From the NCBI GenBank assembly GCA_017506865.1, contig JAFCMP010000079.1, positions 496,001-560,000 of the forward strand: DNA of 64,000 nt, written 5' to 3'. Source of the DNA: Tribonema minus (lineage: Eukaryota; Sar; Xanthophyceae; Tribonematales; Tribonemataceae). Below are positions 1 to 64,000 of the stretch, piece by piece. The translations under genes and the position numbers were made by a program. The first letter of the stretch is position 1. Every line of letters starts with the position of its first letter. Under the pieces are notes generated by a model that worked only from the letters and a program-made list of their open reading frames with translations, made no database searches and was not told the origin of the DNA.

Positions 1-332
1 CACGTTTAAGATTGCAGGCTGCCCGTGCATGCCTACAGACGCGTGTAAGCGTCTGTTTGCAGCAGCAAGATTGGCCATGCTGTCTGCCTTGCCAGGGGCT
101 GGAAGCGGACGCGCGGGTGACGCGTGGCGCTTGGGTACAGTTGCAATGTTAGAAAGCAAGCAGGGTCGATCGCAACATGAGAAGAGCCTTCATGATAGGC
201 GTGGCAGCGCTGCGCAGTCGCGCCCCCCACCTCACGACGTGACCCCCGTGTACCTAACCCTAAATCAAGGTCCCTGACCCCCCCAACTCCACGCATGCAC
301 GCACGCGTGCCCCCCCCCCCCCCCGCGCGCAG

Positions 333-615
333 CGTCAAGCAGGTCTTCCTGGGGCACGTCAACGACAACGGCTCGGAGCTCGACGCGTGCTTCACGGCGG
401 ATGCTCAGCACGTCCTCAGCGGCTCCGAGGACTCTCAAATCTACGCGTGGCGCACAGAAGACGGCGCCCTTGTGTCAACGCTCAGGGGCCACGTCGGCTC
501 CGTGGGCCTCGTCGCGTGCAGCCCCAAGTTCGAGGTCGTCGCGAGCGCGTGCATCAACACGGCGCTGTGGCTGCGGCAGCAGCCGGCGGGCGCTACTGGC
601 GCCGGCGCCGCGTAA
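333..615 (+). CDS. WDR82: WDR82/Swd2-like WD40 protein, last exon (partial)
   Basis: This is the 3' terminal exon of a WD40-repeat protein; the rest lies left of the window. It follows a C14 tract (311-324) and an acceptor AG at 331-332, and ends with TAA at 613-615. About 93 residues are visible. They hold one complete WD blade (LSGSEDSQIYAWRTEDG followed by LRGHVGSVG) and then the tail PKFEVVASACINTALWL. That tail closely follows the end of WDR82/Swd2, where the family reads NPKF..(M/L)ASACSNTAFWLP. WDR82 is a subunit of the SET1/COMPASS histone H3K4 methyltransferase and of the PP1-PNUTS phosphatase complex in the nucleus. The family assignment rests on this C-terminal signature alone, so another WD40 protein is possible. 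An Ala/Gly-rich tail replaces the last residues. Confidence 0.75.
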
Positions 616-1831
616 CTGCCACGCAGTAACTGACGGCCAGCCGCGCCGGGGTGCTTCGTGCCCCGCGGCACCGCAGCGCACAAGCTGCCGTGAGCGTGCT
701 GAGAGGAGGGGCATTTCGCGCGCTCACCACGGTTCGTGGGGGCGCTGCGCAGCGCAGAGAGAGGGCGGCAGGCCAGACACCGGCGCCGCGCCATGCGGGG
801 TCGGCGGCAGCGAGGATACAGGCACAGCGCGCACGGTTCGCGCAGGTCCTGTGCAAGGGACGCACGCGCGCATTTCGGCGGCCGTGCACATGAGGGCAAG
901 AGGGTCTGGTGCCGCTTGAACCCCGCATCTGCCTGCCGCAGATGCCTCTCACAGAAGCAAGTGAGAAGCGCAGACGCTGGCCCGTGGCACAGCAGCGCGC
1001 GCAGTGCGCTGCTGGTGGTCTTGCCACTGCGCCACCGCCGCGCAGGAGCGGCGACAGCGCGTGCGGTCACGTGGATGCAAGCCCCCGCCCCTCTTGGGAT
1101 GTTGCAACAGACTGCGGCCAGGATGGACCGCAGACAGCTGCAGAGTGCAGCCTGGGGCTCTGTGCATGCACTCGATTGATGCACACAGCTACGTTGCGTG
1201 ACGTGCGTTGAGTGTGTCAAAGTCAACCTCTATTACTGTCCTCTCTCCCTCTCTCTCCCTCCTGTCTTTCGTTGTGCTGGATGAACATGAGAGGGCAGTG
1301 CGCAGAGTCCGCTGACTGGTGACCAAGGCACAGAACAGGGTGTGGCCGCTGATTGGCGCAATGCAGCAACATGCAGCAGGGGTCTTGCCCGCATTATGCC
1401 CTGGGGCGGTAGACCACAACACACGCTGCATTGTGAATTCATGAAGGGAAGGCCTGGCACACCAACTGGCAGAAATTGAGGAGTGATCCGCTCAAATGTG
1501 CACTGAGTCTTGGTATTTGCATGAGTGTGGTTGCACTGAGTGTGGTGGTAATTTTAGGAACGTGTATGCACAGGGATGCGGCCATGTGAAGGGCAGTGCA
1601 TAGCTGGCGAAAATGTAGGTACGACAACGCACCTCAGCACTTCCAGGAGCATGTCACGCTGAATCTTTGATTTGTACATGGATGTACATGGCCCGACCGC
1701 ATGTATGCTATGGCCCGTGCGCTGCACTAGTGCACATCTACCGCTACGGCCCCGGGCCGTGCAGCATACCCCCCCGGTGCTGGGTCCTGCAGCGATTGCC
1801 CCCCCCCTCCCCCGCCCCCTCCCTCTCACAA
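616..1831. other. Spacer between two convergent genes, no gene seen
   Basis: This stretch lies downstream of the WDR82-like stop codon and of the stop codon of the minus-strand membrane protein. Open frames here are Arg/Cys/Ala-rich GC shadows without recognisable domains. A CT-rich tract sits near 1229-1268. I assume it holds both 3' UTRs. I see no RNA gene or mobile element. Confidence 0.4.
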
Positions 1832-3867
1832 CTAGACCAGTTCATACAGCTCCTGCAGGTTGAAGCGTTTGACGAACTCCGGCAGCGCGGCTGCGTCCTG
1901 GCACTTGAACGTAGCAGCGAGCCGCAGCGGCGCGCTGCTCGCCACAAACTCGCCCAGAAACCACACCAGCCGCCCCCCGCCCCCCAACTTCAAGCTCTCC
2001 GCCGGCGGGCCGGCGGCGCAGAACAGGATCTTCAGCGGCAACGCCCCCGCCCCCCCCCCCCCCGCCGCCACCACCTGGAACCCCCTGTCGATGAGGTGGT
2101 TCACGGCGGCCTCCAGCGGCACCCAGCGCGCGAATGCCGTCTCGAAGGACCCCTGCGCGGGGAGCTCGAGCCAGAGCGCCTCGAAGTCGCGCGGCAGCAG
2201 GACGGCGCCCGCGTGCTGAGCGCTGGCGCCTGCCGCGTACGACGTGTCGCGCCGGCTCGGCGGCCAATAGTGCTGCTGCTGCTGCGCTGCGGCGTCGGCG
2301 GCGGCGGCGCCGGCGGACACGCGCCGCTGGACGCTGTGGCTGTTGGTTGAGGGGGGGTTGGTGTCGGGGGGGGGGCGGACGCGTGTGGCGGAGGCGCGCC
2401 GCTCATGGTCCGCGGTGGCGGCGGCGGCGGCGGCGGCGCTGCTGCGGCGCTCGCCGTGGTGGAAGTACGGCCGCTCCTGGGGAGCATCATGACGATGAAC
2501 AGTAAGAATCATGATCAGTAGGATAAGTGAGACAGTGAGATGAGTCGATTCAGTGAGGAAGCTCAGTGCGAATGGTGCACTCTCAATTGACCCGTCTGCT
2601 TCAGAAGGCCCGACTCCACAGCAGCAACTCAGCCCAGCAAGACGCCGATGGTGCCAACCTTTTCAGCAGTGAAAAACCCTGGTCAGCTCTGCAGGACAGC
2701 AAAGTCGACGCAACAGCACGATACGAGCCACTCAGATTGCAATGCAGTCAACGAAACCATTCGGAACTGACCTCAGGCAGCCTGACCGCTGGCGCGGTCG
2801 CCGCGCCCGCCTCGGGGTCCGCGATGCCCTTGCTGTCGCCGTGCGGCGCCGCGCGCCACTCCTCCTGCAGCCGCGCGCAGTACGTGCTGATCGAGCACAG
2901 CTTGCTGATGCCCCACGCGTCGCTCACAAGCGCGCACGCCGCGGCGACGACGAAGAAGACGGTGAGGTCTGTCGGGTACAGGCCGTCGAACGAGTACCCC
3001 GCGAAGCTCGCAAAGAGCACCGCCGTCGCCCACACGCCGAACGCCCACGTGAAGTAGCTCGCGAAGGCGTAGATGCGCGTGTGGAAGAGGCGGTGGTCGC
3101 GCGTGCGCTCGAGGCGCTCGCGCCAGGAGACGAGGACCTTTGCGCCCCACGCCGCGCTGGCAAGGTTGAAGATGGCCCACGCGTACTGCATGTCGCGCAG
3201 CTTGCCGCCCGCGCGCGTGTCCGTGTACCATATCGCGAAGCCGTAGCGCCAGTCTGAGGGGTCACGGTGCGCGACGCAGGCGGCGTGTGCGTGAGGCTGA
3301 GCGAGCAGTGCGCTGCTGCTATTTCATGCTCCTTGTCTTTGCTTTGGCAAGGTGTTGTTGAAATGCCCCACAAAGTTTCCATGTTGCATCAAAGCAGTTA
3401 CTTATTGTACTCTTTGCATTGCCGTCTTTTGTCCGTATACAAGCTCTGGGAACAGTATATACATGTATGGCAATGGGAGTGCAGCACCTACACCGACCTG
3501 ACATGACGGCCACTATTAACATGACAACGCCGACGACAATTTGCGCCACCACTAGACCCGCTGTATGTTTTGTGATCCGTTTAATCGCCACAGCCGGATC
3601 TATGAATCTGTTGAGCGCGATGCCGTCGGCGTCTCTTTGCACGCGCGCATGCTGGAAGTTCGCTCCCGACAGCACCGGCAGGGGTTCGCCGCCCCTTACG
3701 CTCTCCGCGCTGGTGCGCCGAGCAGGGCCAGCAGCACTATCGTGTTGCTGCCACTGCGCCATATTTGGCAGCCCCTCAACGTCTTCGTGCCGGGTACATG
3801 CTTTGCTTTTTTTTTTCTCTCTCCTCTCCAACTTCAAGCGTTTCTTGATTTCAGACCCCCCCATCAA
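1832..3867 (-). CDS. Four-helix membrane protein with C-terminal beta-adaptin-appendage-like domain
   Basis: Three minus-strand exons join in phase: 3867-3498, 3253-2772 and 2476-1832 (498 residues; 463 if the second Met at 3762 is the start, which avoids a Lys-rich stretch encoded by a polypurine run). The donors are CAG|gtcggt and GAG|gtcagt, and the acceptors end ccctcag and ccccag. Four hydrophobic segments follow one another: AGLVVAQIVVGVVMLIVAV, the region starting MQYAWAIFNLAS, the region starting IYAFASYFTWAF, and LTVFFVVAAACALV. A low-complexity linker then leads to about 125 C-terminal residues that resemble the C-terminal subdomain of the beta-adaptin appendage. There, FEALWLELPA, SLKLGGGG and FKCQDAAALPEFVKR occupy the positions of F.ATW..IP, SLKLTNGIW and LKCRAPEVSQYIYQ in AP-2 beta. 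The membrane part is unidentified. A membrane-anchored clathrin-adaptor ear would be unusual; the alternative is two adjacent genes, but both junctions keep phase. Confidence 0.6.
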
Positions 3868-4362
3868 TCGCTGACTTTGGAGTGCGAGCGAAGAGGATCG
3901 GCGATCCAGGCGGAAAGAGTGGCTTGCAGGTCACCACACTATCGCTGCTGGCCACTACACCTTGCAAGTGCGTTCTGAATATCGTCAAGGTGCGGTGCAA
4001 CAAAACTCCGGCTGGGAACGATCAATGCTTAGAATTTTGCTGTGCTGTCAGAGCTACTGTTGACCAGGCTTAGAATGCAAGGTACAGACTAATTGGAACT
4101 CCATAGCAGCCAGCACTCCGGATCGCCATGTCTCCAGTTCTCAAATGTACACAATGGCATGCTTCGACGAAAATGATTGCATGCAAAATTGTTCACAAAG
4201 CCACGATCTGATCAATCCAGCTGCTAGTGCTGCTTGACAAGCGTTTACTCGATCTTCAGCACCCGATCGGTTGTGTCGGCACTGAGGCGCCCTGCCGCTT
4301 CTGACACCCTGCACCTTCCCGCTTCACTCGCAGATTGCTGCAGCGCAGCTTCGTAAGCCACC
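3868..4362. promoter_or_regulatory. Head-to-head spacer between membrane protein and SBDS
   Basis: About 500 bp separate the start regions of the minus-strand membrane protein gene and SBDS, so both promoters should lie here. It is less GC-rich than the flanking exons. I see no clear TATA box or RNA gene. A pyrimidine-rich stretch ends just before the SBDS ATG. Confidence 0.4.
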
Positions 4363-6759
4363 ATGAGTAGGGCGGTGTTCCAGCCCGTGGGCCAGGTGAG
4401 GCTCACCAACGTGGCCGTGGTGCGCGTCACGCGCACTGGCAAGCGGTTCGAGATCGCGTGCTACCGCAACAAGGTCGTCAACTGGCGCAACCGCGTGGAG
4501 ACGGACCTGAACGAGGTGCTGCAGATCACGACCGTGTTCCAAAATGTGAGCAAGGGCGTCCTCGCCAACAAGAAGGACATGGCCAAGGCGTTCGGCACGG
4601 AGGACGAGGACGAGATAATCCGCTACATCCTCGACAAGGGCGAGGTGCAGGTCTCCGACAAGGAGCGCCGCGCGCAGTACGAGAGCGCGTTCCGCGACGT
4701 CGCGACCATCGTCAGCGAGAAGTGCGTCAACCCGCACTCCAACCGCCCCTACACTGTCTCCATGATTGAGAACGCGATGCGCGACGTGCACTTCGCCGTC
4801 GCGCCCAACAAGTCGGCCAAGGCGCAGGCGCTGGAGCTCATACCGCGGCTCAAGGAGGTCATGCCGATCGCGCGCGCGAGCATGCTGCTGCGCGTCACCG
4901 CGCCTGCTGCGCTGGCGCAGAGCGTGGAGGCGTCGCTCAGCGCGCTGGGCGTGACGCACTTTGAGAAGCAGACGCGGACGGAGGCGGAGCACAGGTGCGC
5001 ACGCGTGTGTGTACAGTACGCGGGATGATGATAGGCGTATGGATGGATGTGTGCCGTCTGCCAGCGGTTTCTGTCTCGCTCACATGGGAACACGTGTTTT
5101 CAGCGGGCCAGCACCAAGCTGTTCTGCAGCTTTGGCATCTCAGTACTGTATGGCATGTACACACTAGGCGAGAGCACAGCTTACAGCTCCACGCCAGTTC
5201 TCACTTCGCTAGGCGCGGGTGCATTCGATGACGCTTGATGTCACCGACTGAGGAGCTGATTCTTAGTGGTGAAGCCAGCAGTTGTCAAGAGAGTGGACGA
5301 CTCAATTTCTAGCTGTTGTGTGGGTGCAACCCCCTGCTTTGGTGTGTGTGTGTGTGTGTGTGTGTGTGTTCACTACCCTGTTTCTAGTTGAAATTGAACT
5401 TGAAGTACGGGAAGCACTGCCTCCATGCGTTGTACGACACAGCTTGGGGTGAGGGACGAGTACCCAATTCAGCCACGCCCGTTTGCAGTTGAAGTTTGAG
5501 GAGCACTGCCACCATGTGCATGTGGTCAAGCCTCATTGCTCGGCGTCCCTTGCCGCGCCGTCCGCCGCAGCGTCGACGTGCTGGTGGACCCGGGGCTGTT
5601 CCGCGGCATCGAGGAGGCGCTGCGCGGCAGCGGCGGCGGCGCGGCGCGCGTGGAGGTCCTGCAGCTGAGCGTGCAGCAGGAGGGGGAGGCGGACATTGAC
5701 CTGGAGGCGGCGCGCAAGGGCGTGCTGGCCTTGCAGGTGAGGCGACATCAACTCAAACACTTGAAGCTCAAACCCTTTTTTCACGTCATCATGGTCGCTC
5801 AATCTCAGGAAGGATGATGTCGCCAGTGTCAGCCATGTCAACGCCATTGGTGGCGCCGACTGGCAGCTGCGGCGGATGCGCTGGGTCAGGATGGCGGCGA
5901 ACCGTTTGTGCAGTGCCTGCCTGCAGCTGGTGCATTGAAGTTTGCGCTTATGCGGCTGCAGGGACTGTATGCAATGGCCGCAGCCAGCGCTGAACTGCGG
6001 AGTCGCTCTGCAACACGGACGCAATCCGCCGGTCCGCTGCAGCAGCGCAACACCCTCCTCACCGCCTCAATCGCGGCACCTGCCCTGAGCGCTGCCATGC
6101 AACACATCCCCCCTGTACCCTTGCAGGTCCAGCAGGCGGCGGCGGCAGCGCACGGCGGCGGCGGCGGCAACACCTCGGACGAGGAGCGCGTCGAGCTGAT
6201 GCCTCCCTCGGGGCGGCGCGGCGGCGCGGCGGCGGCGGCGGCGGCATCGGATGACGACGGCGGCGGCGCGGAGGCGGGCGGCGACAGGAAGGGCGCGCCC
6301 AAGAAGAGCAAGAAGGCGAAGCGTCGGGAGAAGGAGGAGGCCGCGGAGCGCGCGGCGCGGCAGGCGGAGGTGCGGCAGCGGCAGGAGGAGCGGCGCAGCC
6401 GGCACCCTGTGGCGGCAGTGGCGGAGGAGGGGGATGTGGTGGCGGAAAGTGGCGGCGGCGGTGGCAGCGGCGGCGGTGGCGGCAGCGGCGCGGAACATTC
6501 TGGCGGCGGCGGCGGCGTGGAGGCGTCCGTCGGCGCAAGCAGCAGCGGCAGCGGTGGTGCACATGCGGGTGGCGGCAGCAAGCTCAAGTGTAATACCTGC
6601 GCTGCTGCGTTCGCCGACACGACGGCATATCGAGACCACTTCAAGTCGGACTGGCACCGCTACAACCTCAAGCTCAAGATGAAGGGGGTGTCGGTGGTGA
6701 GCGAGGATGAGTTCAGAAGTGTTGACGCGGAAGGGTTCTTCTTCGAAGAAAAAATGTAG
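4363..6759 (+). CDS. SBDS: SBDS ribosome maturation protein with C-terminal C2H2 zinc finger
   Basis: SBDS works with the GTPase EFL1 to release eIF6 from nascent 60S ribosomal subunits in the cytoplasm. Exons 4363-4994, 5571-5736 and 6127-6759 join in phase (2/2, then 0/0) to give 476 residues. The N-terminal FYSH domain is clear ([40 protein letters not shown]), followed by the diagnostic [12 protein letters not shown] and [14 protein letters not shown] and the third domain ([15 protein letters not shown]). Human SBDS stops near residue 250. Here a charged Lys/Glu-rich stretch ([15 protein letters not shown]), Gly/Ala runs and a terminal U1-type zinc finger follow (CNTC, then [17 protein letters not shown]). 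Plant SBDS proteins carry a similar finger, so the extension is probably genuine. Intron 1 contains a GT microsatellite and a partial tandem duplication. The ATG has a good context (gccaccATGAG). Confidence 0.95.
5342..5369. repeat. GT dinucleotide microsatellite
   Basis: A run of about 14 GT units lies inside SBDS intron 1. A shorter GT/GC run lies near 13908-13946 inside CEP164 intron 5, and a TG run near 54970-55000 in UBA1 intron 7. Confidence 0.9.
5383..5520 (+). repeat. Partial tandem duplication in SBDS intron 1
   Basis: Two similar segments, near 5395-5427 and 5482-5515, share the order TTGAAGT, then GAGCACTGCC or GAAGCACTGCC, then CCATG. They are about 88 bp apart. Each begins with the TTGAAGT-type motif found throughout the introns of this window. 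The second copy lies just upstream of exon 2. Confidence 0.6.
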
Positions 6760-8171
6760 CAACTGACAGTGAAATGATTGGTTGCGCGGCCACAAATGTC
6801 TCTGCGTTTGTTGGTTTGCTCAATGCCAGCGGTTGCATCCATTTCCCCTCCCCTTCATCTTGGTGTGCGCCGCATGCCTTGGCATAGATTTGCTTTCATC
6901 TGCTGCATGAAGCGCTGTTGTGCATGTCTGTACGAGCGCCTTGCTGGACATTGACACGATGGTAGCGTGCAACTTGCAATGTGCACGCCAGCCTGCGGGA
7001 TGTGGTGCTTTTGGTACCTACTAAATGGTGCAGCGCTGGCGCATCTGCATGTAAGTGAACAAGTTCGTCCGCTGACTGAGCACCGTCGGCCGAGTAGTGC
7101 AGTTTGTGTCACATTGACGCGCTTCTTTGACGCAGGGCTTGAGTCAATTCCATCCAAGTTACTACTGATGATGGCCATCGAGGATGTTTTGTGCCTCGTG
7201 CACTCCATCATACGGCGGCCGCAGTCTCTCCATGTCTCACACGCATTCCCAGCAGTGCGGCTGCGCTGTTGCGCGAAATGTGACATCTTACATCACATTG
7301 CCTCCTACGTGCAGTGCCGCTGTGCTGTGAGATCGTATCAAGACACCATCACGTGCTGGCGCCAAAGCTGATCAGGCCTGTCAGGGATACAGTGACGCAT
7401 ACCCAGGCGACTTTGCCTTCTTACGTAACGCTGCATCACATGTGCCTTCGACACGTGACCTCATGTTGACCGCAACAATGCCGGTCAATGGCGTCACTGG
7501 CACCGCTCATTGCGGCGCATGTGTTGCATGTGCTGCTACCGCAGCATCTGATGATGAGCCGAACCACAGTGAGAATGGATCCATTGTCATCTGCCCAGGA
7601 CCACAGTCATCAAGTCAATGGCAGCACTACCCCACATTGCACCAACGCGGTCCACCACTGCCTGCAGAAGCCTGCAGAAGGTCATTATGAAGGCAGTTTA
7701 TATCAAGAGGGTCAGGAGGATAAGGTTTTAACGTTGTAGTCATTGAGTGAGCCTGATTGTTTTTCGGCGACAACTTGAAGACAGTCTAGACACATTGAGA
7801 CGAGTGACATAATGATATTGATCCTCTGCCCTAAGCAAGAAGCAACATGATGTCAATCCCTGGGCCAATCACATGATCACGTAACTTCAACTTCCTGGGT
7901 AGGTAGGTACATATACATAGCCTGCAATCGCGTGTCTCATGCTCGAAGTATCTCTGTCCCCCATAGGGCAGATCCGATGTGCCTAGAGCCTAGTACGCAG
8001 AATCGATCACAGTGGTCTGTGGGTCTGCTCTGAGGTTCCTTTCAGGGATGAAACCGAAAAAGTGAAAGTGACAGTTGAGAGCTGCATCTCGGTTAGCTCA
8101 GCGATAGGTCGGTGCAGGACGATCGGCGGTTGCAGTGGCGCCGACAGCAGGGCAGCGCAGAGACGCGCGCT
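6760..8171. other. SBDS to CEP164 spacer, no gene seen
   Basis: About 1.4 kb separate the SBDS stop and the CEP164 start. Base composition is more balanced than in the exons. Open frames are short and show no domain. It probably holds the SBDS 3' UTR and the CEP164 promoter and leader; an upstream in-frame ATG at 8112 would add 20 residues to CEP164. No RNA gene or mobile element was recognised. Confidence 0.4.
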
Positions 8172-11100
8172 ATGAGTGCCGCCGCGGCAGCAGCAGGAGG
8201 GGGGCCGGGAGGCGATGGCAGCAGCAACAGGCCTGCTCCAGGCGGGGCTGGATCAGTGCAGGGCGACAGCATCATTTTAGAGGAAGAGATAGACCCAAAC
8301 TACGTGCCCACGGAGGAGGAAGTGATGGAGTACGCCAAGTGGCTGGGCATGGATCTCGACAAGGACAGGGGCATGTTCTGGATCGCCAAGGAGGGGCTCA
8401 AGGCCCCCCTGCCGGAGCACTGGAAGCCTTGCAAGACCGTGGACACGGAGGAGATCTACTACTTCAACTTCCTCACCGGGGACTCCACGTGGGACCACCC
8501 ATGCGACGACTACTACAGGAAGCTGTACGAGGAGGAGAAGAAGAAGCAGCTGCTGGAGGCCAAAGCGCGCAATGACAAGGTCAAGCAGCAGGCCAAGGCG
8601 GACGTCGCGGAGCTGCTGGGCAAGCCCGACCCCGCTGCCGCTGCCGCCGCTGCCAGCGGCGGCGGCAGCGGCGCCAAGCAGAGCCGCAAGAAGTCATCGT
8701 CCTCCCACACCAACACCATTCACGTGAAGGAGCTAGCCGATCTGTCTCAGCCGCTGCCATCAGTGCTCAGCAGGAAGCCGCTGCCGAGCATCGGGCGCAA
8801 GTCCTTTGACGCGGGCGACCGCGCGCCGGAGCCGCAGCCAGCGGCGGCGCGCAGCGGCAGCACGGCAGCAGTAGCGGCAGCAGCAGCGGCCAGCGGCAGC
8901 GCGGAGAGCGGGCACGTGGTGAAGCGGCTCTCAGACCACCTCGGCGCCAGCAAAGCGGATGGCGCAGATGCCGGCAGCCCCACTGCCGGCGGCGGCGATG
9001 GCGACAGCAGGCCCAGCAGCAGGAAGGGCAGCACCAGGGCAGCGGCGGCGGCGGTGGCGGCAGGTCAAGCCGATGGCAGCAGCAGCAGCAGCAGGCCCAA
9101 GACGCGGCGCGGCGGCGCTGCTGCGTCCGCCGCCGCCAGCGCCGAGCCCTCGGTAACCGTCGTCGAGGACTTTGACATCCTTGACGTCAACGCACGCAGC
9201 GTTGAGCTCTCGGACGGCGACAGGGTCGAGCGCCGCCGCAGCGAGCCGCGCAAGCTCGCTGCCGCCGCTGCCGGCGACGACCACGACGATGAGCGCCCGC
9301 GCCGCCACCACGACGACGGCGGCGGCGGCAGCGGCGGCGGCGGCGCGAGGCGCGCGTCGGCGGCGGAGGCGGACGAGCGCGACGCGGCGGAGCGGCGCGC
9401 GCGCGCCGCGCACGCGGCGCTGCTGGATGGCCTGGCGCGGCAGCAGGACGAGGCGCGCGCGAAGGCGGCGGCGGAGGTGGAGTCGGCGCGCGCGGCGGCG
9501 GCGGAGGAGGTGCGGCGCGCGCGCGACGCTGCTGATTTAGCACGTGAGGAGTTGGAGGCGGAGGCACGGGAGCTGGCGGCAGCGCGCGAGCGACTGCGCG
9601 AGGAGCGCGGCGGCGGCAGCGGCGGCGGCGGCGGCGATGCTGCGGGGCAGGTGAGCAATGAGGGCCGCCGAGTGTGTTGCATAAACAATGGTATATTCTT
9701 TAATGTACCTTGACTCAAAAGGATTCATGATTCAAGAGTGTATGCCAAGTGCACTGGCAGCAGCAAGTTGTGTGCAGCATGCGCTTTTGGCGAAGGCTTG
9801 GTGATCGAGCTGAGCCAGTAAGACGGTACCACAGATCGGCATGGAGCTGACTTCAGGTGGAATTGCAGCAGCTGCGCAAGGACCGCCGCGCTGGCAGCAG
9901 CGGCAGCGCCGGCGGCGGCGGTGGTGGCGGTGGCGGAACTGGTCTGTTTTCAGAACTCGGTATTGATGAGGTAGCGCTATGGCGGGGCTGTGCTGACGGT
10001 AGCACTGCTGAGGCAGCGTTTGCTACACATGCCTTTGTTTTTTGCATAGCACACACGGTTGGTGTAAGGCTGTATGCGACCATCCGTGCATGGCACTGCA
10101 AGGCTGTGTCAGCGAGTATTAGCCGCTGACCATGACCGGTGTGCGGGCAGTACTTCAAGCCAAGGAGCTGCTTGATCTAAAAACAATGTACTATTCACTT
10201 CCGCTTGATGGGCGAAGACAGTGTACGCGACAGTACATTTAGAGGTGTACTTTCATGGCAGAGGCCATGCACACACTCTTTGTGAGCACCTGCAACTGCC
10301 GCTCTGTATCAAACCCCAAATGCGCGACCTTCGTCTAGCCCCAATCCTCACAGCTGCCCTCCCCTCCCCCCCCCCCACCCCCCACCCCCCTCCCAAGTCA
10401 CGCGACGAAGAGGAGCAGCGCGTGCTGCGCGCCGAGCTGCAGCGCCTGCGCACGGAGCTCATCGACGCGCAATCGCGCGGCGCGGATGCCGAGTCGCGCC
10501 TCAAAGCGGCGGCGGAAGAAGCAGCAGCAGCGCTCGATGCTGCCGCAGCGCGCGGCGCCGCCGATGCGGAGCGCCTGCGCGCCGAGACCCGCGCGCTTGC
10601 AGCGGACCTCGCGGCGGCAGATGCGGCGGCGGAAGCGCGCCGCGCCGAGGCGGAGCGTGCCGCCGCCGAGCTGGCGGAGCTGCGCGCCGCCGCTGCCGCC
10701 GCCGCCAGGGACCGCGCGGCGCTGCGCGACGCGGACGACGGCGCGGCGGAGGCGGCGGCGGAGCTGCGTGCGGCGCGCGCCGCCGCCGCCGCTGCGGAGA
10801 AGCGCGCGGCTGACCTCGAGGCGCAGCTGGCGCGGGCGGCGGAGGACGCGGAGGCTGCGGCAGCGTTGGCGGCAGCGGCGTGCGCGGACGCGGCGGCGGA
10901 GGCAGCGGCGCGGGAGGCTGCGGAGCGCGCTGCAGAGGGTCTCCGCAAGGCCCTGTCCGCAGGTGCGTGCGCTGGTGCAGCTGTGGTGCGGTTCTGCCGG
11001 TCCGCTTTGGCGTAGGTGATGGGGCAGCGTGAATTAATCAGCTGAGCGTTGCGACAGGAGGCTGAGCAGGGAGCGGCGGCGGCGGCCGGCTGGCGCTCCG

Positions 11101-14100
11101 GGGGCGCTGTCAGGCATGCTGAGGCACACGCTGATTGTCTGTATTGATGATATACTGAAGCACATGCTCGAGTCATGTGCTCGGCAGTGTGACCCGGTGT
11201 TGAGGACGTCTCTCGGGTACAAACTGCGGGACAGTTGGCAAAATTGTTTGTAAACACGGGCTCTCTCGGACTTGAATATTTACGATCGCTGACAACACTT
11301 CTGGGTGCCATCATACACGCAAGCCAGCCAGTGACACGCAGAGGCGCGATTTGTCCGGCGACTACTAGTTACAATCCCAAACTTTAATGTTGACTCCCGC
11401 ACCGTCGTCCAGAATGTGCCGCTTTTGGCTTGAGATGCAGCCGGCGGCGGAGCACTGCAACCTGCGGGCCGAGCACATAAGTGCGGCAGCAGTGGCGGCG
11501 CTGCTTTGAAGCAGCACTTTGAAGCGCGCACGAGCAGCCACGTTCAGCGGCGGACACTCCGAGCGCGCTTTACATTCCAGCCCCCCTCTCAGGGGCCGGC
11601 TTCAACCTCTGAAGTCTCGAACCCGATTGCCATCGCCGTGCGCAGGCGCGGAAACCGAGGCGCAGCTCGCGGCGGCGCGCGACGAGCTGCGCGGCGAGCG
11701 CGCTGCCGCGGCGGCGGAGGCGGCACGGCTTCAGGCAGCGCTTGGCGAGGCGCAGGAGAGGGCCGCGGCGCTGCTGCGCGCACACAACGGCGAGCGGCAG
11801 CGCGCAGCGGACGCGGAGGCGGCGGCAGCGGCGGCGGAGGCGCGCGCGCGGGAGGCAGCGGCGGCACGCACGATGGCCGAGGCACAGGTCCGTGTATGCT
11901 GTTGCGGCCGCATCGGAGCGGCTATGTCTGGCCTCGGGTGATAACGACGTGCAGCAACTGGCAGGCTGGCTGCGTCAAGCGGGGAGATGACGATGAGCAG
12001 CAGCTGCTGCACTCACTTTACGCGCTCAGTCCCTTCATCATGCGCAACGCAACACGAGGAGCTGTAAACACCACTGAGAGTGGTGCGTAGTGACTGCCAT
12101 ACCGCAGGCCCTTGATGCCGCTTTCAGCAGGTACCATCTGGTGCTGCCGCTGCCTCCGCATGCCCTCACCACGCTGTACTGGTTGCGCGAAACGACAGGC
12201 GCAGCAGCTGGAGCAGCGGCTCGCGCACGTGCTGGCGGAGCAGCAGGCGGCAGCGGCGGCGGGCAGCAATGGCGGCGGCAGCGAAGCAGCCAGCGCGCAG
12301 GCCAGCGCGCAAGCACAGTGGGAGGTGTACAGAGCGGAGGCGGCGGCGGCGGCGACGGAGCTCGCGGCGGCGCGCGCCGCTGCCGCCGTTCTGCAGGCCG
12401 ACACGCAGCGCGCCTCCGCGCAGCTGCAGCGCGAGTCCGACGCGCGCGAGGCCGCCGAATCCCGCGCGAGCGCTGCCGAGGGCCGCGCCGCCGCAGCGGA
12501 GGCGCGCGGCGCGGCGCTGGAGGCGGCGGCGCAGCACGACGCTGCGCAGCTGCAGCAGGCGCGCGCCGCCGCCGCTGGCGCCGCGGACGGCGCGCAGCTC
12601 GCAGAGGAGGCTCGCCGGTTGTCTGCGCAGCTGGAGCAGCAGGCGGCGGAAGCGGCGCGGCTGCGTGCGGACCTGGCGGCGGCGGCAGCGCAGCGCGAGC
12701 GCGACAGCGGCGCGCTGGCGGTGCTGGAGGCGCAGGCGCGTGCGTCGATGGAGGCGCTGCGTGCGCAGCTCGACGCCGCCGTGCGCGCGGCGGCGCAAGA
12801 GCGGGCGGAGCTGCTGCGGCGCGTGGCGCAGGCGGAGGCGGCAGCAGCGGCGGCGGCGGCGGCGGCGAGCGACCCGCGGGCGCGGCGGCCCAGCGCGGCG
12901 CTGCAGGAAGCGGCGGCGGCGGAACCGGTGGCGGCAGCTGTGGCGGAGGCGGAAACGGCGCGCGAGGCGGCGGCGGCGCAGTGCCACGACTTCGAGGCGC
13001 GGCTGGCACAGGCCGCCCGCGAGCACGGCCTCGTGAGCGAGCAGCTCGTGCAGGCGCGCGCGGCGAGCGAGGACAGGGAGGGCGAGGTCGGGGATCTGCG
13101 CGCGGCGCTGGCAGCGGCGCAGAAGAGCCTGAGGGCGGCGCTCGACGGCGCTGCCGCGGAGGCCGCCAAGACGCGCAGTGCGCAGCAGCAGGAGGCGACG
13201 GCGGCGGCGGCGGTGCAGCGCAGCGCCGCGGACGTCGCGTGGCACAAGGACCAGGCCGCGGCGATGGCGTCGGCAGCCGAGGCCGGCAGGGCGCGTGAGG
13301 GCGCGCTGTCGGCGGAGGCGGGCGCCGCGCGCGCTGCGGCTAATGACGCTGTCGCTCAGCAACACGCGGCCGAGCTGCAGCTCAGAGCCGCTCTCGCCAA
13401 GCTGCAGCGGCTGCGGCAGGCGCCGCAGCCCGCAGCTGCTGCCGACGCTGCAGCGGCTGCTGCGCCGGCGCTGTCCAGTGCTGCGGAGGGCAGTGGCGGC
13501 GGTGGCGAAGCAGCACGGGTGGCGGTTGATGCGGCGGCGGCGGCGGTGGCGGCAGCTGCGCCAATCGCCGCTGCTGCTGCCCTTCCGCAGCAGCAGCACG
13601 TTGACGCTCGCCCTCGGTACCCTGGCGTGAGATCAGGCGCGCTGCCTGCGGCACGCGGCGGTGCGGCTGCTGCTGGCGGCAGCAGCGGCCGGCGCGGCGC
13701 GGAGACGCCGTGCAGCATCAGCAGCGCGGAGTGCAGCCCCATGCCTGCGCCTGCACCCGCAGCGCTGGACCAGCCTTCCAGGTCCGTTGGCAGCAATGCG
13801 TCACATGGGGGGTTCTTTGATTCGGCATGTATTGAAAGCAGCGATGCCCCACATGGGCGGTTCCTTGATACTAGATTCATCAAGTGCGCGCGTGCCTAGG
13901 GTATGTGCACGTGTGTGTGTAAGTGTGTGTGTGCGCGCGCGTGTGCACATGGCAGCATCAGCGGCCGTTGCGAGTGCCGTTGCAGGTATCAAGGCTTGTG
14001 ATGCCGGTGATGATTTGTGCCTACTTTCTTGGTGCAGATAGCGCCTCGTGCAACGTTCCGGCATGTAGCTGATCAGACCAGATCACCACCGCAAATAATT

Positions 14101-14950
14101 AGCACAAGCGAGCCTGCCCGAAGCGGCCCGCCGCCGCTCACGGGGACCAACTTCAACCTCTGCCCGCAGCGCTGTCGTCACACTTGTCCTCTCCTGTGTG
14201 ATATCCGCTGCAGCCCGGAACGCCCCGCCAGGCACGACAGGCCGCACGCCGCGCGCCGCGACGGCTGGGCGTCCGAGGACAGAGACTCCGACTTCACGTC
14301 CGTGTCCGACGGCGTCACCACCGACAGCATGGCGGAGGACGGCAGCCTCCTCGACGCGCTGCTGCGCCAGCTGGTCACGACGGAGGACAGCAGCGTCGGG
14401 CCTGCCCATGGCCACCGCCACGGCGGCGGTGGCGACGCGCACCGGCGCGGCCGCCGCGGCCACCATCACCACGGCGCTACAAATGAACGCGACGACAGCA
14501 GCATCGCCGACGATCGCGACTGGCGCCGCGCGAGCAGCGCCGGCGCGGAGCGGCGGCGGCGGCGGCCCGGCGGCGCGCGCAGCGGCGGCGGCGGCGGCGG
14601 CGGCGGCGACGCGCTGCAGTACTGGGCGCGCAAGCTGGACGTCGAGCGCCGCGTGCTGGCGCAGGCGCAGCGCGTCGTGGCGCAGCAGAAGGAGCGGCTG
14701 CGGCGGCGGCAGGCGCGCCTCGCGGAGTGCCAGGGGCGCTGGCGCGAGCAGCGGCGGCGCGGCGAGCGCGCGCACGACGGCGGCGGCGGCGGCAGCAGCG
14801 GCGGCGGCGCGCGCGCGCTCGCCGCCGCCAAGCCGCTGCTGGACGAGGAGGTGCGCGCGCTGAACCGCCTCGTGGCGCACCTGCACACGAGCCACGCGTG
14901 GCTGCGGGAGCGCGCGCGCAAGCTGGCGGCGCTGGAGGCGGCGGTGGCGC

Positions 14951-14990
<40 letters not shown>

Positions 14991-16809
14991 GTCCACTGAC
15001 GGCGGCAGCGTCGACAGCGCCGCGGACTTTGCGGAGCTGCGGCGCATGCAGCGCGAGCTGGAGCGCGATCTGGACGCGTTTGCGCACGGCGGCGCCGCGT
15101 GGCCGGGTGAGATGAGATGCGCATTGCGCTGCGTACGTTCGTCGCGGGCGCTCGCAGCGCTCTGTGCGGTCGTGTGCTGCAGAGCGCTGCCACACGCGCA
15201 CGGCGGCCGCCGCTGCAGCTGTTGCGTGTCACGTCCGCTCTCTGCACGCCTTTCTGTGATCACTGGCGCGTGCGCTGACTGCGTGCGCAAATGGTCCTGA
15301 GCAGTATGATACAAGCCACAAGAAGTATGTATACCAGTACCAGAAGTTTTCCAAACACCCCCTTCCTGACAGAATTGGCATGGAATCGTTTGCATTCTGT
15401 TCCAAGTCGTGGACCGAAACCCCACTCTTAGCCCTAGTGTCTGGCGCCTTGCGCGGAGCTGATGCCCTCATCCCCCTCGTTGTGGAGCATCCCCACGGCC
15501 GGCTCGCACAGATTGCGTCAGATCCTGTACATTCTATGATAACGTGTTTCACCAACAAGCTGGACATTCCTGCTGTCCCGGTGCGTGCCAGCAGGCGCCC
15601 CCCCCCCGCAGCAGCACCGCCACCAGCGGCGCCACGACGCGCCAACGCACGCAGACGTGGCGGCAGACTTGGCCATGCGGCAGTGGCTCGCGCGCAGCGG
15701 CGGCGGCGGCGGTGGCAACGATGACGCAGCCTTCACGCGCGCGCTGGCGGCAGCGGCGCCGCCGCAGGCGTTCAGGGTGGCGGAGCGGCGGCAGGCGCTG
15801 GCGCACATCGCCGTGGCCTCGCACGTGGACTGGCTGCACGGGCTGCGGCAGGAGATGGAGGCGTACCGGTAAGTCACCTGCTGCCGGGAGGGGGTTGAAG
15901 CGGATATGGTGAATGTTAAAGTTGATGTGCAGATAGTATCGGTGAATCACCTGCCGGGAAGGGGAGTTGAAGAGGACATGGTGCATGGTGAAGTTGATGT
16001 TTGGATAGTATCGGTGAGTCACCTGCCGGGAAGGGAGTTGAAGTGGATGGTGGTGAAGGTTGAAGTTGCTGTACGGATGGCGTTTACGCGTGGGCGGGCG
16101 GGAATGGGTGGGCGACGCAAAGGGTTTTGAGTTGCGTGCCGTGGACTTCACCTCCATGCTGATGGTCCATGTGATTAAAGTTCAGGTAAGACATGGCCAT
16201 GCTGCGCCGAGGGGCCAGCAAACCTTTAAAATTAGATCAACCAATCCTTTCCAGGTCTGCATCTACGAAGCTCATGTTCGTGAACGCATGCGGGGGGATA
16301 GATACATTTAGCACCAAATGACACAACAGTGTCGTGTGTGCAGTACTGCCTCATCGTGCCTGTGCTACCATACGCCAAGCTAAGCTTGGCACTCAGGTCT
16401 TTGAACGCTGCTGCGCCGCGCTGCTGCGTGTGCTGTTGCAACTTGAACTTCGCAATCACCCTTGACGCCTCTTGCTACTCACAGATATACCAGCAGCAGC
16501 GCTCCACACTGTCCCCAGCGCTCACGAACCCCCAAGCTCCTCCACGCTTAGACGCAAGTATATCAATATAAGCAGCAGCAGCGGTCCTCACTGCCCTCAG
16601 CTCCTCCACTCTTAGACGCACTGACAGCACCGTGCCGCCGCCATTGCGTGTTGCCGTGTCTTCACAGATTTGGCTGTCACCCCGCAGGGGCTTCGCCGCC
16701 GAGACTGTACTACGACATGCACGACATTAGCGCCGCCGCGGACGCGCTGCTCTCGCCGCGCAGCACCAGACCGCGGCGCCCCTCGCGCAGGCACGCGCAG
16801 GAGGTCTAG
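8172..16809 (+). CDS. CEP164: CEP164-like transition-fibre (distal appendage) protein
   Basis: CEP164 sits on the distal appendages of basal bodies and is needed for docking and ciliogenesis. Eight exons (8172-9650, 9857-9970, 10398-10962, 11646-11887, 12199-13781, 14214-15106, 15592-15868, 16668-16809) join in phase to 1,764 residues (human 1,460). The N terminus matches CEP164 closely: ILEEEIDPNYVPTEEEV, then the WW domain (LPEHWKPC, EIYYFNF, STWDHPCDDYYRKLYEEE). A Ser/Ala/Gly-rich linker follows, then a coiled coil of several hundred residues that is extremely Ala-rich (repeats such as AAAEEA, LRAAAA, RDELRGERAAA). A C-terminal helical part includes DALQYWARKLDVERRVLAQAQ and ends LLSPRST..RHAQEV. 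Except for the WW region, the assignment rests on architecture. Exon 7 may start at 15592 or 15595. Splitting into two genes is possible but unnecessary, because every phase agrees. Confidence 0.85.
15868..16083 (+). repeat. Three tandem copies of the CEP164 intron 7 donor region
   Basis: Intron 7 begins with three consecutive copies of a 72 bp unit, starting near 15868, 15940 and 16012. Each starts with a donor-like CGGTRARTCACCTG and continues with GTTGAAG and GTTGATG or GTTGAAGTTG. The first is the donor implied by reading phase. A further imperfect duplication lies at about 16494-16625, containing CTCCTCCACGCTTAGACGCA and a close relative. Confidence 0.85.
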
Positions 16810-18823
16810 CCAGAAACTTCAATGAGTTGAAGTTTGCACTGCTGGAGCCTCACCCCCACACTGTCGGGATGCGAGCACTCCCGTCGTCGTCGTTGCCAGT
16901 GTGCATCCGTGCCCCCCCCCCCCCTTTGCCCCCCCTCCCCCGGTGTCAGTGATTGCATCTTCAATTGGCACGGGCAGACTTTGGCAGTGGAGGCGTGATG
17001 CATGCTCCAGCCCCCCGCAGCCCCCTCGCAGGCTGGAGCTGGCAACAACCTGGGTCAGCAGCAGGCTTTGTTTTGCGGCGACAGCAGTTGCAACAGTTGA
17101 TGTTGAAGTGCCTTGTGAAGCAAGCCCCTGCACCTGACCTCGCCAACAATGGTGCATTGGGGGACTAGGCATGCAACGCATGTTGGGTGGGCTGCATAGC
17201 AGCAAGACCGTCAATGCTGGGCCCTGTTGCTGCCTGCCGTTCGATGCGTGCATGGGTGGGAGGCTGTTCTATCCACCAAGGGCACTTGTGAGGTGCACAG
17301 CACTGAGTAATCACTTTTTGAAATTCATTGCAAATGTTTTCTCGACACTTTTTTTGTCCTGCTTGTCCCCAATAATGTGCACATATGGGGCCAAGCGTTT
17401 GCATGCATATGCAGAGCAATACAGTAGAGGTTTTGTGTGGTGCTTACATACACCGGAAAGGTGTTTGTGCTAGTACTTCTGTCTGCAAAACAAACTCGGT
17501 CATTCGCGGTGGCTCAAGCGAATTTGACAATGCTGGCACTTGAAAGGTCGCGCGTTCGCGTCAGCCCAGGGTCGATGCCTTTCTGGCACTGATCGGCGTG
17601 GTGAACGCCACCCAGAATAGTGCTAAGTGTGCCAAATCCTTTTTTTCCAGAAACCAGTGCAGATAGGCTGCTGCGTTGAAGCAAACTTGTTGGTTGCATA
17701 GGCAACCCGGCCTCCCTTGGGGCCTCTGTATGCATACAAGTCCGCAAAGTACAAACATGGAGGTTCTTCCTGCTTCACACTGCAGAGATGTGTTCTGATG
17801 CATGTCGCCCTCATGTGCACACAGGGCTAGCGTCTGAACTAAACTCTTGCGCCAAACACGTTGCGCCAGTGTGTTGCGCCAGTTGCGCCAGCTGCTCCGG
17901 CAAGTGACTCGTGGCGCAACTGGCGATACTCGCACGTTTACTCACGAGTTTACTCATTACTCGCAAGTTTACTCGCGAGTTTTGCCTAGGGTTAGTGCTA
18001 GGGTTAGCCATTCCCGTAACCCTAACCCTTATGTAGGCTGTATTGGCCTTAATAGTGACTGTAGAAGCACTAGAAGCCTTAATAGAGTTGCGCCATGGCT
18101 AAACTAGTTTAGCCAGGGGGCTCGAAACCCAAAGTCAGTTGCGCGCCAAGGCCGTCTGAGTTTAGACGCTAGCCCTGTGTGCACATCAGCCGGGGTCTGG
18201 AGGTGCAGTGGTGGTCCTGATGCCCACCCCTTGTGGCCATTGCGACTGGTCAGCTACAGTGCTGTTGGAGGCCAGGCTACCTGCATCTGAAGGCGTGACC
18301 TGCCGTGTGGTCGATGGAGTAGCATGTGATCATGATGACGCGAGCAGTGCGCGAGCATTTGCGACACACGCGAGAACGCAAGCAAGCGCCCGTGTTTCAT
18401 GACCAGATGGCATCTGCTGCCTCGCATGGCCAGCGGGTCAAGTTCCACAAGCCGATCAAATCAGTATGTGCAAATTGTGCAACAGAATCGTGGTGCAAAG
18501 CTGTATGAACAGTGGGAGCGTCGCACTTAATGTCGGCACACACGCACAAGAGAGAAACGCCTCTGGGCAAGCGTACAACGTGCATGTAATGTTGCGCCTG
18601 CCACGGCCGGCGCGCCACGCGCGTGGGCACGCGCAGCAGCGCATGTGACTGTGACTCAGACTGTGACTCAAGAAATGTGACTCGTCTCAGCAGCCAGCAG
18701 CAGAAGATGAAGGGCATCAGCACAGCAATGCCCCGACCCCGACATTTCTGTGCGCAGCATGCGCAAAGCTTGGCGTCAGTGCATCCCTGGGTGCGATTTG
18801 TGACTCCGACTCTGACTCTCGCC
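16810..18823. other. CEP164 to UBA3 spacer (convergent), no confident gene
   Basis: This 2 kb region lies between the 3' ends of CEP164 (+) and UBA3 (-). It contains TTGAAGT-type motifs (16819-16836), a C-rich stretch (16913-16937), a short minisatellite of ACTCGCRAGTTT-like units (17928-17978) and a head-to-head telomere-like array (17988-18030). Minus-strand frames near 17620-17820 (containing FADLYAYRGPKGGRVAYATNKF-like composition) and a plus frame near 18326-18508 look protein-like but have no recognisable domain or splice model. They may be decayed exons. Confidence 0.35.
17988..18030. repeat. Head-to-head telomere-like repeats
   Basis: AGGGTTAG units (17988-18009) are followed after about ten bases by CCCTAACCCT units (18019-18031). 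The inverted order TTAGGG then CCCTAA is that expected of two telomere ends joined together, or of a palindromic insertion. Confidence 0.7.
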
Positions 18824-21800
18824 TCAGGAAAACTTGATCACGGCGCCGAGCGCTGTCCCCTGGCCCCACGCCGGATCCGTAACTGTCAGCTCGTCGCCGT
18901 CGGCGCAGAGCTCGCTGAGCGGCAGGTCCAGGTTGGGCTCGGTCTGCGCTCGCAGCGCCGGCGGCGCCTGGGCCGATAGCAAGGAAGGAACGCGGCGCGC
19001 GCGTGCGTCAGAGCGGTGAAGGGCATGCCGTATGCATGGTAGGCGGCGAGGGGAGGGGCAGCTCTGACGCAGTCTGCATCGCACTGCGATTGGTGACGTG
19101 CGCACATTCAAAGTTTGCTCCAAGAGGCGTGCGGCCGGCCGCACTCTACGCAGACTTCAACAAATTCCTCACAACACGCAGCCAGAGGGGGGGCAACGGC
19201 GCTGCAAACTTCAAGACAACACAAGCGTCGAGCGCTGCGGCAGCCCCCTCCTCCCCGGGACTCACCTGCATGAAGAGCACGCGCGAGGGGTGCGTCACCG
19301 ACGGCTTGCGGATCTTTAGCGCGGCGCCGCCGAGGTGGTCCGCGATGAACGCGCGCAGCGTCGTCGCGGCGGGGACGCGGAACGTGCGGCGCGGCGCCCC
19401 GCACACGACGCAGTCCGCGCGGCGCTCGAGCGCCATGGTGCTGCCGTACACGCCCGTGACGCCGTTGTACATGAGGTAGGTGTTGAGGACGTGGCCCGCG
19501 TAGGTGACGAGCTTGACGACCTCGAGCGCGCACGCGGCCGAGACGACGGCGTTCGTGCTCGCGACCGCGGGGATCACGTTCTGCGCGGCAGGGAGGGTTG
19601 GGGGGGGGGGGGGCGTTAGAGAGGGGAAGGCGGCGCTGGTGGCTGCAGGGCGGCACGCAGCGCTGCAGCGGCGCTCACGTCACCGCTGCCGTGTCCCAAG
19701 TCGTTCAGAATTCGTTCAGATTTTGCACCCCGCCTTCGGGCTCGATATCAGTGCTCTGCTGATTTTGTTAGAGCAGCAAGTTTGGGCATTTCATGAATGC
19801 AGTAACATGTGTTGCCAATGTACGCTGATACTGCTGATGTCTCGAAGCAAGCGTTTGATCTGCGGCGAGTAAGCCACGCGCGAGTGGCGGCGAAAAGGAG
19901 TCAGAGTTCACGAGTCTGAGGTCACGAGTCAGAGTTCAAGAGTCAAGGTTCAATTGTCTGACTTCACGAGTCGGCGACGCGCTGCACCTTGACCACGCCG
20001 ACAGTGAGCATGTGCGTGACGCCGGGTATCTGGTGCAGCTCCGCGCGCGAGTCGCGGCGAAAGGGAGTTAGAGTTCACAAGTCAGAGTTCACGAGTCTGA
20101 GTTAACGAGTCAGCGGCGCGCCGCACCTTGACCACGCCGACGGTGAGCATGTACGTGACGTCGGGTATCTGGTGCTGCTCCGCGCGCTCCTGCGCCCTCT
20201 CGTGGATCCACTTCATGTGCTCCGGGTCGTCCTTGTCCAGCTTCTTGTCGGGGAATGCCTGGCACGTTTGGGGGGGGGGGGGGAGGGGGGGCGGGGGGTC
20301 AGATGTGCCTGAAGTCGGAGGTTCACTTGGCGTGGAGGGGGGGGGGGGGAGGGGGGGGGGCAGATGTGTCTGAAGTCAGCGCGCAGATGCTCAGAAAACC
20401 ATCAGCGGAGCGGGTGTTGCTGATGAGGGTTGAACTGAGGTCTAGAACCTCAAGCAGAGATCAAAACACACAAGGATGAAGGAGCAGTAAGAGGGGGGCT
20501 GTCAAAGTCGCCCGCAACATCAACGTCAAAGCTCAGAAAACCATCAGCAGAGCAGGTGTTGCTAAGGAGGGTAAGATTTGAGGACAAGGACTCAAGCAGG
20601 ACATCAAAACACACAAATGTGAAGGAGCAGCAAGGGGGGGGGAGGGAGCTGTCAAAGTCGCCTGTAACATCAACTTCAAAGCTAAGGCAACCATCACCAG
20701 CGCAGGTGTTGCTAAGGGTGTTGGCGTTGAGGTCTAGCACCTTCAAGCGGGGGATCAAAGACACAAGGATGAAAGAGCAGGAAGGGGGAGGCATGCAGGC
20801 CATCAGGGCAGCGCACATTCGACAGTGAGAGCACAGCATCAATGTGGGGTCAGGTGCACCGCAAGGCCCTTGTCAACGCCGCACGCAACTTCAACTTCAA
20901 GCGGCAGGTACCTGCGGCCACTGCAGCAGGTGCGCTGTGGAGAGTTAAGGTTGGAAATGAAGTCTGCGACTCAGGCAGGAATTCAAAAGAGCAGCTGTCA
21001 GCGCCGCCCGCAACAGCAACTTCAAGCGGCGGGCACCTGCGGCCACTGCAGCAGGTGCGCGTAGCTGATGCAGTGCTCCGGCAGGCGCGGCGTGTCCGCG
21101 ATGGTGCACATGGGGAACACGCGCTGCGGCGGGAACAGGTCCAGGCTGCACTCGAAGCAGCTCGTGTGGCGCGGCAGGATGACGCGCGCGTGCCCCTTGA
21201 ACCCCTCCGTGCCGCCGTCGACAAAGGGTATGATGGTATCGGGGTCGATCACGTTGCCGTCGTCGTCGATTTCTGCGAGGCTGCGGCGCGCGCGCGCGCG
21301 CGCGGGAGCGAGCGAACGAGGAGCGCTGACACAGATGCGATGACTCGGATTAAGACTCAGAGTTGCGGTCGTCCAGCGTAGAGCAGTGCAGTACGCGGAG
21401 GTTTTGCTCACGTGTGGTGTAATGCGCTTGAAACGTCAGTGGCTTGGGTCCCTGAGCTGTTGTCAGAAGACTGATGTGGATCGGGATTTGCATGCGCGCT
21501 GGCAGCACGCTGTGCAGGGCATCATCGTGCCGAAATTGTCCATGTTAAATGCATATGGCACCATGGCACGAGGCAGGGTATGTTTGCAGATACGCAACTG
21601 CTTCTGAACCCTAACCCTAACCCTCATTCTGACCACAGCCCTACACCACCCTGGCTAGGTATGTATGTATAAATGCTGACGTACAGCACCTCGGCGCACA
21701 CAAACTGCACACACGTCAAGCACGCATCACAAATCTTAACACCTGACCCTTATCCTCGCCCCGCCCCAACCCTGGCCCTAAAACTCATCTAGCCCTCACA

Positions 21801-24479
21801 CTAACCCTACTCCAAACCCTAACTCTGGCGTCACCAGCGCTCAATGCGCACCTGCACAGCATGGAATTCATCCAGCGCCGCGCCTCCACATTGTCCAGCC
21901 CCGACACGACAACGCTGAACTGGCTGTAGAACTCGCCGTCAAAGTCCTGTATCTTGGCGTGGTGCGCCGCCACCTTGCAGCCGGGGACGCGCTTCTCAAT
22001 GAATTCCGCCGCCACCACTGCCTGGCACGCAGCGCGCAGGGGGGCGGAGGTGGGGGGGCGGGGCGGTGGGAGGGGGGGGTGTCAGCAAATTTTAGGAAAG
22101 GGGTGTGAGGCACGCAGCTCTCCCCCCCTGCACTTACTGTACTGCAAAGTGGTGATTGACAGTTGAACATTTGTGCTGAGGGGCCAGCACATACAGTCCT
22201 GGCGCTTGACATGCGGCCCGGAGTCGCCATGAGTTGCGCTGCTCAATGGTCCATACATCAGTACATGGCGCATTACGCTTAGGGTTTAGGGTTAGCTAAC
22301 CCTAACCCTAACCCTGAAACATTACGTATCATCACACCTCAAAGCGCTCATGATGGGCGGATTGACCACCACGCACAATGCAGCACACGACGAGATACCG
22401 AGAGCTACACGCTGTTTCAGCTCCAGCTCAAGTGCGGCTTCCACCACTTCTGGGTGGCCCCCGAACACACCGCGCCACACGCGCAGCACGCGCAGCCACT
22501 CAACTCACACCTTTAATAAATTATGACTAAATCTGACAATAATATCAAGAACTTAGTAAATCAACCTTATAAATATGGTTTTTCAACCTTGGGGCGCCCG
22601 ACGTCCTTCATGCGGAACAGGAACTGGCGGTTGAGGTTGGACAGGTCGATGGTGTCGACGTCGATGACGGTGATGTCGCGGCAGCCGCTCAGCGCCAGGT
22701 CCTTGAGCAGCTCGCAGCCGAGACCGCCCGCGCCAATCACCAGGATCTTGCAGTCCTCGCCCATCAGCGCGTCCTTCGTCTGCAGCGGCATGCGCGCGCG
22801 GGGCCAGCGCGGGGCCAGCAATGCTCAGGTTTAGGGTTTGAGGTTGTGCTGCGCACCTAGGGTTAGGGTTAGGGCGTGCTGCGCAGTACTTCCGATGACG
22901 AGAATTCTGCAGTCCTCGCCCATCAGCGCGTCCTTCGTCTGCAGCGGTGCGCGAGCGCGCAACGCTCAGGTTTAGCGTAAATACATACATACCGTTGCCA
23001 CCAAGTGTGTCGGGCTCAAACTGCGCCCACGGACCTCTGCACCGCACAACAACCCAGGGGCTTCGTACCCACAGTCTTGTGATGCCCAGACCTGCCACCG
23101 CTGCGGCGCAGGCGGCGCGCACCGGCGGCTGCGCGCCCATGCCTTCGCCGCGCTCACGCCGATGACCCCTCCCCCCCCCCCCCCCCCCCCCCCCAGCGGC
23201 TCGCATCGCTCAGCCACAAGCGCATACATGCTCATGCCTGTACCCAAATCCATATTCACACCCATACCACAAGAAAATAACACCATACCCAGACCCTCAT
23301 CCATACCCATTAGGTATACCCTACCCACGGGCACCTGTACGCATACCCTACCCACACGGGCACTCGCCTCTTCGCCTGGCTCGACCCGCAAATAGAACCA
23401 CATACTCAGACCACATCTATGCCCATACAGATGGGCATCTGTACGCATATCCTAGCCACGCACGCGCACTCGCCTCTTCGCCCGGCTCGAACTCCCCAAT
23501 GGGCAGCGCAACCGTTTCCGCGCCATACTTATACCCTACCCATACCCTACCCACGCACGCGCACTCGCCTCTTCGCCTGGCTCGAACTCCCCGATGGGCA
23601 GCGCGCCCGTCTCCGCGCCGAACGGCGACGAGCGCAGCAGCAGCCTGTCCATGTCCTCCCAGCGCTCGCCGCCACTGCCGCCGTCGCCGCCGTCGTCGCC
23701 GTCCGCAGGCGCGCCATTGTGCGCGCCGCCGATGTCGCCGTTGCCGCTGGCGGCGGCCTGCAAGGATGATGTGCGGTGCGTGACCATCACAACTGTAGGT
23801 GTGGGCTGTTGCCCGCAGCGCTCGGGAGTGCTACGGGCAGGGCACTTGATGGAGACAATGACCGCGGAGTTGCGCCGTGCGTGCTGGTGCCGTTGGGGCG
23901 TCGCAGCCTAACCCAAACTTTGATCTCAGGATGCAGCTCTCAAGGTGCCACCAATCACATTGCTGCCGCCGGCGTTAGCGCAGGTGCACGCGAACAGGTG
24001 CGACCCACGACGGCGGTCGACATTCGCTGTACGCTTCAGCAGCACGTGCCGAATTGCTTACCACTTTTGACGACACAGGTAACCGATACTGTACAGTTGC
24101 GGCAAATCACAAAGTTTCACGCATCGCTCCCGTGATGTACTGCTGCCGAACACGTACCCCGAGCGGCACTGCCCGCCGGCGACGCTCAGCACGCAGCGCT
24201 GTCACAGCGCTCAACACCAGGGCATCAGTGCTCACATGATGTGACAGCAACGCTCAGCATCAGGGCATCAGTGCTCAGCGCAGCGTCACAGCGCTCAGCA
24301 CCAGGGCAGCAGCGATCACCAACGGCATCAGCGATGCAGGCGGCGCTGACACGCACCTGCGCTGCTGCCGCCGCCTCTGCTGCCGCAGGCGCACTGGCCG
24401 CACAGTCTTTGGGCATCACCGCGGCGGCGGCGCAGGCGCCCTCGGGTGACAGCGGAACCTCATCCATTTTCCTCTTCAT
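18824..24479 (-). CDS. UBA3: NEDD8-activating enzyme E1 catalytic subunit UBA3
   Basis: UBA3 with APPBP1/NAE1 adenylates NEDD8 and passes it to UBC12, activating cullin-RING ligases. Eight minus-strand exons (24479-24357, 23757-23569, 22779-22588, 22021-21852, 21280-21037, 20258-20127, 19580-19266, 18967-18824) join in phase to 502 residues. Key features are all present: the nucleotide-binding loop [49 protein letters not shown], the catalytic cysteine in [16 protein letters not shown], zinc ligand pairs CFEC and [23 protein letters not shown], and a C-terminal ubiquitin-fold domain ending in GAVIKFS. The N terminus [14 protein letters not shown] is a poorly conserved, Ala-rich addition. Intron 2 uses a GC donor (GAG|gcgagt), which keeps phase. 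Introns carry several decayed copies of exon edges and telomere-like arrays. The gene spans 5.7 kb, mostly intron. Confidence 0.95.
19876..20130 (-). repeat. Duplicated donor end of UBA3 exon 6
   Basis: The last 60 or so bases of exon 6 with its donor (20127 and upward) recur at about 19984-20050, roughly 139 bp downstream in the direction of transcription. The neighbouring text, GCGCGAGTSGCGGCGAAA followed by GAGTTCACRAG units, is also repeated at 19876 and 20045. The copy keeps the donor-like AAG|gtgcag. Confidence 0.85.
20380..20936 (-). repeat. Tandem repeat array in UBA3 intron 5 including a copy of the exon 5 end
   Basis: Three units of about 145-150 bp start near 20388, 20532 and 20682, with shared blocks such as ACCATCASCRGAGCRGGTG and CAAAACACACAA. 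They continue into a copy of the exon 5 donor region at 20883-20936: RC of CTGCAGTGGCCGCAG followed by a gt. The true exon 5 end lies at 21037, 125 bp away. Unit edges carry CAACTTCAACTTCAA. Confidence 0.85.
21607..21832. repeat. CCCTAA array grading into degenerate telomere-like sequence
   Basis: Three perfect CCCTAA units (21607-21626) are followed, after a break, by degenerate text with ACCCT and CCCTAA words up to about 21832. It lies in UBA3 intron 4, next to exon 4. Confidence 0.7.
22278..22315. repeat. Head-to-head telomere-like palindrome in UBA3 intron 3
   Basis: TTAGGGTTTAGGGTTAG is followed directly by CTAACCCTAACCCTAACCCT, an inverted junction without spacer. Single-direction TTAGGG units also occur at about 22829-22876 in UBA3 intron 2. 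Confidence 0.85.
22893..22945 (-). repeat. Decayed copy of the UBA3 exon 3 acceptor and start
   Basis: On the minus strand the acceptor gctgcag followed by codons for [10 protein letters not shown](R)ILVIG is repeated 160 bp upstream of the real exon 3 (start 22779). The copy then runs into telomere-like sequence instead of the rest of the exon. Confidence 0.9.
23346..23640 (-). repeat. Three tandem copies of the UBA3 exon 2 donor end
   Basis: Copies of the exon 2 end (codons for FEPGEE followed by the GC donor gcgagt) occur near 23362 and 23468; the real one is at 23568. Spacing is about 95-106 bp. Copy two retains GEFEPG-like coding and also ALPIGEF; copy one is shorter. The GC donor word is kept in all three. 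Between copies the text is rich in CATACCC. Confidence 0.85.
24190..24315. repeat. Short CAGCGCTCA tandem repeats in UBA3 intron 1
   Basis: Units such as TCACAGCGCTCARCACCAGGGCA repeat about four times in UBA3 intron 1. The palindromic core CAGCGCTCA also appears between the telomere-like units of UBA1 intron 6. Confidence 0.7.
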
Positions 24480-24592
24480 GAAGTGAAGTTAGTGCGGCAG
24501 CGCGCCTCAACCAGGGTTCGTGTGCCACCCAGCGGAGGCACTCGAAACCCCAGCGGCAGCTGAGAGCACGACCTGGAGCGCAGAACTAGCGA

Positions 24593-24647
24593 GCAGCAGC
24601 AGCAGCAGCAGCAGCAGGAGCGGTGTGAGCAGCGGCGGCAGCGGCGG

Positions 24648-24678
<31 letters not shown>

Positions 24679-24681
24679 CGG
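24593..24681. repeat. AGC/AGCGGC trinucleotide repeat
   Basis: Interrupted runs of AGC and GGC triplets lie upstream of the UBA3 start codon on its minus-strand promoter side. The open frame across it encodes only low-complexity Ser. Confidence 0.85.
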
Positions 24682-25125
24682 CGTTGCGAAGACTGGCACC
24701 GGGCCATGAGGCGTGAGCAGTGTCCAAATGCCAACACTGGTGACGTGCTACAGTTGCACTTCAAAGGCATCTGTGGCGCGTCGCCAGGTCAAGATAATCA
24801 AGGGGAGGCGGGTGTGGCAGGGCCTGGGCACGGCTGCACCATGAGCGGAGCACCAGATGTAGCGACAGGGATAGGGTAGGTAGGTACCTACTCAGGCTGC
24901 AGCACGATCAGAAGATGCGGCGGAAGCAGAGGAGCACTGCGGCGGGCGTGTTGAAGAGCTCGGTCGGTGCTATACACCACAGCCAGAGATGGGCGCTGAG
25001 CAGTGACTCTTCAAAGGTGAAGTAGGCAGCGCATATATAGTCACGTTCAAGCTCCCAATGCTCGCGGGGGGACATGAACTCTACATGCCCTCAACATGCA
25101 GGTCGGATAGTGTGGCAATGTGTTT

Positions 25126-25413
25126 TCAGTGGGGGAAGTTCGTGCGCAGGGTTCTCGCTTTGTAAACCGCTTTCGCACGGAGCAAAAATATTGATGGGTC
25201 TTTTGCTGCCTTCTCGCTTCCCGTGGGGGCAGCATGGGAAAGGGGCAGCAGCGGCGGTTCCGGCACCCCAATCCGTGCCTGAATGCTGGTGGTGATTGTC
25301 AGTAGAGCACCATGATCATCCACATCGTCAGGTGTGACTGGTAGTAACCCCCTCCAATATTGAACAGACCATGCTAGGTTGTTGATTGACTCGAAAGCAG
25401 ACGCTGTGAGCAT
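25126..25413 (-). CDS. Hypothetical 95-residue open frame
   Basis: An ATG-initiated frame encodes residues with a balanced, protein-like composition (FESINNLAWSVQYWRGLLPV, TPDDVDDHGALLTITTSIQ) quite unlike the Arg/Ala shadows around it. I do not recognise the family. It has no signal peptide or clear membrane helix. It could be an exon of a longer gene, a decayed gene or chance. Confidence 0.2.
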   Translation of the reverse strand: MLTASAFESINNLAWSVQYWRGLLPVTPDDVDDHGALLTITTSIQARIGVPEPPLLPLSHAAPTGSEKAAKDPSIFLLRAKAVYKARTLRTNFPH

Positions 25414-26488
25414 TACTACGGCCGATTACGCGGGAAACATAGGCCGACCTCTGCAGGATGAGGCTGCGTGAGCATGTGATGTAGCCGCTGTGTGGAAAAA
25501 AAGGACCAAAGTGAACATGTTGTGATCTCATGGCTTGGCACAGCTAAGGACGCAGACTACGCTCACCTTGCGTGTGTTGAGCAGAGGGTGCTCAGAACGG
25601 CCGAGAGCGTTGGCTGCGTCTGCACCTGGTCCTGCTTACTCCGCCCGCCGTGCAGCTCCTGGTCAAGGCCTGCACAAGACGATGAGATCCTGTGATCCGG
25701 ACACTCGGTCTCGAGTCACAGCCAAAAACAAAATGATCCAAAGAAACGAAACTTCAAGTGCAAGTTGGAACTTGAACTTCAGTCCTCAATCAAATGGCCT
25801 CTGCATATCATCTCAGTGAGTTTTGTTCATGTGAAGCACCTTGCATGCAGCAATTAACCCTCCGTTTGCAAGGCAGAGTGAGTGTACATCAGACAAGAGG
25901 TGCTTGGCAGCGAAGGATACCATGTCATGCGAGCTCACGAACCAATGCACACGAATTCGAAGTTGGGCACGGGATTCAAAGGCAAGCCCGCCCAGAGTGC
26001 TGCCATCGGATCAGACACACAGTCAAAGCACAGAGAGACGCCGCTTTGCATCGAACACATATGAATTGGTGAATCATACATACATTGTGACACTATGTAT
26101 GGCAGACACAGGAGGATGCGCCACAAAGGCAGCTCAGGAAGATGCCCATGGGTGTACGGCTGCACATTCTCTACCTGGCACCGTGGGCTCGGCCGTGAGA
26201 CACGTCACTCTATCTATATCTATGAGGTTTCCTATACTGTAACCCAACCGCCCGTCGGGGGCGGCTCACACACGCCCGCTGCAAAATGGCACACCACAAA
26301 CCATCATCAAACACTGACTGGGAGAGGGGGGGAAGGGGAGTCTAGAGCCCCCCGCGCCCCTTGTGCAAGGCCAACAAGCAGAGAGGAGGACCCCTAGCTG
26401 GCCACTGGGCGAGGGCACTGCGGAATGACTATGGCAAGCCCTCGCGCACACACGCGTACGCACACGCTGCCACGGAGCATAATCATCA

Positions 26489-28489
26489 TCACTCCCCGTC
26501 GCTGCTCTCGTCGCGCAGGTCCGCGGCGTCGGAGTCGTGGCAGCGCACGGGCGACGTCGGCAGCGGCGCCGGCGCGCACGCCGAGCGCTGATGCAGCAGC
26601 GACGGCAGCGTCGCGGCCTCTGACGGCACGGGCGCCGCGACGCGCTGGGCATAGGCGCGAACGGCGGGGTGCTGCAGCAGCAGCGCGCGCAGGCCGCAGA
26701 GGCGCGGGAACGCGGCGACGATGGAGGGTGGTATGCCCTCCAGCAGCCCCGCCGTGAGCCAGGTGACAAGCTGCGAGGCCATCAGGTCGGCAACCGTGAG
26801 CTGCGCGCGGAGGGGGGGGGGGGGGGGGTGAGCGGGTTGCTGTATGAGCGTTGCTGCTGCGCAGATGAACGCAGTACGCCCGTGTGCTCGTTGCGATCGA
26901 GACGAAATATACGGTGGTGTTGATTGTGTGAGTGACCAGAAACAACCCGTCATGGGCGGTGGGCACCATGGCAGCTATACCGCCGCAGTGGCGCGTGAGT
27001 ACGCGTAAAGCAGTGTGTTGCGTGATGAACGCGGGGAAACACTGCGCAGTGTGCATAGCACAGGCGTGCCGCCACTTGCAAGGAGAAAGGCACCATACAA
27101 GGCAGTGTCAGAGCAGGGGGGAGGTCGCCCAGGTCACAAAAGCGAAACGCGATTTGCCATGCGGGCACGCACGGGTCACAGGTGTAGTGACAAAGTGGCA
27201 AAGTACGTAGGACTCAGCGCCCTGAACAGACAGTGGAAGGTGCGCACGAAGCGCACAAAGAATCACGTCACAAGACAGGAGCAAGCGGCACGCTTAAGCT
27301 GCTGAGCTGAAGAGGTGCAGGAGAAAACGCATACATCGCTAGACTCTGCTACTGCCAATGGTGTTGCGCACTCACCCCAGAGCCGACAAAATAGCCCGTG
27401 TTGTTTGCTGTGAGCTTGGCTTCCAAGAAATGCAGCCACTTGGGCAAGCCGTTGGCCGCCAACGCTTGGCGCATGGAGACCTTGACAGCGTGATCGCGTT
27501 CTCGATTCGAGGGCGCCAGTAGAGAATAAACGTCTTGGACAGCATCCATGACCTGTGTGGATGCAACGACGTAGCCGCCGCAGTGTGCGTCAGTGTTACA
27601 GCGGTCCTAGCTCACAGGTGCTTGTCGTTCATAGAGACAGGTCTCCAGTCCGCGCCAAACTGTTGGTGTGTACATAGCACACCAGAAATTGAGCAGGTGA
27701 AGCTACATCACTGCCAGCAAAACAGTGTGCAACATGCTGCGTCGTTGTGCATTCATTAGCAAACGTTCTTCAATAAGCCAACGTGCTTTGGAAATCTGAT
27801 GGTTGCTCGGCAGGTGCACCCACCTCGTCGCACCGGCCCGCCAGCAAGGGGTCCTTAGGGTAGATTTGGCCCTTGCCAAGCCTGCCTATGTAGCGAAGAA
27901 TGGTGTTGCTCTGTGCAAGAGTGTACTGGTAATCCGAGTGTCGAATTTCCAGGACGGGCAGTTGGCCGAATGGTAACGCCGTCCTGCAGTGGGGCGGGAA
28001 GAGTAAAAGTTACGCTTCAAGAAAAGTGAATAAAATTTGCTGAACCATCAAGTCCGCAGCTGACCCATTCATGTATGCCACCAGACCATCAACAGCAACT
28101 GGCTTCAACTTAGCAGAGGCTGATCATTTGGCAATATTCAAAATTGTCCATGCATCAGATCCATTGCGAAACTACAGCTGAGCTTATGCACCTGGAGATC
28201 ACCAGCACATGCCATACAAGACATCAACAGCGCGCCAACAAGGTGAGACCAGGCGACTCAAAAGCACTCACTGGATCGCCAGAAACTCCTGAGCCGACAG
28301 TGTCTTGTACTCGTAGTCCAGGCCCGCTATCTCCAGAGCGATGCGCAGCGGTTCCGCCCTGGCAGCCCACGGCAGGTCCAGATAGTACAGCGTGAGGTGC
28401 TGCTGCTGCTCCTGTTGCTGGAAACCATCGTCAACCACCACATGCTGCGCATGCCGCCTCCTCTTCAACAGCTGAGTATTAGTCGCCAT
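26489..28489 (-). CDS. Glutathione S-transferase (sigma-like, cytosolic)
   Basis: Four minus-strand exons (28489-28272, 27983-27824, 27552-27376, 26800-26489) join in phase to 288 residues. The thioredoxin-fold N-domain is clear: LTLYYLDLPWAARAEPLRIAL, with the early Tyr expected to activate glutathione, then PFGQLPVLEI with the cis-Pro and QSNTILRYIGR, which contacts the gamma-glutamyl group. The all-helical C-domain follows (GRCDEVMDAVQDVYSLL, LPKWLHFLEAKL, TVADLMASQLV, FPRLCGLRALLLQHPAVRAYAQR). An acidic tail of about 45 residues ending DESSDGE is extra. N-terminal residues MATNTQLLKRRRHAQH before the domain are also additional. A C-rich tract precedes the exon 4 acceptor. The promoter and first eight codons lie in a segment duplicated 3.9 kb away. 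Confidence 0.92.
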
Positions 28490-29122
28490 CTCACAGCAGT
28501 GGCGCGGTCCACCCTCCCCTCTGGCCACCATGTCAATGGTGTTGGTCAGTACTGGTGGTTGCTGCAAGGCTGAGGGGAAAGCAAGGCGGTCGGTCTCGCA
28601 TTTCTCGCTGGTGCAAGCCTGTGCGAAGGTCAAAGTTTGTTCCAATGGTCGTTGAACGCAGTTTGGCAGCGGGGCAACTTCTAAAAAAAGAAGCAGCGGG
28701 GTAACCTAGAAGGGGAGCGATTCCTCTGATGAGGAAACTCGAAAGGCCGATGACTGCGGGGGGGGGGTGCTCGCTTAAATGCATGATATCTTGGTCGCTG
28801 CCTGAAGGTCTTCGTTCAACAAGAAGGTGAACATTATTTACCTTGATGCGAGGTCTGACTTCATTCAGCCCTTTAATACTTTGATGCAAAAGCAACTGAT
28901 GTGAGGTCTGACTTCATCAGCTGATGGTCAGAATCTGGGGACATACTGTAGTATGACACAGGCTTCAAGGTAAGCAGTTCAGGACATCAGTAGAGGCATT
29001 TATCTCAGAAACGAACGGAAAGGCAGGTAGGCTGCCTCTTACAAACAGGGGCCCACGGGAGATACATAGCCTCAACTGAGCGTGATACATGGGTATTACC
29101 ACTTTTCAGATGTGTTCATGTT
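28464..29122 (-). repeat. Segmental duplication, copy 1 (GST promoter and first codons)
   Basis: About 659 bp, roughly 97% identical by eye to 32377-33034 in the same orientation. It holds the GST upstream region and codons 1-8. Differences are a dozen substitutions and one- or two-base indels. It starts at TTCAACAGCTGAGTATTAG and fades out after CACTTTTCAGAT. No terminal TG..CA or target duplication is evident. Confidence 0.9.
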
Positions 29123-30717
29123 CATGTAGCGTGTTACCCTCTGCGCAAAGTCAGAATTGACTTAAAGGAGTTTACATCAACAAAGCAGGTGGGGAACTGC
29201 CGCAGAACACAACTGTCAAGATTCTGCTCAGTTCCGACACACAGCTAGAAATCAAATTTGAGTTTGTCATCAATGGTGTTTGTTGATGCCTGCATGCAGC
29301 GGCGTTGCGTGCGGTCATGCAAGCGTGACTGCTGCCAAGAGTTCGACTGTGTGTTTGTCATCAATTGGGTCTGTTGATGCATGCGTGCGGTAGCATGGGG
29401 TGGTCATGCAGGCGTGGCTGATCTGAAGTGTAATGACACGACGGCTGAACGGACAGAGCATAAGCAAAGTAAACTGCACAAAAACTTGAGCAAAACGAAA
29501 CTGTCACTATTGTCATATGCTTTGCAGTGATGCCCTCCTTCCTCTACTCCAATGTGCTGCTTGAACTTGAAGCAGAAGTCTCGACGGTGATGTAGAGTAG
29601 AAGAAGCGTACAGAACATGAACTGTCGACAGTTCCCTGGAAGTGCAGATGCAACCCTGTACCCCATAGTAGTCATAACGTAATACCATGAGGGGGAGGGG
29701 CAGGCGGCCACATGGTATGAATGATATACATGGGCTGCAGTGAAATGCTGTGATGTTGCCAGTATGAATCGACTTCGAGTGGTATCACATACAGCTGCCT
29801 GCACCTCTCAACCAAAACTTGCGCTGGCTGAGCTGCTACATATGTCATGATTGCTACACAGGGACTGCAATGAAAATGCAGTGGTACCGGGTGTCGGGTT
29901 CAAGTGGAATCACCGTGACAGTAAGGATTTGAGCATCTGTCCTGTGAGAAACCAACCAGTCGCCTGACCTTCATATGGCATGTCGTGCTGGATGGTGGTC
30001 GTGGCAGTGTCTTGTCGTTGCAGGGCATGGGACATGATGTATTTCCGTCGCGGTTGGATCACTTCTTCCTGTTGATGCTCATGAGAACACGCGAAGGCGC
30101 ACCTCCACCTCCATCCGGGGCTGCACGCGTGCCAGGGATGACTTTGCCTGGAGCAATGCAGTGCGATAATATCATCAGTAGGAGATGATACTTGAAGTCC
30201 TATTTCAGCGTCTCCGTGACAACGCGCACAGCGGCAGTCATGTAATAGCTGTGTAGGTCTACAGCGGCAGTCATGTGACAGTTGTCAAGCATAGCCTTGA
30301 AGTGGCATGTGTACATGACAGGTTGCGCATGGCCCTGTCTGTTGAGCAGTGCAAGCAATTGGAAAATAAGAAACAGTTACTGCCGGTGTTAGTTACCTGG
30401 AGTACTTTTCTTCGGCGTGGAGGGGCTGGTGGTGACACCGCTGGAACATTGCAAGTCCCAGTCGGCATGCGCCAACGTCACGTGGAAAGCCTTCGAACGG
30501 GGCATCAATGCAGGCGTCTTCAGTGCAGAGAGGCTGGTCCCTTCAAATGCCCATCTTAGAAAAAGTCGGTGTTGGCCGGGATGTCGTTGTTGAAGCTGTG
30601 ATGTAGCAGACAGCAGCGTGCGAACTGCATCAGCTGAATGGCACAAAGAATTCGACTAGCTGACATGCTAGCGAGAAGTATAGTCTACATGCTTCAAAGT
30701 ATTCACTGATGTAGTGC
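28490..30717. other. GST upstream region and gene-poor stretch
   Basis: Beyond the duplicated GST promoter (to 29122) I see no gene. Repeated phrases such as TTGAGTTTGTCATCAATGG and GTGTTTGTCATCAATTGG (29260, 29350) with nearby GTTGATGC form a small two-copy repeat of about 90 bp. A TTGAACTTGAAG motif lies near 29571. A plus frame at 30275-30559 has no recognisable domain. Confidence 0.35.
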
Positions 30718-31964
30718 ATGAGGCGCAGCAGCCAAATGCGAGGAGCGAAACGAGAGACGATGGCCCTGCAAGATGCGGAGGCAGCAGCTGCGCTTCTGGC
30801 CCAGCCAGCGCAGGCTGCAGCGGACGGCCTCCCACTTTCCGAGAGCAGGTGGTGGTGGAGAGGAATGCTTGTTCCCCTCTTGGCCGCCATCACCAGTCTG
30901 GATGCAGAAAAATTTGTGCGGGCGCAGGAGGCGCGCTGGGGGCGACAAACAGTTACTTATGGAAACAAATCAAAAGATCGTAGAGTTCTATGTGACAAGG
31001 TGTGCTTGGCCAATCTGCTAATCATAAGAATAAATACTTCGAAGTACTTGTATATATAAACAACACTGTATAAGATCATTGACGCCGTCGCTGGCGGCGG
31101 CCGTGCGCACAATGCACCGCCTGTGCCCTCACGATGTGTGGGCGCGGGAGGCCGAATGGGGCACCAATGTGACTCGAAAACTTCATTGGCAAACCGCTAC
31201 ATGTTGGCGGCATCTGCGCCCTGTTGGTCCCTGTTCGGACTGTTTGCGACCGAGTGCTGGAAGAGAGGCGTGCGCCAGCGCCGGGAAACCTGCCATTCAT
31301 CACAGCCCCAAAGAAGGCCCACCAGACCGCGGTCCATGGCAGAGCAATGCGCGCCGGTGCCAGCGAGCTGCCCGCGACGCGCACTGAAGTCACGGTGTAT
31401 GACGATATACCAGAGCAGTACGTGCAGCTCTTCATGGAGGGTGTCAACAACGGCCTTAACACATACAGCGTCGCCCTACAAGCGGCCAGATAGCAGTCAC
31501 TATGGCACCAGCAGCATGACACCATGCCAGCAGCACAGGTGGGCGGACCCCTTGTGCAGCTGGTCGACGTGCAGCTGGTCGACGCAGCCAATGGCGATTC
31601 GGTCAAGACTTTTCTGAATCGGAACTTCCTCAACAAAGAGATCCAGCCCATGTCCACCCGCACTTTGCACATGCGCGCGCGAAAGCTTGGCATGGCATCA
31701 AAGCTGCGGGCAGAGTACTGTCGCATTGAGCAACGGAACGGCTTGGTCAAGCGGCAGCGGCTCAACAATGGCGCATTTGCCAACCCAGCAGCAGGTCCGC
31801 TCAGTGACGAGCGGCTACAGCCGGCGCTGCTGCTACCGGCAGTGGCGGCGGCGGAGCGATCAGCCTGGCGCAGCAGGCTGCGGAGGGCAGCCGCCATCAC
31901 CGCAGCGGCGCTGCACATGCAGCCACTTCGTCGGAGCTGCGTGTTCGTCATTTCACAGCACTAG
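30718..31964 (+). pseudogene. Unidentified open frame with an in-frame stop and a frame change
   Basis: Protein-like text runs through this stretch on the plus strand: LPLSESRWWWRGMLVPLLAA and LDAEKFVRAQEARWG (30718-31000), LAAAVRTMHRLCPHDVWARE (from 31084), then, one frame over after about 31170, LPFITAPKKAHQTAVHG and TEVTVYDDIPEQYVQLFMEG. A TAG at 31491-31493 interrupts the frame, which resumes as LVQLVDVQLVDAANGDSVKTF and EIQPMSTRTLHMRARKLGM to 31964. I do not recognise the family. Short introns could explain some breaks (for example an acceptor before 31543), but no consistent phase model emerged, so a decayed gene or captured element is more likely. A longer minus-strand frame opposite it (31076-31951) is Ser/Arg-rich and probably a shadow. 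Confidence 0.35.
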
Positions 31965-32255
31965 TGGCGTGAGGTTCAAATTGCGAGAAACAGGACCTGA
32001 TTTCACAACAGCATCCACAGGTGTGAGCCTTCAAATGGACTTCTGCTGACTCGTGCATGTATAATCATTGAATGCATCGCATTAAAATAGATCATGCAGC
32101 AAATCCTCCACGCAGCTTCGGATACCATGTTGCATGTGGGCTATAAGTTATAACTTCAACTCAATTGAGAAACAAGAAAGTTCATGTTCATGTCCAGGTT
32201 ATAGTTGGAAAAAAAGCTTTCCGTGCATCATCTTCAACAACTTCAACAGCAGTGT

Positions 32256-32402
32256 TCATCTCATAAACTTCAACACTGGCGCCTTTCCACCCTTCGACAT
32301 CATGTTGAATACGGCAGCGAACGCTGGCAAGGGCAAACATACTTGGGCCACAGCGATTTGATACCAAGTCCCCATTTTCAACAGCTGAGTATTAGTCGCC
32401 AT
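32256..32402 (-). CDS. Chimeric 48-residue frame on the duplicated GST start codon
   Basis: In duplication copy 2 the GST start codon and MATNTQLL survive. After the breakpoint (32377) the frame continues into unrelated sequence (KMGTWYQIAVAQVCLPL and MMSKGGKAPVLKFMR) to a stop. Because the GST upstream region is present, the frame might be transcribed. There is no evidence that it has a function. Confidence 0.25.
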   Translation of the reverse strand: MATNTQLLKMGTWYQIAVAQVCLPLPAFAAVFNMMSKGGKAPVLKFMR

Positions 32403-33034
32403 CTCACAGCAGTGGCGCAGTCCACCCTCCCCTCTGGCCACCATGTCAATGGTATTGGTCAGTACTGGTGGTTGCTGCCAGGCTGAGGGGGAAAGCAAGG
32501 CGGTCGGTCTCGCATTTCTCGCTGGTGCAAGCCTGTGCGAAGGTCAAAGTTTGTTCCAATGGTCGTTGAAGCAGTTTGGCAGCGGGGCAATTTCTATAAA
32601 AAAAAGCAGCGGGGTAACCTAGAAGGGGAGCGGTTCCTCTGATGAGGAAACTCGAAAGGCCGATGACTGCGGGGGGGGGGTGCTCGCTTAAATGCATGAT
32701 ATCTTGGTCGCTGCCTGAAGGTCTTCGTTAAACAAGAAGGTGAACATTATTTACCTTGATGCGAGGTCTGGTTTCATTCAGCCCTTAAATACTTTGATGC
32801 AAAAGCAACTGATATGAGGTCTGACTTCATCAGCTGATGGTCAGAATCTGGGGACATACTGTAGTATGACACAGGCTTCAAGGTAAGCAGTTCAGGACAT
32901 CAGTAGAGGCATTTATCTCAGAAACAAACGGAAAGGCAGGTAGGCTGCCTCTTACAAACAGGGGCCCACGGGAGATACATAGCCTCAACTGAGCGTGATA
33001 CATGGGTATTACCACTTTTCAGATATGTTCATAT
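32377..33034 (-). repeat. Segmental duplication, copy 2
   Basis: Second copy of the GST upstream segment, direct orientation, starting TTCAACAGCTGAGTATTAG and ending near TTCAGATATGTTCAT. The 3.25 kb between copies has no gag or pol-like frame, so a simple LTR element is not supported. Confidence 0.9.
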
Positions 33035-33625
33035 TGACTTGACACAAGACCGGGGTTGTGTGAAGAGAAGGCAGACACAACTTCGTAGTGAAAAGCTACC
33101 ATGTAGCTGACAAGTGACAGCGGAGCATGGGAATGGTCGCGTGTGGTCCATTCACCCACAAATGCGCCAACAAACTATAGGACCGCTACAGTGTGCACAC
33201 ATACACCACTGTCGTGCTCGCACAGCAGGCCCATCAGTGTTGATAGTGCAGCAGGCTTCAACTCACAGAGAAAAGCGAGCAGCATGGTGCGTGATATGTG
33301 ATGAGCTTGACCACATTCCAAAGCCTTGAAGGTTCTGTTCGATGGCCATGTGAGGCGTTCAACGGAGTACCTGTTGCATCGCGCCACCAATCATTGTTGC
33401 GTGACTGTTTGGAAGTATGGTGGGGGCATGCCGCTTGCGACTGTGAGGCAGCAGGCACAAGGCGAGTCACCACCAGAAGTAACCGTGGAACACACTCATC
33501 ATATCATGTACGTATTGAGAGTAAATGTTTTAAACGGCTGCAACCAACTGGCAAGAAACTGTGAGGAAGTGCACTGGTGCTACCTGAGATAAGACGCCAG
33601 CTCCCGGTTCGCAGCAGCGTCACCA
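33035..33625. other. Downstream flank of the Vti1-like gene
   Basis: I searched the minus strand here for the missing transmembrane exon of the Vti1-like SNARE and found no convincing hydrophobic stretch joined to a valid acceptor. No other gene recognised. Confidence 0.35.
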
Positions 33626-36134
33626 TCATCGCCGGTACCATTTTCCCATCATGTTGAGCAATTGCTTGGCCTCGTCCATCATCGAGCCCGTTTCCTTGAC
33701 CTGTGGCAGTTGCAAGTGGCAGCAGGGACGTGGTGATGAGCAATGTGGCCGATACACTCATCACCAGAAACAGTCACTACCCATCATGGACGTGTGCAGG
33801 AGAGTGCGCGGAGCACGGCGCCCTGTGCTGTTGCTGGACACGCAGGAGCGCTGCGCTGCAACGGGCGCGGCGCATTGAGTACAAGGAAAGAGGCGACGAG
33901 CGCACCTGAAATCGGATGAGTGCCAGCATGCACGCACGGGCGCGATTACAGTAGAGAATTGTGTGTGATGCAGCGCGAGCAGGAATGACTCATGAGCTGA
34001 CGTCATACAAGCGCAACTGGCGCCGACGGCGCATGATTGCTGCCAGCATTCGCTGTACTGAGTGGGACCACACAGGCAGTACACCGTCAAAGTACGCCGC
34101 TGAGCCATGCTGCAACTCAATGGCAGAAAATGAGCGCCAATGGACCAAGCGCATTGCATTGGTCGCATTTCAAAGGCAGCCAGGAGGCTGCGCCTGTTGA
34201 GTGTCATCATGCCACAGCAATGGTCAGCATGAAGGCATGAAATGATGGCGTGTTCCCAGTAACCCCAACTAGCGTGTTCCCACGGTCAAACGAGCGCCTT
34301 ACTGATCACAAAAGGCCCACAACCGGCCACCTTCTCGGTGCCCAGAATGCCTGCCGCGCAATGGCCATGTGCAGTCCGCTATGCAAAGCTCGGTCGGCAG
34401 CATTGCTGCACTCCACGCACATACATAAGGCAGGCACATAGGGGTTTGAAGGCCCACACACAGTATTTTGACTTCCGTGACACACCAGCTTCGCACGTCC
34501 TTACGACGGAGCAGCAGCGGGCGCGTCTCGCATGGCCGGCTTGAGACAACAGATGACATACCCACTGCGCTGGCACGGCGCAACAACCTCTCCAGCTAGG
34601 CGGGATGCATCTCAAGTACTCGAATTGGCCTGGTGCGTTCATGCATCGGTCCCAGTCGTCGCTTGACCGGGAAGAATGCGCACCTTGCTGTGCGCACTCT
34701 GTATCGTTTCCCTGTTGCGGCCCAGCTCTGCGGTGACCTCTCCTGCGACGCCCTCCGTTTCCAGCAGAGCGCCCTTGGCGGCAGCGAGCATGGCCGCCTG
34801 CTGAGCGAGTGTGTCGCCCGCGTCCAACATGCGCTGCCGCTGCGCCGCCGCCGCTGCTGGCTGGGGATGCAACAAGCAGTCGTCCTTGTTTGTTATAATT
34901 ATGCCGCTTGGCAGCTCAGATATTGCAGTCGTCTGATGGAAGATGCGGTGAGCAAGGACAACTATCTTGCTACCATGTACCATCATTAAGGTAGGCTTTC
35001 CCGGCAGCGCACATCGCATCGTGATTCGCGTGAGATCTGGGAACATGCTGTTTCAGCGTAGAAGAACCTGAGCAGCAGCCGCAGCAGTCCCCTGCGCCAC
35101 TGGACAGCGACTGCCTGGAAGAAGATTTGTGAATACCGCTGGAAAGGGCGCGCGGGGGGGGGGGGGCTGGCCAGGTAGCAGGCCAAGTGAGGCCCCGCGG
35201 CTGCAGCTTGCAGCATGCGCACGTGCAGAAGTACTAAGCTGTGCTGAGTTCAGCAATCACACCTTTCTTACCTTGAAATGGTACGCTGCACTACATCTGA
35301 AACAGCTGCAAAGCCATGGCCGCGCTTAGCACCGAATCCTTCTCACTTTGGTTCCGGTGATAGGGAGGGGCAGAGTTGCCATGTCTCTGAACACAGTCCA
35401 CAACATCAGCACTGAGCAGTTGTCATGCGTAAGGTGAAATAGCCCTTGCGTTGTTCAGCATGGTCCAGGGTACGCCGTGCTGGTGTGTGGAGCAACAAGA
35501 CGCTTGCCCCAGATATACCGTCCCCGGGCGATACATCCAGGGAGGATCATCGTACGCTGAGAGTTGGCTGTGTGCCATTAAACACCTGTAACACAACTCA
35601 GAGAAATAGCTGTGGACGGTGCGTCACGCATTGGACGAACTGGTAGACGAACGCTTTCGGTCGCAACTGGAACGCGGCAAGCGCCCGCTGTGTCTACCAG
35701 ATCAGACTCCTTTGATAGATAGATTGCATTTGCAGAATTCTGCACATTAAACTCACATCCGAGCCGTCGACGCGAGATACCAGCTGGCGCCGTTCAGAGG
35801 CAGTCCTGAGTGATGCGAGCGAAGCCTTGTGAGCCTGCACCTGCAGTGAGGGAGCATGGCAATGTGCCAGTTTGAGCTCGTGTGTCTCCACAAGAATGTT
35901 TGCCCATGAATGCAACGGAATTGGCATTACCTGTGCCTGCAAGTCTGCACGAGTGGCGGCATCCGTCGCACTCCTGGCCTCGACTTCCAGCTGTCTCAGC
36001 AAGTCGTGCGCCTCCCCCAACTGCAGCACAGCTCTGTCCACGTCTCCGACCGACCCTGTCTGCAAGAGGTGGCGCACTTCGGCAGCCAAGGTCAAGATCT
36101 CTTCCACATAGGACTCAAACATGGGCGACGCCAT
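33626..36134 (-). CDS. VTI1: Vti1-like Qb-SNARE, no membrane anchor seen
   Basis: Four minus-strand exons (36134-35931, 35840-35757, 34860-34684, 33700-33626) join in phase 0 to 179 residues. The N-terminal three-helix part MFESYVEEILTLAAEVRHLL and AHDLLRQLEVEARS resembles the Vti1 Habc region. The SNARE helix (LLETEGVAGEVTAELGRNRE, TIQSAHSKVKETGSMM, DEAKQLLNMMGKW) aligns without gaps to human VTI1A. At the ionic zero layer VTI1A has Asp and VTI1B Gln; here I align Asn. Vti1 acts in Golgi, endosome and vacuole fusion. Family members end in a membrane helix; this model stops after KWYRR, so either a further exon is missed (a donor gtaccg exists after AAATG) or the protein is soluble. It lies 124 bp from the divergent HSPA13 gene. 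Confidence 0.75.
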
Positions 36135-36258
36135 GTCGTACAGCGGTGCAGCGTCGGTCTCCAACTGGAAAGTTCAAGTGTAACTTCTCCAATTTCTTCT
36201 GGGCACATTCTGCCACGACCCGTCACTGCGGCGGAGTCAGTAGCGGGGGGCAGGGCGC
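36135..36258. promoter_or_regulatory. Bidirectional promoter, Vti1-like and HSPA13
   Basis: Only 124 bp separate the two divergent start codons. The segment contains a CCAAT word (36188), a GAAAGTTCAAGTGTAACTTC inverted motif and a GC-rich half next to HSPA13. An acceptor-like ctttccag on the minus strand suggests the Vti1 leader could also be spliced from within HSPA13. Confidence 0.5.
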
Positions 36259-37673
36259 ATGTGGATCGTCCTGATAGCCCTGCTGGTCGGTGAGTGATGT
36301 CAACTTGCAGCCGCAGCGCTTGTACCAGGTCCCCTGCTTCCACACACGTGTGTTGCACGTCTTGCTCATACTTGCTTTGCTGTTGTCGCGCCATCGCAGC
36401 TGTGTGCGCGGTGCTGGCTGCCAATGGATTCAAGGGACGCGTCACCGTTGTCGGCATCGACCTGGGCACCACGTACAGCGTGGTCGGCGTGAACGAGGGG
36501 GGCGTTGTGCGCATAATCAGCGCAGAGGATGGGTCCTATCTAGTACCCTCAATGGTCTCTTTTCTGCGGTCGGGGGAGGTGGCCGTGGGCACTGCGGCGC
36601 GGCAATTAGCAGGAAACGACACGGCGACCACCATCTACGAAGCCAAGCGGCTGATCGGGAGGGAGTTCCCCGATGAGGAGGACCTGCTGGCGGAGGGAAC
36701 GGGCAGGCCTTTCCGCCTGGTGCGCAAGCCATTCTCGGAGGACCCCTCGGACGCCTGGTTCGACCTGCAGAGCATGACCCAGCACCCCGCAGCCATCAGC
36801 CCCCAGGGCATCGGCACCATGGTCGTGAGGGAGCTGCTGCGCATGGTGCACCTTGACCTCGGGCACACCCAGGTGCGCGCGGCGGTGATCGCCGTGCCCG
36901 CCAAGTTCGACGCGCGGCAGCGGCGCGCAACGGCGCAGGCGTTCCAGGCGGCGGGCCTCAAGGTCGTGCGCGTCCTGGAGGAGCCCACGGCGGCGGCGCT
37001 CGCGTACGGCCTGCAGAACCGCGACGACGTCCACCACGTCCTCGTCTACGACTTCGGGGGCGGCACGCTCGACGTCTCGCTGCTGTACGTGGCGGAGGGC
37101 AGCGTGCAGGTGATCACCAGCGACGGCGACGACGCGCTCGGCGGCGGCGACTTCGACCGCGCCATGGCGTCCGTTCTGGTGGCCAAGCTCGCCGCCGGGG
37201 GTGGAGGCGCTCCGGAGGGCTGCGCGCCGCGCGCGGCGTGCGCGTTCGACGCGCCCGCGTGCGCGCTCTCCGCGCTGCGCGGCGAGGCAGAGCGCGTCAA
37301 GCAGGAGCTCAGCACCGCGGAGGCGGCGACGGCGCGCTGCGTGCGCCCTGCGGCAGCAGCAGCGGCGACGCTCATCGGCCGGTGCCCGAAGGCGTGCGCG
37401 GCGTGGGAGCTGACGGAGGTCGCGGTGACGCGGGAGGAGTTCGAGGCGGCGGCGGCGCCGCTGTTCGAGCGCGCGCTCGCCGCCGTCGACAGGCTGATGG
37501 AGAAGTCCGGCCACGACGCCGGCGAGATCCAGGAGGCGGTCATGGTCGGCGGAACGAGCCGCATGCCGCGCGTGCGCGCGGACCTGCAGCGGCGCCTGCG
37601 CCTGTCGCACCTCAACACGCACATCGACCCGGACGTGACGGTCGCGTACGGCGCGGCGACGGTGGCGCACTGA
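36259..37673 (+). CDS. HSPA13: HSPA13/STCH-type ER Hsp70
   Basis: Two exons (36259-36289 and 36400-37673, phase 1 at the junction) give 434 residues. The first exon supplies MWIVLIALLV, which with AVCAVLAANGFKG forms a signal peptide. The ATPase domain follows: GIDLGTTYSVVGVNEGG, LVPSMVSFLRSGEVAVG, VPAKFDARQRRATAQAFQAAGL, EEPTAAALAYGL, VYDFGGGTLDVSLL and VGGTSRMPRVRADLQ. The protein ends at PDVTVAYGAATVAH with no peptide-binding domain or KDEL-like signal. Loss of the substrate-binding domain, the Thr-Tyr after DLGT and the secretory signal are typical of HSPA13 (STCH), an ER-lumen ATPase, not of BiP. An in-frame ATG at 36294 inside the intron would give a Cys-rich N terminus and is less likely. 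Confidence 0.92.
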
Positions 37674-38488
37674 GCGCGGGCGCGCTGGCGGAGCGCCGCT
37701 GCGAAGCGACAGAGACAAAGCGATTGAGCAGGAGATTGGGGACGGGGGCAGCGTGCCGGGTAACGGGTGGCGCCCGCGCTGCAGCGATGCCATGTGATTG
37801 CGGATGCTGCACCAGGTGCGCCAAACGTAACGCCGGCAGCATCGCGGTGGCCGCATGCACGGCGCACGGACGCAGCAAGCAGCTGGAGGAGAGCGGCAGT
37901 GTGAGAGCAACAAGTGAGAGCTGACGGGCGCCACGACCATGGCCCAGTCACACCTGCTGCACACGGCTCCTTGCCAAAGGCCCCCCCAGTCATGCTGCGG
38001 CGTGCAGGCTTGCAGTCATTGCCGGTTGGGCCTGCAGGGCCCATGTTATGTATTGCACATACACAGTTTTGTATGTGCTGAGGAGACTATGGTTAATGTT
38101 GTGGGGGGGGGCGTGCAGCGGGTAGGGGGCACACGTTGATATTTTCGTCGCCCTGCCTTCAGCCTCGGCACTGCTGCAGAGTTTAGGCGGGCTTTGGTCG
38201 CACAATGCTCACGCGGGTCTATCACAACACGGTCATGCCACACATGTTGCAATGGGTGTGGGCATTGTCAGCATCATAATGAATTCAAAATGGAATCGAA
38301 TCTTTTTCTTGTGCCCTGTGCACGCTCCGTCCGCTGTATGTCTGCAAGCGCTTTTTTTAGACAGCTCAAAGTTCAAACTTGAAGTGCAAACTCTCGGAAA
38401 GTTCCGGTCCCTCCGAGAAAATGCTGTTGTTTTGCTCCTCAACCATCAGCGCAAGCGGAGGCTGTCGAGGCTGCCGCTTACCTTACAG
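37674..38488. other. HSPA13 to PP2C spacer
   Basis: This holds the HSPA13 3' region and sequence upstream of the first PP2C exon that I can place. A TTCAAACTTGAAGTGCAAAC motif lies at 38371-38390. The PP2C leader or an additional 5' exon may be within 38250-38480. No other gene recognised. Confidence 0.35.
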
Positions 38489-41470
38489 ATGCAGTTCAAG
38501 GTCACTGACCCGGACAGGCGCAGCAAAGACGGGCAGTTGCAGTTTGCGGCGTCATCCATGCAGGTAATGCTAAATGCTATTTTGTGTTTCAGCGAGCCGC
38601 AGAAGGACGCGCGACGCTTGCGTAGCCGATGTATGGGACGTTAGTAGAGCAGTGTACCCAGCTTTCAGTCCTTGTGAACCTACATGAACGTGTTCCTGAC
38701 TTGCGTGCACGTCAAGGCCTGGTTGGCAGCACACGTACGCTGTGTTGAGGCTATTAGACGGCTATTGTACAGCCACTTACTAGGCACGAATAGAGCCCCC
38801 ACAGTAACACCATTAGACGAGTGTGTCTGCAATACAACGTTTTTCTTTGGACTGGGCCCTTGTCGAAGCTCAATTCCCAATACCTGGCCATCGAGTACTG
38901 CAATATGTGATTTCCTGTTGGCCGCATAGAGGAGCTGGCTGGCCTCAATGCAAGCCTGTCTATGTGAAGGCAGTGATGCAGTGGCTTTGCCACCAGTCCG
39001 GTGGGCCATGCATGCTTTCAAAAAGGTGGCACCTGCAGTGTGGCGTGGGGTTTACCGCTGGGCCAGCAGATGGAATGCAATTGGAGAACTGATTGCCGGT
39101 GTCCTGTGAACGCGTCCGGCAGTGCCGCAAATACAGACGCAGTGTGGCAACTAGAATCCCTTTACTACACCGTAAACCTTCGCCTCAAGATCAGTCTATC
39201 GCACACAGGCGTTTGCATGTGCATTCGCACTGTAACATATGTGCTCCTCTCAACCCCAAGTGCCAAATTATGCGGTGATCGGTTGACTGATGCACTAGCA
39301 AACGTCCTCAATTCGTCCGGCCAGCGAAGCGCCATTTCAAAAGCGCAATAATGCAACAGCGCTTCACACCACGTGTCGAGCGTTGCCACCTTGCGAGCAC
39401 ACAACAGTCCCAGAATTTAAACCCCACTGGTGGTGGCGACGACCGCACCTCACCTCTGTGACTCTCCCTCTCTCCACAATCCTGGGGGGCGCCGCCGCTG
39501 CCGCAGGGGCGGCGCGCCACGATGGAGGACGCGCACACCATCGTGACGGACGTTGACGGGCTGCCGGGTCACGCGTTCGTGGCGGTGTACGACGGGCATG
39601 TGCGCGCCACCTGCGCGGAGTACGCGGGCAAGGAGATGCTCAGGTGCGCTGTGAAGTTCAATTACTGAAGTTCAAGAGCAGACGGGGCGGCGACGGCGGC
39701 GCGTCTGTTCTGCGGACGGCTGAGACATTGGCGTGCGCAGCTGAGGTGTGCTGTGAAGTTCAAGTACTTCGAGGTACCAAAGTTCAGGTACAGACAGGGC
39801 CGGCGACAGCGGCGTCTGCTCTGCGGATGGCTGAGACATTGACGTATGCATAACCCGTGCTCAGGTGTGCTGTGAAGTTCAACCACCGAAGTTCAAGTGC
39901 AGGAAAGGGGCGGCGACAGCGGCACGTGTGCTCTGCGGATGGCGGAGACGTGACGTGCGTGTGCGCATGACTGTGCTCGCGCGATCATCGTTTGTGCGTG
40001 TGGTGATGGCGGGTTTCAGGGTATATACTATGTTGAGAGGCGCACGTCGCCAGGCTTGTGGTTGAACTAGACATGCGAGACATGTATGTGCCCATTACAT
40101 GCGCGAACGCGCACTTGCTCATCATCTCCTGAGTACCCAATCTGCCACTCCTTTTTGTGGAAGAGGGGTGAAGGGTGGTGATGCCCACTTGCAGCCGCCA
40201 TGCTGCGCGTTAACAGCGAGCTTTGCAGCTCATAAACAACACGCTGCTTTGCCGCTGCGAGGCAGCTGCATGCAGTGCGTGCCACTGGGCCGCTCAACCA
40301 CATGGTTGATTTCGGCCATGCTCTTCGTAGCACATCAGCATCGCTCAACAGCGCTCCAGTGGCAGGGGCCAGGCCACCCACCGGCACACGTGCGCGTCAG
40401 CGAGGCCCTCGCGACGTCTGCAGTGCTTGTGCCATATATAGACATGACAGCGCCAGCGGCGCGTGCAGCTGAGCGTCACCATGCGCGCTCGCACGCGTGA
40501 CCCTCCGTGGGCGCGCATCAGCATTAACTCATACTTCGATGTGTCGTGTACACAAGTCGCGCTGCTGTTGCGCTGCTTAGGCACTTGCTATAATAACGCC
40601 GCTACATGCGCTGCCGCGTGCCCCGCGTCGCAGTATCCTGCGCACGACCGCGGAGTTCCGCCAGTACTGCAAGCAGCGCGGCGGCAGCGACGGCGGCAGC
40701 GGCGGCGGCGACGCCGACGCGTCCGCGCTGCTGGGCGGCGCGCTGCGCAGCGCGTTCATCAAGATGGACGAGGCGCTGCGGCATCTGCAGAAGGTACGCG
40801 CGCAGCGGTTCGACACGCGCTGCCAGTGACGGCACATAGACCCTTCAGATTGGTCGGCGCAAAGTCCTTCTGATGCGCAGCTGCGCACTGAGGCCTCTCC
40901 AAGCCCTGACGTCATCGTTCCTGTGGATGGAATAGTGTACTCGCGCACTGCGCTGCAGGCGATTCATGGCAATGCCTACTACGGATTAGAAGCTGTGCGT
41001 GTGGCGCCTTGCGGTGGGTCAAGCGACCTGCCGCTGTAGCACACCTCATGGCACCCCCCTCTGGTTGTTACGGCGCACCGCAGCACCTCGCGCCACTACA
41101 CACGCCTCCTCGACACCCTTCCGTCTCACACGCCACCACGTGTACCCCTCCCGTTCCGTAACCGACACCACCTTACCCCCGTCGCCACCTGTGACGCAGC
41201 ATGGTCAACCCCCACCCAGCAGCAGCGGCGGCGCGGACCCGGGCGCCGCCGCGACGCTGCCGCGGCGCCTCGCCGCGGCGCTGCTGCGCGCGCTCGCGGC
41301 GGCGCCGCACGACCTCGCGCCGCGCCGCAAGGTCGGCGGCTGCACGGCGCTGTGCGCGCTCGTGACGCCGCGCGCGGTGGTGCTCGCGCACGCGGGCGAC
41401 GCGCGCGCCATCGTGTGCGCCGGCGGCGGCGTCGTGGCGGCGACCAAGGTGAGGCGCGCTGCGCGCGGCA

Positions 41471-41505
<35 letters not shown>

Positions 41506-43038
41506 AGCAGCAGATTGTCATTGTCGCCGGCGGTCCTTGCAGCACTTGCTTGAGTGACACGACATCGCCGTGACCGACTGTAACCCCTGTCGCCCCGACG
41601 CGCTCAAGACTCTTACGGTGACGCGCCGCCGCTGTCGCTGCTGCTGCCGCTGCTGCCGCCCGCCGGCCGCTGCCGCGCCTCAGGACCACAAGCCGCACGA
41701 CCCTGCGGAGTGCGCGCGCATTGTCGCCGCGGGCGGCTTTGTCCGCAGCTCCCGCGTCGACGGCAACCTCGCCATCAGCAGGGCGCTCGGTGACTTCGAC
41801 TTCAAGGACGCGAGCCTGCCGCCGCAAGACTGCAAGGTACGTAGGTATGTGTTCGATGCGCGCGGCAGCGTGCGGTCCCTGCGCGGCGTGCCCTGAAGTC
41901 ACTAGTTGAAGTATTTTGCGCGAAGGCGAGGTAGGTATCCGTTTGACGCTCAGTGGCGGCGGCGTGAGGTGCTTTTGGCGCCCGGCAGTGAAGGCCAGAT
42001 CAATGTGCTCATTCCTTGATGGCAAGGACTGCGCTGTCAATTGGCATTGCTGCAGCTGCCCGCTGAACTCAACACTGCCGCCGGTCGGCGCTGCTGCTGC
42101 TGCTGCCGCTGCTGCTGCTGCCGCTGCCCGTGCGCCGCAGGTGACGTGCATCCCCGACATCACTGTGCACGTGCGGCGGCCCGATGATGAGCTGCTGCTG
42201 CTGTGCTGCGACGGCGTGTGGGACTGCTGCGAGAACGAGGTGCGCGAGGGGGTATGCTGCGCATTGCACTAGGGGTAGGTAAGCTCGCGCAGCAGCGTGC
42301 GACAGAGTGCGACGACGAGCGGCTGCTGCTGTGCTGCGGCGGCGTTTGGGACTGCTGCGAGAATGAGATGCATGAGGCGTATGCTTCGCGTTTCACTGCG
42401 GGCAGGTAAGCTTGCGCAGCAGCGTGCGACAGAGTGCGGCAGTGATCTGCTGCTGCTGTGCTGCGATGGCATGTGGGACTGCTGCGAGAATGAGGCTCAA
42501 GTACCTATGTCAGTACACACCACTATCGCAGCGCAGCGCTTAGCAACAAGGACCGGTCGCCAGAGCGAGCGCTTGCGGCGCTTGCGCTACCCTTGTGTGT
42601 AGCTTGCGCTATCCTTGTGTGTAGCTCATGAATTTGTGACGACAGCAATGCGCCCGGCGTGGACCTGCATCACGGCGCGCGGTCGCTGGCGTCTTGCGGT
42701 CTTACTTGTTACTTGAAGTACCAGTGTACATGGGCGCGTGATGCTCGTGTCGGGCCGTGAGCCCGGTTTGAACCGCCTCAGGTATAGCAGTTGCAGTGCG
42801 CTTCGCGATCCTGTGCCGCCGCGGCGAGCGCTGACGCTGCGCGTGCGCCCGCGTCTCGTGCGCGCGCCAGGTCTTCCGGCTGCAGGCCATGTCAGTGCTC
42901 AGCAACAAGGGCCTGCCACTCGGCGCGTGCTGCGAGGAGCTGCTGGACCAGTGCTACCACATGGGCAGCATGGACAACATGACTATTGTAATGGTGGCGT
43001 TTCCGGGCCTCAAGAGGGGCAGGGTGAGTACATCATAA
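38489..43038 (+). CDS. PP2C/PPM family protein phosphatase
   Basis: Seven exons (38489-38563, 39507-39643, 40634-40793, 41200-41448, 41684-41836, 42141-42239, 42871-43038) join in phase to 346 residues. PPM enzymes are metal-dependent Ser/Thr phosphatases. The signature motifs run in order: [84 protein letters not shown] and [12 protein letters not shown]. The metal ligands expected in MEDAH, YDGH, CDGVWD and DNMT are present. The Gly that normally follows DGH (DGHGG) is replaced by Val-Arg. The start at 38489 directly follows an acceptor (cttacag|ATG), so an upstream exon may exist. After the last domain the frame either stops at 43036-43038 (RGRVSTS) or splices at gtgagt. Introns 2 and 6 contain tandem copies of exon-edge sequence. 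Confidence 0.92.
39641..39976 (+). repeat. Three tandem copies of the PP2C intron 2 donor region
   Basis: Copies start near 39641, 39742 and 39861 with (C)AGGTGYGCTGTGAAGTTCAA, then GAAGTTCA and a GGCGGCGACRGCGGC block, then TGCGGAYGGCKGAGAC. Unit length is 102-119 bp. Each carries the donor word AGGTGYGC; the first is the one used in the phase model. Confidence 0.9.
42183..42493 (+). repeat. Three tandem copies of the PP2C exon 6 end
   Basis: The real exon 6 end (codons [16 protein letters not shown], to 42239) is followed by two copies near 42311-42367 and 42437-42493 that still encode [15 protein letters not shown] and [16 protein letters not shown]. Period is about 126 bp. Intervening sequence (AGGTAAGCTYGCGCAGCAG) is also duplicated. 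Copy two has lost the metal-binding Asp (DG to GG), and only the first keeps a GT at the exon end. Confidence 0.92.
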
Positions 43039-43440
43039 GTTATGTTTAGGATTAGGGTTCAGCATCAGGGTCTTCAGGGCTGAGAAGACGCGTTTCAGCA
43101 TCACCGCAGTGCGTGTGGATTGAATCCAAGGATATGGATGTGTCATCAAGGTTGGGGGTAAGGTAGGGTCAGGGCCAAGAATATCATGACTATGTATCGC
43201 CATAGTGTGTCCTTCCAAGTATCAAGATGGGGCGGCGGCGCGGTGAGCTCAGTGTACGGGTCAGGGCCAGAGGTTACAAGGGTCAGGAGTAGGTACGAAC
43301 AACCGCAACACATTCACACAACAGATTGTGATGCACCATTACGTGACACCTACTCAGAGGCACCAGCGAGTCTGTCCGGACATTGCAGCTGCTGTTTTTT
43401 GTCAAGCAATTCAACAGTAACAACTTAAAGTGAGACTGAC

Positions 43441-44005
43441 CTGGTCAAAGGCGGGGATGCCCCTCTTGAAAGAGGCACCATCAAATGCAAGCACCAGCGG
43501 AGGCGCAATGTACTTGACCCCACGAGGAACCACTCCATTGACCATGAAGCGGCGAAGGCGGCGGTGTTCCTGTGCGCACTCTTCGGGGTGGGGTTAGTGT
43601 TAGGGGTAGGGTTAGGGTTAGGTTAGGGTTAGCCGCACGGTCGTAGTCACGGCGTTGCAGAATCACATCCTGCAAGGACAACATATCATGATTGTGAGTG
43701 AAGTGCCAGGCATGCGACTGGCACTCAGGCACATGAGACACTGCACATGTGAAGAGCGTGTAGCTGCAACCTAGTATTCTAGTGGACCCTGTTGCTCTGA
43801 TGCAGGCAATGCTTTCCCATTGGCAGTGCTGCTGACGAACCACTTGAATCATCGACAAGGATACTAGTAGCAAATACCTGAAATTCTTGGCCATTGTCTG
43901 TGATGGTAGCCTCAAGAAGGGCACCGTTGTGGGAACAGCCCCGTTGCCGCAATTGCTTGTTCTCAGTGCTCCATGCGATTACGGTAGGCAACACCGAGAT
44001 TGCTG
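43441..44005 (-). CDS. Exons of an unidentified gene, one intron made of telomere-like repeats
   Basis: Three minus-strand segments join in phase: 44005-43878 (ending GALLEATITDNGQEFQ), 43669-43639 (DVILQRRDYD) and 43580-43441 (CAQEHRRLRRFMVNGVVP, KYIAPPLVLAFDGASFKRG, ending IPAFDQ). Donors gtattt, gtgcgg and gtcagt and acceptors ending ccacgcag, ccttgcag and ccccgaag support the model. Composition is protein-like. I cannot name the family, and neither the start nor the end of the gene is visible. The 58-base intron between the last two segments (43638-43581) consists almost wholly of CCCTAA-like units on the coding strand. The gene would converge on PP2C. Confidence 0.4.
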
Positions 44006-44217
44006 CTGCGTGGCAGAGCACCGAAAATGAAAGGCCCTCCCCCCCCCTCCTTTCCCTTCACCGCACTGTTGTCCGCATCAATCGGTCTGAGCGTCAAGAC
44101 TCGAATCACGCTGAGCGGTTCGCACAGCATGCGCCCTGAATCATGCGCGCTCCATAGGCCGGATGAGCGAGCGACAGCCCTGACCGACAGTGCAACATGT
44201 TGGCACTGAAACTACGC

Positions 44218-44412
44218 ATGAACCGCGGCCGCGCTGCTGATGCACTTCTCATTGCAGTTTGGCTGGTGCTCGCCCTTCGTGCTGCGGCAGCTTCCGGCGT
44301 CCGCTCTGCCGCCGCCGCCGGCGGACCCGACTGCAAGTACGGCGTCTCCAACATCAACTTTATCACCGTCTGCAACGAGTTCGCCGCCGCCAACTTCAGC
44401 GCCGCCTGCTGA
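44218..44412 (+). CDS. Small predicted secreted protein
   Basis: A 64-residue frame starts MNRGRAADALLIAVWLVLAL, a good signal peptide (short basic N region, hydrophobic core, Ala-rich cleavage area), and continues AAAASGVRSAAAAGGPDCKY, GVSNINFITVCNEFAAANF, SAAC. Three Cys remain in the predicted mature part. An upstream in-frame ATG at 44197 is possible. No homologue comes to mind. It may be a first exon with downstream exons unrecognised; a repeat of the text TCAACTCTGCCGG / TCAAGTCTGCCGG follows the stop. Confidence 0.4.
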   Translation: MNRGRAADALLIAVWLVLALRAAAASGVRSAAAAGGPDCKYGVSNINFITVCNEFAAANFSAAC

Positions 44413-46516
44413 AGTACCAGCTCCGCTGAACTCCACATCAACTCTGCCGGTTTCACCACCACTCCTGCCCCGCTGAATCCCACATCAAGTCTGCCGGCTT
44501 TGCGTTTACGTATGGTGGCTTCAGGCGCGGCACTTAGAGCAGTGAGCGCGGTTCAGCCGTCCTCCTTGGAGGCCGACTGTAGTTTGACACAGTTGCGTAT
44601 AGATCACGGGTCAGAGTTAGACTGTATCCGTAATCACACCTGCACACGGCCTGTGTGTGCACTGGTGGTATTCTCTGGGCGGCCAAATGGTCTTTCAACG
44701 CTGCGGTCTTCTCTGGGTGTTCGTGTGGCACTGCCAAGAGTAGAGTGGGCATCAAACAGTGCGAACAGTGGGAGCGCGCAGCGGACCTTGCGCAGAGCGT
44801 TGCAGAAGCCCTTCTTTGCAAGCAACAGGGGGGGGGGGGGCAGGGCCTCTGGCTTGGGCATACAGAGGGCAGGAGGGGGGTTGTTTGAGACCCGTCCTTA
44901 CCCTTCTCAGATTATCAGTCAACCTGGCACCTGTGCGATGATAATGCACCTGGACATACCTACGTGAGCGCCTCAAAGCACGAGCAGTTCCATTTCCCGC
45001 GCCCGCGCAACGTCAAACAGTGGGGCTGGCGCCACAGGATGCTGATATGCACGTTAATCAGCCTGTCACTTCACCTTAATGTACATGACTCTGGTATGCC
45101 CCTCGCAGCGCCACCTGAGGCGGCTGCACGCACACAAGTCTTGTGGGTGTACATAACATGCAGCAGTGCACATCCTGTGTATCCCTGCTGAGTGCATCTC
45201 GTCTGCGAACTCCTTGTTGCGCTGCTTGGGTGCATCTCAGCCAGCACTTTCACAGCTCTCAGTGGCATGTTAGCAATGCGGGGACGAGTATGAGTGACAT
45301 TCAGTGCTACGCCACGCGCGTGCGCGTCGCCGACCCACTGAGGCGGTTTGGCCGCTTATGTCAGTGACTGACTCTTTGATGTGTGTGACGACAGCTGCCC
45401 AGTGGTTGTGAAAGGATCCATTCTTGATGCTACCAGCCGTAGTGTGACACCTAGCGTACGCATGCTGCAAGCATGTAGATCACCAAGGAAGCTACAGGTC
45501 ACCAATGGTGCCATCAACGGTGTAGAGCCATATATTGACTTGCCAGGGGCATGGACATGTTGGCATCAGCTGAGCAGCAGTCAGCGCACCAGTAGGATGA
45601 GAGAATCGGTCACTGCACAGCTCAATTAGTTTGCACATTGGAGTGCGGCGCTAAGTAGCGCATTGGCAGTTTAGGGCATAACAAGGCAACCATATCCACA
45701 CAACTCGTTGAACAACATGTCATTGTGAACACATCACACTATGCAAAAAGAACAACTCACTTAACTCATGCGTGGTCGAGGCAGTGCACGGCAGAAAGGA
45801 CAGCAGCACCTCAGCAGCGATTAAAAAGGTATTTACAAACCGTCATTATTCACATTTTGTAAAACACACAAGGCCGAGAAAGCCACACACACACGCGGAG
45901 TCGGCGAGCCTGGTCGGGCTCAGCACTTCCAATCACGCCAACAGCTGTGACACCTGGCGCTGCGGATCCGCAGCGGCGCCGCCGGCCGCCGCGACGGCTC
46001 CCCGCAGCGCAGCGTCCACATATTCACAAGAACATACTCATCCTGGCCTTTCCGATGCAGCCATCGCTGCACCGCTCGGTCGCTTTGTTCGCCCGCTCGC
46101 TTTGAACACGTGCAGAACCAAACCTATGTACAGTACACGCACCCCCGTGCGGCGCGGGGTGAGGAAAAGGGAGGGGGGGGGGGGGGGAAGGGGGCCGAGG
46201 CCTCGCGGCACACACAGACAACAGTTGGAGCTGAGCGCTGCCACTGCTGCCAGCGTGCCGCGCAGGCCAAGCCCTGTACTCCCGCCCTACACACGACACG
46301 CGTCCCCATTCCCTGCTATTGGCCGCAAGCTATTTACACACCATCCTCGAATACAGGCATCCTCCGACGCTATGTGGTTGTTTTTCGCTGGGACACGCGG
46401 GGCAACAAAGGCCGGGCGGCGCGCGCGCGCCGCCGCCGCAGCCGCCGTCGCCGCGGCGGCGCACGCGCCCGCACGCACACACAGACACTACATAAATGTG
46501 TGGCGGGGGCGCGCGC
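44413..46516. other. Gene-poor stretch downstream of RSH
   Basis: This lies between the small secreted frame and the RSH stop codon. A G-run at 44828-44840 and a second G-rich tract at 46168-46192 are present. A long plus frame at 45772-46590 is a low-complexity shadow. Frames near 44964-45191 (HEQFHFPRPRNVKQWGWRHR) and 45381-45629 have mixed, protein-like composition but no domain or splice model. Confidence 0.35.
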
Positions 46517-48693
46517 CTACGCCATCACCGAGATGGCGTCGCCGTTGCGCAGCGCGTAATCGCGCGGCACTTGGTGCCCGTGGACCATGATCTCGACGCT
46601 CGACGCAGAGCCGCCGCCGCCGCGCGGCGCGCGCGCGTAGAAGCGCTGGATGTTGACGCGGCGCGCGACGTCCGCCGCCGTCGCACTCTTGTCGAGGTCC
46701 CAGATGAGGCCGTCGGGGCCAAAGACAAACACCTTGCGCGACTGCAGCTCGTTGTGCAGCCAGTTGACGAACGCACGCCCGTCGGCAATCTCCGCCGGCA
46801 CGACGAAGCCCCAGCCGGACGCAGCAGGCGCCGCCGCCGCTGCCGCCGCCGGCGCTGGCGCCGCTGGCGCCGCCTTGGCGAGCCAGTCCATGGAGCCCTC
46901 GCCCTTGTAGGAGAAGTGCGACGCGACGCCGAATGACGCCTGCTGGTGCATCTCGAAGCTGCGGATCTGGACCTCAAAGGGGTGCGCGCCCGCGAGGTCG
47001 GCGCCGCCGCCGCTGCAATCACTGCGCGGCATGAGCGCCGTCGCGTGCAGCGAGCGGTAGCCATTGGCCTTGGGCGCGGCGACGTAGTCCTTGAAGCGCC
47101 CCTCGAGCGTCGGGTACAGGCGCCGCACGATGCGCATGGCGTCGTGGCACAGCGCAGTGGAGCGCGCGGCGTACTCGGCATCGCCGTCGCCGGCACGGCG
47201 CCGCGCCTTGAAGACGACGCGCAGCGCGACGGCGTCGTGCACGTCCGCGAGCGCGCAGCGCGTGCGCAGCATTTTGCGCCACATGGAGTACGGCTCCTTG
47301 GCGCGCCCCGCAAGCGAGACGCTCTCCACCTGCGCCATGAACTCGTCGTCCGCCTCGAGCGCCGCCGTCAGCTCCGCACTCGCGCGGTCCAGGACCGCCG
47401 CGTACTCGCGCGCACGCGCCGCCATCTGCGCGCGGATCGCCGCATTCTGCCGCGGGTACAGGCGCGCGAACGCCAGGTCCTGCAGCTCTGCGACGAGCTG
47501 GTGGATGCCGAGGCGGTGAGCGAGCGGCGCGTGCACGCCGAGGGCCTCATGCGCGAGGGCCTTGGCGGCCTGCGCGCGCTCGCGGTTGGCGGCGGCGGGT
47601 GCGGAGGCGGCGGCGCGCATCAGCTGCAGGTGGGATGCCACGCGCAGGATCACCACCCTCCAGTCTGACACCTCCGAGAGGATGAGGTTGCGCAGCCTGT
47701 CGAGCTGCTCCGCGGCCTCCTCGGGGCCCTGAGCCGCGGAGGAGGCGCGCAGGTAGGACTGCGCTAGCGTCTCCAGGCGCGCCACGTGCTCGTATGACTC
47801 CACCAGGCGAACCTGCACAACGGGCGACCAGGTACGGGGAGGCAGTAGGTGTGAGTGGAGTGTGTGCACCATGAGGGTGGGGTGTCTGCACATGTCTGCC
47901 GGAAGTGCACATCACGGGTGCCTGCTTGAATCCGCCAATCTCGATAATGCAGATCGACAACTGCATCATAGCATCCGCTATCCCCACGATCAGTAGAAAA
48001 AAAAAAAAGGAAAACTGTGAGAGAGCGCAGCATCGAGAGACAGCAACTCACCACTCTTCGCCCAAAACGGCGCTGCAGATCTTGAGACGAGGCTCCTGCG
48101 ACGCCAACCGGTCCCCGCTCCGGGCTCAGAGTGCCTGCCAGGATCGCCGCCAGGAGGGCGTCGACATCCATCTCCAGCTCGCCTAAGATCAAGCACATGC
48201 TCACTGAGTGAGCCACCCTCTCCCTTCCCTCCCGCGTTCCGCCATGCACCCTCAGGGCAACCGCCAAAGCTCGTTGCAACTCGGCGTGCTCAACCTGGCC
48301 CAGGTACGGCAGGCCCTCGCGCAGCTTGTCGACGAGGTCGATGGCATCCACCCCGATGGTCGTCAGCCTCAGCGCGTGGTGAGGCTTGCTGATGCGCTTG
48401 GCTGAGGTGCCGAGGCCTCCTCCGGGTGCCCGTCGGCCCGAGATGGTGTTCAGAGTGACGGGTCGCGGGTACAGCGACACGGAAGACTGGCTGCCGTCAT
48501 GAGCGCGTTCGCCGGTGAAGAACGAGTTGGTGGGCCTCCGGGCGTGGGACGTGTGAGGCCGTCGTGCTGTTGCTGCTTGTCGTGTGCTAGACCCTGGTGG
48601 GACGGCGGAGATGGGGCCAGAGTGGAAAGCGTCCGACGCTGCCGCAGTCAGCACCAGGATCGCCGCCTGTAATAATGCTGATGATTGTACCAT
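46517..48693 (-). CDS. Plastid-targeted RelA/SpoT homologue, probably (p)ppGpp synthetase only
   Basis: Two minus-strand exons (48693-48052 and 47812-46517, phase 0) give 645 residues. The N terminus MVQSSALLQAAILVLTAAAS is a signal peptide, followed by DAFHSGPISAVPPGSS and an Arg/Ser/Thr-rich presequence; the Phe near the predicted cleavage point fits the ASAFAP-type motif of complex red plastids. The N-terminal HD region is degenerate: the HD pair is AG in LLAAILAGTLSPERG and the later Asp-Arg is Ser-His (VASHLQLMR), so hydrolysis of ppGpp is unlikely. The synthetase domain is intact (ALRVVFKAR, GRFKDYVAAPKANGYRSLH with the RXKD type charge motif, EVQIRSFEMHQQASFGVASH). A TGS domain ends the protein (VFVFGPDGLIWDLD, VPRDYALRNGDAISVMA). 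The stringent-response alarmone tunes plastid transcription and translation. An upstream Met at 48786 is less likely. Confidence 0.93.
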
Positions 48694-50758
48694 TCGTGTG
48701 CTGATGTGTCCAAGCTTGTGCTGTGGGCCGCTGGCGCCTGCTTGTAAGAAGTTCTGAGACACAAGCTTCTTCTGCAAGTTGCACAAAGAATGTGCTCTGG
48801 CTTCTTTACGGCACTACTGCAACCTCGCGCCCGCTGAGAACTGAAATCTGAGAGGCTTGTTGTTGTTGTTGTCGCTATCGCGTAGGCACTGCTGCCCCCG
48901 TGCGCCACCTAGATGCGATGCGCAGGTTCGCGTGGTCTCCGTCCAACCCGTCTGTTTGCCACCTCGGCCAGCCTCGTGCAAGAACCTGCACTCCAGACGC
49001 GCTGCCGACCTGCAGAAGTAAGCCTTTGCGACCTTAGGCACGACCGCTCGCGCCTGTCGCACTTGATCCCGCTTTTTAGTTGGCACGCTTTGGTTTGAGC
49101 AGAAGCGCGTGCAGTATTTAAAAAGTTGCAGGCGGCGGTTTGTGCAGCGTCATAATTTTGAAAAACTCGCGGCTTTTGCATATGCATTGGCCGCTGAGTT
49201 GCTGACATTGACCTGTAGATACAGGCTCGGGCTGCGCATCGAGTGGATCAATCACCGGACTTGTAGACAATGCATGTAGAGACATTGTGTGATCGGTTCT
49301 GGCCAAGCTTGTTTCCTTCAGTTGGGCGTGCCGCAGACACTGCTGATAACTGCCATGCGCAGGCATGCATTGGTGTGGTTTCAGTGTCAAATCTCATGTG
49401 AGAGCTGACAAAGGCACTGTTTGTGTAAATGTCCATTCGCCATCACTGGCACCGCATCTGTGACACACATGTGGTGGCCATCATGTTGCTAGTGTCCACT
49501 AGGCGTGCGTCAAAGGATAGGCAACATGCAGTGGGGCGGTGCACAAGCTGCACAACACTGCGACCGCAGTTTCTACTTGGCAAATCTCTCTCCTGTTCAT
49601 GCTACTTCACTGTAAATGGTCACAGTATTTGTGACTCATTTCCATGCAACCTGGTGGTGGCGACCAATTTTTTGCTGCTTACTCAGCCCAGGGATGTGAT
49701 GGTTGCACTTGCTATACTAGTGAGCACTGAGGCCATGCAAAAGAAACCATGGTGTGCGCCGATTTCAGGGCCTTCTGGGACATGCAGGAATGCGGCATCA
49801 GGGGGTTTCCTGAGCACTGCCTCCCCACTGAGCATACATTGCAAAGTGGCACGAGGTTTTACATCAAACTGTGCCGCTTGTAACAGCTGCCACCGACGTG
49901 CTTAACAACGAGGTACACATACCTCACCACCTCAATGCCGATGAATATGATGACCTTCGGGATGCCCCTCTTTGGAGTGCACGTGCGAGGGCTGTCGGCC
50001 TTCGGCAGGAGATGGGTAGTGCACTTGGTGAAGCCCATTCTAAGTGCCTTAGCATCGAAATCCACGTACATTGCTGCTCGCATATCGACTCACAAGGCCG
50101 GCTGAGCAGCCAGAAAGTTCACCAGGCAGCAAATGATTATCAAGAGCTCCACACATGTAAAAGTACTTATTTTGCTTTGGATTTGTGCTTTGGATGCAAG
50201 CATGCTGCTCATGGATGCGGAATGTTCAAGGGAGCATAGACTGTAAGGCACACCTGCCAGACACGAGCATAATGCGGAGACCCATGAAGCTCACAACCAA
50301 TGCAACAGAAAGGCGAAGCACAGGAAACACGTGTGCTTGAAAAACAGCTTCTGAGATTACTCATTTCATCAGAGTGTCGAGAGCATGGACGATGCTCTTG
50401 TTCCGTATGGCACAATTCTGAATCATGTGCGTGTCTACGGCAATGCCGGAATGGTCCTGGTGTGAGACTACTGCACACTGAGCTGGCGCGCACTTTGCAG
50501 CCGTCACTTGAGAGGCTGAATTCATTGGGCAAAGCCTGCGCATCATTCATTCACGTTGCTGTTCAACCAGGCCTGGGCTTCACACAGGTGCCAATGGTTA
50601 CACACTGTCACACGTGGGCAGCCCGGATCACTGGTGCTGCCGGCAGAGGCATGGTGCAGGGACTGGCCTATTATTTGGCCTCTCTCCAGCGTTGTGCCAG
50701 TGGCTTCTCAAAGCTCTGCGCTTTTGCACTTTGTGTGTTCATGTGGTGACGACAAGCA
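48694..50758. other. RSH to YAE1 spacer, no confident gene
   Basis: About 2 kb hold the RSH promoter and the 3' side of YAE1. Frames at 49429-49905 (+), 49859-50083 (-, containing MYVDFDAKALRMGFTKCTT) and 50209-50550 (-) have mixed composition but no recognisable domain. They overlap on opposite strands, so at most one of each pair is real. No RNA gene or intact mobile element seen. Confidence 0.35.
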
Positions 50759-51190
50759 TCAAGCGGCTGCAGTGCTCAATTGCAACGCGGGTAGCACCTT
50801 CTCCAGCTCAACCTTTGCCGCAATGGCTAATGAATCACCTTCCTGCTGGCCTGTTACCGTGTCTAGATCGGGAGCTGTGGCCTGTGCTGCCATCGCCTGC
50901 GCTGCGTCTTTCAGTGCGGCGCTCGCTGCATCCCCCAGGGCCCATGACGCTGCGGACAGGGCGCCATAGAGCTGCCCAGCATTCCAGCCTCGGCTGGCTC
51001 CCTCCGCGTACCCCTCGTCGAAGCCCACCTGCAGCGCAGCCTCCTTGCTGGTGGCGTGCGCCTCTCTGAAGCCGTCCACCATGAGGCGTTTCTGTGTGGC
51101 CTGCAGCTCGCGCTGGCTCATGGAGCGGTCGTCGGCGTCAGGTCCAGCATCGTCGCCGTAGAAATCGTCCTCGCCGCCGCTGATGCTCAT
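50759..51190 (-). CDS. YAE1: YAE1-like adaptor for cytosolic Fe-S delivery to ABCE1
   Basis: An uninterrupted 143-residue frame starts at MSISGGEDDFYGDD, 14 residues inside a longer frame; this Met is followed by the conserved part. The Yae1 N-terminal motif is plain: VDGFREAHATSKEAALQVGF, DEGYAEGASRGWNAGQLYGA, LSAASW. It has the GF/GY spacing of the deca-GX3 repeat and matches human YAE1 (GYRDGIDAGK..LQQGFNQGY). Yae1 with Lto1 bridges the CIA targeting complex and ABCE1 (Rli1), the Fe-S protein for ribosome recycling. One or two GX3 Gly residues are replaced by Ala or Ser. It is divergent from UBA1 with 100 bp between starts. Confidence 0.82.
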   Translation of the reverse strand: MSISGGEDDFYGDDAGPDADDRSMSQRELQATQKRLMVDGFREAHATSKEAALQVGFDEGYAEGASRGWNAGQLYGALSAASWALGDAASAALKDAAQAMAAQATAPDLDTVTGQQEGDSLAIAAKVELEKVLPALQLSTAAA

Positions 51191-51290
51191 TCCAAACACG
51201 GTACTCTGAACACACACACACGAAGGCAACAAACTTCAAGATAAAACTTCTTCACTTCTGATCAGATCATTCCCAATTACCCTCTTGCTG
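51191..51290. promoter_or_regulatory. Bidirectional promoter, YAE1 and UBA1
   Basis: The 100 bp between the divergent start codons hold a short CA repeat, an AACTTCAAGATAAAACTTC motif and a CCCAATTA word. The A/T content rises sharply against both exons. An acceptor-like tgttcag on the minus strand lies upstream of the YAE1 ATG. Confidence 0.5.
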
Positions 51291-54200
51291 ATGGCGTCCG
51301 CTGTTGCTATGGACAGCAGCGAGGATGGCAACGGCACCATGGAGGTGGACGAGTCCCTTTACTCGCGACAGGTATGTCCACAACTGACTGGATCCAGGAC
51401 GGAACAGCTCACACGACAACACACCGGAATGATCACCGCCTTTAACGCTGGTTGTGCTGTGCTGTCATCTTCTGTTTGCATCGCAGCTCTATGTTATGGG
51501 CAGGGAGGCTCAGCGCCGCATGGCCACCAGCGATGTGCTGATAGTTGGAGTCAATGGGCTCGGTGTGGAGGTCGCCAAGAACGTGATTTTGGCGGGAGTG
51601 AAGAGCGTGACGCTCTTGGACAGAACTCCTGCGAGCTGGTCGGACTTGGCTGCGCAGTTCTACCTCACAGAGGCGGATATTGGCAAGCCGCGTGCAGCTG
51701 CCTGCGTGAACAAGCTGGCTGAGCTGAACCGCTATGTCAAGGCAAGTGCGATGCGAAATGTGTTTCGTTCGTGGGCTGTACTCCTCATTGCAAGCCTTGA
51801 GGCCTGCATACGTGTGAAATGATTGCACTTGTGATGCAGTGAGCTTGACCATTTCATGCATGGCAGTAAGTAAATGCGCCAAAGCCATTTCTGTCGTGTT
51901 GGGTTTATCAGACGCATGCGCCAGGGACTTGGGCGCAGCAGCATATCACAGCACGCTGCGCAGTGCCCCACGGTGGCTGCCTCACTGTTGTGGGTTGCAC
52001 AAACGGCCTGCGGATTTGAGCTGCTGCCGTGTGCCGCTGTGCAGCAGCAGCAGCGCCGTGTCACCATGCGGCGCACACACTGCTACACACGAGGCACAGC
52101 CTCACGCTCGCCTCCTTGCTTTGATGCTTCTCTCAGGTGTGCCGCACACTCACATGCTGTGTGTTGTGACGCTTACTGTCCGCCTCGCACGTCCGCTCTC
52201 CACAGGTGTCGTGCGTAGAGGAGGACCTCACGACGACGCTCGTGAGCAGGTTCCAGGTCGTGGTGCTGATCGACGTGCCTCTGTCGGTACAGCTTGAGGT
52301 CGATGACTTCTGCCACTCCAAGGTGAGCCACCATACGCAATGCGAGCGTCACATATCGATTGATGCTATGTTCCTCTCTTTCACTTCAAGTCAGAAGTGC
52401 ACCTTCTGAAATGGCAACTTTACCTGGACGCGGTCTGCAGTTCTATTACGTTTTGCGTGTGTCGATTCTCTGCTGGGTCAGCATGTTCGCGCTGCTGATC
52501 GCATCGATACAGTCATGCACGCAGCCCGCGGCTTTGGGCCAGGCTTCAAGAGGAATTCAGTCAAGCCGGGCGTGCATGCCCTTGCCTTGCCGCGCGTGCT
52601 CGTCCAGCGTGCACACGCAGCACGGGCTGGCAACACTGTCACGTCAAGCGCGCGCTGTCACAATGAGCGCCAGCGGCGCTGCGCGCAGCCCTAAAGGAAT
52701 TCCTTGCCCACGCGACTGACGACGCGCACCGTCTCTGTGCACGCGCGGCCGTCGCCGCCAGGGGATCTGCTGCATCGCGGCGGACGTGAGGGGCGTGTTC
52801 GCGTCCGTGTTCTGCGACTTTGGGCCGGCGTTTGTCGTGTCGGACAAGAACGACACGCAGGTGAGTGCGCTCGAGACGTGTTCATTCCTGCGCCAGCACA
52901 GCACGCCAGTTGTCAGGAACCTGCGTCGCTGCTTTCACGCCAGCAGGTCACCTGCGCGGCAGTTGCGTCCGCCTCTGTTTTGGACACTTCGGCGCTTTCG
53001 CCAATTTTCTGCTTACGTGTAGAGCCGCTGTGGCGCAATCGTCTCCGCAACATTGCTGCCATTGGCCATGTCTGAGGGTTTACTACTGTTGAGCGCCTCT
53101 GTGTAGGCACGCACAGCAGTCATCAGCACGGCACGCACTCAGTTTTGGCATTGTAATTGCGGCGTGCCACATCATGTTTCAACTTCAACTTGTCAGCTGC
53201 GCGCCGATGCCACGCCGCGCTGCGCCAGCGCTTCCTCTCGTTGCCACCTGGGCACCTGCGCGCAGTCAATGAGCGCTTTTGCTCTCAACTTGACAGCAGT
53301 GCTCAGCGTTAGCAGTCGCCCATGTGACGCCGCGCTCTAACTTTGTCACGCTGCGATGTGCATATCCTGCAGGCGGTGTCGTGCCTCGTGAGCGGAGTCA
53401 CCAAGGACTCGCCGGCGCTGGTGACGGTCATGGACGATCAGCGCCACCAGCTCGAGACAGGCGACGTCGTGACGTTCGCATCGGTGGAGGTGAGTGGAGT
53501 CGACTCTTTGCAAGACTCAAGTCCTCGAGTCTGAGACCGAGGCTGACTGCCACGGCCAGTGCACCAATGTGGCCATTTCAGCAGGGGCAAAGGCGCATGC
53601 CCCGCCAGCATCCGATCACAGCCCTTGCCTGAGTCGCAGGCTGCGTTTCTGAGCAGGCTGCGCGACGACTCACGAGCGCTTGCGCCACACGCACATCCCA
53701 CATCACTACCTCAACCCAGTGACGTGCCGCTCGCGCCCGTGCGCAGGGCATGCCGGAGCTGGAGGGGCGCGAGTTTACCATCACGGAGCGCACGCTGCGC
53801 GTTGACTCACTAGCGCTTGCGCCACACGCGCGTCCCCTACTTCACTTCAACATGTGACGTGCCGCTCGCGCAGGGCATGCCGGAGCTGGAGGGGCGAGAG
53901 TTCACCATCACGGAGCGCGGCCCGTACGCGTTCGAGATCAACTGCGACACGACGGCCTTCGGCACGTTCGTCTCAGGCTACGTCAACCAGGTCAAGCAGC
54001 CCGTCACGGTCGCGTTCAAGCCGCTGCGCGCGGCGCTGGACCAGCCGGAGCCGTTCATGGAGACGGACTTTGCAAAGTTCGGGCGGCCCGGCGTGCTGCA
54101 CCAGGTGCGCTGCGCGCCTGGCAAGCTCATGTGCCACATTATTTCAAAGTTGGCGTGATGAAGTAGAAGCAGACATGCATGCACTGGCAGAGTTTTGCGG

Positions 54201-57200
54201 CGCTCCTGCTTCGTGAGTGCCTGCAGCGCATGCCTCTCGGATGCCGTCAGAATTCACAGACGTGCACATAGGTGCGGTGCGCTGGCTCATGCGGCGCCGT
54301 GGCCCTCATGGTCAAGCCAGGGCTGGGGCTAAGGGCAGGGTTAGGGTTAGGGTTAGGTTACACCCGCGTGCCTCAGCGCTCAACGCATGAATTAGGGTTA
54401 GGGTCAGGGTCATCACGCCCGCGCTCATCAGCGCTCAATGCACGTGGGGTTTGGGTTAGGGTAACGCCCGCTCCTCAGCGCTCAACACCCACATGCCAAT
54501 CCCGTCGACCCATGCCCCCCTCCGCCCCCTTATCCCCCCTACCCCCCACCGCAGGGCTTCCGCGCGCTGCACCGGTACCGCGCGGAGCACGGCGGCGCGC
54601 TGCCAGCGCCCGGCAACAGCGCTCAGGCGGACGCGCTGCTTGCGCTGGCGCGCGAGCTCAATAGCGGCAGCAGCGACGGCTACAAGGCGGATGGGCTGGA
54701 CGGCGCGGAGGCGGCGCGCGTGCTGCGCGCGCTCGCGAGCACGTCGCGCGGCGTAGTGAGCCCCGTGTGCGCGGCGGTGGGCGGCGTCGTGGGGCAGGAG
54801 GTGCTCAAGGCGGCCTCTGGGAAGTTCATGCCGATACGCCAGTGGCTGTACTGGGACGCGGAGGAGGCGCTGCCGGCGGCGGCGGAGGGCGGCGTGCTCG
54901 CGGTGGAGGAGGTGCAGCCGCAGGTGCGTGCGTGTGCGGCGCGTCACTTCAAGTTGAAGTTTGTGCACATCTGTGTGTGTGTGTGTGTGCGTGTGTGTTG
55001 TGTGTGTTTGCGTGTTGTGGCGAGGACTCGTCCGCGCGAAACCCACTCTCGTAGCTGGAAGTGGGAGTGGCATTGCGCACAGGGGTTGCAGTTAGGTTAC
55101 ATGGCACTGGAATGCTTCGCGGCGGAGCAGACACGTTTGCAGGTGCGCTGCCACGGTTCCTGAGCAGCGTTATCAAAGCAGGTTGTTGACGCGCTCTGTT
55201 GACCACAGTACATAGTGGAGCACTTTCGTAGCGAATGGTGCTGAAGTAGAGAAGAGTAGAGCGGGAGCACGTTGCTGAGCATCACCACGTCTCTTCAAAT
55301 ACAACGCTCACTATATGGATCTTGAGCGTGTCAGAGAAGCTCTGCCAGGAGAGGTGGTGCACGGGGCAGTGTTCACATTACTACAGTTGAAGTCGTTTAC
55401 ATTACTGTAGTTGAGTCGCAGGGCGTACCTTGGGTACTGACGCTAACATGACTACAGCTGAAGTCATGTTGCTGATTGCATAGATAGTGTATGTTGACTA
55501 TCGCGCATTATGCTGATACAACGCCAGTAGGCTCTGGCAGGGTCAGTTGAGGCGGTCACTGCTCATACTCACTACTACAACAACGCAATAGGTCAACGAG
55601 ATTGACAAGCAAAAACACAATCAACCAAGCTCTAATGGAAGGCCAGCTTTAACCTGTCACACAACTTTTGGCAAGTCCTGACTGCCTTAGAAATCTCCAC
55701 AAAAAAAGTAATGAAGTAATGCGCTCAAGGGAACCACGCCTTTCATGGTGTGTTATCACAGCGGTCGTGACCGATGAGTGCAGTAGACTCGGGCCAGCGG
55801 CACGGCACCGGTGTAGACACTTGCTCATGTGGCAACTTTGTCTCAACCTGCAAGTGGTGTTCATTCTGGCCATAGTTGTGCTGCATCACGAAACGCACAA
55901 CTTCAAGGGTAAAGTAACTGTGCCTTGCAACATATCATGACGTATGACTTAAAGCTTGCAACGTACTGTGATGTATGACCGTGAGGGTAGCATGGCTGCT
56001 GACCAGTTGCTCGCTACATGACAACTCTGAAGCGCGCAGCCATGTATGTGGCTCCACGTGTTGAAGTTTGTAGAGTCTGCAACAATGCAGCACACTGCAC
56101 ATGGCGTGGCACGTCACCTCTACCACCCTACGTGCAGACTTCAATGATTCTTTTGCTGTTCACTGGTATCCTGCCATCGTGTGCTGCCGCTACGCGGTCC
56201 GCGGCACACTACTTGGTCGGCGCATGCGTCAACATGCATGATTTCGAGTATATGCTATGCTTCAACTGTTTTCGTGCGCCACTCATGCGATTTAGCCCCC
56301 TGAAGATTTGACTGCCGCCGCAAATCGAGTGCAGTCGTATACGCTCACCCTAAGCCTAGCTACGTACGCCGTCTCTCCACATCAGTGCCAGCGTGTGCCC
56401 CCTCACCCCCTGCCCCCCCCCTCCTTCCCCTCACCAGAACTTCAACTCCTTGTGCGTTCTGACCCCCCCCCCCCCCTCCCCCCTCGCCAGAACTGCCGCT
56501 ACGACGGCCAGATCATGGTCTTTGGCAAGGTTTTGTGCCCTCTGACCCCCCCTCACCCCCTGCCCCCCACCCCACCCCCCCCACCCCCCCCCCTTCCTGC
56601 CCCACCAGAACTGCCGCTACGATGGCCAGATCATGGTGTTCGGCAAGACGCTGCAGGCGGCGCTCGGCGCGCAGAACCTCTTCCTGGTCGGCGCCGGCGC
56701 GATCGGCTGCGAGATGCTCAAGAACTGGGCCATGATGGGCGTGGGCTGCGGCCCGGGGGGCGCGATTCACGTAACTGACATGGACCACATCGAGCGCTCC
56801 AACCTCAGCCGCCAGTTCCTGTTCCGCGAGGAGCACATAGGGAAGCCCAAGAGCGCGACGGCGGCGGCGGCGGCGCGCGCCATGAACGGGGACATGAAGC
56901 TGAGCGCGCACGAGTTGAAGTGCGCGCCCGACACGGAGGGCGTCTTCAACGACGACTTCTACGCGCACCTCACGGGCGTGTGCACCGCGCTCGACAACGT
57001 GGAGGCGCGCCTGTACATGGACCAGGTGAGAGGGGGCTGCACGGGCACTTGAAGTTGAAGTACACTTGAAGTTGGAGTTATGTGCACTTGAAGTTGAAGT
57101 GCGCACGGAGGGCGTCTTCAACGACGACTTCTTCGCGCGCCTCACGGGCGTGTGCACAGCGCTCAACACCGTGGAGGCGCGCCTGTACATGGACCAGGTG

Positions 57201-60200
57201 AGCGCGGGTTGCGCAGTTGAAGTTGAAGTGCGTATTTGAAGTGTATAATGGAGGGGGCTTGCTGCTGCGCACTCAAAGTCGAAGTGCGTACGCGGTGGCG
57301 CACGGCTGGGAGCTACTGTCGTGCACGTGTGCGCTCTGTGGCTGCAGTGCGCGCCGCAGCGGCCATGGCGTTTAGGTGTGCTGCTGGTGACGGCCACCTC
57401 CTGTACAGCACGCGTACGGTATATCACTGGCTGCTTGCTTGCTTGCGGGCAGTGGTCTGAGGCCACTTGGACCCCTTGTGGGCAGTGCGCGGAATCCTCT
57501 TTGCGATGCCACCATACATTTGAAGTCACAGTTCAAGTACAAGTGCACTGGCCGCGTCACGTGCGCGTGCTTGCCGACATAAAAGTTACGCAGCAGGTGG
57601 TCATTGGGCAGTGTCTCGTGCTGCGTGAAGCACACACACCGGGTTGCAAATGCATTCGGCACGTGGCCATGACCGCCAGCGACTGCTAAGGGTTAGGGTT
57701 ACGATTAGGGTTGCGGTTAACCCTCACCCTAAGCCGCCAGCGCTGTCCTCCGCGACCTGAAATATCACATGTATCTATGCACAAGGCACCCATGACGTAC
57801 GGGGGCACGCCGGCGCCGAAGTCAATGCTGCTGAGCGTGCCACCATATTCTTCAACTCCCTTCTCACCTCTGCTGCCGCCGCCGCGTCCGTGTCACGCGT
57901 GCGCACCCGCAGAAATGCCTCTTCTACAAGAAGCCCATGTTCGAGTCGGGCACGCTCGGCACCAAGGGCAACACGCAGGTCGTGGTGCCGTACCTGACGG
58001 AGAACTACGGCGCGAGCCGCGACCCGCCCGAGAAGAGCATCCCCGTGTGCACGCTCAAGAACTTCCCCAACCAGATCGAGCACACGCTGCAGGTGCGCGC
58101 GCGGCTCATGCCCGGTACTTCAACTTGAACTGCAACTCGAGCGCACGCCGGTATTGGGTGTGTATGTGTGTGTGGGGGGGGGGGGGGATCACTTTTGACT
58201 CTAACTTGAAGTGAAACTTCAACTGATGTATGGCATCCCCGTGTGCACGCTCAAGAACTTCCCCAACCAGATCGAGCATACGCTGCAGGTGCGCGGTCCG
58301 TGTGGGTATTTCAAACGTAAACTGAAACTCAAGGGCACGCTGCTACCGGTGCAGAGGGGGGGGGGGGGGGCACTTCCATTTCTGACTTCGACTGAAACTT
58401 GAACTGACTTGCGGCCGTGCGCGTACGCTCGTGCGCGTGCATGCAAGCGCGTGTGGGACCACGTGCATGATTGTTGCGTCCGCCGCATGACTGCCAACTC
58501 TCGTGTTCAGTCTGAAGCTTTGCCTCCTGCCGTTTGCATCTGAGCATGCGCTTCGGCGCACTGCCGCTGGCCCTATGGAGGCAGTGGCCGCCGCGTGCCG
58601 CTCAGCGCTGCCACATTTGCCATGCGGTTCGCGGCATTGCCTTCCGCATGCACGCACAACCGCCACCAGCAGCGCCACAGGAAGGCTTCGGCCGCAGCTG
58701 CTGCCGCCGCACTCGTCACTGCGCGGGCATGTTGTCTCGTCACGCATCAGGCCGGCCTCCGCGCACCCGCGCTGCCAAAGCCTCGGTGCCTGCGTGCGCG
58801 CTCCGTGCTACCCGTTCATTTGCCCGCTTGCGTCAGTCGGCACCTGTGCAGGGCAGGGGGGACGGGAGCGCTTGCCTGCTCCTTCGTGTTCTGCACCGCT
58901 CATCTGTGCCTGACCCTGGCCCTGAATTTGACTCTACTTGCGACTCGTCTAGGAGTGTGCGCGGGACTGGTTAGGCGACGCCGGCGCGTAGCGCGACATG
59001 CTCGACTACCTCGCGCACAGCTCACCTGATGCGAACCTGGACCATGACTCTGACTTTGACTCATTTTTGCAGTGGGCATGCGACTGATGCAAGGTCGCCG
59101 CCTCGCAGAGTGTGCGCGACGCCAACGCAGTGTATCTGACCCTGACTCTGACCCTGACTCGCCGCCGCAGTGGGCGCGCGTCTGATTCGAGGGCGCCTTC
59201 TCGCAGAGCGCGGGCGACGCCAACGCAGCATATCTGACCCTGACTCTGACCCTGACCCCTCACCGCAGTGGGCGCGCGACTGGTTCGAGGGCGCCTTCTC
59301 GCAGAGCGCTGGCGACGCCAACGCGTACCTGGAGATGCCGGACTTCCTGGCGCAGCTCGCGGCGCAGCCCAACGCGCGCCTCGAGACGCTGCGGCGCGTG
59401 GAGGAGGCGCTCGTGAGCGGGCGGCCGGAGCGCTACGCGCAGTGCGTGCAGTGGGCGCGCCTGCGCTTCGAGGACCTCTTCCACAACACGGTCGCGCAGC
59501 TGCTGCACAACTTCCCCGCCGACAGGTGCGTCACATGCGCTTCGTCGTAACGCTCAGCGGCGGTGCCCGTCGTGCAACGGCCAGGCATCGCAAGCTTCTT
59601 CTCTGTTGCGGCAGGCGGCGCGCCGTCGCAGCGCTCAGGGGCGGTGCCCATCGCGTATCATGCAGCGGGCAGGTATCGCAAGCGTTTTTCCTCATGTGGC
59701 AGGCGGCGCGCTGTCGCAGCAGCGTACAGCAGCGGGTTCCCATCGCGCATCATGCAACAGCGAGGTATATCAAGCCTCTTCTCGCTTTGATGGCGAGCGG
59801 CGTGAGCGGCAATTTGCGACATGAAGCATCACCGGCAGCACAGCTTCCCCGCCAGCACACGAGCGCAGGCAGCGTCGCCAACTGCTGGCAGGCGCGACAG
59901 CATTCGTGACTGGCTGGCTGGCCCGCCGTGCATTTTGGCATTGAGCTCAGACGTTCTCCGGTGCTGCCGTCCACACCGCATAGCCTCTGCCCACTTCTGG
60001 GCCAACGGAGTGCGCGTGCGCATTGTGGTACGGGCTGCATCATTGAAACTGCTGCCTTGCACGCCCTCATGCATCCTGTTCTAGTCTTCTGTAGTTTTTG
60101 GCGTAGGGACGCGCTGGGGTCTGGCTTTGCCAAGCAACAGCGGCAGGCACGGCACCCGCCTCTGGGGCAGTAGCACACCGCCTGTCAAAGCTGCGCCGCT

Positions 60201-60354
60201 GACTGGTGGTGCAAGTCTTGCTTGGGCTGTCGTTGCCAACCGCCAACCCCCCCTCCCATGCGTGCGCAGTGTGACGAGCTGCAGCACCCATCTTCTAGAG
60301 CGGCGGCACGTCACCCGTCAACTGCGCCTTACCGTTGAAGTTTCATCATGTCCG

Positions 60355-60387
<33 letters not shown>

Positions 60388-62427
60388 CGCGCGCAGCATG
60401 ACGAGCTCCGGCACCCCCTGCTAGCGCAGTGACACTTCACTTATTAGCTGCGCCTGCGCGCCGGAGCCTGGCCCTCTCGAAGTTCCATCGTTTTCAAACC
60501 ACTTCCCCCCCCCCCCCCCCCCCTGCAGCATGACGAGCTCCGGCACCCCCTTCTGGAGCGGCGCCAAGCGCCCCCCCACGCCCGTCGCCTTCGACGCGGA
60601 CGACCCGCTGCACGTGGCCTTCGTGCGCGCCGCGGCGGACCTGCGCGCGGCCAACTACGGCATCGCCGCCGCGGCCGACGACGCCGCCGTGCTCGCCGCG
60701 CTCAGCAGCGTGATCGTCCCCGACTTCACGCCAGCGGAGGGCGTCAAGATCGCCGTGACGGAGGCTGAGGCGAAGGAGGAGGGGGCAGGGGGGGGCGCGG
60801 GCGGGGGAGGGGGAGGGGGAGGGGGTTTCATGATGGACACGGACGCGCAGTGCGCGGCGCTGGTGGACGCGCTGCCGGAGCCGGCGTCGCTGGGCGCGTT
60901 CCGGCTCGCGGCGGTGGAGTTCGACAAGGATGTCGATGCGCACATGGTGCTGGTGACGGCGGCGAGCAACCTGCGCGCGCGCTGCTATAAGATCCCGGAG
61001 GCGGACATGCACCGCTCGCGGCTCATCGCTGGCAAGGCAAGTCGCAGTCGCCGGCTCTGAGTCACTGCTGAGTCTCGATCGCAGAGTCCGAGTAGCTAGT
61101 AGCTGGCGGTGCAGGCAGCGCTGGCACGTTGGCAGCGATGTGCGCGTGGCACTGCTTGCCACAGCGATCGACCCACGTGCACGCTGATGCTGCCAAGCCT
61201 AGAGGGGGGCGTGCGTTGCACGCAGCTGGTGGCGCCGCAGCGAGTCATCCTGAGTTATCGCGCACAGGAGTTCTTTGAAGCCCACACGGGCGCCCTCACC
61301 TGCATGTGTAGGCAAGGCATAGGCATGCACATATGACGCCGGTGATGGTAATGGCGGCGGTCTTGCGGCGCAAGGGCTGTCACAGGGTAGTGTAGGCCGC
61401 CTCGCACCAATTTCGGCTTAAACACGACCCTCAGAGCTCATCCGGCAAAGCATTATTTGTCCTGGGTGGCAGATTTCGCTACTTTGGAACTGTACCTGTA
61501 GTTCAAAGTATGCACTGCTTGTTCATGCATTGTTCACAAGTTCTTGGGATTGGTGCTGAGGTGAAGGTCGGTCTTCTAGTGAGCCCTCAGGCAGAGCACT
61601 CCTGCGCCCAGGTCAACATGTCATGCCCCCTGGCAAGGGGATTCATTCGCGTTCCTGCTGAAAGGTGCCGATGACGCGGCGACTTAGGGTTAGGGTTAGG
61701 ATGCCCTGCCGCCACTGAAGTCCGCCGACGTGTCACAGTGAGTACTACAGCAGCCCCCGCATACATACATGCATCCTGCATCCCGTATACCCATACCCTC
61801 TTTCCGTACAGGGCGCCACTCAGCCTTTGCTCATGCGCGCCACGTGACCCCCTCCCATTTCCCCTCTAACCCCCCAAACACCCCCCGCCCCCCACACACC
61901 CCCTCGCGCAGATCATCCCCGCCATCGCCACCACGACGGCGCTCGTGACGGGCCTCGTGTGCCTTGAGCTCATCAAGGTCGCGCAGGAGAAGCCCCTCGA
62001 GGCGTACAAGAACTGGTTCCTCAACCTGGCGCTGCCGCAGTTCGCGTGCAGCGAGCCGATACCGCCCGCGACGACGGCCGTCAAGCTGAAGGGGCGCGAG
62101 TGGCGCTGGTCCGCGTGGGACTGCATCGACGTCGACCGTGGCGACATCACGCTCGCCGCGCTGTTCGCGCTACTGCGCGACGAGTACGGCCTCGAGGTGA
62201 CCATGCTCTCGCATGGCGTGTCGATCCTCTTCTCGTTCTTTGCGAGCAAGAAGAAGGCCGCGGAGCGCCTGCCGATGCGCATGACGCAGGTCGTCGCCGC
62301 CGTCACCAAGCGCGAGGTCGCGCCCACGCAGCGCTACCTCATCTTCGAGGTATGCGCGTCGGACGTCAAGACCAGCGAGGACGTGGAGATACCGTACCTG
62401 CGCTTCAAGCTGCCGCCGGCGCCGTGA
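51291..62427 (+). CDS. UBA1: Ubiquitin-activating enzyme E1 (UBA1)
   Basis: UBA1 adenylates ubiquitin, forms a thioester on its cysteine and loads E2 enzymes. Twelve exons (51291-51371, 51487-51741, 52206-52322, 52762-52860, 53373-53489, 53874-54104, 54555-54923, 56609-57025, 57913-58092, 59269-59525, 60529-61036, 61912-62427) join in phase to 1,048 residues (human 1,058). Landmarks: [15 protein letters not shown] at the N terminus, the inactive adenylation repeat ([15 protein letters not shown]), first catalytic half-domain ([10 protein letters not shown]), active adenylation site [17 protein letters not shown] with [35 protein letters not shown], the catalytic Cys in [49 protein letters not shown] and the ubiquitin-fold tail ([16 protein letters not shown]) ending LRFKLPPAP. 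Introns 2 and 11 have GC donors (AAG|gcaagt). At least six introns contain decayed copies of exon ends. A Gly-rich insert (GGGAGGGGGG) lies in the second catalytic half-domain. Confidence 0.97.
53667..53918 (+). repeat. Duplicated acceptor and start of UBA1 exon 6
   Basis: A copy of the acceptor region and codons [15 protein letters not shown] lies at about 53720-53792, 128 bp upstream of the real exon start (53874). The preceding text (GCGCTTGCGCCACACGC) is duplicated too. The copy then diverges. Confidence 0.92.
54325..54480. repeat. Telomere-like units in UBA1 intron 6
   Basis: Three blocks of TTAGGG-type units (about 54330-54360, 54392-54412, 54448-54466) alternate with a CTCAGCGCTCAA-containing spacer, giving a roughly 60-70 bp tandem period. 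Confidence 0.8.
56430..56650 (+). repeat. Duplicated acceptor and start of UBA1 exon 8
   Basis: The poly-C tract, acceptor ccag and codons [13 protein letters not shown] occur at 56491-56529 and again at the real exon start 56609, 118 bp apart. An older remnant (CTCACCAGAACTTCAACTCC) lies near 56430. After the first copy the text reverts to intron. Confidence 0.92.
57047..57232 (+). repeat. Duplicated donor end of UBA1 exon 8 flanked by GAAGTTGAAGT motifs
   Basis: The end of exon 8 (codons EGVFNDDF to RLYMDQ, then gtgag) ending at 57025 is repeated at about 57105-57198 with Y to F, H to R and D to N changes. The copy begins exactly at ACTTGAAGTTGAAGTGCGC, and ACTTGAAGTTGAAGT, ACTTGAAGTTGGAGT and AGTTGAAGTTGAAGTGCG flank it. 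Confidence 0.92.
57685..57737. repeat. Head-to-head telomere-like array in UBA1 intron 8
   Basis: AGGGTTAGGGTTACGATTAGGG is followed by GGTTAACCCTCACCCTAAG, an inverted order. It is the third such junction in the window. Confidence 0.75.
58037..58290 (+). repeat. Duplicated donor end of UBA1 exon 9 (catalytic Cys segment)
   Basis: Codons for [18 protein letters not shown] with the donor gtgcgcg end the real exon at 58092 and recur at about 58233-58288, 196 bp on. The copy is preceded by ACTTGAAGTGAAACTTCAACT. A G-run follows each copy (58165-58177 and 58356-58369). Confidence 0.92.
59067..59300 (+). repeat. Decayed tandem copies of the UBA1 exon 10 acceptor and start
   Basis: Copies begin at 59073 and 59171, and the real exon at 59269, a 98 bp period. 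Each is preceded by TGACYCTGACTCTGAC-type text and an acceptor (tttttgcag, gccgccgcag, caccgcag), and reads TGGGCRYGCG..TG. Copies one and two carry stop codons soon after the start. A more decayed relative lies near 58953. Confidence 0.92.
59526..59785 (+). repeat. Tandem repeat at the start of UBA1 intron 10
   Basis: Three units of about 85 bp share CAGCGGCGGTGCCCRTCG, CARGYATCGCAAGC and GGCAGGCGGCGCGC. They start shortly after the exon 10 donor at 59526. Confidence 0.8.
60266..60560 (+). repeat. Copies of the UBA1 exon 11 acceptor, with long poly-C tracts
   Basis: The acceptor and codons MTSSGTP recur at about 60270 and 60397 before the real exon at 60529 (period about 130 bp). Poly-C tracts of 29 (60357-60385) and 17 or more (60505-60523) precede the last two. 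The copies diverge after about ten codons and include TAG stops. Confidence 0.9.
61685..61701. repeat. Short TTAGGG array in UBA1 intron 11
   Basis: About two and a half TTAGGG units in plus orientation lie within UBA1 intron 11, between exons 11 and 12. Confidence 0.7.
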
Positions 62428-64000
62428 GCGAGCGACAGGCAGCAGTTTTGGTCCAAGGGGGGGGGGGGGGGGACAAGGGGGCGGCGGGCCGGCCGGCCGC
62501 CCCATTACGCGTTTCACCTCGACTCTTACACGTACAAATGCACAAAGCAATGTTCACAGCGGGGGCTGAGGCTGCCTGTTTACAGAGGGGCTGAGGCTAC
62601 CTGGCAATGTTCCATGTTTCATGCCTGGCATTGCGTGTCATGGCATGTACTTGGCGCTGGCTCACATGTGAAGCGCACTCCCCAGATCCCGTGTCCTCAA
62701 GTGCATGCTGCTGCAAAGCGCTCCAACGATTCCGCACAGGCTAGTGTAGGGTTTGTGATGGCTGTTGTCCCCCCCTGCACCTTACAGCTGGGTAGGTACT
62801 GGGATGCGTTATCCTGTAGGGCTTGTCGGGTCCAAGTTGTCCAACATACCTGCGATGTATGCGCAACTGCAAATGTCATAGAGGTACATGCATTGCACTG
62901 GTGTGGATAAAATTTCTGTAAAGGCACACGGACACCTGCACCCTCTTCTTGTGTTGACGATACTTGACGGCACAGATGCAGATTCAAGTCTACACACCTT
63001 GCGAAAGCTCCCTGCAACAAAAGACAAATAATCAAGTGCGGGAATGGCAAGGCAAGCAAGTGGACAGGGGTGACACCTGCAGCAAAGCACAACGTTTTGA
63101 TTAAGCTGAAGATGACAAGTCGCTCACATATAGTTGACGCAGTCCAAGTGTGAAGCACCCTCTTGCAAGCGACCAGCTCTGCCATGTATGCACCACACCA
63201 CCGATCGCTACACAAAATCAGCCTGCACCTGAGCTTCTTGAACACGGCTGAGCGCTGATGCACGTCCTGCCAGACGCGCTCAGCTGCATAGATGCATCAA
63301 CGTGATTCATCAATGTAAAATGAACGCAGGCATCTGGGGAAGTGCTCTGCTTGGACAGGGGCGCCCTCGCCATACATAAAGTGGCATTTGAAGTTGTGTA
63401 ATCGCATCGGTCATGAGAATGGCATCGCATGAGAAGACAGAGCAAGAATCGATGTCAAGGCACACAAAGTATTCACACGACACGCGACAAAACAATGTGG
63501 TTCCATTTACACGCTGCCTGCACAACCTGCACATTTCCTTGAACTTCCACAAGAACATAGTTGGAGATAATCGCTCTGCAGCTGCTCGGGTGCTGTAAGA
63601 CGTTCACGGGATACTCTGCTTGATCACGACATGACGCAACGGAGTTTTACATGACAAGCAACACATTGAGTAAACGGCTTGAACGCCCCCTGTGTGGTCC
63701 ACGCGTACCCCCCCGCCCACATACCCCTGGCAAAACTGCAGTCAGCACAGCGGCGAAAACGAAAACCACCGCCTGCCTCGGCTGAAGTCGCACAGCGCCA
63801 TACGCCCTGCCTCATGCGCGTCAACGGCAAATGCCGAGGGCATGTCGAGAAGGCCAGAGGGAGCCACGTGCTGAGCGCTGCTTACACACGCGTCGAGCAT
63901 CGCTGCGCAGCCCGTTCTGAGCGCTGACACAGCCCGTGAGCCCTGTGACAGACAGATATCAAGCCGCCCTGCCCCCCCCCCCCTCCCTCTTGCCGCCTCA
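62428..64000. other. Downstream flank of UBA1, no confident gene
   Basis: A G16 run (62457-62472) follows the UBA1 stop. Minus-strand frames at 62697-63263 and 63310-63558 have protein-like passages (SDRWCGAYMAELVACKRVLH; YFVCLDIDSCSVF; MPLYVWRGRPCPSRALP) with acceptor-like sites between them (ttgttgcag near 63013). They may be exons of a minus-strand gene continuing beyond the window, but I recognise no domain. Confidence 0.35.

What the first reader, a model, noticed from the sequence alone, without database searches (positions are those of the whole stretch)
15868..60560. Introns carry tandem copies of exon edges with their splice sites, in many introns of several genes
In CEP164 (intron 7), PP2C (introns 2 and 6), UBA3 (exon ends 2, 3, 5, 6) and UBA1 (exons 6, 8 start, 8 end, 9, 10, 11) the segment crossing a splice site is repeated two to four times in tandem, with periods of about 70-200 bp. 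Both donor-side and acceptor-side copies occur. Copies retain the GT or AG, but most have lost their frame or carry stops. Older copies are more decayed. About a dozen independent cases in 64 kb cannot be chance. I infer an ongoing process that duplicates DNA at exon-intron borders, moving splice sites and lengthening introns. Tandem duplication of AGGT-containing segments has been proposed as a source of new introns; this locus may show it in action.
Basis: partly seen in the sequence, partly recalled or inferred. Interest (0 to 1): 0.88.

Follow-up and report, generated by a model that had tools for sequence, protein, structure and literature searches.

The report
Duplicated splice-site edges inside introns
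In a yellow-green alga, short stretches of DNA spanning the border between coding and non-coding parts of genes are often duplicated next door; splicing appears to remove the extra copy, so the protein stays the same while the intron gets longer.

Summary
The genome is Tribonema minus. It is not peculiar to this window: in 24 other 10-kb stretches, 37 of 174 predicted splice sites (19/84 donors, 18/90 acceptors) are crossed by a copy. Local duplicate pairs are direct (180 against 4 inverted), and all 37 nearest copies lie on the intron side, so the outermost site can still be used and the protein kept. Inner copies look like neutral debris: GT/AG is kept no better than neighbouring bases and distances ignore the frame. 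No intron shows birth by AGGT duplication (0 of 71). Best reading: genome-wide local tandem duplication, in which splice-site-crossing events survive because splicing removes them. Much of the clustering at splice sites is visibility (one copy sits in a conserved exon): the excess is about 7-fold unmasked and 2.2-3.3-fold with exons masked (13 observed, 4.0-5.9 expected). That residual preference is the interesting, unexplained part. Limits: sample gene models are my predictions; no RNA-seq, second strain, or control eukaryote.

The parts
15863..16078 (+). donor-edge array, exon ending 15868 (CEP164-like gene), 3 copies, period 73
   Evidence: 79-81% identity, about 6 bp exonic
19874..20187 (-). 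UBA3 exon 6 donor-edge copies (site 20127), distance 139
   Evidence: 86%, about 61 bp exonic
20871..21060 (-). UBA3 exon 5 donor-edge copy (site 21037), distance 125, spaced
   Evidence: 91%, 24 bp exonic
22733..22957 (-). UBA3 exon 3 acceptor-edge copy (site 22779), distance 159, spaced; telomere-like repeat between copies
   Evidence: 87%, 47 bp exonic
23315..23619 (-). UBA3 exon 2 donor-edge array (site 23569), distances about 103 and 199
   Evidence: 76-92%
39637..39959 (+). donor-edge array, predicted exon ending 39643 (upstream of the PP2C exons), distances 102 and 221
   Evidence: 75-83%
42182..42495 (+). PP2C donor-edge array (site 42239), distances 128 and 255
   Evidence: 85-92%; does not appear (complexity filter)
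53653..53918 (+). UBA1 exon 6 acceptor-edge copy (site 53874), distance 137
   Evidence: 82%, 45 bp exonic
56463..56647 (+). UBA1 exon 8 acceptor-edge copy (site 56609), distance 118, C-rich spacer
   Evidence: 87%; does not appear (complexity filter)
56913..57242 (+). UBA1 exon 8 donor-edge copy (site 57025), distance 179
   Evidence: 85%, 113 bp exonic; TTGAAGTGCGC-like sequence at both ends of the unit, by eye
58037..58407 (+). UBA1 exon 9 donor-edge copy (site 58092), distance 196
   Evidence: 76%; does not appear
59040..59324 (+). UBA1 exon 10 acceptor-edge array (site 59269), 3 copies, period 98
   Evidence: 84% and 76%
60247..60566 (+). UBA1 exon 11 acceptor-edge array (site 60529), distances 127 and 259
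   Evidence: 68% and 81%; 68% (distance 127)
20389..20792 (-). intron-only array in UBA3 intron 5 (comparison case)
59537..59775 (+). intron-only array in UBA1 intron 10 (comparison case)
51309..62427 (+). UBA1 gene, 12 exons
18824..24479 (-). UBA3 gene, 8 exons

Best explanation
Tribonema minus undergoes frequent short local tandem duplications (nearest-copy distances mostly about 70-200 bp). An event inside an exon normally breaks the protein and is lost (inferred). An event that crosses a splice site survives if the duplicated unit carries a working splice site: the outermost copy, next to the intact exon, is still used and everything inward is spliced out. The protein is unchanged and the intron grows by one unit from its edge. 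The extra copy then decays freely. Shown here: direct orientation, intron-side polarity, decay without regard to frame or splice signal, occurrence beyond the window, UBA1 and UBA3 proteins free of copy sequence, more splice-site contacts than the intron background predicts even with exons masked. Inferred: that the lesion is a staggered break or paired nicks filled in and rejoined by end joining, and that breaks start more often in or beside exons than inside introns.
For: 37 of 174 sites carry a crossing copy and 37 of 37 nearest copies lie on the intron side (a copy in the other flanking intron would have been accepted). 180 direct against 4 inverted pairs. In 27 of 37 pairs the intronic remainder of the unit aligns better than other pairs' introns (z>=3), as tandem duplication predicts; 8 lie at z 2-3 and 2 below 2. 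For the 27: 43/584 mismatches (7.4%) at codon positions 1+2, where mostly the copy changes, and 36/290 (12.4%) at position 3, where both can; the ratio of about 1.7 is what a freely decaying copy beside a conserved exon should give. Distances mod 3 are 11/15/11 and GT/AG is not specially kept. UBA1 and UBA3 proteins contain no copy sequence. Excess at splice sites: 13 observed against 4.0-5.9 expected with exons masked, p 3e-4 to 8e-3; unmasked 37 against 5.3-5.5, locus bootstrap 7.1-fold, 95% 4.2-11.9.
Against: The end-joining step is not shown: ancestral unduplicated sequences are unknown, and no second allele of the UBA1 or UBA3 region was found. Intronic divergence is poorly resolved: about 20% in the 27 pairs, but unrelated introns reach about 26% under the same gap-permissive alignment, so the expected two-fold relation is not well tested. 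Several pairs combine exonic identity above 90% with weak intronic homology (L007 1943, z 0.1; a 98% copy at L022 6832-6883), so some cases may need conversion or partial copying. Of the 13 abutting arrays in the masked test, 3 are not linked to an exon-edge copy and 1.4 are expected by chance. TRF on the same loci gives 10 border arrays (at least one at a gene end) against 16 intron arrays; I fitted no matched expectation to these. Stop-codon edges show 1 of 17, too few to compare. Loci differ more than chance (p=0.003): 0 of 15 sites in L012 and in L025, 5 of 8 in L009; cause unknown.
Confidence: 0.7

Rival explanations
1. Uniform neutral tandem duplication with no preference for splice sites. 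Border copies are merely easier to see, because one copy sits in a conserved exon, and persist longer because that copy cannot be lost.
For: Masking exons cuts the excess from about 7-fold to 2.2-3.3-fold; an extra two-fold persistence factor cuts the unmasked excess to 3.4-3.5; intron-only and intergenic arrays do exist (20 and 18).
Against: The simulated detection advantage is only 1.12-1.29; the exon-masked excess keeps p between 3e-4 and 8e-3.
Confidence: 0.22
2. A splicing- or transcription-coupled process (R-loop, RNA-templated repair, spliceosome-bound RNA) copies exon edges specifically.
For: Excess at splice sites; heterogeneity among loci; short intronic reach of local alignments at donors (13 of 18 at most 24 bp against 32% simulated, first filter).
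Against: The short reach was largely a local-alignment effect: 27 of 37 pairs keep intronic homology. The 37 nearest copies never lie in the other flanking intron, which RNA-templated pasting would allow.
Confidence: 0.07
3. Intron birth by tandem duplication of AGGT-containing exon segments.
For: Copies carry both exon and splice site; such births are documented elsewhere (PMC3443670 passages; PMC4974935).
Against: 0 of 71 introns have donor edge and acceptor edge alike beyond the null 99% point (11 of 82 introns were too short to test); copies sit inside existing introns.
Confidence: 0.03
4. The copies are functional (alternative exon ends, decoy or backup splice sites) and kept by selection.
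For: 27 of 37 nearest copies keep both GT/AG bases.
Against: Splice dinucleotides are kept no better than neighbouring exon bases (63/74 against 390/425); the spread of mismatches over codon positions (36/31/64, first filter) fits silent change in the exon plus frame-free change in the copy; distances ignore frame.
Confidence: 0.04
5. Assembly artefact.
For: Repetitive GC-rich genome; no raw reads here.
Against: The 37 nearest copies are 68-95% identical, too diverged for mis-assembly; found in 13 of 22 loci that have tested sites.
Confidence: 0.01

Closest known systems
[quoted passage not shown] abstract and results section read)
   Same: Direct tandem duplication across a splice site, with both copies kept and diverged.
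   Different: There a new intron and new exon segment arose; here existing introns get longer, at 37 of 174 sampled splice sites.
Tandem genomic duplication model of intron gain with AGGT (review PMC3443670, passages read)
   Same: Same kind of mutation; splicing hides the duplicate.
   Different: The model needs the duplicated exon segment to supply both ends of a new intron; 0 of 71 introns show it.
Novel Drosophila intron positions from sliding or tandem duplication (PMC2891723, abstract and outline seen)
   Same: Tandem duplication near splice sites changes intron anatomy.
   Different: There novel positions; here no change of position was seen in the UBA1 and UBA3 cases checked.
Direct repeats near splice sites (PMC11782384, abstract and outline seen)
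   Same: Direct repeats at or near exon-intron borders, attributed there to insertion and break repair.
   Different: Those repeats are 4-30 bp and compared between the two borders of an intron; these are distances of about 70-200 bp at one border.
Short tandem duplications from adjacent single-strand breaks or patch repair in plants (Schiml 2016; Vaughn and Bennetzen 2014; seen only as reference-list entries in PMC7368036 and PMC8316200)
   Same: Direct local duplications are the expected product (recalled).
   Different: I recall no preference for splice sites there; those papers were not read.

Membership tests
Tandem duplication crossing an exon-intron boundary | direct repeat whose unit spans the splice site | tested here: met
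   37 of 174 sampled sites; 13 of 56 in the window
Tandem duplication crossing an exon-intron boundary | homology continues through the intronic part of the unit | tested here: met
   27 of 37 pairs z>=3, 8 at 2-3, 2 below 2
Tandem duplication crossing an exon-intron boundary | copies real in reads, polymorphic or dated by relatives | not testable with these tools
   no reads, strains or relatives held; no second allele found for two regions
Intron gain by AGGT tandem duplication | donor edge and acceptor edge of the same intron are homologous | tested here: not met
   0 of 71 introns above null 99%
Intron gain by AGGT tandem duplication | intron absent at that position in relatives | not testable with these tools
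   no related eukaryote genome held
Introners | inserted sequence recurs in introns of unrelated genes | tested here: not met
   0 of 30 spacers between copies match another locus at E<=1e-4 with low-complexity masking (first filter; only the sampled 240 kb and the window searched)
End-joining tandem duplication (staggered break, paired nicks) | direct orientation, short unit, little or no junction homology | tested here: inconclusive
   orientation and size fit; in five contiguous pairs picked by eye aligned length minus distance is 0-7 bp, none of them at a splice site, so not a systematic test
Functional alternative exons | frame or splice signals preserved in copies | tested here: not met

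The most novel reading that the evidence does not exclude
T. minus has a duplication process whose lesions start preferentially at exons or exon edges (perhaps coupled to transcription or splicing), several times above the intron background. Its introns therefore grow to a large part from their ends by splice-site-bearing units - a genome-wide mode of intron lengthening that I have not found described.
Probability: 0.35. Interest if true: 0.75.

Novelty: new variant of a known kind. Interest (0 to 1): 0.52.

Why it matters
How introns lengthen is usually told through transposons (general knowledge). Here 37 of 174 splice sites in a sample of the genome carry the visible trace of a small duplication that splicing seems to have made harmless, with younger and older examples side by side. 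That gives a graded series for measuring rate, size, decay and tolerance of such events, and a testable question: why are splice sites hit more than intron interiors? It also warns gene finders, since inner copies look like exon ends (my own predictor called some as exons).

Tried and rejected
1. An 'edge-only' class (homology stopping 5-24 bp past the donor) looked like copying of exon edges with filler. It was largely an artefact: local alignment stopped early and my first complexity filter dropped multi-copy arrays. The fixed filter and anchored alignment show intronic homology in 27 of 37 pairs. The donor/acceptor contrast of intronic reach (13/18 against 3/17) rests on the old extents and is not used as evidence.

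2. Filler made of telomere repeats: 5 sites in 11.1 kb of spacers (0.45 per kb) against 0.129 per kb elsewhere, with the old filter and few sites; not used.

3. First self-training of the gene finder drifted to tiny exons and was replaced. Locus L023 was all N and was dropped.

4. An earlier expectation (10.9-fold at detection factor 1, 8.6 at 1.27) used a shorter unit length; replaced.

5. High GC as cause: intron-only arrays have GC 0.504, below non-coding 0.547; border arrays 0.577, exons 0.706.

6. A second allele in the assembly: none for the UBA1 and UBA3 regions tried. The T. minus genome paper (DOI recalled) and Gao and Lynch 2009 are not held.

Full report
WHERE. The window is G000:C79:496001-560000, from a 158 Mb genome in 554 contigs. 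The UBA1 protein I read from it matches the Tribonema minus E1 enzyme (100% identity over 99%; contig length 1,396,252 in both). T. minus is a yellow-green alga (Xanthophyceae; recalled). The next named hits are Chrysoparadoxa and two brown algae.

THE OBSERVATION. I built models of UBA1 (12 exons) and UBA3 (8 exons). For PP2C I used five exons read from the sequence (Pfam PP2C, 150 bits) plus one predicted upstream exon. With a complexity filter 10 of 56 curated sites pass; the three others were seen unfiltered, giving 13 of 56. Donor copies lie downstream of the donor and acceptor copies upstream of the acceptor.

THE SAMPLE. To test whether this is general I took 25 stretches of 10 kb, one from each of contigs C1-C25, at random starts between 20 and 500 kb. 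One was all N and was dropped. I wrote a small gene finder trained on UBA1 and UBA3 and retrained on confident exons. Sites were kept if the exon scored at least 8, was at least 45 bp long, the splice signal scored at least 2 and the edge was internal: 84 donors and 90 acceptors.

BEYOND THE WINDOW. 19 of 84 donors and 18 of 90 acceptors are crossed by a local direct copy whose partner lies in non-coding DNA within 1.5 kb. Of the local duplicate pairs, 180 are direct and 4 inverted; 128 of the 180 lie within 300 bp. All 37 nearest copies lie on the intron side. One Markov shuffle per locus gave 0 arrays against 74 (first filter). 13 of the 22 loci with sites have at least one such copy. Loci differ more than chance allows (p=0.003).

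NATURE OF THE COPIES. Anchored alignment shows that the intronic remainder of the unit is also duplicated in 27 of 37 pairs (z>=3), doubtful in 8 and not detectable in 2. In the 27, divergence is 43/584 (7.4%) at codon positions 1+2 and 36/290 (12.4%) at position 3, close to what a freely changing copy beside an exon that changes only at silent sites should give. The intronic figure, about 20%, is poorly resolved, because unrelated introns give about 26% under the same alignment. Splice dinucleotides in copies are not preferentially kept (63/74 bases against 390/425 neighbouring exon bases, two-sided p=0.08), and distances fall 11/15/11 modulo 3. The inner copies therefore behave as neutral debris of tandem duplication, not as exons or decoys.

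DO THEY CLUSTER AT SPLICE SITES? Arrays split into 45 border (any edge of a confident exon), 20 intron-only, 18 intergenic and 6 exonic. Taking the intron-only rate and a simulated detection advantage of 1.12-1.17, 5.3-5.5 of 174 sites should be crossed; 37 are. Bootstrapping loci gives 7.1-fold (4.2-11.9). The fairest test removes the advantage of the conserved exon: with exons masked, 13 intronic arrays end within 8 bp of a splice site against 4.0-5.9 expected, 2.2-3.3-fold (p 3e-4 to 8e-3). Of the 13, 10 are linked to an exon-edge copy; about 1.4 would end that close by chance. TRF found 10 border, 16 intron, 8 intergenic and 4 exonic tandem arrays; its border class includes gene ends and I fitted no matched expectation. 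So a preference remains, of about two- to three-fold where the test is fair.

WHAT IT IS NOT. No sign of intron birth: donor and acceptor edges of one intron are alike beyond the null 99% point in 0 of 71 introns (11 of 82 too short to test). Not an introner-like element: 0 of 30 spacers recur in other sampled loci (first filter). Not a switch to an inner splice site in UBA1 or UBA3: the proteins and public models stay in the outermost copies. The public UBA3 model differs by 18 and 6 nt at the exon 2/exon 3 junction, where it seems to avoid a GC donor.

MECHANISM. Best reading: frequent short tandem duplications, probably from repair of staggered breaks. Those inside exons are purged (inferred), those in introns are neutral, and those across a splice site are neutral when the unit carries a working site, because splicing removes the surplus. 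Orientation, polarity, decay and unit size fit. The repair step is inferred. The residual preference for splice sites suggests that breaks start in or near exons more than in intron interiors; alternatives are residual bias or a transcription- or splicing-linked process. Introns with an edge copy are longer (1078 against 676 bp, 25 and 65 introns, p=0.018), as expected if they grow this way, though long introns also offer more room.

LITERATURE. Single cases of tandem duplication across a splice site are known (PMC4974935, abstract and results section read; PMC2891723, abstract and outline). The AGGT model is reviewed in PMC3443670 (passages read). Short direct repeats at intron borders were surveyed in PMC11782384 (abstract and outline). 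I found no genome-wide account of introns lengthening by border duplications, nor any for Tribonema, in the listings of searches (open-access library only; listed papers other than those named, and passages of PMC7368036 and PMC8316200, were not opened).

LIMITS. Predicted gene models in the sample, no RNA; 240 kb of 158 Mb, from the first 500 kb of 24 contigs; no relative, strain or control eukaryote; several thresholds chosen by me; expectations assume uniform rates and independence.

Noticed in passing
whole genome; in the window near 18000, 21610, 22296, 22860, 43591, 54337, 57690, 61685: Telomere-like (TTAGGG)n runs are scattered through introns and intergenic DNA: 5238 + 6236 overlapping matches of (TTAGGG)3 in the genome, 0 for the reversed control; contig C2 begins with the same repeat. 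31 sites of two or more units in 240 kb of the sample. May be scars of break repair.
   Followed up: partly
non-coding DNA of the sampled loci: A near-palindromic motif (ACTTGAAGT / AACTTCAACTT) is common in introns: 0.62 per kb outside duplicated stretches, 2.07 per kb in spacers between copies (first filter).
   Followed up: partly
51741, 61036, 23569 and predicted donors: GC-AG introns look frequent: C at +2 in about 18% of the donors in my trained model, 3 of 18 in my UBA1 and UBA3 models. Public models avoid two of these three and lose or gain residues there.
   Followed up: partly
G000:C125:80546-81799: A second E1-like gene, 68-76% identical to parts of UBA1 exons 8 and 9.
   Followed up: no
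L018 2867-3050: A 92-bp contiguous tandem duplication at 99% identity crossing the stop codon of a predicted gene: same neutral logic at a gene end, apparently very recent.
   Followed up: partly
L012, L025 against L007, L009, L027: Loci differ strongly: 0 of 15 sites duplicated in L012 and in L025, but 4 of 7, 5 of 8 and 6 of 13 in the others.
   Followed up: no
4363-4992 and 46517-47812: SBDS gene (+) and a protein with RelA_SpoT and HD_4 domains (-).
   Followed up: no
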